From positions 1 through 24,958 of IMG/VR virus record IMGVR_UViG_3300035670_001180: 24,958 nt of DNA, one strand, 5' to 3'. Each line of letters begins with the position of its first letter. The stretch's first letter is position 1. The notes beneath the pieces were generated by a model that worked only from the letters and a program-made list of their open reading frames with translations, was not told the origin of the DNA and ran no database searches. The position numbers and the translations under genes are program-made. Below, in pieces: positions 1 through 24,958 of this stretch. This stretch comes from a virus.

Positions 1-1
1 C

Positions 2-46
2 GCAACAGACCGAGTAATGTCGCCCCGTAGGGTCGCCAAGCAGTGA
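2..46 (+). CDS. 3' end of an upstream gene, possibly terminase small subunit (partial)
   Basis: Only one of the three plus frames is open from the window edge; it reads ATDRVMSPRRVAKQ and stops at TGA 44-46, three bases before the large terminase start. Nothing in 14 residues identifies a family. A small terminase subunit is usual directly upstream of the large subunit in this type of phage, so that is the default guess, based on position only. Confidence 0.4.
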   Translation, partial: ATDRVMSPRRVAKQ

Positions 47-49
47 TGA

Positions 50-2107
50 ATGCCGTACCGAGACGCAAGGAAAAAGCGGGACACGGATGCCCAGCGGCGA
101 CGGCAGCAGACCGCCAGCGGGCAGGATATTTCGGCCCAGATCGAGGCCATCCGCAACCCCAAGCGACGCAAGAAGGCCCTCGCGTCCTTCCGGGCGTTCT
201 GCGAACTGTACTTTGCCCGCCGCTTCAATAAGCCCTGGTCCGCCGATCACCTCACCGTGATCGCGGAGATGGAAAAGATCGCACGTACCGGAGGGGTGCT
301 CCCCATCGCCATGCCTCGCGGATTCGGAAAGACCTCGCTGGTGGAAGTCTTCTGCCTGTGGTGCATCCTCGCGGGCCTGCGGGACTTCGTGCTCCTGGTC
401 GGATCGGACAAAGCCTCGGCCGTCGAGATGCTCGTCTCGATCAAGACCGAACTGGAATGCAACCCGGAACTGGCTGAAGACTTCCCCCGCGAAGTCGGCC
501 CGTTCCTGCTGTTGGAAGGGGAAGCCCGCCGATGCTCGGGCCAGCGATGGAAGGGTGAGCGAACGCACGTGCAGTGGAAGGCCCAGGAAGTCGTCTTCGC
601 ATCGGTCCCGCAATCGAAGGCATCGGGCGCCGTGCTCCGCGTGGCGGGCATCACCGGCCGCATCCGGGGCGCCCAGTTCACGAAGCCGGACAGAACCAAG
701 GTCCGCCCCAGCCTGGTCGTGCTCGACGACCCGCAAACGGACGAGTCCGCTAAGTCCGAGAGCAAGACCGAGACCCGCGAGAAGATCATCGTCGGGGCGA
801 TCAAGGGCCTGGCCGGCCCGGGCGTGCGGCTGGGCGTGGTCATGCCCTGCACGGTCATCCGCCGCGGCGACCTAGCCGATCGCTTCCTCGACGGCAAGCG
901 GCATCCCGACATCCGCGGCGTCCGCACCCGCCTCATGCACGCCATGCCGGGCGAATCAGCTTTGAAGCACTGGGAGGAATACCGCCGGCTGTACATCGAC
1001 TCGAAGATCGCCGGCGGCGACGGCTCCACGGCCACGGACTACTACCGCCAGCACCAGGCCGTGATGGACGAAGGCGCGGAGCCGGCCTGGCAATCGAACT
1101 TCGACCCCAGCGAAATCTCCGCCGTGCAGCACGGCATGAACTGGTACCTCTTCAACCGGCCAGGTTTCTTCTGCGAGTGCCAGAACGAGCCCGAGGACGA
1201 CACCAAGGGCAGTATCGGCATTTCCCAGGAAATGCTGATCAGCAAGCTCAACCAGATTGACCGCGGCGTGGTGCCAAAACCGTGCCAAATGCTCACCGCG
1301 TTCGTGGACGTTCACGACGCGATCCTCTACTGGCTCGTCATGGCATGGGAGCCGGACCTCACCGGCTACGTGGTGGACTACGGCACCTATCCACGGCAGC
1401 CCGTGAACTACTTCGCGCAGTCCTCGCCGCCCATCCCCATGCCGCGGCCCACGGCCGGAGCCAACAAAGAGGCCACGATCCTAGCCGGCCTCAACACCTG
1501 CGCGGCCGAGCTGCTGGCCCGCGAGTTCCTCCGGGAGGACGCGGCCCGCATGCGGATCGGCCGCCTGCTGGTGGATTTCAAGTACGAGACAGAAACCGTC
1601 AAAGCCTTCTGCCGCCGCTCGCTGCACGCCAACGTCATCACGCCCGCCGGCGGGTTCTACCTCCGCCCGGAATACGACTGGGCCACGTATTTTGCCCGCA
1701 AAGAAGGCGGCCAGACCGGCTTCCATTGGCGCATGCCCCCGCCCCAGGGCGGCGATCGCGTGGTGCTGATTGATACCGATTTCTGGAAGACACTCGCCTC
1801 CGAACGCCTGGCGGCCGCCTTGGGCGATCGCGGCTGCTGGAGCATCTTTGGCCGCTCGCCGGCCGAGCATCAACTGCTATTCGAGCACTTCTGTTCGGAA
1901 AAGCCGGAGTGGCGGCAATCGGGCGACCGGGGCAAGTGGCACTGGCAGCCCCCGCCTTCGAGGCCGGACAACCACTGGTGGGACGGGCTCATTGGCTCGG
2001 CCGTGGCCGCCTCGATCCTCGGGGCGCAGATCCCCGGCACGGTCACCGGACCGGTAGCGGCCGCCAAGGGGTCGTGGTTCGCGAAGCAGAAACGGAGGAT
2101 CGCATGA
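50..2107 (+). CDS. terL: Phage terminase large subunit (packaging ATPase/nuclease)
   Basis: This 685-residue protein would be the motor that pumps and cuts phage DNA into the prohead, docked on the portal. The ATPase half has a Walker A-type loop MPRGFGKTS (residues 88-96) and a Walker B strand LVVLDD (222-227). The C-terminal half fits an RNase H-like nuclease, with acidic residues in AFVDVHD (417-423), LLVDFKYE (D509) and DNHWWDG (D640, D645). Length suits the lambda gpA-like/long TerL group better than the short HK97 type. The ATG at 50 was chosen because it follows the preceding stop by three bases. The gene ends in an ATGA overlap with the next gene. The family call rests on motif order and on the portal downstream. 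Long open antisense frames here are GC-codon shadows. Confidence 0.88.
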   Translation: MPYRDARKKRDTDAQRRRQQTASGQDISAQIEAIRNPKRRKKALASFRAFCELYFARRFNKPWSADHLTVIAEMEKIARTGGVLPIAMPRGFGKTSLVEVFCLWCILAGLRDFVLLVGSDKASAVEMLVSIKTELECNPELAEDFPREVGPFLLLEGEARRCSGQRWKGERTHVQWKAQEVVFASVPQSKASGAVLRVAGITGRIRGAQFTKPDRTKVRPSLVVLDDPQTDESAKSESKTETREKIIVGAIKGLAGPGVRLGVVMPCTVIRRGDLADRFLDGKRHPDIRGVRTRLMHAMPGESALKHWEEYRRLYIDSKIAGGDGSTATDYYRQHQAVMDEGAEPAWQSNFDPSEISAVQHGMNWYLFNRPGFFCECQNEPEDDTKGSIGISQEMLISKLNQIDRGVVPKPCQMLTAFVDVHDAILYWLVMAWEPDLTGYVVDYGTYPRQPVNYFAQSSPPIPMPRPTAGANKEATILAGLNTCAAELLAREFLREDAARMRIGRLLVDFKYETETVKAFCRRSLHANVITPAGGFYLRPEYDWATYFARKEGGQTGFHWRMPPPQGGDRVVLIDTDFWKTLASERLAAALGDRGCWSIFGRSPAEHQLLFEHFCSEKPEWRQSGDRGKWHWQPPPSRPDNHWWDGLIGSAVAASILGAQIPGTVTGPVAAAKGSWFAKQKRRIA

Positions 2108-2562
2108 TCTACTTCGTGAAAAATACGATGACTGGCTCAATCAAAATCGGATTTGCGAACAGCGAGATTGCCTGTGAATCACGATTCGAGTCCCTGCAGA
2201 CCGGAAATGAGTTTCGCTTGAAATTGATCAAGGTCATCGGAGGCACAATGTCTGATGAGAAAGAACTACATCGCCGTTTTGGGGCATTCCGTATTCGTGG
2301 CGAGTGGTTCTATCCGGATAGTTCACTTCTGAACTACATCGAAACACGTCGGCAACGGCGTGCCAAAAGGCGAACAACGCCCAGGCTCAGCGATCTTCTT
2401 GATGAATGCGAAGTGTCCAAGAGGTTCCAGATGTCGCCGGCGGAAGTTCGGAGAGAATGCAGTGCCGCAGCCGTCATGCATCGCGGTGCGGTCTGGTATG
2501 ACGTTACGAAACTAAATCAGTGGCTAGACAGCCTCACAGTGCATCCCATTCCCCATGCTTGA
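2104..2562 (+). CDS. GIY-YIG nuclease (T5orf172/Mug113-like), probable free-standing homing endonuclease
   Basis: A 152-residue protein starting in an ATGA overlap with terL. The N-terminal 70 residues fit the T5orf172-type branch of GIY-YIG nucleases: IYFV (2-5) as the GIY strand, IKIG (13-16) as the YIG strand, then R27, E54 in EKELHRRF, and the closing GEWF (66-69). The C-terminal part (about 95-150) looks like a small DNA-binding region with an excisionase-like end (VWYDVTKLNQWL). Base composition is lower in GC than terL, which fits an acquired gene. Such nucleases commonly sit beside terminase and other conserved phage genes and spread by cutting uninserted copies. The function is inferred from motifs; a role in packaging support or in host defence is possible. 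Confidence 0.75.
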   Translation: MIYFVKNTMTGSIKIGFANSEIACESRFESLQTGNEFRLKLIKVIGGTMSDEKELHRRFGAFRIRGEWFYPDSSLLNYIETRRQRRAKRRTTPRLSDLLDECEVSKRFQMSPAEVRRECSAAAVMHRGAVWYDVTKLNQWLDSLTVHPIPHA

Positions 2563-2944
2563 CCCCTGCCCCGGCCCCGACTGCCCCGACTGCGGCTGCA
2601 ACGACGTGCGCGTGATCGCTCCGCCGTCGCCCGGATCGTGGTTTGCCCGGGCCGGCCGGGCGAGGTGCAACCACTGCGGCCGCGTGTTCGCCATCCAGCC
2701 CCCGTCCGAACAAACCAATCCCCGCCCCACCCTGGAGCCGGAACCCATGCCCGTCCTCACCGCACCGCCGCCCATCACCACGCCCATTGACGGGGCGGGG
2801 GTGATATTTCCCGTGCTCCGTTGCCCTGCCTGCCGGTCCAAAAACACGAAAACGACCAGCAGCGGGGAGGAGACCTTTCCCCGAATTCGTCGGCACAAAT
2901 GCCTTAATTGTCAAACCAACTTCAAGAGCGTGGAAGAAGAATGA
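2555..2944 (+). CDS. Double zinc-ribbon protein
   Basis: A 129-residue protein overlapping the GIY-YIG gene by 8 bases. It contains two Cys4 zinc-ribbon candidates: C10/C13 with C38/C41, and C90/C93 with C116/C119. A Pro-rich linker (about 49-80) joins them. The second ribbon (CPAC...HKCLNC) resembles those of small phage regulators such as Mu Com or Ogr-type proteins, so nucleic-acid binding is likely. The specific role is not known. Its position inside the insert between terL and the head-joining gene, with overlaps on both sides, says it is translated together with the nuclease genes. Metal binding is inferred from Cys spacing only. Confidence 0.65.
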   Translation: MLDPCPGPDCPDCGCNDVRVIAPPSPGSWFARAGRARCNHCGRVFAIQPPSEQTNPRPTLEPEPMPVLTAPPPITTPIDGAGVIFPVLRCPACRSKNTKTTSSGEETFPRIRRHKCLNCQTNFKSVEEE

Positions 2945-3225
2945 GCAAGAAGAAGACCCAGGTTTCCCAAGACAACCACCCCCAGAGTACTGCGCAAGAG
3001 CAGTCTGTATCGGCAACCGCCGAACTTGCCCCGCAATTAGAATACTGCGGGAACTGCCGCTACTGGATTCAGCGCAACTCCACTATGGGAGGCTGCCACC
3101 GAAACCCGCCCGCGTCGTCGCCGGCAGGCGGACCACAACTCGATGGACCTGAACGCTATATCGGCCTCTGGCCGCTGACGAAGATTTCCGATCTTTGCGG
3201 CGAGTTTGCATGCCGCATTTCTTAG
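2941..3225 (+). CDS. Small four-cysteine protein (CxxC...CHRNPP...CGEF)
   Basis: A 94-residue protein whose ATG overlaps the preceding TGA (ATGA). A disordered N-terminal tail of about 30 residues, rich in Gln/Ser, precedes a compact four-Cys module: C36, C39 (CGNCRYW), C52 (GCHRNPP) and C86 (CGEF). This pattern recurs in small uncharacterised phage proteins and would suit one bound zinc or iron. I do not know a function. A longer frame begins at 2908, but the start at 2941 is preferred because of the overlap and because the extra residues would lie in the preceding gene. Confidence 0.6.
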   Translation: MSKKKTQVSQDNHPQSTAQEQSVSATAELAPQLEYCGNCRYWIQRNSTMGGCHRNPPASSPAGGPQLDGPERYIGLWPLTKISDLCGEFACRIS

Positions 3226-3255
3226 GCATTCTTTCACGCGACGGAGCGAAATATC

Positions 3256-3672
3256 ATGGCGTGGCCAACACTTTCCGAGGCGATTGAACATCGCGGCAAG
3301 GCTACGGGATGGATTTATGTACTTCTGGACCCAAGGACTAATCTGGCGCGATACGTCGGCCAGACGGTCGATCCTGATGCACGGAAGAAGGGACACCACA
3401 AGCTGATGACCCAGAAGTGCAACCCGGACTTAGAGCGATGGAAGGCCGAGCTTGAGGCTTTGGAAATGGAACCTGAGATGCGGATCGTCGGAATGATTTC
3501 CGCATCCAATACAGATCTGTTCTCAAAAATGCTCCGCAGTGCTGAGAAATCGACAATTGAACATATTAACCTTACTCATCGTCGCCTGGGCCATCCACCG
3601 CTTCTAAATCTGGCGACCGTGTTTCCGCAGCGGAAGATTCGAGAAAATCGGCGGAAAATACATCCGCTGTAA
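3256..3672 (+). CDS. Second GIY-YIG nuclease
   Basis: A 138-residue protein with a classical GIY-YIG arrangement: WIY (19-21), YVG (33-35), R43, a probable catalytic Glu at E97 (AEKSTIE), and a closing PLLN motif near residue 115. GGAG at 3243-3246 lies nine bases before the ATG. Composition is clearly less GC-rich than terL or the portal gene. It differs in subtype from the nuclease at 2104, so the two are separate acquisitions and not a duplication. Together they bracket the two Cys-rich genes. A free-standing homing endonuclease is the simplest reading; DNA repair or recombination use by the phage cannot be excluded. Confidence 0.72.
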   Translation: MAWPTLSEAIEHRGKATGWIYVLLDPRTNLARYVGQTVDPDARKKGHHKLMTQKCNPDLERWKAELEALEMEPEMRIVGMISASNTDLFSKMLRSAEKSTIEHINLTHRRLGHPPLLNLATVFPQRKIRENRRKIHPL

Positions 3673-3715
3673 ACAACATTCTTGGCGCTTGTCACGGCTG
3701 GTCTAAGCTGATGGT

Positions 3716-4015
3716 ATGAGCGTGGCTGCAATCAACGCGAAGGTTGCCCTGGCAATGGCCGCCCGCGAATCGGGCGACTATGCGTCGGCCATCGGCTACG
3801 CGCTCGATGTAAAGCTCTTGATCGCGGCCACTCCGAACATCAACCGCTCGGCCGGCGGTGGCTCGCAAAGCATCACCTGGAACCCGGCGGCGATTGATCA
3901 GTTCATCGCCGAGTGCAAGCAGTCGCAGGCCAACGCCGCCGTGGCCGCCACGGGCGGGATCCGCCGTACCAACGTGACCTACACCCGGCCCGATAGCTCC
4001 TCCGCCTACAACTGA
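3716..4015 (+). CDS. gpW-like head-tail joining protein
   Basis: A 99-residue protein directly before the portal gene, the place held by gpW in lambda-type genomes. Its middle part (SITWNPAAIDQFIAECKQ, about 52-69) has the layout of the gpW core, a strand followed by an amphipathic helix, and it ends in a flexible Arg/Ser/Tyr-rich tail. The N-terminal 40 residues are helical and Ala-rich. gpW-type proteins stabilise packaged DNA and prepare the portal for tail joining. Sequence similarity to lambda gpW is weak by eye, so the call rests mostly on position and size. Confidence 0.5.
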   Translation: MSVAAINAKVALAMAARESGDYASAIGYALDVKLLIAATPNINRSAGGGSQSITWNPAAIDQFIAECKQSQANAAVAATGGIRRTNVTYTRPDSSSAYN

Positions 4016-4016
4016 C

Positions 4017-5567
4017 ATGGGCCTCAAATCCAAACTCACCGCCGCCATCCGTGCCTTCAAGGGCTCGCAGCAGCCGAGCGCCCCGCCGGCCGACGCCGCC
4101 GCTACCCGGCGCGGCCGGCAAGGGCCCTTCCAGTGGCGGAAGTTCGAGGCGGCCGCGACGGACCGGCTCAACGAGGCCCACTGGCAGCAGGCCGATGGCG
4201 CCAGCCTCAACGCCGACCTGGCCCTCGATCTGGAGACGCTGCGGGCCCGGGCGGCCTACGAAGTCGCGAACAATGGCACGGTAGAAGGCGTGATCGCCAC
4301 CCACTGCGAGGACATCGTCGGCCCGGAAGGCCCCACCCTGCAGGTCGAAAGCGACGACGACGCCTTCGACGACGCGGCCGAGGCCGCCTGGCGGAACTGG
4401 TTCTACGCCCCCTGCCCAAACCCCAAGTTCTCCGGCGTGCAGCTCCTCAAGCTGTGGGTCCGCCGGCTGTGGGACTGCGGCGAGTTCCTCGGGCAGCTCA
4501 CCACCGGCCGCGACGAGCGCGGGCCGATCACGCTCCGCGTCAAACCCATCCATCCCCGCCGGCTCCGCACGCCGCTGGGGATGAGCGGCGATCCGCTCAC
4601 CTGCCTGGGGATCCAGTTCACCGCCGACGGCGTGCCGGCCCGCTACTTCATCGACGACCCAACGCCTTTCGGCAACGCATCGCTCAACGTCGGCAATTAC
4701 ACGGCCGTCCCGCCGGACCTCATCATCCACGAGTTCCTCATGAAGGAGGAGGACCAATCCCGCGGCTATCCCTGGCTGGCCGGCGGTCTCCGCGCCGCGG
4801 CCGATATCCGCGACGCCGACGACCAGGTGCTGGATGCCATCCGCCAGGCGGCCGACGCCGGGCTGGCCCTGTACACCGAATCGCCCCAGGCCACCTACAT
4901 CGAGGTCAACGAGTCGGCGCCCATCCAGCGCCGCCAGCAGTGGACCATCCCGCCCGGCTGGAAGCCGCTCCAGGTCAAGCCCGAGCACCCGGCCACCGGC
5001 TACATGGAATACCGCTCGGAGCGGCAGAGCGAGATCGGCCGGCCGGTGTGCATGCCGTTGATGACCATCCGCCTGGACTCGTCCAAAAGCAATTACTCGA
5101 GCGCCCGCTTCGACGGCCAAAACTATCACCGCGCGTGCAAGGGAATCCAGTCCTGGCTCTCCGGCACGCCCAACGCCTACGGCTGCCTCTCCTGGCTCTT
5201 CTGGGAAGTGATGAAGGAGGCGAAGTTTACGGACACCGCCCTTCGTCGCCGGCCGCAGACGGTCAAACTCCGCTGGTTGTGGCCGGTGCCGCCGCACGTG
5301 GATCCCACGAAGGAACGCGCCGCCGAGCGGCTGGGCATCGAGAACGGCACCCTGCCCTTCGCGGCCGCCTGCCAAGCCAACGGCTATGACGAGGAAGCCG
5401 CCTTCGCTATGGAAGTGCGAACCAACCGCCGCCGCGCCGACCGCGGCCTGCCCCCGCTGCCCCCGCCCGGCGCGTACCTCCGCACCCAGGACGCCGCGGC
5501 CGTGGACGATCCCGGCGGCGAGGAAACCACCGCAGACGAGGAGGATCCCGCCGATGCAATCGCGTGA
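4017..5567 (+). CDS. Portal protein, lambda family
   Basis: The 516-residue protein forms the dodecameric ring at one head vertex through which DNA is packaged and ejected. The early segment with RARAAYEVANNGTVEGVI (around residues 76-93), followed by GPEGPTLQVES, matches the lambda-type portal signature: an Arg-rich helix, then NN, then a helix and a VGPGI-like turn. Further features expected of the family follow, such as IIHEFLMKEEDQSRGYPWL near 238-256 and a C-terminal acidic tail. Length is normal for lambda-type portals (about 500-530). It starts one base after the stop of the gpW-like gene and overlaps the next gene by 14 bases. Confidence 0.88.
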   Translation: MGLKSKLTAAIRAFKGSQQPSAPPADAAATRRGRQGPFQWRKFEAAATDRLNEAHWQQADGASLNADLALDLETLRARAAYEVANNGTVEGVIATHCEDIVGPEGPTLQVESDDDAFDDAAEAAWRNWFYAPCPNPKFSGVQLLKLWVRRLWDCGEFLGQLTTGRDERGPITLRVKPIHPRRLRTPLGMSGDPLTCLGIQFTADGVPARYFIDDPTPFGNASLNVGNYTAVPPDLIIHEFLMKEEDQSRGYPWLAGGLRAAADIRDADDQVLDAIRQAADAGLALYTESPQATYIEVNESAPIQRRQQWTIPPGWKPLQVKPEHPATGYMEYRSERQSEIGRPVCMPLMTIRLDSSKSNYSSARFDGQNYHRACKGIQSWLSGTPNAYGCLSWLFWEVMKEAKFTDTALRRRPQTVKLRWLWPVPPHVDPTKERAAERLGIENGTLPFAAACQANGYDEEAAFAMEVRTNRRRADRGLPPLPPPGAYLRTQDAAAVDDPGGEETTADEEDPADAIA

Positions 5568-7800
5568 ACCGCTTTCCACCCGTGACGACGAGGCCACCCG
5601 CCGCGACATCGTGACCCGGGCCTTCTCCGTCCGCGCCGAAAGCGTGAACGAAGAGGAACGCTCCGTCGAGGCCACCATTTCCACCGAGGCCCCGGTGCAG
5701 GTCTACGACTGGCGGCGCGAAGCGGTGATCGACGAAGTGCTGTTGATGTCCGGGGCCCAGATCCCGGCCCAGATGCCCATGTTGGCCAACCACTCGCGGT
5801 GGAGCCTGGACGACGTGCTGGGCTCCATCCGCAACCTGCGCGTGGAAGGCGAGAGTCTCATCGGCAAGCTGTTCTTTGCCCGCAGCGACCAGGCCGCGGA
5901 CAAGGCATGGAACAAGGTCCAGCAGCGGCACATCTCCGATGTTTCGGTGGGCTACCGCGTCAACGCGGCCACCGAGATCCGGCCCGGCGAGTCCGCGGCG
6001 ATCGCCGGCCGCACGTTCACCGCCGGCACGCGGACATTGCGCGTCGTCACAAGCTGGACGCCCAAAGAAGGTTCTTTAGTCCCGATCGGGGCCGATCAAT
6101 TCGCCAAGATTCGGGAAGATTTTCGATCAGTTTCCAACCATTTCACACAGGAGGAATCCATCGTGGATCCCAAATTGAGAGCGTACCTCGAATCGATCGG
6201 CCTCAGGAAGGACGCGACCGAAGACGAGGCCAAGACGTACCTGGCCGGCCTGACCGGCGACCAGAAGGCCCGCGCTGAGGCCATCACGCGCGGCGATGCC
6301 ACCCCCGCAAACCCGCCCGCTCCGCCGGCTGCACCCGTTGCGGCCCCGGAGGCTGGCCGCGCGGCTCCCGCTGCGGCGCCTGCCGCTCCCCCGGCCGCGC
6401 CGGTGAGTGACGTGGAGGCCGAGCGCTCCCGCGTCCGCGAGATCATGGACCTGGCCGAGAGCGACGTGCCCCAAACACTGGTCCGCCAGGCCGTGGCCGA
6501 GAACTGGACTGTGGCCCGCGCCTCGCGCGAGTTCCTCTCGCACGTCCGCGGCAGCCGCTCCACGCCCGTGGGACCGGCCATCCACTCGCACAGCCGCGAG
6601 GGCGATACCAACGCCCGCACCCTGGCCGCCTCGTTGGCCATGGTCCACGGCGGCCTCGATCGCACGCGGGTCGTGGGCCTGCCGTACACCAACGGCCGCT
6701 CCGCCCCGGGCCAGCCGCTGGCCGAACAGGAAGTCGAGGCGGCCCGCCGCCTGGGCGCGATGAGCGCCATCGACTTCTGCCGCCTGTGCGCGCAGGCCGA
6801 TGGAGGCCGGTTCCACATGGATCCCACCGAGGCCATCCGCGCGGCGGTCAGCGGTGGCACCCTGGCCTACGTGTTCTCCACGTCGGCCTACGCCAAGCTC
6901 AACGAGGGCTGGGCGGAGATCATTGACACCACCGACTGGTGCGACGAGGAAGACATCCCCAACTTCCTCACCCACGACGACATCTCGATCACCGCCTCGG
7001 CGGCGATGGAGCAGCTTCCCCGCGGCGACACGGCCAAGCACGCCAGCCTGAGCGACGGCCGCGAGCAGTACAAGCTGGCCCGCTACGCCAAGCAGCTCGT
7101 TGTTGACGAGCAGGACATCATCGACGACCGGCTGGGGGCCATCCTCCGCATGCCCTCGGCGATGGGCGCGGCCACGGCCCGGCTCCGCCCGGACCTGGTG
7201 TACGCCATCCTCCTGGAGAACGCGGCCCTGGCCGACACTGGCGCGTTGTTCAACAACACCGCGGTGACCACGGCCGGCGGGCACGCCAACCTCACCACGG
7301 CCGTCCTCGGCTCGACCGGCCTGAAGGCGGGCATCGGCGCCATGGGCGTGTACCGGGAAGGCGGTGCGGTGCTGCAGATCCGGCCCCGCTACCTGATCGT
7401 CCCGGAGGCCCTGCGTTTCACGGCCATGGAGCTTTTGCAGTCGGCGCTCCAGGCGTACACGGCCGCCGCGGCCGCCGCCACGCCCAGCAACTACATGACC
7501 ATCAACATGCTGGCCGCCGAGAACCTGGCCCTCAGGATTGATGACCGCATCGGCGCGGGAGGGGTGACCGATCCGCGGAGCAAGACCGCACGCACCGGCC
7601 TGGACACCAACTGGTTCCTGGCCGCCGGCGGCTCGCGGGGCGTGCGCGTGGCCTATCGCAGCGGCACCGGCCGCCGCCCGGTCATGCGGTCGTTTGTCCT
7701 GGACAAGGGCCAGTGGGGCCTGGGCTGGGACATCAATATGGACATCGGGGCCAAGGCCCTGGATTACCGCGGAATGCACAAGAGCACCGGGGCCGGTTGA
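5554..7800 (+). CDS. Prohead protease-major capsid protein fusion
   Basis: One 748-residue frame. Residues about 20-200 are a prohead serine protease of the HK97 type: catalytic His candidate in LANHSRW (H80) and Ser in HISDVSVGY (S128 or S131). An Ala/Pro-rich linker lies at 249-285. The rest is a major capsid protein, with VVDEQDIIDDRLGAI and a C-terminal end GWDINMDIGAKALDYRGMHK typical of Mu gpT-like or fused protease-capsid proteins. The ATG at 5554 is preferred over an upstream in-frame ATG at 5386, which lies inside the portal gene, because GAGGAGGA sits eight bases before 5554. A strong internal site precedes an in-frame GTG at 6163 and may make a 545-residue capsid precursor alone. 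Residues about 204-330 would then act as a cleaved scaffold. Confidence 0.85.
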   Translation: MQSREPLSTRDDEATRRDIVTRAFSVRAESVNEEERSVEATISTEAPVQVYDWRREAVIDEVLLMSGAQIPAQMPMLANHSRWSLDDVLGSIRNLRVEGESLIGKLFFARSDQAADKAWNKVQQRHISDVSVGYRVNAATEIRPGESAAIAGRTFTAGTRTLRVVTSWTPKEGSLVPIGADQFAKIREDFRSVSNHFTQEESIVDPKLRAYLESIGLRKDATEDEAKTYLAGLTGDQKARAEAITRGDATPANPPAPPAAPVAAPEAGRAAPAAAPAAPPAAPVSDVEAERSRVREIMDLAESDVPQTLVRQAVAENWTVARASREFLSHVRGSRSTPVGPAIHSHSREGDTNARTLAASLAMVHGGLDRTRVVGLPYTNGRSAPGQPLAEQEVEAARRLGAMSAIDFCRLCAQADGGRFHMDPTEAIRAAVSGGTLAYVFSTSAYAKLNEGWAEIIDTTDWCDEEDIPNFLTHDDISITASAAMEQLPRGDTAKHASLSDGREQYKLARYAKQLVVDEQDIIDDRLGAILRMPSAMGAATARLRPDLVYAILLENAALADTGALFNNTAVTTAGGHANLTTAVLGSTGLKAGIGAMGVYREGGAVLQIRPRYLIVPEALRFTAMELLQSALQAYTAAAAAATPSNYMTINMLAAENLALRIDDRIGAGGVTDPRSKTARTGLDTNWFLAAGGSRGVRVAYRSGTGRRPVMRSFVLDKGQWGLGWDINMDIGAKALDYRGMHKSTGAG
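6148..6165 (+). promoter_or_regulatory. Internal ribosome binding site and GTG start for the capsid part
   Basis: CAGGAGGA ends nine bases before GTG 6163-6165, which is in frame with the fusion (residue 204, reading VDPKLRAYLES). The following region starts a helical, scaffold-like segment. SD strength and spacing are better than at many true starts in this window. Confidence 0.6.
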
Positions 7801-7807
7801 TCGTTGA

Positions 7808-7877
7808 CGTAGACGGTGGACGGTAGACCGTGGACCGTCCACCGTCCACTTTTCACCTTTCACTTTCCACGGTCCAC
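7808..7877 (+). repeat. Intergenic heptad array 1 (10 units, all ending in AC)
   Basis: Exactly ten consecutive 7-bp units, each ending in AC. The left units are of the type GGTGGAC/GGTAGAC, the right ones CGTCCAC/TTTTCAC/TTTCCAC. The strand switches from purine-rich to pyrimidine-rich in the middle, giving hairpin potential (GTGGAC-C-GTCCAC at the switch). It fills most of the spacer before the decoration gene. Confidence 0.85.
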
Positions 7878-7917
7878 TATCGCACAACCTTTCCTTTCTG
7901 AAATCGGAGATACGAAC

Positions 7918-8886
7918 ATGAGCGAAGCGCTCCTGGAAAAAGATTCGGACGTGATCGACGTGACCACGCCCACCGCCGGCTACAGTTCCGGCGAAGTCAT
8001 CCAATTGGCGGACGGCCGCGCCGCCGTGGTGCAGGGCCTGTCGGCCCGCGTCTCGGGCGACAAGGCCGGCCTCAAGACCTCGGGCCAGGTCCGCTTGGCC
8101 AAGACGGCCAGCGTGGTCATCCTGCCCGGCGGCCGGGTCTACTGGGACCGCTCGGCGAACACCGCCACGCCGCTGCAGATCGCGGCCGGTGCCGACTTCT
8201 TCGTCGGCGTGGCGCCCGAGGGCGCGGCTTCGGCGGCCACCACCGTGCTCGTGGATCTGAACGCCAAGCCGAAGTACCTCACGAGCCTGGGCGAAGGCGG
8301 CTTCGACTGCGTGCCCGTGCTCACCGCCGGAACGCTGTTCGTCGGCGATCGCGGCGGCGAGTTCACCGTGGCCTGCTCGGCCACGGCCGAGGCCCAGAAG
8401 GGCGACCTCCTGAGCCGCAAGAGCGTGCCCGTCACGGTCCCCATGATCTTCGAGTGCATCTTCCAGGTGGTCACCACGGCAGACGCCGACGTGGCCGATC
8501 TGTCGGTGGGCCTGGCCAACGCCACACACGCCTCGGATGCGGACTCGATCACCGAGTCGGCCCTCTTTCACGCCGACCTTGGCGCGGACCTGAACCTGGA
8601 CGCCGAGAGCGACGACGGCACGACCGAGGTCGCCGCCACGGACACCACCGTGGACCTGGTGGCCGGCACGGATATCGAGGTCTGGCTGGACGCCCGCGAT
8701 TTGACCAACGTCAAGTACTACGTCAACGGCGTGGAGGTGCTTTCGGCCACGGCGAACCTGGGCAACATCGCCGCCGCCGCCGGCCCGCTGAAGGCCCTCT
8801 TCCACCTGGAGAAGAGCGCCAACGATACGCTGTGCGAGGTGAAGTGCCGCCACCTGGCGATCCGCGCCACCGACCAGGCGAGCTGA
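7918..8886 (+). CDS. Head decoration-type protein (DUF2190-like) with beta-sandwich extension
   Basis: 322 residues. The first 110 or so (EVIQLADGRAAVVQG, GQVRLAKTASVVILPGGRVYWD, FFVGVAPEGA) match the small beta-rich DUF2190-type proteins that follow capsid genes and are thought to decorate or stabilise the capsid. The remaining 190 residues look like a concanavalin/laminin-G type beta-sandwich: alternating strands, Asp-rich loops and VWLDARDLTNVKYYVNGVEV. A longer frame begins at 7816, but its first 34 residues are translated heptad repeat. The ATG at 7918 is preceded by CGGAGA, so it was chosen. A surface-exposed binding domain on the capsid is my inference. Confidence 0.65.
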   Translation: MSEALLEKDSDVIDVTTPTAGYSSGEVIQLADGRAAVVQGLSARVSGDKAGLKTSGQVRLAKTASVVILPGGRVYWDRSANTATPLQIAAGADFFVGVAPEGAASAATTVLVDLNAKPKYLTSLGEGGFDCVPVLTAGTLFVGDRGGEFTVACSATAEAQKGDLLSRKSVPVTVPMIFECIFQVVTTADADVADLSVGLANATHASDADSITESALFHADLGADLNLDAESDDGTTEVAATDTTVDLVAGTDIEVWLDARDLTNVKYYVNGVEVLSATANLGNIAAAAGPLKALFHLEKSANDTLCEVKCRHLAIRATDQAS

Positions 8887-8895
8887 ACGAAGTCC

Positions 8896-8965
8896 AGAGT
8901 CGAGGGTTGAGAGTTGAGAGCAGGATCTGCTCGGGCTCTCGACTCTCGACTCTCAACCCTCCACT
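8896..8965 (+). repeat. Intergenic heptad array 2 (10 units)
   Basis: Seventy bases, ten 7-bp units in one register. The left units are of the type AGAGTCG/AGGGTTG/AGAGTTG, the centre is GAGCAG-GAT-CTGCTC (6-bp stem), and the right units are CTCGACT/CTCAACC/CTCCACT. The arms are largely complementary, for example GAGGGTTGAGAGT with ACTCTCAACCCTC. It ends three bases before the next start codon and leaves that gene without an SD sequence. Confidence 0.85.
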
Positions 8966-8968
8966 CCT

Positions 8969-9343
8969 ATGCCCAGTCTCGCGGACAGCGACTTCGACGC
9001 CTGCGAAGACCTCCTGGCCGAGGTCTTCGGGGTTTCGGTCACGGTCACGCGGGGCGCGGGCACCTGTGTGATTTCCGCCCGGGTGGTGGATCACGACATC
9101 GAGGCCGCGGACGCCGAGGGCGCGGCCTACATCGAGATCGGCGCCCGGACCTATCTGGTCCGCCGCGACGATTACGCCCCCGCCGGCAGTGCCTCCGAGC
9201 CGGCCGAGGGCGACACGATCACCGAGATCGTGGCCGGCGAGACCCGCGTGCAGGCGGTGCTGCCGGCCAGCGGAGAAGGCCGATCCTCGGAGGCCGACAC
9301 CACGGGCGAGTGGCTCGTGGTGTATACGAAGCGCATCAGTTGA
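8969..9343 (+). CDS. Head closure/head-tail attachment protein candidate
   Basis: 124 residues, small, acidic and mostly beta, lying between the decoration protein and other neck/tail genes, where head-closure (lambda gpFII-like) proteins are found. Features: N-terminal acidic helix (SLADSDFDACEDLLAEVFG), then strands, with GARTYLVRRDDY near the middle and a final WLVVYTKRI strand. There is no SD: the start is preceded by a pyrimidine-rich heptad array. The assignment is by position and fold impression only. Confidence 0.45.
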   Translation: MPSLADSDFDACEDLLAEVFGVSVTVTRGAGTCVISARVVDHDIEAADAEGAAYIEIGARTYLVRRDDYAPAGSASEPAEGDTITEIVAGETRVQAVLPASGEGRSSEADTTGEWLVVYTKRIS

Positions 9344-9427
9344 GAGTCGAGGGTTGAGAGTCGAGAGCCAAAAAGGTCCTCAACTCTCCACTCTCCACTC
9401 TCAACTTTCAACCCTTAACGCACAACT
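9343..9427 (+). repeat. Intergenic heptad array 3
   Basis: Four left units (AGAGTCG, AGGGTTG type), a short A-rich switch, then seven right units (CTCAACT, CTCCACT, TTCAACC type), with a one-base register slip in the centre. It runs from inside the preceding stop codon (TGA 9341-9343) to three bases before the ATG at 9431. Confidence 0.82.
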
Positions 9428-9430
9428 CCC

Positions 9431-9745
9431 ATGCTCAGCGAACCCGTAGGCTCCGGCAAGATCACCTCCGGCACGAAGACCGTCACGGCTTCGGCCACGC
9501 CCGAGGCCCTGGTCTCCAGTTCCACGCCATGCCGGGGCGTGCTGCTGGCCGCGCGAACCACGCAGAACACAGGGGCCGCGGCCAACACCAACCCGGTGTT
9601 CGTGGGCGACGCGGCGGCCCAAAAGATGCCCATCCCAGTGGCCGCGGTGCAGCCCACGGTGTACCTGGCGGTGGACGATGCGGCGAAAGTCTACGTCCGC
9701 GCCATCACGAACGGGGACGGCGTGGAGTACATCATTTTCCTGTAG
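9431..9745 (+). CDS. Small beta-rich virion protein, function unknown
   Basis: 104 residues. The layout (TSGTKTVTASATPEALVSS, then CRGVLLAARTTQNTG, then NPVFVGDAAA, then VYLAVDDAAKVYVRA and YIIFL) is a small beta-sandwich pattern seen in many phage structural genes, often near receptor-binding or decoration genes. No enzyme motif is present. There is no SD; the leader is pyrimidine-rich heptad repeat. A capsid or tail accessory protein is the most I can say. Confidence 0.5.
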   Translation: MLSEPVGSGKITSGTKTVTASATPEALVSSSTPCRGVLLAARTTQNTGAAANTNPVFVGDAAAQKMPIPVAAVQPTVYLAVDDAAKVYVRAITNGDGVEYIIFL

Positions 9746-9767
9746 TCCGAAAGGAAACGACGCGACC

Positions 9768-9905
9768 ATGATCACGAATCCCAATCCCCTGTCCATCGGC
9801 ACTGCGTCCGGCCTCTGGCTGGCGAGTGCTGACATTTCCCGCCTGCGTGTGGCGATCACGGCTATATCGTTTAATGGCGAGAGAAACGTGAGGTCTAAGA
9901 CATGA
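9768..9905 (+). CDS. Short hypothetical protein, possibly a truncated remnant
   Basis: 45 residues starting MITNPNPLSIGT. AAGGAAA lies about 13 bases upstream. It overlaps the next start (ATGA at 9902). The first half uses GC-rich codons like its left neighbour and the second half is AT-richer like its right neighbour. It may therefore be the front of a structural gene cut off when the following low-GC block was inserted. Whether it is translated is uncertain. Confidence 0.4.
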   Translation: MITNPNPLSIGTASGLWLASADISRLRVAITAISFNGERNVRSKT

Positions 9906-10888
9906 TTACCAGCATTCGTAACGGCAATTGGGGAGACACGGTTCCCGCTACTTCACCCTGGCCTAGCGGCACCGTGCCGACAGCCAGTGATGACGTGACC
10001 GTTGCTCACGAGATCAATCTTCCCAACGGGACGGCAGCGCACGTCAAGAGCCTGACCTTCTACGGTGCTGAGGCGGAGTCGCCGCACATCATCCCTGGCG
10101 CGGGAACGAGTTCAATGGAGGTGGACAATGACCTCGTTGCCGCGAGCACCCCCAACCGCAATCCCGATCTCTTTGACGTGGCTGACGGAGGCACATTCAC
10201 CTTGACCGTGAGTGGTCGAATCCTGAACAACAGCCAAGGGCCAGTCGTCTACAACGTGGGCAGCGCCACGATTGTAGTCAACTGCCCTTACGCGGATTGT
10301 AGCGACGAAGGTAGCATCTACGAGAATGGAAATGCAGCCACCATCGACGTGACCATAAACGTGGACGAAGTTCACATGCGGTCGAATCCGGCGCTCGGGC
10401 TCGGCAACCTCGACTGCACTGGTACGGTGGTGTTCAACGGTGATTACTACCTAGAATCCACTGCGATGAGCGATGATCCACCGGCCACCACGAACGGCAT
10501 GGAGGCGGGAGTTTTCATGGCGGCGGCAGCGAGTTTTCCCACTCGCCGTCCTGTTCTCACCATCAATGGCGACATCCACATCGGCGCGTATGGCACGGGG
10601 TTATACACGACGGCGCTGTTTTTGGCCGGCGCACACGGCACCATCACACACAACGGCGATCTTGTGCTTGACGCGCCGTGTCCGCAATTCGTGTTCAACG
10701 TGGCTTACGGAGATTTGACCGGCATCCTGACGTTGAACGGTAATCTGCAGATCGGCTCTGATTATGTGGCGAAGACTGCCGTGGCTGCCGCCGCAAACGT
10801 GCGAAGCGGAATAGGCCGCTGGACGGGAGCGACCGTCCCGGACGTGGGCACGCTGGTTGCGGGTGGCGTGGTGCTGGCGGGAGTTTAG
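9902..10888 (+). CDS. Beta-rich repetitive surface protein (G8/beta-helix-like), possible fiber or spike
   Basis: 328 residues. It opens with NGNWGDTVPATSPWPSG and DDVTVAHEI, the pattern of G8-like and related extracellular beta proteins (an NGNW/DDVTV motif). It continues with regularly spaced strands such as LTFYG, FTLTVSGRI, ATIVVN, VVFNGDYY, LTINGDIHIG and LTLNGNLQIG, which suggests a right-handed beta-helix. No catalytic residues were recognised. Codon GC is lower than in the head genes. Host-surface binding or capsid fiber is a guess. The start is chosen by an ATGA overlap with the preceding short gene, with GAGG about nine bases upstream. Confidence 0.5.
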   Translation: MITSIRNGNWGDTVPATSPWPSGTVPTASDDVTVAHEINLPNGTAAHVKSLTFYGAEAESPHIIPGAGTSSMEVDNDLVAASTPNRNPDLFDVADGGTFTLTVSGRILNNSQGPVVYNVGSATIVVNCPYADCSDEGSIYENGNAATIDVTINVDEVHMRSNPALGLGNLDCTGTVVFNGDYYLESTAMSDDPPATTNGMEAGVFMAAAASFPTRRPVLTINGDIHIGAYGTGLYTTALFLAGAHGTITHNGDLVLDAPCPQFVFNVAYGDLTGILTLNGNLQIGSDYVAKTAVAAAANVRSGIGRWTGATVPDVGTLVAGGVVLAGV

Positions 10889-10900
10889 AGGGAGACAGAT

Positions 10901-11653
10901 ATGGCACTAACGCTTTCGCAGGAAGACATCGCAGCCATCCAGGCGGAAGGGCACCCGCTGGGCATCAAGCTGGTGTGCGATGATTTCGTCGTTTCGCCCA
11001 TGTATTGGGTGCCGCGCGGAATTTATGGCGGCAAAGTGTGCTTCGGGAGTTCTTACGCTGACGGTCCGCTCGGCGCGCTCGAGCAGGGACTGCGTTGGGA
11101 TACCGAAAACGAAGAGTGGGTTCTGTCCGAAGGAGTCAATACCTGGAATAGCGGCAGGATCGTCAACGAGTACGAACATCTGGCTGGACCTGGCTCAGCT
11201 ACGGCCGAAGTGTTTCACGTCGGCTTGGACGAGATCGCCGACGCGGTTGCCGCCGAACTGGCCGCCTCGCTGACCGTGACCACCCCCGTGGCCGCCACCA
11301 CCGAGGGCGGGACCGTGGGCGACCCGCTACGGATCACCACCTGGCAGCACACGCGCCTGCAGGTGCTGCTGACGATCGAGGACGCCCAGGGCGTGGACGT
11401 GGACCTTTCCGGCCACGACCTCTCCATGCTGATCTACGACAAGGCCGCTCCGGACACCGTGATCGCCGAGTGGACGACGGGCGCGGAACTCACCGCAGGT
11501 CTGGGCACGCTGGCGATTGATGCTCCGGCCACGGACACGGCCGACGCCGGCGACTTCCTGTTCGTGATCCGCGACAACGGCAGCGACGACACCATCTGGG
11601 CCCACGGAAGCCTCAAAATCAAACCCGCTCCGGACACCCCGGCGGCCCCATAA
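10901..11653 (+). CDS. Structural protein with BppU-like C-terminal beta domain
   Basis: 250 residues with two unlike halves. Residues 1-105 (HPLGIKLVCDDFVVSPMYWVPRG, WNSGRIVNEYEHLAGPG) are coded in moderate-GC sequence like the gene before. Residues about 110-250 return to very high GC and form a beta domain (TRLQVLLTIEDAQGVDVDLSGHDL ... GDFLFVIRDNG ... WAHGSLKI) resembling the N-terminal baseplate domain of BppU-type proteins. GAGGGAGA precedes the ATG by about six bases. The composition break near 11220 suggests a recombination join inside the gene. Role: neck, baseplate or fiber attachment, not resolved. Confidence 0.5.
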   Translation: MALTLSQEDIAAIQAEGHPLGIKLVCDDFVVSPMYWVPRGIYGGKVCFGSSYADGPLGALEQGLRWDTENEEWVLSEGVNTWNSGRIVNEYEHLAGPGSATAEVFHVGLDEIADAVAAELAASLTVTTPVAATTEGGTVGDPLRITTWQHTRLQVLLTIEDAQGVDVDLSGHDLSMLIYDKAAPDTVIAEWTTGAELTAGLGTLAIDAPATDTADAGDFLFVIRDNGSDDTIWAHGSLKIKPAPDTPAAP

Positions 11654-11660
11654 CTGGGAA

Positions 11661-11690
11661 CACTAATCCACACTAATCGCCACTAAGACA
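11661..11690 (+). repeat. Decamer repeat CACTAATNNN, three units
   Basis: CACTAATCCA, CACTAATCGC and CACTAAGACA follow each other in the 53-base spacer before the GTG at 11707. The period is 10, not 7, but the placement at a gene junction is the same as for the heptad arrays. Confidence 0.7.
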
Positions 11691-11706
11691 GACGGCAGAC
11701 AGACCC

Positions 11707-12141
11707 GTGTACGACGTTTCCCTCCCCATCGCCGACGCCATCGTAGACGCCTTGAGCGCCCACGATTTCGGCGTTTCCCTCTCCGTATCGCGGGAGTGGA
11801 ACCCGGAGCGGAAGATGGCGGATGGGGACCTCGACGATGCGGTGGTGTACCTCACCCCGCGCGATGCCTCGGAGAACCGCATGGGCGGCGAGGTGGCAAA
11901 CCCCGAGCGGCGGCGGGAGATCGGCATTGATCTGACCTTCCTGCAGCGAGTGGACACCAGCGACGCGGAGGCGGTGGACGCCCTGGCGGAACTCTCCGCC
12001 GAGATACACGATTACGCCACCGCGGCCGCCCGCTACGGGGCCACCTGGCGAAGCACCAGCATGACTCAGGACGAGCAGCGGCTGCGACACCACGGCGTGT
12101 TCCAGCGCCGCTACGCCATCCAGTGGAACCATTTCGATTAG
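11707..12141 (+). CDS. Tail terminator/neck protein candidate
   Basis: 144 residues starting at GTG. The layout is that of small phage neck proteins: N-terminal amphipathic helix (LPIADAIVDALSAHDFG), then strands (SLSVSREWNP, DDAVVYLTPRD), an Arg-rich loop, and REIGIDLTFLQRV followed by a long helix (EAVDALAELSAEIHDYA). This is the arrangement of tail-terminator and minor tail U-like proteins. It lies next to an HK97 gp10-like gene, which is also usual. No ATG is available in frame near the start. Direct sequence similarity was not tested. Confidence 0.5.
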   Translation: MYDVSLPIADAIVDALSAHDFGVSLSVSREWNPERKMADGDLDDAVVYLTPRDASENRMGGEVANPERRREIGIDLTFLQRVDTSDAEAVDALAELSAEIHDYATAAARYGATWRSTSMTQDEQRLRHHGVFQRRYAIQWNHFD

Positions 12142-12142
12142 C

Positions 12143-12158
12143 GGATTGACGGATTGAC
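12143..12158 (+). repeat. Tandem octamer GGATTGAC x2
   Basis: Two perfect copies in the 27-base spacer after the stop at 12141 and before the ATG at 12169. It is a third repeat type at a gene junction. Confidence 0.65.
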
Positions 12159-12168
12159 CGAGGGCCCG

Positions 12169-12762
12169 ATGGGCGACCAGTTTTCATTTTCACTGACCGG
12201 CGAGAAAGAGATCCAGGAGGCGCTTCGCGCCTTGCCGGAGAAGATGCAGCTCTACGCCATCGAGCCGGGCGTGCGCAAGGCGAGTCAGGTCATCGCCAAG
12301 GCTATGCAGGCTGGTGCGCCTTGGCGGACCGGGCTCCTCAAAAAGTCCATCGGCGCAATACGCCCGAAGATCTACTACGCCCGCCACACGGTATACTGCG
12401 CGGTGGGTCCGCGGCGTGGATTCGGCAGGATTTTGGTGCGTGGCCCATCAGGCGTAAAGGCCGTCACAGAGAAGAAGGCGGCGAAGTATGCCGCCAGCGG
12501 GAACTGGCGTGCCCGCATCAATCCGGCCCGCTACGCGCACATCATTGAAGCCGGCCGCAGAGCCGTGGTGCCTGTGAAACGCAAGGCGCTGACCATTGTC
12601 GGAGATTCCGGCGTCACGGCATTACGGAAGACATCGCGCGCAGTCGCCGCATTTCCCTTCATGGCCCGGGCGCTGGCCTCGTCCCGCGCCGCGGCCTTCG
12701 AGGCCCTCCGCGCCGGCATCCAGGACGGCCTGGCCAAACAACTCACCAAACTCACGAAGTAG
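12169..12762 (+). CDS. HK97 gp10-like tail completion protein
   Basis: 197 residues. GEKEIQEALRALPEKMQ, then a long helix with ASQVIAKAMQAGAPWRTGLLKKSIG, then PARYAHIIEAGRR and, near the end, AFPFMARALASSRAAAFEAL form the typical order of the HK97 gp10 family. These proteins join or complete the tail end at the neck. The ATG at 12169 is preferred; an in-frame TTG at 12154 lies in the octamer repeat. The family match is fairly clear. The middle insertion with RGFGRILVRGPSG is somewhat longer than usual. Confidence 0.72.
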   Translation: MGDQFSFSLTGEKEIQEALRALPEKMQLYAIEPGVRKASQVIAKAMQAGAPWRTGLLKKSIGAIRPKIYYARHTVYCAVGPRRGFGRILVRGPSGVKAVTEKKAAKYAASGNWRARINPARYAHIIEAGRRAVVPVKRKALTIVGDSGVTALRKTSRAVAAFPFMARALASSRAAAFEALRAGIQDGLAKQLTKLTK

Positions 12763-12775
12763 CAGGAGCACGATC

Positions 12776-13141
12776 ATGGGAAAAGGATGGGACGGGACCT
12801 CAGCCAGCTTCACGCCGGACGGCGGCGCGGCGGTAACCATCGAACCGCTGCGAGGCACCGACGCCAACTCCTCGGCCCGCGAGGCCGACGTGGGCGGCTC
12901 CGGAGATGACTACGTCAAGAGCCGCGTGGGCCGCTCGGACAAAAGCATCACGCTGGAGTTCGCCGGCTCGAAGATCGGGACGCTGGACGTGGGCGACGTG
13001 GGGGCCCTGGAAGTGGACCTTAACGACGGCGAGGACCGCGATTACGCCAACTGCGCCATCGCCGAGATCAGCGTGGAGGGCTCGCTGGACGGGCCCACGA
13101 CCGGCTCCATGACCTTCGTCAAGACGGTCGCTCCTCCCTAA
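12776..13141 (+). CDS. Tail tube-type protein A
   Basis: 121 residues. GKGWDGTSASFTPDGG begins the chain; SRVGRSDKSITLEFAGSKIGTLDVGDVGALEVDL follows, and GSLDGPTTGSMTFVK closes it. It is clearly related to the next gene, with shared positions KG-(W/F)-(D/N)-GT, EADVGG/KADVGG and LDG-x-x-T-x-(S/T)-(M/I)-TF. Small beta-barrel proteins just before the tail chaperone genes are normally the major tail (tube) proteins. AGGAG at 12764-12768 gives a good SD seven bases before the ATG, so upstream in-frame starts were not used. Confidence 0.6.
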   Translation: MGKGWDGTSASFTPDGGAAVTIEPLRGTDANSSAREADVGGSGDDYVKSRVGRSDKSITLEFAGSKIGTLDVGDVGALEVDLNDGEDRDYANCAIAEISVEGSLDGPTTGSMTFVKTVAPP

Positions 13142-13151
13142 AGGCTGGGCA

Positions 13152-13200
13152 AGAGTACAGAGTCGAGAGTACAGAGTTGAGGGTTGAGAGTTGAGAGAGG
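13152..13200 (+). repeat. Intergenic heptad array 4 (7 units)
   Basis: Seven units in perfect register of the types AGAGTAC, AGAGTCG, AGAGTTG, AGGGTTG and AGAGAGG. Only the purine-rich strand orientation is present. The final unit supplies AGAGAGG as the SD for the ATG at 13210. Confidence 0.85.
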
Positions 13201-13209
13201 AAAACAATC

Positions 13210-13551
13210 ATGGCAGACAAGGGTTTTAACGGCACCACGGTCACCTTCGCCGGCAGCGGGCTCACACCCCTGGTGAGCGTCCGCTATCAGGCCAGCGCGG
13301 CTAAGGCCGACGTGGGCGGCGCGGCCGACACGGACATCCTTTACGAGCTGGCCCGCGTGAAACGCACCACCACGGTCACCATCAAGGGCGCCACCACGAT
13401 CGCCGACGGCGCCACTGGGGCCCTGGTCGTGGCCCATAACGACGGCGGCTCGAAAGGCTCCATCGCCGCGGCCATCGTCACGGGCACGCCGGTCTCCGGC
13501 AAGCTGGACGGGGAGATCACGTCTACGATAACGTTTACCGACGCCGGCTAA
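13210..13551 (+). CDS. Tail tube-type protein B (paralogue of the preceding gene)
   Basis: 113 residues: KGFNGTTVTFAGSG at the start, KADVGGAADTDILYELARVKRTTTVTIKG in the middle and KLDGEITSTITFTDAG at the end. Alignment by eye with the preceding protein spans the whole length, so the two genes came from one duplication. One may be the tube subunit and the other a capping, initiator or alternative subunit. A purine-rich heptad array provides the SD (AGAGAGG). No Ig-like decorating domain is present. Confidence 0.6.
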   Translation: MADKGFNGTTVTFAGSGLTPLVSVRYQASAAKADVGGAADTDILYELARVKRTTTVTIKGATTIADGATGALVVAHNDGGSKGSIAAAIVTGTPVSGKLDGEITSTITFTDAG

Positions 13552-13592
13552 GAGTCCACAGTTGAGAGTCCAGAGTTGAGGGTTCAGAGATG
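13551..13592 (+). repeat. Intergenic heptad array 5 (6 units, stop codon to start codon)
   Basis: Six units (AGAGTCC, ACAGTTG, AGAGTTG, AGGGTTC and AGAGATG types). The first unit begins at the last base of the TAA stop and the last ends with the ATG start, so the array is the whole spacer. Confidence 0.85.
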
Positions 13593-13964
13593 AGCACACT
13601 GAGTGAAGCGATACGCGGCAGCACGCCGCCGGCAAACGTGGCCGTGCCAACGCCGGAATGGCCCGAGGCCGATGGCAAGCTGTTCGCCGAGCGGGCCACC
13701 ATGAAGCGGCTGGGCACGATGTACGAGGCCATCCGCGACGACAAGCAGTTGGCCGACGTGCCCTTCAGCGTGGCGGCGGTGATCAGCCTGGCGGTGGACG
13801 CCGAGGGCCATCGCGTGTTCTCCGCGGCCGACGCCGCCTGGCTGGCCGGCGAGTCGTGCGCAGCCCCCGTGCGGCGGCTGTGGGGCGTAATCGACGAAGT
13901 CAACGCGATCTCCGACCAGAGCCGGGAGATCCTCCGAAAAAACTCCGAGACGACGCCCGCCTGA
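13590..13964 (+). CDS. Tail assembly chaperone, short form (gpG-like)
   Basis: 124 residues, acidic and helical, with no SD other than AGAG. Position between tail tube and tape measure, size, and the frameshift signal near its end identify it as the short tail assembly chaperone that wraps the tape measure during tail assembly. The zero frame ends TTPA and stops at TGA 13962-13964, which lies in the loop of the downstream hairpin. Most ribosomes would make this form. Confidence 0.75.
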   Translation: MSTLSEAIRGSTPPANVAVPTPEWPEADGKLFAERATMKRLGTMYEAIRDDKQLADVPFSVAAVISLAVDAEGHRVFSAADAAWLAGESCAAPVRRLWGVIDEVNAISDQSREILRKNSETTPA

Positions 13965-14260
13965 GGCGTCACCTGGCCATCGCCCGGGAGTTCGGCTTCC
14001 CGCGGCTGGCACAACTGTACGAGGCCGTGCCGGACCCGCGGGAGTTCGCACTGCTGGAAGAGGACTGGAAACGAAACCCGGGAGGCCCGGAACGCGACAA
14101 CCTGCACGCCGCCCAGATCATCCAGGCGATTTTGGCGGCCAGCGCCAAGAAGTTCAACATCCCGCGGCTGGATCGGCTGGTGTTGAAGCGGCGGGAGAAG
14201 GCGGACGAGGAGGAAGAGGTCCGTGAGGCGGCGGCGAAACTCGACGCGATCAAGTGGTAG
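13590..14260 (+). CDS. Tail assembly chaperone, -1 frameshift product (gpGT-like)
   Basis: Reading moves to the -1 frame at A AAA AAC (13937-13943). The fused product is join(13590..13943, 13943..14260), 223 residues. The extension (LRDDARLRRHLAIAREFG ... KKFNIPRLDRLVLKRREK) is basic and helical, as expected for a T domain that contacts tail tube and tape measure. No good start codon with SD precedes the second frame, which supports expression only by frameshift. The G-to-GT arrangement is a conserved feature of long-tailed phages. Confidence 0.78.
13937..13970 (+). promoter_or_regulatory. Programmed -1 ribosomal frameshift signal
   Basis: Slippery heptamer A AAA AAC (13937-13943) in the right phase, an eight-base spacer, then a perfect stem GACGCC (13952-13957)/GGCGTC (13965-13970) with a seven-base loop that contains the zero-frame stop. 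Confidence 0.85.
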
Positions 14261-14302
14261 AAGGTGGATCGTGGGAAGTAGAAAGTAGGAAGTAGCACGT
14301 GG
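14254..14302 (+). repeat. Intergenic heptad array 6 (7 units, stop codon to start codon)
   Basis: Units of the type GTGGTAG, AAGGTGG, GAAGTAG, AAAGTAG and CACGTGG. The first unit ends in the TAG stop of the chaperone fusion and the last contains the GTG start of the tape measure. Confidence 0.8.
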
Positions 14303-15477
14303 CAAGCGTAGGCACCCTAAAAGCTGATGTCGTCGTCAACTCCGAGGGGGCCGTCGCCGGCATGCGCAAAGCCGAGCAGGCCGTCAGCGGCGGGGCCAGC
14401 CGCATCCGCTCCAAGCTCAACGAGATGGCCTCGACAAAATCCATCGTGGAAGAGCAGATCGCCAAGGGCGGTTGGAACGCGGCCAGATTCCGGCCGGGTG
14501 CCATCGGCGGAAAAGTGGGAGGCGGCGCGGCCGGTGGCGGACTTCGCCCGGAAATGATCGAGCGCCTGCAAAGCATGGGCGGATTCCTGGGCATGCAAGG
14601 GGCTGCCGGCGGGGCCGGTCAGCTTGCCAAGTTGGGCATGACCTTCGGCCTGGGAGGCCTGGGCGCCGGGGCCGGACTGGCGGCCGTGGGCGGGCTGTAT
14701 GCCGGAATCAACTCCTCGGGCGAAGAGGCCAAGAAACAGATTGACCAGGCCCGGCAACTAGGCCTGAGCGTCAACGAGTTTGCCAAAGCGGCCGAGTTCG
14801 CGGGCGGAAACTCGGACCAGCTCAAAGAGGTGGCCGAATCGCTGAAGCGCCTGGCCAGCGAGGGGCCCAACGCGGCCGCCGGCCTGAAGGCCCTGAGCGA
14901 CCAGGTGGGATCGATGTCCGGCGGCAAATCCGGCGACGACCTGATGGTCGCCGCCAACCGCATGGACGTCATGAACGAGCGGCTTTCGGGCTTCAAGGTC
15001 GGCGTGGTGGAAAAGCTCGGCAACGCCGTGGACTGGCTGGGAGAGTGGTACAACGGCGAGGAGCACGGATCGGCACGGGCCACGCGGATCCAGCAGGAGA
15101 AATGGAAAAGCGGACAGGCGTGGCTGAGTGAGCAGCGCGCCGCCGGCAACGCCACGGCCAAGGACATTATGCGTCCCGAGGAGAAGCTCCGCGAGAAATT
15201 GGGAGCCCTTCAGGACCAGCTCCTGGTCGGCGCGATCACTCAGGACCAGTGGCAACGCGCGGCGGACAAGGCCCGCAAGGATTCCGGTATGGAAAGCACC
15301 GGATTTGCAGGCCTGGCCGAGGTGGGCAGCCAGGAAGCCTACGCGGCCACCATCGCGGCACAGTACGGCGACGAGGGCGTGGGCCACCTCCGCTCCATCG
15401 AGCAGCACCTTGCGAACATCGACGCCCGCGGCCATGGCCTCGGCCCGGGCGACCCAGGAAAGGCGGTGGATTTCTGA
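14299..15477 (+). CDS. Tape measure protein (short)
   Basis: 392 residues from GTG. It sets tail length and is ejected with the DNA. N-terminal part: VGTLKADVVVNSEGAVAGM then helices. A Gly/Ala-rich hydrophobic segment (about 95-140, FLGMQGAAGGAGQL ... GLAAVGGLYAGI) is the expected membrane-inserting region. Charged amphipathic helices follow (IDQARQLGLSVNEFAKAAEF, VAESLKRLAS). At roughly 0.15 nm per residue the tail would be near 60 nm, which is short for a long-tailed phage. GGA in the heptad array is the only SD. It ends in a TGATG overlap with the next gene. Confidence 0.72.
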   Translation: MASVGTLKADVVVNSEGAVAGMRKAEQAVSGGASRIRSKLNEMASTKSIVEEQIAKGGWNAARFRPGAIGGKVGGGAAGGGLRPEMIERLQSMGGFLGMQGAAGGAGQLAKLGMTFGLGGLGAGAGLAAVGGLYAGINSSGEEAKKQIDQARQLGLSVNEFAKAAEFAGGNSDQLKEVAESLKRLASEGPNAAAGLKALSDQVGSMSGGKSGDDLMVAANRMDVMNERLSGFKVGVVEKLGNAVDWLGEWYNGEEHGSARATRIQQEKWKSGQAWLSEQRAAGNATAKDIMRPEEKLREKLGALQDQLLVGAITQDQWQRAADKARKDSGMESTGFAGLAEVGSQEAYAATIAAQYGDEGVGHLRSIEQHLANIDARGHGLGPGDPGKAVDF

Positions 15478-16379
15478 TGGCAGTCACCAGCACCGAACGC
15501 CCCGCCCCCTACGGTTCCGGCACCGCCACGCCCAAGAAGTTCCTGGATGGCACCTATGCCGTCAGCTTCCAAAAGGACTTCAATGTCTTTCTGGACGCTA
15601 CGGCTTACGCTGCCGACGTGGCCATCCGCGCGGCGGTCATCGCTGGCGCCATTCCGGGACCCGGCGCCGACTGGCCTGCCGATCCGCGCTATGTCGTCGC
15701 CCGCATCACGATGGCGCACCAAACCACGCGCGACGAGAAGACTTGGATCGCCACCTTATTCGTTGAACCCGACCCGACGCTGCTCATGCCCGAGGTCCAG
15801 TTCCAGACCACGCGCTACAGCGAGGTGGTGGACGTGGACAAGAACGGCGAGGCAATCCTCAACAAGGCTGGACGGCCATTTGCCAAGGGCATCGAAGAAA
15901 CATTCGGCCGGACACGCCTGGAGGTCACGCGGTGCTTCGCTCCGGAGACCTTCGACCCGGCCATTCTGGACGAGGCCATTCATCGCCGCAGCAGCAATTA
16001 CGTAGTCTTCAACTGGCTGGGCCGCACCTACAGCTACTACGCCGGCGAACTGTATTGCAGCGACCTGCAGGCCCCATTCCTCTGGGACCCCATGCCGCAT
16101 TTCCGCGTTACGGGCAAATTCGACGTGGACCGCGTCCGCGCCACGCCCTACGGCATCCGCGGCGGCTGGATTCACCGCCCGCTGAACATGGGCAAGGAAT
16201 GCCTGGACGACGCCGGCAAGCTCGTGCCGTGCAAGATCAAAGGCATCCCCACCGGTGACCCGCAGCCCCTGGACAACAACGGCAAGCAGCTCGCCCAGGG
16301 CCAGAAGCCGAGCACGATCATCGCCGACACCAAGCTGCAGTTCGACTTTAGCACGCTACACCTTTTCCCCGACACATAG
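15477..16379 (+). CDS. Tail-tip/distal tail protein candidate
   Basis: 300 residues beginning MAVTSTERPAPYG, coupled to the tape measure by a TGATG overlap; an earlier in-frame start at 15249 lies inside the tape measure gene. No family recognised. Visible features are mixed alpha/beta, RYVVARITMAHQTTRDEKTWIA, WLGRTYSYYAGELYCSD and a low-complexity C-terminal part rich in Asp, Asn and Gln. In phages of this layout the gene after the tape measure usually encodes the distal tail or hub protein, so that role is inferred from position. Confidence 0.45.
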   Translation: MAVTSTERPAPYGSGTATPKKFLDGTYAVSFQKDFNVFLDATAYAADVAIRAAVIAGAIPGPGADWPADPRYVVARITMAHQTTRDEKTWIATLFVEPDPTLLMPEVQFQTTRYSEVVDVDKNGEAILNKAGRPFAKGIEETFGRTRLEVTRCFAPETFDPAILDEAIHRRSSNYVVFNWLGRTYSYYAGELYCSDLQAPFLWDPMPHFRVTGKFDVDRVRATPYGIRGGWIHRPLNMGKECLDDAGKLVPCKIKGIPTGDPQPLDNNGKQLAQGQKPSTIIADTKLQFDFSTLHLFPDT

Positions 16380-16394
16380 GGACTGACCAAAACC

Positions 16395-16856
16395 ATGCTT
16401 ACCACGGACACCACCGCCAAAATCACGAACGACGACATCCCGGCCCTGGCGAACATCGGGCACAGCAAGCTGGAACACCGCCACAAGGCCCGCTACCAGG
16501 TGGCCGGCGGGGCCGACGTGGCCGCGGTGAACCAGATCATCCACCGCGCCTACAAGGCGGGCACGGTGCTGGCGGCCTACGCCACGCCCGACGCCGTTCC
16601 GGCCGGCGGAACGCTGTCCATCACGATTGACATCCACAAGAGCACCGGCGGCGGGGCCTGGGCCACGATCCTGTCGAGCACCACTACCATCAGCAGCGCC
16701 GGCACGGCCCGCACGCCCATTGCCATGTCGCTCTCCGGCACGCCGGCCCTGATCGCCGGCGACCTCTTGAAGGTCATCATCACCGTGGCCGGGGCCGCCG
16801 GCACGAACGTCCAGGGCCTGTTGGTGGACGTGGACATCGCCGAGAACTGCGCGTAA
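16395..16856 (+). CDS. Small beta-rich virion protein, function unknown
   Basis: 153 residues. N-terminal helical part (KLEHRHKARYQVAGGADVAAVNQIIHRAY), then strands TVLAAYATPDAVPAGG, LSITIDIHKST, TPIAMSLSGTPALIAGD and LKVIITVAGAAGTNVQGLLVDVDI. This is a jelly-roll or beta-sandwich pattern typical of tail-tip or decorative proteins. The ATG at 16395 has no strong SD. It is part of the tail-tip cluster between 15477 and 18005. No enzymatic motif. Confidence 0.5.
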   Translation: MLTTDTTAKITNDDIPALANIGHSKLEHRHKARYQVAGGADVAAVNQIIHRAYKAGTVLAAYATPDAVPAGGTLSITIDIHKSTGGGAWATILSSTTTISSAGTARTPIAMSLSGTPALIAGDLLKVIITVAGAAGTNVQGLLVDVDIAENCA

Positions 16857-16866
16857 CGAAGTCCCA

Positions 16867-17511
16867 ATGGCCGAATCTTTCAACGAACGTGTCGCCTACT
16901 GGCTCCGCAAGCAGCGCATGCTGCCGGCGGCGGAGATTGGCGTCGTCCCAGAGGAGCCCAACAGCCTCGTCCCCTGGCAGTTTCTGCGCGTCGAGCTGAA
17001 GTGCCTGAACACCGACGGCACGGCCGACGCCTACCGCCTGGAGTGGGACGAAGAGGAGGAAGAGTACGCGGTAGATACCTCGGTCTCGGCCTCCGAGTTG
17101 ATCAAAATCCGGCCTTTTGACGGCGGGAAAATCGCCGGCCTCGGCAAGGATGACGTGTCCGAGGGCCAGAACGGCACGCGGCTATGGGTCATCCATCCCT
17201 TCGATCGCGGAGATAACACCCCGGCTGACGACACCTGGGAACCTCTCACCGCGGCCGGCCCCCGCATGATCAAGGTGGACAACACCTACAGCAGCCACGC
17301 GGCCGTCGGCGGCGGCGCCACCTTCAGCGGAAAGTTCGTCGCCAATCTGGCCGGATCCTCGGAGCCCTATGAGGCGGATGATGAAGTCGCCGATATCACC
17401 AATTACAGCGTGGGGATCCCCGACAACGCCACCGGAATCGTCTGCGTGTGGGATGATTCGCTCAACTCCGGCGACGGCGGCTGGCTGGTGATAGACGCGC
17501 CGTGTGCGTAG
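16867..17511 (+). CDS. Tail-tip cluster protein, function unknown
   Basis: 214 residues, strongly acidic (EEEEE near residue 62). Short helical N-terminus (NERVAYWLRKQRML), then mostly strands; GTRLWVIHPFDRGD and GIVCVWDDSLNSGDGGWLVI are distinctive. I recognise no family. The position between beta-rich tail-tip candidates and the Cys-rich protein suggests a structural or linker role. GAAG about seven bases upstream is a weak SD. Confidence 0.45.
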   Translation: MAESFNERVAYWLRKQRMLPAAEIGVVPEEPNSLVPWQFLRVELKCLNTDGTADAYRLEWDEEEEEYAVDTSVSASELIKIRPFDGGKIAGLGKDDVSEGQNGTRLWVIHPFDRGDNTPADDTWEPLTAAGPRMIKVDNTYSSHAAVGGGATFSGKFVANLAGSSEPYEADDEVADITNYSVGIPDNATGIVCVWDDSLNSGDGGWLVIDAPCA

Positions 17512-17522
17512 GGGGACTCGCT

Positions 17523-18005
17523 ATGGGCCGCCGAAAATGCTGCTGTTGTGCCTGCTCGAATTGCGACGGCAGCACGCCCGCCTCGCTGGAATTGATTATG
17601 TCGGGCTGGACTAACTCTGTATGCACCAGTTGCGGCAACCTCAACGACACGTTCATTCTGGCCTGCGTCGAAGCCATACCAGACGCCGACGACTGCTTTC
17701 CAGAAAGCGACTGCGGATCAGAATGGGCTTACCTGTTTTCTGTACCGTTTTGTGACATCTACGGCATCTTCCTGAAACTCCTGTACACCGCAGACGGCTG
17801 GCCTTTCGGAAGCATCCCGGCCGGACACTACTACCTCCTCCTGCATATCGGATGCAGCGAGGAGGCTTACGAGTACTTCGTGCTGGACCTGGGCACGGAA
17901 AAGCCGGTGTGCTCTGAAGCCGCCTGGGATGCGTTCACTTACCTCGGCGGGTCAATATGCAACGGCGGCAGTTCGGTTGTGGTGAGCGTCTCCATCCCCA
18001 GTTGA
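17523..18005 (+). CDS. Cysteine-rich tail-tip/adhesin candidate
   Basis: 160 residues from the ATG at 17523 with GGGGGA upstream; a GTG at 17502 is possible but lies in the preceding gene. It opens with MGRRKCCCCACSNCDG and then VCTSCGNLNDTFILACV, with more Cys pairs further on (CFPESDC, FCDIYG, CSEEAYEY, CSEAAWD, ICNGG). The order Cys cluster, then SLELIMSG strand, then C-x-x-C-x-x-LN-x-TF-x-L resembles a family I associate with phage and planctomycete genomes, but I cannot name it. Dense cysteines suggest metal binding or disulfides in an exposed particle protein; host binding is a guess. Confidence 0.5.
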   Translation: MGRRKCCCCACSNCDGSTPASLELIMSGWTNSVCTSCGNLNDTFILACVEAIPDADDCFPESDCGSEWAYLFSVPFCDIYGIFLKLLYTADGWPFGSIPAGHYYLLLHIGCSEEAYEYFVLDLGTEKPVCSEAAWDAFTYLGGSICNGGSSVVVSVSIPS

Positions 18006-18012
18006 GACCACG

Positions 18013-18339
18013 ATGGACTGCACCTGCGAGCGAACGCCGGCCGGATGGAAATGCAATGCGTGCGGCTGGACCTACCACAAGCACACCGCGAAGCCCCCCC
18101 GCCGCAACTGCCCGAAGGCAGCGGGAACCTACGCCGAGCGACTAGCGTCCGAGGTAGACGCCCTGCTCTCCGCCCGGGCCACGGATCGCACGCGCGAGGA
18201 ACTCTTGGCCATCGGCAGCCAGTGCGAGGGCTGCTGGGATGGCGGCTGTCCCGAGGGCTCGCCCTGCCGGCGGCTGAAGCTCTGGCGGGAACGCCTGGCG
18301 TGCGGGCGGTGCGTGCGGTGGATTTCCCCGGACAGCTAG
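18013..18339 (+). CDS. Small Cys-rich protein, possible zinc binding
   Basis: 108 residues. N-terminal CTCERT and WKCNACGWTYH form one Cys group; a basic PRRNCPK follows, and the C-terminal part has CEGCWDGGCPEGSPCRR and CGRCVRW. Between them is a helix (TYAERLASEVDALLSARATDRTREELLAI). Two metal sites linked by a helix are likely. The start ATG lies eight bases after the preceding stop. It is the last plus-strand gene of the late block and overlaps the convergent membrane protein by four bases. Function unknown. Confidence 0.5.
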   Translation: MDCTCERTPAGWKCNACGWTYHKHTAKPPRRNCPKAAGTYAERLASEVDALLSARATDRTREELLAIGSQCEGCWDGGCPEGSPCRRLKLWRERLACGRCVRWISPDS

Positions 18340-18674
18340 CGGAGCTGATTTCCCGGGAAATGCTGATCTTCCCTCGCGACCTCGGCGGCCTCGGGCCGGA
18401 GCGTGGCCACACGTGGCGCGCGATCTTTCGCGATCTGTTTCTCGCGGAACTCCATCAAGGCCACCATCCTTTCCAGGCAATCGGTCTGCCGGATGGTCAT
18501 CTGCCGCATGTCTTTCACAGACAGGTAAAGATCGAGGAACACCGAGAAGGCGATGATCGCCACGAACGTATCCAGTGCCCGGCCCTGCAACACGGAGTAA
18601 AGTGCCCAGGAGCCCAGCAGAATGACAAGCACGATGCCGGCCAACACCTGCATGATGAACTTCACTACGGCCAC
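18336..18674 (-). CDS. Two-segment membrane protein on the minus strand
   Basis: 112 residues from GTG, with AGAGGAGGA seven to eight bases upstream on the minus strand, one of the best SD sites in the window. Two hydrophobic segments (about 6-27, FIMQVLAGIVLVILLGSWAL; about 35-52, TFVAIIAFSVFLDLYL) are followed by a charged cytoplasmic-type tail of 60 residues. Size and topology would suit a holin or a superinfection-exclusion protein, but no neighbouring endolysin is visible. It is transcribed against the late genes, which fits a prophage-expressed accessory gene. The 3' end of the gene contains the ATTTCCCGGGAAAT palindrome. Confidence 0.6.
   Translation of the reverse strand: MAVVKFIMQVLAGIVLVILLGSWALYSVLQGRALDTFVAIIAFSVFLDLYLSVKDMRQMTIRQTDCLERMVALMEFREKQIAKDRAPRVATLRPEAAEVAREDQHFPGNQLR
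18348..18361 (+). promoter_or_regulatory. Noc-binding-site-like palindrome ATTTCCCGGGAAAT (copy 1)
   Basis: Perfect 14-bp palindrome. With flanks, the 19-mer GCTGATTTCCCGGGAAATG (18344-18362 region) is shared with the copy inside the ParB-family gene, in opposite orientation. The 14-mer equals the published consensus of the Noc-binding site in Bacillus; activity here is not shown. Confidence 0.55.
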
Positions 18675-18858
18675 GGGTCAATCCTCCTCTGGGTCATTCC
18701 GCCTGCCATCATACTACGGCCGTCAATCGGTTTCCAGGCCGAACCACCCATTCACCCACTGAACGCTCGTCCATTCCTCGGCCCTCCCGCGTGCTTTTCT
18801 GGCAAGCATGGAAAAGAAACTCCCGATTCTTTTCCTCCCCCTCTCTTGGTGGAGTGAG

Positions 18859-18920
18859 AGACTAGGTTGGTGACCTAGTGTGCCTCGCGTGGTAGTTTGG
18901 GTAAAATGCCAACCTAGTCT
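18859..18920 (+). repeat. 12-bp inverted repeat with anticodon-arm look-alike
   Basis: AGACTAGGTTGG (18859-18870) is the perfect reverse complement of CCAACCTAGTCT (18909-18920). Its left arm also starts a local hairpin ACTAGG-TTGGTGA-CCTAGT (18861-18879) with the same stem and loop size as the tRNA-Leu anticodon arm 88 bases downstream, but a different loop. These could be integrase-binding sites. Confidence 0.6.
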
Positions 18921-18947
18921 TAGAAACCCCCACAAAAGGTGTAGCTG

Positions 18948-19006
18948 TCTAGGTTCAGGACCTAGTACCTGTAATGGGTGTGGAGGTTCAAGTCCTCTCT
19001 TCGGCA
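18948..19006 (+). other. 3' part of tRNA-Leu(CAG): probable phage attachment site core
   Basis: The anticodon arm CTAGG-TTCAGGA-CCTAG (anticodon CAG at 18956-18958), long variable region, T arm GGAGG-TTCAAGT-CCTCT (18982-18998) and acceptor strand CTTCGGC plus A (18999-19006) read as a normal tRNA-Leu end. The 5' partner GCCGAAG and a D arm are absent upstream, so this is not a working tRNA. A tRNA 3' part beside an integrase gene is the classic attP/attL/attR signature. Phage genes on both sides favour attP. Confidence 0.7.
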
Positions 19007-19034
19007 CTGATCACATACCACGGAGGATGGCGGC

Positions 19035-19241
19035 ATGAACGAGCCGGAAAAGATCGAAATCCTCGCGGAATACGAGGATCTGACGGGTAGGAATTGGGAT
19101 GCGGTCAAGGCCCTCGTCGCGCAAGGCGACCCGGCGGCCACGGCCATCTACGCCGCGGACCTGATCATCCGCAAGCTACAGGCCGGGCTTGCGGACCTTG
19201 AGGAATCGCTTGGAAAGGCTATTGCGGATCGTGAGAAATAG
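19035..19241 (+). CDS. Small hypothetical protein
   Basis: 68 residues, helical and acidic (MNEPEKIEILAEYEDL ... LIIRKLQAGLADLEESLGKAI). GGAGG at 19022-19026 lies eight bases before the ATG. It follows the tRNA fragment directly and overlaps a convergent minus-strand gene by 23 bases at its end. No family recognised; probably an early accessory gene. Confidence 0.55.
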   Translation: MNEPEKIEILAEYEDLTGRNWDAVKALVAQGDPAATAIYAADLIIRKLQAGLADLEESLGKAIADREK

Positions 19242-19521
19242 CCTTCGATACCCGCTGTTTTTCGGGCATCTCCGGGCACGCGATCCGCGGGCCTGCGACC
19301 AGCGTGTCGCCATCGCCGGGGTCGCTGGTCCCCCGCGATCCGATGACCCATACGCGGGCCTTCATGTACGGGGCCTTGCCCTCGGTCACCACCACGGCGT
19401 TGTAGCCCTCCGGCGGCGGTTCACAGTGCAGTTTCGCGGATTTGGAAAAATAGTACGCCCAGTAGGTGCCGGGCTTGGAGGGCAGGCGAAGCACCGTCTG
19501 CCGATGGTCTGAAGTCATCAT
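19219..19521 (-). CDS. Small hypothetical protein (PGTYWAYYF motif)
   Basis: 100 residues. KPGTYWAYYFSKS followed by EGYNAVVVTEGKAPYMKARVWVIG looks like a folded beta-rich domain of the kind found in many small phage proteins with PG-x-YWA near the N-terminus. AAGGAA lies seven bases before the first ATG on the minus strand. A competing plus-strand frame (19189-19512) lacks such signals. Function unknown. The start is only 22 bases from the divergent gene at 19544. Confidence 0.5.
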   Translation of the reverse strand: MMTSDHRQTVLRLPSKPGTYWAYYFSKSAKLHCEPPPEGYNAVVVTEGKAPYMKARVWVIGSRGTSDPGDGDTLVAGPRIACPEMPEKQRVSKAISHDPQ

Positions 19522-19543
19522 GGTTCGTTCCTTGGGGGTGAAA

Positions 19544-19711
19544 ATGGCTAGTGCTGCGAATGTGCGTAAGGCGATCTACGACGGACAGTGTGAGCCCGAA
19601 CAACTGCCAGATCTTGTCCGAGATCTGGCCGAAGTGCTTATGGCACTGGAAATGAAAGTGGACCAGCTTCAGCAAGACCTGGAAAGCGTCAGGTCTTCTT
19701 GCCGCGGCTGA
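19544..19711 (+). CDS. Small coiled-coil-type hypothetical protein
   Basis: 55 residues starting MASAANVRKAIYDG. The second half (LVRDLAEVLMALEMKVDQLQQDLESV) is one amphipathic helix. A G-run (19534-19540) precedes the ATG. A longer frame from 19466 runs into the divergent gene, so the short form is preferred. It overlaps the next minus-strand gene by 23 bases. Function unknown. Confidence 0.45.
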   Translation: MASAANVRKAIYDGQCEPEQLPDLVRDLAEVLMALEMKVDQLQQDLESVRSSCRG

Positions 19712-19877
19712 CCCGAGCGAGTTCAAAATGCAGAATCTCGAGCGCATCAATAGCAGTCGCCATCGCGTTTTCCAGGGCCGCCACGCGGGCCTCCAATGCC
19801 GAATGTTTGTACTCGTCGCGTCCTTGGTTGCCTACTCGGACGGCGGTGAGCCGCGCGAGCCGTTCAGTGTCAAGCAT
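19689..19877 (-). CDS. Small coiled-coil-type hypothetical protein, minus strand
   Basis: 62 residues from MLDTERLARLTAVRVGN. The middle and end (HSALEARVAALENAMATAIDALEILHFEL) are helical with heptad-like spacing. CAGGA stands about seven bases upstream on the minus strand. A start 45 bases earlier would extend into the control region of the XRE gene, so the shorter form is chosen. It is divergent from the XRE gene, as a regulated partner would be, but no family is recognised. Confidence 0.5.
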   Translation of the reverse strand: MLDTERLARLTAVRVGNQGRDEYKHSALEARVAALENAMATAIDALEILHFELARVSRGKKT

Positions 19878-19911
19878 CTCGTTTTCCTGTTTAGGGTTCA
19901 AGTGTAAGTTG

Positions 19912-19939
19912 TTGACAAACATATCTTATCTGCTATAAC
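19912..19939 (+). promoter_or_regulatory. Sigma70-type promoter of the XRE regulator
   Basis: TTGACA (19912-19917), 16-base spacer, TATAAC (19934-19939). The expected transcription start is about 19946, which is also the A of the first ATG, so the message may be leaderless. Confidence 0.7.
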
Positions 19940-19945
19940 TAGAGG

Positions 19946-20188
19946 ATGCAAGAAGCGATGATCAACACGGAGTTGCACGGCAGGTTTTGCAGGAATATCA
20001 GATCCCGCCGCTTGGAACTAGGACTTACTCAGGCCCAGCTTGCCGCAAAAATGGGCGTGCAACAGCCTATAATCGCTCGATTGGAAGCCGGCGGATCGGC
20101 TCCGACGCTCGACACGGTCGAGTCGGTTGCAAAAAGCCTTGGGCTGTCTCCTGAAGCTTTGTTTCTGCTTGATCCTGTCCTTGCTTAA
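19946..20188 (+). CDS. XRE/Cro-CI family transcriptional regulator
   Basis: 80 residues, nearly all one helix-turn-helix domain: FCRNIRSRRLELGLTQAQLAAKMGVQQPIIARLEAGG then TLDTVESVAKSLGLSPEALF. GLTQAQLAAKMGV is the helix 2-turn-helix 3 signature and PTLDTVESVAKSLG is the usual last helix. No oligomerisation or protease domain follows, so it is a small Cro-like or control-protein-like regulator, not a full CI repressor. It lies behind a consensus promoter and next to the integrase, which fits lysogeny control. A second ATG at 19958 is possible; GAGG stands 12 bases before it. Confidence 0.8.
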   Translation: MQEAMINTELHGRFCRNIRSRRLELGLTQAQLAAKMGVQQPIIARLEAGGSAPTLDTVESVAKSLGLSPEALFLLDPVLA

Positions 20189-20201
20189 GAATTTTTCTTA
20201 A
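20185..20201 (+). other. AT-rich palindrome TTAAGAA-TTT-TTCTTAA
   Basis: Perfect seven-base arms overlapping the stop codon of the XRE gene. It could be a weak hairpin at the message end or an operator for a dimeric regulator; it lies eight bases before the -35 box of the next promoter. The GC-poor stem and lack of a following T-run argue against a standard terminator. Confidence 0.45.
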
Positions 20202-20208
20202 AGCCCTC

Positions 20209-20237
20209 TTGACGGGAAATAGCAAACTTGATATATT
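20209..20237 (+). promoter_or_regulatory. Sigma70-type promoter upstream of the integrase leader
   Basis: TTGACG (20209-20214), exactly 17 bases, then TATATT (20232-20237). The predicted start is near 20244, giving a leader of about 218 bases before the integrase ATG. Confidence 0.65.
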
Positions 20238-20239
20238 TA

Positions 20240-20390
20240 GCCGTTATCGCTGAAGACAGCGGTAGCGGCATTCTGAGCCGGCAGGTCTGCCGGAGTCCAG
20301 GTGCCGTTTCCAAGGACGGTCCGAACGGAAGCGTTCGGCCACGACGGCACCAATGGCGTTCTATAGTTTACCAATCCGGGGTTATGGATT
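20240..20390 (+). ncRNA. Serial hairpin leader before the integrase (unassigned structured RNA)
   Basis: Four stems follow the promoter: (1) GCCG/CGGC enclosing CGCTG-AAGA-CAGCG, 20240-20269; (2) CCGGCAG-GT-CTGCCGG, 20278-20293; (3) GGTGCCGT/ACGGCACC (20300-20351) enclosing CCGAACG-GAAG-CGTTCGG (20321-20338); (4) AATCC/GGATT, 20373-20390. No match to a riboswitch class that I know. It could be a regulatory RNA, a leader controlling integrase, or a protein-binding DNA region. Remaining bases to 20461 hold one more weak stem (20401-20415). Confidence 0.45.
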
Positions 20391-20461
20391 CTCGTTAGTA
20401 GCCCGCACAGTGGGCCACTGCGTGAAACCCGGAACGGTTGGCAGCCCCCAGAGAACGCACC

Positions 20462-21406
20462 ATGATTGCAGCACCGACGAGCCTGGCCTCGTTTCTGGAC
20501 TCGGACTATTCACGCGGCCGCTGGCTGGACCGCAAGACCATCCAGCAGATGCGGATCTCGGTCACGCTTCTGGACCGCTGGGCAGCCCAGGCCGGGCACC
20601 GCTCGCCCATTGCCCTCCACGATCTGACTGGCGGCATGGTGGTGGACTGGATGACCTGGCTGGCGGAGAACGGCCGGTCCGCCAAGACCGTCAACAACAA
20701 ACGCGGCGACGTGCTGGTGCTCTGGCGGGAAGCATGCAGACAGGGCAAGACCGGGCCGGCCGAAGAGGTCCGCAAGATGCCGGAGCCCCAACGCGAGCCG
20801 GTGGCCTGGCAGCTTTCCGAGATCGAGGCCATCTTTGCCGCCTGCAACGATCTTTCCGGCTACTGGCAGGACGTTCGGCGGTCGCTGGCGTGGAAGATCG
20901 GACTCTTGGTATTTTGGGACACCGGCTGTCGGCTGGCGGAACTTCTGGAGGCCAAGCTGGCCCACGTGCGGCTGGCGGATTCCGCGCTCTTCGTGCCGGC
21001 CGAGCACCGCAAGGGATCGCGGGGCCGGCGGAAGGATCGCGTCTATCCGCTGCACCCGCAGACCATGGACGTGATCCGGGCTTCGCTGCCCTCGCGGCGG
21101 GAGATGCTCTTTCCCTTCCCGTGGAAGCGGCGGCAGATCTGGGCACACCTCAAACGGATTTTGCGGGCGGCCGGCCTGCCCGCCGATCGCACGCACATGT
21201 TTCACTGCCTGCGACGGTCCGCCGAGTCCTACGCCGCCAAGGAACGCGGCGTGCAGTGGGCGGCCGAGGCGATCGGCCACACCCCCAGCGTGGCCCGCAA
21301 GCACTACGTCTCGCTCTCCATCGCGCCCGGCCCGCGGCTGATCGACGCACTACCTCGGCCCGCATTCTCGGCGATCAACGACGGCCGGCAACTCTCGATG
21401 TTCTAG
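20462..21406 (+). CDS. int: Tyrosine-family integrase
   Basis: 314 residues. It would insert the phage at its attachment site and help excise it. Catalytic set in order: R157 in DTGCRLAEL, a beta-hairpin Lys near RRKDRV, H248 and R251 in HCLRRS, H273 in AIGHTP, and the nucleophile Y282 in RKHYV. The N-terminal 110 residues are a SAM-like core-binding domain (LLDRWAAQAGHRSPIALHDLTGGMVVDWMTWLAENGRSAKTVNNKRGDV). There is no long arm-binding domain, so it resembles XerC/D-size enzymes. The ATG at 20462 is preferred; an in-frame TTG at 20438 adds eight residues. SD is weak (GAGA). The tRNA-Leu fragment 1.4 kb upstream is the likely target. Confidence 0.88.
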   Translation: MIAAPTSLASFLDSDYSRGRWLDRKTIQQMRISVTLLDRWAAQAGHRSPIALHDLTGGMVVDWMTWLAENGRSAKTVNNKRGDVLVLWREACRQGKTGPAEEVRKMPEPQREPVAWQLSEIEAIFAACNDLSGYWQDVRRSLAWKIGLLVFWDTGCRLAELLEAKLAHVRLADSALFVPAEHRKGSRGRRKDRVYPLHPQTMDVIRASLPSRREMLFPFPWKRRQIWAHLKRILRAAGLPADRTHMFHCLRRSAESYAAKERGVQWAAEAIGHTPSVARKHYVSLSIAPGPRLIDALPRPAFSAINDGRQLSMF

Positions 21407-21446
21407 CATCGCCGGCACGCTCGGCCTCGCAGCAAGGAGGCCGGCC

Positions 21447-21665
21447 GTGAACGACTCCACCACCATCCCCGCCACGCCCTGGTTCTACGCGGTCGTGCTG
21501 CCGGATGCGAACCGCGTGCTGTACAAGGGCCAGAGCCTGGCCTCGGCCGCCAGGTGCCTCAAGCCCGGCGCGTGGCACGGTCGCGGGCTCACCATGGCCG
21601 AGGCCTGCCTCAACGCCTGGCGGGCGGCCGCACAGACAACACTAGAAGCAGGAGATGCAGTATGA
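21447..21665 (+). CDS. Small hypothetical protein
   Basis: 72 residues from GTG, with a very good SD (AAGGAGG, 21434-21440). Reads TPWFYAVVLPDANRVLYKGQSLASAARCL ... MAEACLNAWRAA. A compact alpha/beta domain is likely. No family recognised. It overlaps the next gene (ATGA at 21662) and so belongs to the same early operon. Confidence 0.55.
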   Translation: MNDSTTIPATPWFYAVVLPDANRVLYKGQSLASAARCLKPGAWHGRGLTMAEACLNAWRAAAQTTLEAGDAV

Positions 21666-21919
21666 CCACGGAAGGAATCATGAGCACAGACGAACGGATT
21701 CAACGCGCGGACGAGCTGCTCCAGGAGAGCCTGGGCTACCTCGTGGAGAACCGCCGCGGCATGGCGAAGATCTGCCTGATGGAGGCCCTGGGCCACGTCC
21801 AGGCCATCCGGGAGGTTAGTGTCGCCGGCGACACGAAGACCGTAACCGAGAAGCACCAACCAAATCACCTGGCCTTGCCGCACGTCGTCGTCGCCACAAC
21901 ACACGGATGGGACACCTGA
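21662..21919 (+). CDS. Small hypothetical protein
   Basis: 85 residues, start coupled to the previous stop (ATGA) with GGAG seven bases upstream; a second ATG at 21680 is possible. The first 55 residues are helical (DERIQRADELLQESLGYLVENRRGMAKICLMEALGHVQAI); the C-terminal tail is disordered. No family recognised. Probably an early phage accessory protein. Confidence 0.5.
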   Translation: MTTEGIMSTDERIQRADELLQESLGYLVENRRGMAKICLMEALGHVQAIREVSVAGDTKTVTEKHQPNHLALPHVVVATTHGWDT

Positions 21920-21920
21920 G

Positions 21921-22004
21921 AGAACACGTAGAACGTGGACGGTAGAACGTAGAACGTACACCGCCCACTTTCCACTTTCCACCTTCCACTTTCAACTGAC
22001 CACT
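21921..22004 (+). repeat. Intergenic heptad array 7 (12 units)
   Basis: Eighty-four bases, twelve units in one register. Left units are GTAGAAC/GTGGACG, right units TTCCACT/TTCCACC/TTCAACT. It again switches from purine-rich to pyrimidine-rich and ends three bases before the ATG at 22008, leaving that gene without an SD. Confidence 0.85.
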
Positions 22005-22007
22005 GAC

Positions 22008-23003
22008 ATGAACGACGCTCAAGCATCCACCGCCATTTCTACCCAGCCCTCCACCCTCGCCCTGCGCGTGAAGGAAGAGGACCTGGTTGCGCTGGAAAAC
22101 CTGGCAACCGAGTGTGCCCAACTGGCCACCAAGGAGGTCACCCCGTTCCGCCGCACGTTCCTAATGGCCGCCGGCATGGCGAAACTCCGCTCGCTGATCA
22201 CCCGGGAAATGATGCACGACGTGATGTGTTTGCAGGGCAGCAGCCTCGGCTTTCGCACAGACAAGGACGACAAGGGCGGGTATGACGTGGAGACCGTGAA
22301 AGAGGTGGCCATAGAGGCCACGCTCCGCGGCCTGCGGCTGGTGGGCAACGAAATCAACATCATCGCCAACCGCTGCTACGCGGCCAAGGACGGGCTGAAA
22401 CGCCTCGTGCGCGAGTGGACCGGGCTGACCAACCTTCGCTTGCGCCCGGGCATCCCTTCGACCCGCGAGGGCTACACCATCGTCCCCATCGTCGCCACGT
22501 GGAAGATTCACGGCGTCGAGCAGGTCGAGGATTGCACGGGCGACAACGCTATTCCCATCCGCGTGAACCGCGAGCAGATCGTGGACGCGATCATCGGCAA
22601 GGCCATCCGCAAGATGTACGCTCGCATCTACGACCGCTTGACGGGCCAGCCCAACGGCCTGATCGAGGCAGAGGACGAGGCCATCGAGGTCGAGAGCCAC
22701 GCGGCCGAGTCGTCAAACTGCAAGGGCACCACGGAGACACGGAGCCCACGGAGCCAGGCGGCGCCAGCCAAGGCCGAGATGAGCGAAGAGGAGTGGCAGG
22801 ACCAGGAGTACCGCGTGGCGAAGTACGCGCAGGATTTCGGGCTGTGCGGCGAGGTCAACCAGGTGGGCGCCCTCATCCGCAAGCTACGCGAAGAAACGGG
22901 CCTGCGGCCCGAGACCCACAAGCGGATCGTGGACCTTGGCAACGAACGGATCACGGCCATCCGCAACGCACGCGGAGATCGCAGCCAGAGGCAGGAGAAC
23001 TGA
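22008..23003 (+). CDS. Possible single-strand annealing recombinase (RecT/ERF-like)
   Basis: 331 residues. The core GLRLVGNEINIIANRCYAAKDGLKRLVREWTGLTNL (about 103-138) resembles the GN-x-F-N-I-I-AG-x-x-Y-x-T-K-E-G motif of RecT-type annealing proteins. It is followed by strands (YTIVPIVATWKI) and a helix-rich end RVNREQIVDAIIGKAIRKMYARIYD. The remaining C-terminal third is acidic, partly low complexity, and includes residues encoded by a CACGGAG repeat (near 240-250). Such proteins pair DNA strands during phage recombination and replication. No exonuclease partner is visible in the window, so this is moderate to low confidence. The start follows a heptad array with no SD. Confidence 0.45.
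   Translation: MNDAQASTAISTQPSTLALRVKEEDLVALENLATECAQLATKEVTPFRRTFLMAAGMAKLRSLITREMMHDVMCLQGSSLGFRTDKDDKGGYDVETVKEVAIEATLRGLRLVGNEINIIANRCYAAKDGLKRLVREWTGLTNLRLRPGIPSTREGYTIVPIVATWKIHGVEQVEDCTGDNAIPIRVNREQIVDAIIGKAIRKMYARIYDRLTGQPNGLIEAEDEAIEVESHAAESSNCKGTTETRSPRSQAAPAKAEMSEEEWQDQEYRVAKYAQDFGLCGEVNQVGALIRKLREETGLRPETHKRIVDLGNERITAIRNARGDRSQRQEN
22193..22211 (+). promoter_or_regulatory. Degenerate Noc-site-like sequence (copy 3, 17 of 19 matching)
   Basis: GCTGATCACCCGGGAAATG differs at two positions from the 19-mer at 18344 and, in reverse, at 23858-23876. It lies inside the coding region of the annealing-protein candidate. With two changes in the left half-site, a full site is doubtful. Confidence 0.3.
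22729..22753 (+). repeat. CACGGAG-type short repeat inside coding sequence (copy A)
   Basis: Three CACGGAG words at 8-9-base spacing in frame within the annealing-protein candidate, in its variable region. The same word family appears in the ParB-family gene at 24074. Confidence 0.6.
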
Positions 23004-23048
23004 GGAAGTACGCAGTCGCTTGGGGGCTCGTAGCTCCCGGGCCTGAGG

Positions 23049-23091
23049 CCCGCGCCGCCGGCGGCCTTAACCTACACGGCGGCGGCGCGGG
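23049..23091 (+). terminator. GC-rich hairpin, possible terminator or attenuator
   Basis: CCCGCGCCGCCG (23049-23060) pairs perfectly with CGGCGGCGCGGG (23080-23091), with a 19-base loop and TGTTTT following. A smaller stem GGGCC-TGA-GGCCC (23039-23051) just before it competes for the same bases, as in attenuators. It lies between the annealing-protein candidate and the winged-helix gene. Confidence 0.45.
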
Positions 23092-23107
23092 TGTTTTCGA
23101 GAACAGC

Positions 23108-23335
23108 ATGCACACCGAGGCCAAACACTACCTGCGAGAGTCGCGTGCCGGCCGGGCGACGCTGAAGGTGCTGGGCTGGGCCCCGCTCACCGCCGAGCAG
23201 TTGGCCCACGTGTTCCGAGGCCGATTCGCACGCGGCACGGTACGCCAGGCGGTGCTCGTGCTCCGCCGGCTGGGCCTGGTGCGGCCATGCGGAAGGTACC
23301 GCAGGGCAAGACAGTGGATTGCAAAGGAGAACTGA
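23108..23335 (+). CDS. Small winged-helix-like DNA-binding protein
   Basis: 75 residues from ATG 23108. LTAEQLAHVFRGRFARGTVRQAVLVLRRLGLVRPCGRYRRARQW has the order helix, helix, recognition-type helix and basic wing of a small winged-helix domain. The N-terminus (HTEAKHYLRESRAGRATLKVL) is short and helical. A transcription or replication control role is likely; the target is unknown. A longer frame upstream would run back through the terminator-like hairpin into the preceding gene. It ends five bases before the next start, so the two are probably co-translated. Confidence 0.55.
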   Translation: MHTEAKHYLRESRAGRATLKVLGWAPLTAEQLAHVFRGRFARGTVRQAVLVLRRLGLVRPCGRYRRARQWIAKEN

Positions 23336-23339
23336 GACC

Positions 23340-24958
23340 ATGAAAGTCAAGAAACCGAAGACCGTGAAGCCCCAAGCGATTGCCACCCGCGGCCTGACGC
23401 TCGTCGAGCACCTGGACCTCGATCCGCGCATGATCGGGCCTTCGCCCTATCAGCCCCGCGACGATTTTCCCGCCGAGGAATTGGAGGCACTGGCCAACAG
23501 CCTCAAATACCAGGGCCAGATCCACGCCCTGGCAGTGCGGAAGGCTTCAGGACAAAACGGCTGCTACGAACTCTTGGACGGCGAGCGCCGCTGGCGGGCG
23601 GGCACGATCGCCGGGCTGAAGTCGCTGCGGGCGGAGGTCTTCGACTGCACCGACCAGCAGGCCCGGCAGATCGTGCTGGCCACGGCAATTCACAGGCAGG
23701 ACCTGAACCCCATCGAAGAGGCCCGTGCCTACGAGGCGGCCATCGAGGCCGGGGACGCCAGTGGGCCCACCGAACTGGCCGAGCAGCTCGGGGTGAGCCA
23801 GGGGCACGTGTCGAACCGCATCCGGCTGTTGGACCTGCCCTACTGGTGGCAGAACAAGGTCATTTCCCGGGAAATCAGCGAGCGTCACGCCCGCGCCGTG
23901 CTGCCCTACCACGACGCACGGGACGTGCTCGAAGCTCTGATGAACGACCTGGCCGCGGCCATCGTCCGCGACGAATTGCCCAGCGTGGCGGCCTGGGAGA
24001 AGCGGATTGAGGTCATTGTCGAGCGGGTCACCAAGCGGATGGCCGGAAAGGAAGATGGGCGAAAGGAAGATGACCACGGAGGCACGGAGTACACGGAGGT
24101 CGAGGACGTCACGGACGATCAGGATGAGGAGGATTTAGGAGCCGACGAAGATGTCTCGGACACGGAGGATCTTGTTCAAGAAGCCGGCGGCCTCGACGAA
24201 GAGGACGAGGCCGCCGGCATGGATGATCAGGAGGAAGAGGATCATCCTGGCACGGAGTACATAGACGACGCCGGCCGTCTGGTGTTCATCGCGGATGGGA
24301 TTGATGGTAGCTGGGGAAGTTTCCGTCGCAAGCCGACCGGGAGCCTGGAGCGCGTGAAGTCGCAATCGCTGCCCATGCGGGAAAGTGTTGAAGATGCGAT
24401 CTCCGACCGCGACGCCTACGCTGCCAAGATGGGCTGGAAGCCTTTCGGCCAGGCGGCCGATCCCCAGCCTTCAACTCTCAACTCTGCACCCTCAACTCTC
24501 GACACTTTCGCCCGCGACCTCTACGCCTGGCGGTGCGACTGGCAGCGGTTCCTGATTTCCGAGGACCTCGATAATACTTCCGAGGAAAACCTGTTGAAGA
24601 TCGCCGTGGCGGCCCTGGCCCATTGGGACGGAAACGGCGCGTGCGGCCGGGCCCTGGCCGATGCGTTGGCATCGCTCGCGGGCCGCAAGAAGGACCAGAC
24701 CACGGTGGAGAAGTTCCTCGATGTTCCGCTGATTGACCTGGAGCGGATCTCCGGCGAGGTGCTCAGCGTGCTCTTCTGGGGCGATTCCGGTCCCAGCGAG
24801 CTGGTCCCCAACCGCGACGTGGAGGCGGTCTTCGCCCTGCTGGAAATCGACATGCAGGAGTCATGGGAGAAGGACGGCCAGCAGGCCGGCACGGCCGACC
24901 TCTCGGACCGCTTCTGGGACCTGTTCACCAATGAGCAGCTTACGAAGCTGCACAAGAA
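23340..24958 (+). CDS. ParB/Spo0J-family protein with long acidic linker (3' end outside window)
   Basis: 539 residues visible, no stop before the edge. Residues about 25-120 are the ParB N-terminal nucleotide-binding fold with LDGERRWRAG (G81-G88, the CTP-binding motif) and ATAIHRQDLNPIEEARAYE. A helix-turn-helix follows (GPTELAEQLGVSQGHVSNRI, from residue 142), then ISREISERHARAVL. Residues about 235-310 are a very acidic, low-complexity linker, after which a new domain starts (IADGIDGSWGSFRRKP ...). No ParA is seen. Chromosomal ParB is about 300 residues, so this is an extended phage form. Role: DNA binding at parS/NBS-like sites, partition or transcription control. GGAGA lies upstream of the ATG. 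Confidence 0.75.
   Translation, partial: MKVKKPKTVKPQAIATRGLTLVEHLDLDPRMIGPSPYQPRDDFPAEELEALANSLKYQGQIHALAVRKASGQNGCYELLDGERRWRAGTIAGLKSLRAEVFDCTDQQARQIVLATAIHRQDLNPIEEARAYEAAIEAGDASGPTELAEQLGVSQGHVSNRIRLLDLPYWWQNKVISREISERHARAVLPYHDARDVLEALMNDLAAAIVRDELPSVAAWEKRIEVIVERVTKRMAGKEDGRKEDDHGGTEYTEVEDVTDDQDEEDLGADEDVSDTEDLVQEAGGLDEEDEAAGMDDQEEEDHPGTEYIDDAGRLVFIADGIDGSWGSFRRKPTGSLERVKSQSLPMRESVEDAISDRDAYAAKMGWKPFGQAADPQPSTLNSAPSTLDTFARDLYAWRCDWQRFLISEDLDNTSEENLLKIAVAALAHWDGNGACGRALADALASLAGRKKDQTTVEKFLDVPLIDLERISGEVLSVLFWGDSGPSELVPNRDVEAVFALLEIDMQESWEKDGQQAGTADLSDRFWDLFTNEQLTKLHK
23862..23875 (+). promoter_or_regulatory. Noc-binding-site-like palindrome ATTTCCCGGGAAAT (copy 2, inside the ParB-family gene)
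   Basis: Perfect copy in frame, encoding ISREI (175-179) just after the helix-turn-helix. Read on the minus strand it shares 19 bases (GCTGATTTCCCGGGAAATG) with the copy at 18348. Chromosomal parB genes of some bacteria also carry a parS site inside the gene. Confidence 0.55.
24074..24099 (+). repeat. CACGGAG-type short repeat inside coding sequence (copy B)
   Basis: Three CACGGAG words with 8-9-base spacing encode HGGTEYTE in the acidic linker. GGCACGGAGTACA recurs once more at about 24249-24261. Confidence 0.6.
24470..24504 (+). repeat. Heptad array 8, inside the ParB-family coding sequence
   Basis: Five units (TTCAACT, CTCAACT, CTGCACC, CTCAACT and CTCGACA) in register, of the same word family as the pyrimidine-rich arms of the intergenic arrays, translated as PSTLNSAPSTLDT. 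It joins the linker region to the C-terminal domain. Confidence 0.75.

Follow-up and report, generated by a model that had tools for sequence, protein, structure and literature searches.

The window, i.e. the whole stretch of 24,958 bp analysed here, covers the entire virus record and is not an excerpt of a larger genome. Its gene set comprises terminase, a lambda-type portal, capsid/protease, cement, neck and tail genes and ParB. A phage nucleotide search with the window returned no match. The sole chromosomal relative found for the terminase (31% identity) sits in the Planctomycetaceae MAG JAKFUG010000009.1, and hence a planctomycete is the likely, if unproven, host of this phage judging from sequence. 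The features relevant to the repeats are the following (two-armed arrays are listed without a strand; z refers to predicted folding):

5386–7800, plus strand: capsid/head maturation protease gene (phrog_4523, PF25209), 5′ of the first array
7808–7877: two-armed array in the capsid/cement spacer, GTAGAC/GTGGACG then GTCCACC/CACTTTC; lag-7 identity 0.76, compared to 0.26 in shuffled sequence
7918–8886, plus strand: head decoration/cement protein gene (PF09956, phrog_122) with a heptad array on either side; homologues align from residue 1
8896–8965: two-armed predicted hairpin, AGAGTTG ... CAACTCT, between the cement gene and the next gene; lag-7 identity 0.57
9343–9427: two-armed predicted hairpin in the spacer of ORFs 8969–9343 and 9431–9745; lag-7 identity 0.63
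13152–13200, plus strand: purine-rich array with one arm, AGAGTTG/AGAGTAC, preceding ORF 13210–13551; lag-7 identity 0.76; no fold (z +1.2)
13551–13592, plus strand: one-armed array that extends into the start codon (ATG) of ORF 13590–13964 (tail assembly chaperone-like, phrog_344); lag-7 identity 0.63; z +0.45
14254–14302, plus strand: one-armed array AAGTAGG/GTGGTAG, from ORF 13658–14260 to ORF 14299–15477; lag-7 identity 0.67; z 0
21921–22004: two-armed array GTAGAAC ... TTCCACT, upstream of ORF 22008–23003; lag-7 identity 0.70; imperfect predicted hairpin, z −1.8
22729–22755, plus strand: CACGGAG-type word repeat in ORF 22008–23003 (TRF)
24075–24115, plus strand: CACGGAG-type word repeat in parB (TRF)
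24462–24507, plus strand: eighth heptad array, TTCAACTCTCAACTC..., in the parB reading frame (lag-7 scan)

A preliminary description had regarded seven of these spacers as runs of 7-bp repeats whose units differ from array to array, and both observations are borne out by our analysis. The lag-7 identity of the seven spacers is 0.57–0.76 compared to a dinucleotide-shuffle mean of 0.25–0.32, and in every array none of 2,000 dinucleotide shuffles matched the real value, so that tandem 7-bp units are present above chance. Across the whole window, 258 positions show an identity of at least 0.6 at lag 7 as against 0–14 in shuffles; lag 7 is the highest of all lags from 3 to 15, and 213 positions reach this identity at lag 14, a multiple of 7. 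A tandem-repeat search of the window with TRF recovers the arrays independently. The eighth array, absent from the preliminary description, is located C-terminal to the HTH domain of ParB (Pfam hits ParB_N and HTH_ParB), and a search of viral contigs for relatives of this ParB found none. The repeats are dispersed and mainly intergenic, with seven of the eight arrays between genes and one in frame; the array at 14254–14302 overlaps the 3′ end of ORF 13658–14260 and that at 13551–13592 the start codon at 13590.

The finer arithmetic of the preliminary description did not hold. The spacers had been described as whole numbers of heptads, but measured from stop to start they span 117, 82, 87, 68, 38, 38 and 88 nt, none of the seven being a multiple of 7, and the length of exactly 70 bases given for two of them is a product of the chosen array ends. 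The perfect register ascribed to six of the arrays has no single meaning across 7808–7877, 8896–8965, 9343–9427 and 21921–22004, because these four consist of purine-rich heptads followed by roughly reverse-complementary heptads, a palindromic structure that had been overlooked, and the purine/pyrimidine character said to be kept inverts between their arms. Heptads do fill several of what were taken to be the few real gaps, but other gaps exist, and those at 11654–11706 and the short 12142–12153 contain 8–10-bp word repeats instead.

Structure prediction suggests strong hairpins at 8896 (−44.8 kcal/mol, z −4.4) and 9343 (z −5.7), in both cases with 0/200 shuffles reaching an equal value, and weaker ones at 21921 and at 7808, the latter with a perfect inner stem of 13 bp and an overall z of −1.96. 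The three tail-region arrays at 13152, 13551 and 14254 have no predicted fold. A conserved palindromic core, as used to recognise REP/BIME elements, was not found in common among the window arrays. Likewise, no array carries a U-tract or a match resembling an intrinsic terminator with a GC-rich stem and T run, and terminator-like sites avoid the arrays. Rfam gave nothing above threshold for the window, the best being a sub-threshold match to a miRNA model at 9338–9406 (E 0.68), and nothing for elements of four other loci.

We compared the window with related viral loci, 12 of them collected via cement-gene homologues, and found the arrays to be distributed patchily. The collinear relatives L010, L012–L018, L021 and L129 possess no arrays (0 period-7 regions in ~110 kb), among them L010 with a cement identity of 77%. 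L011, with a cement identity of 62%, carries nine arrays at the matching capsid/cement, cement/next and following junctions, and its units (AACCCCG, CCAATGA and GTAGTGG) differ from those of the window. Arrays of different 7-mers also occupy the same junctions in L219 and L128, which demonstrates that units turn over where junctions are orthologous. In L128, a locus retrieved via a tail gene, 12 kb contain ~17 array regions, and a composite element, (AGGGATT)n-(CCCTGAA)n-(AATCCCC)n, recurs at no fewer than six gaps; L129 shares the gene order of L128 and has zero arrays, and a search for a close relative of L128 found only L128 itself. L011 and L219 are collinear over 9.5 kb and their cement proteins are 91% identical. 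A hairpin of L011 is replaced by non-repetitive sequence at the same place in L219. The two loci further differ by the presence or absence of one arm and by the greater length of one array, and in one array every aligned unit shows the same T/C change with the GAG/GGG order kept, a pattern not readily given by slippage. The preliminary description had proposed to check if spacers of related phages expand or contract by 7 between collinear genes. In L011 and L219, the flanks are collinear and the spacers change fast, but the steps amount to e.g. 9, 10, 22, 26, 31 or 37 nt and, not being multiples of 7, are insufficiently explained by simple unit slippage.

The same unit family is found in chromosomes. 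The Planctomycetaceae MAG contains 129 matches to the GAGAGTT pattern with up to 3 mismatches, a count whose built-in control is weakened by the mirror-like nature of the pattern. With up to 2 mismatches, the pattern occurs in 19/246 genomes of the MAG's phylum, two of which have 329 and 654 matches, and other units are found in other genomes (CCAATGA in G088 and G152, GTAGAAC in G251 and G148). Period-7 regions per 100 kb number 0–20 in most genomes and ~100 in G039 and G163 of the same phylum, as determined from unbiased stretches (some other chromosomal stretches were partly picked for pattern matches), and 48, 85 and 143 in the window and the L011 and L128 contigs, respectively. Only 39/219 arrays in G039 and 59/239 in G163 lie mostly inside ORFs of at least 100 aa. 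With chromosomal genes defined as simple longest-ORF calls, gap occupancy in G039 and G163 is 0.58–0.74 for divergent, 0.58–0.71 for tandem and 0.40–0.61 for convergent gaps. The similar filling of the three types argues against the arrays acting generally as leaders or terminators, and the attempt to read a terminator, leader or promoter function off the gap type failed as there is no orientation preference.

The order of the two arms is fixed. Hairpins with a score of at least 12 in 199 array regions from all loci have the purine arm first in 171 cases, second in 4 and are neutral in 24, although the ratio of 171:4 overstates the independent evidence because copies within one genome share ancestry; among random 100-bp control windows, 0/400 contained a hairpin. 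Same-family inverted pairs in G039 and G163 occur in the (+,−) order 49 (GAGAGTT) and 46 (AATTAAC) times and never as (−,+), counts to which the same reservation about common ancestry of the copies applies. The stretches read in these two genomes contain ~100 armed palindromes, many with a common core, which can be shared even by hybrids of unlike heptad families. The purine-first order is a sharp regularity for which any mechanism must account. Fold-back copying and compensatory co-evolution were considered and rejected: in G039, GAGAGTT arms are no more alike within an element than when permuted. In the three other sets the likeness is weak at best (p 0.01–0.08); hence, arms are not clearly more alike within than between elements, which leaves fold-back copying unsupported.

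STRRs are heptanucleotide tandem repeats of heterocystous cyanobacteria. We consider it probable, at about 0.62, that the spacers are STRR-like degenerate heptad elements common to the hosts, which invade and turn over in gaps and of which some have secondarily come to serve the structural operon as hairpins. Three findings, namely that gaps of every type are filled equally, that close relatives lack the arrays and that units change at fixed sites, suggest tolerated gap invaders and not signals for the next gene, and the arrays have the look of a repeat that changes fast and invades gaps, not of a signal by which the phage exerts control. A full element would be a hairpin whose first arm is a purine-rich run of heptads and whose second, beyond a short core, is a pyrimidine-rich run of inverted units from one and the same family; one-armed arrays may represent partial elements or precursors. 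Elements would probably be gained through DNA exchange between host and phage and be copied from gap to gap within a genome, with replication slippage and the replacement of units lengthening or altering them; this would explain why a given junction holds different heptads in related phages or no heptads at all. The elements would accumulate in gaps since insertion into a gene mostly does harm, a linker that keeps the frame, as in ParB, being tolerated.

Behind the cement gene, heptad hairpins are predicted in the window (z −4.4) and L011 (z −7.1), and unrelated GC-rich hairpins at the same place in L012, L013 and L021 (z −3.9, −3.0 and −4.6, respectively). Since five of the compared phages thus have a hairpin here, two heptad-built and three ordinary GC-rich, a secondary RNA role at this position is plausible; the two-armed arrays of the structural operon may form stable RNA hairpins and replace the ordinary ones. 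It would go further to assume that such structures are selected as partial terminators, pause sites or 3′-end stabilisers that tune the capsid, cement and following genes, with heptads as mere raw material. The purine-first polarity, by which the rY:dR hybrid formed on the 3′ arm would be weak regardless of direction, would fit this assumption. However, L010, L016–L020 and L219 lack a heptad hairpin behind the cement gene, three window arrays have no predicted fold, terminator features are absent from the arrays, divergent gaps of G039 and G163 are occupied equally and the arms do not clearly co-vary, so we regard it as rather unlikely.

A true mobile element of the MITE or REP type that depends on a transposase, e.g. 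one of the Y1/RAYT proteins, for its movement appears improbable. The small mobile repeat proposed in the preliminary description is partly supported, in that a composite is repeated at many gaps of L128 and heptad-armed palindromes in G039 and G163 have common cores. Neither element ends, target duplications nor a mobilising enzyme were found, though; inverted arms are present, but the alignment reveals no clean empty site, the L011/L219 gaps being irregular, and the window arrays lack a conserved core. Copy number gives no support to Y1 transposases or reverse transcriptases as the spreading agent, being unrelated to heptad load: Y1_Tnp counts are 1 in G039 and 2 in G163, but 11 and 10 in the heptad-poor G114 and G078, and G163 contains no reverse transcriptase.

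Very improbable is a role as translational leaders, also raised previously, in which the arrays provide the downstream gene with ribosome-binding or standby sites. The one-armed purine-rich arrays at 13152, 13551 and 14254 do stop a few bases from a start codon with GAGAGG/GGAAG nearby, and the TAACTGA heptads of a Beggiatoaceae genome lie just upstream of starts (PMC4679880). Yet unit and orientation next to the start vary, being purine-rich at 13152 and pyrimidine-rich at 9343 and the matching L128 junction, the same genes lack arrays in close relatives, and gaps are filled to the same extent whether divergent or convergent, i.e. independently of gap type. Hardly credible is the proposal of recombination linkers kept at gene borders for modular phage exchange, for while arrays do sit at head- and tail-module gene joints and repeats shared across genomes could seed recombination, array-free relatives keep the gene order, no junction swap could be traced to an array and units differing between phages offer poor homology.

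The nearest parallel to the preferred reading of gap-invading heptads is STRR in cyanobacterial RNase P: close relatives reportedly carry unrelated heptads in the same helix (P12) of the RNase P RNA, suggesting recent independent invasion. Our repeats differ from STRRs in occupying phage and planctomycete gaps, in their fixed-polarity hairpins and in the many unit families per genome. The window units are also degenerate and, at a lag-7 identity of 0.57–0.76, not the near-identical ones of STRR-like repeats; chromosomal and L011 arrays reach up to 1.0. With REP/BIME elements and MITEs they share dispersed intergenic palindromes and, in G039 and G163, a common core, but their arms consist of heptads from interchangeable families and copy number gives no link to RAYT.

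Heptamers are over-represented in bacteria, and the GGGNATC heptamers of Xanthomonas and Nostoc show an intergenic excess, variable copy number and transcription (PMC4692102). The present heptads are also mainly intergenic, but form two-armed hairpins from many units, unlike the single G-rich unit with four-copy preference and G-quadruplex link described there. TAACTGA repeats are similarly intergenic, near starts, and taxonomically patchy, with a mechanism that is not known, but have a fixed unit, a defined orientation to the start codon and a single inverted case (PMC4679880), where our arrays comprise many units. Borg repeats are likewise fast-evolving tandem repeats on extrachromosomal DNA, but according to PMC9879509 they are virtually absent in host genomes, whereas the present unit families are also found in chromosomes. 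Heptad repeats as such are thus already known; the hairpin architecture with fixed polarity, the unit "dialects" and the sharing with phages appear new, no description of hairpins with heptad arms from planctomycetes or from phages infecting them having been found in the incompletely covered literature. One may tentatively ask if they form a distinct class of dispersed elements of planctomycetes and their phages, with interchangeable 7-mer families on both arms, purine-first order, unit replacement at conserved sites and spread by a copying process, but we find this doubtful.

The bacterial preference for seven-base repeats has been a puzzle since their over-representation was reported (PMC4692102, citing a 2007 study). 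Array-bearing and array-free phages with the same junctions allow gain, loss and unit replacement to be compared directly, and chromosomes saturated with or nearly empty of heptads permit the same comparison of gain and loss. Should heptads prove specific to individual host lineages, they could be an aid in assigning uncultured phages to hosts. Naming the host of the window phage by unit match was not successful: GTAGAAC occurs in 5/246 and GAGAGTT in 19/246 genomes, and both together only in G138 with few copies each, so no host was assigned, and the window arrays show no direct identity to any named host locus. The CACGGAG word, repeated in ORF 22008–23003 and parB, is abundant in several genomes of the MAG's phylum.

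When the aligned heptad arrays of two related viral loci are compared (L011:5898-5968 and L219:7380-7432), GTAGTG is replaced by GCAGTG in every unit, and the order of the GAG/GGG variants is unchanged between them. Dispersed palindromes of about 110-170 bp are apparent in the stretches from the two heptad-rich genomes (L046-L050 and L136-L149, from G039 and G163). These share a common core around CGCTTCGCG or GCGCGAAGCGC and GTGGAGTTT, on which the heptad arms belong to different families, and hybrid palindromes occur among them (e.g. L049:10887-11009).

The word CACGGAG is repeated at two places in the window:

22729-22755, CACGGAG word repeat within a coding sequence
24075-24115, CACGGAG word repeat within a second coding sequence

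Some of the phylum's genomes are rich in this word (G051 has 266 matches), and there it frequently forms inverted pairs spaced about 100-180 bp apart. The window gaps 11654-11706 and 12142-12158 hold word repeats of 8-10 bp (ACACTAATC, CGGATTGA) rather than heptads.

Two neighbouring homologous tail-tube-like genes at L128:5535-6345 have their counterpart in the window at 12776 and 13210, apparently a tandem duplication common to both phages. Two cement-protein homologues (55% and 39% identity) lie in tandem in a single phage (L015:39-2041). Between the terminase and the portal, the window carries a small ORF (3256-3672), whose start (GWIYVLLDPRTNLARYVGQT) looks by eye like a GIY-YIG nuclease.
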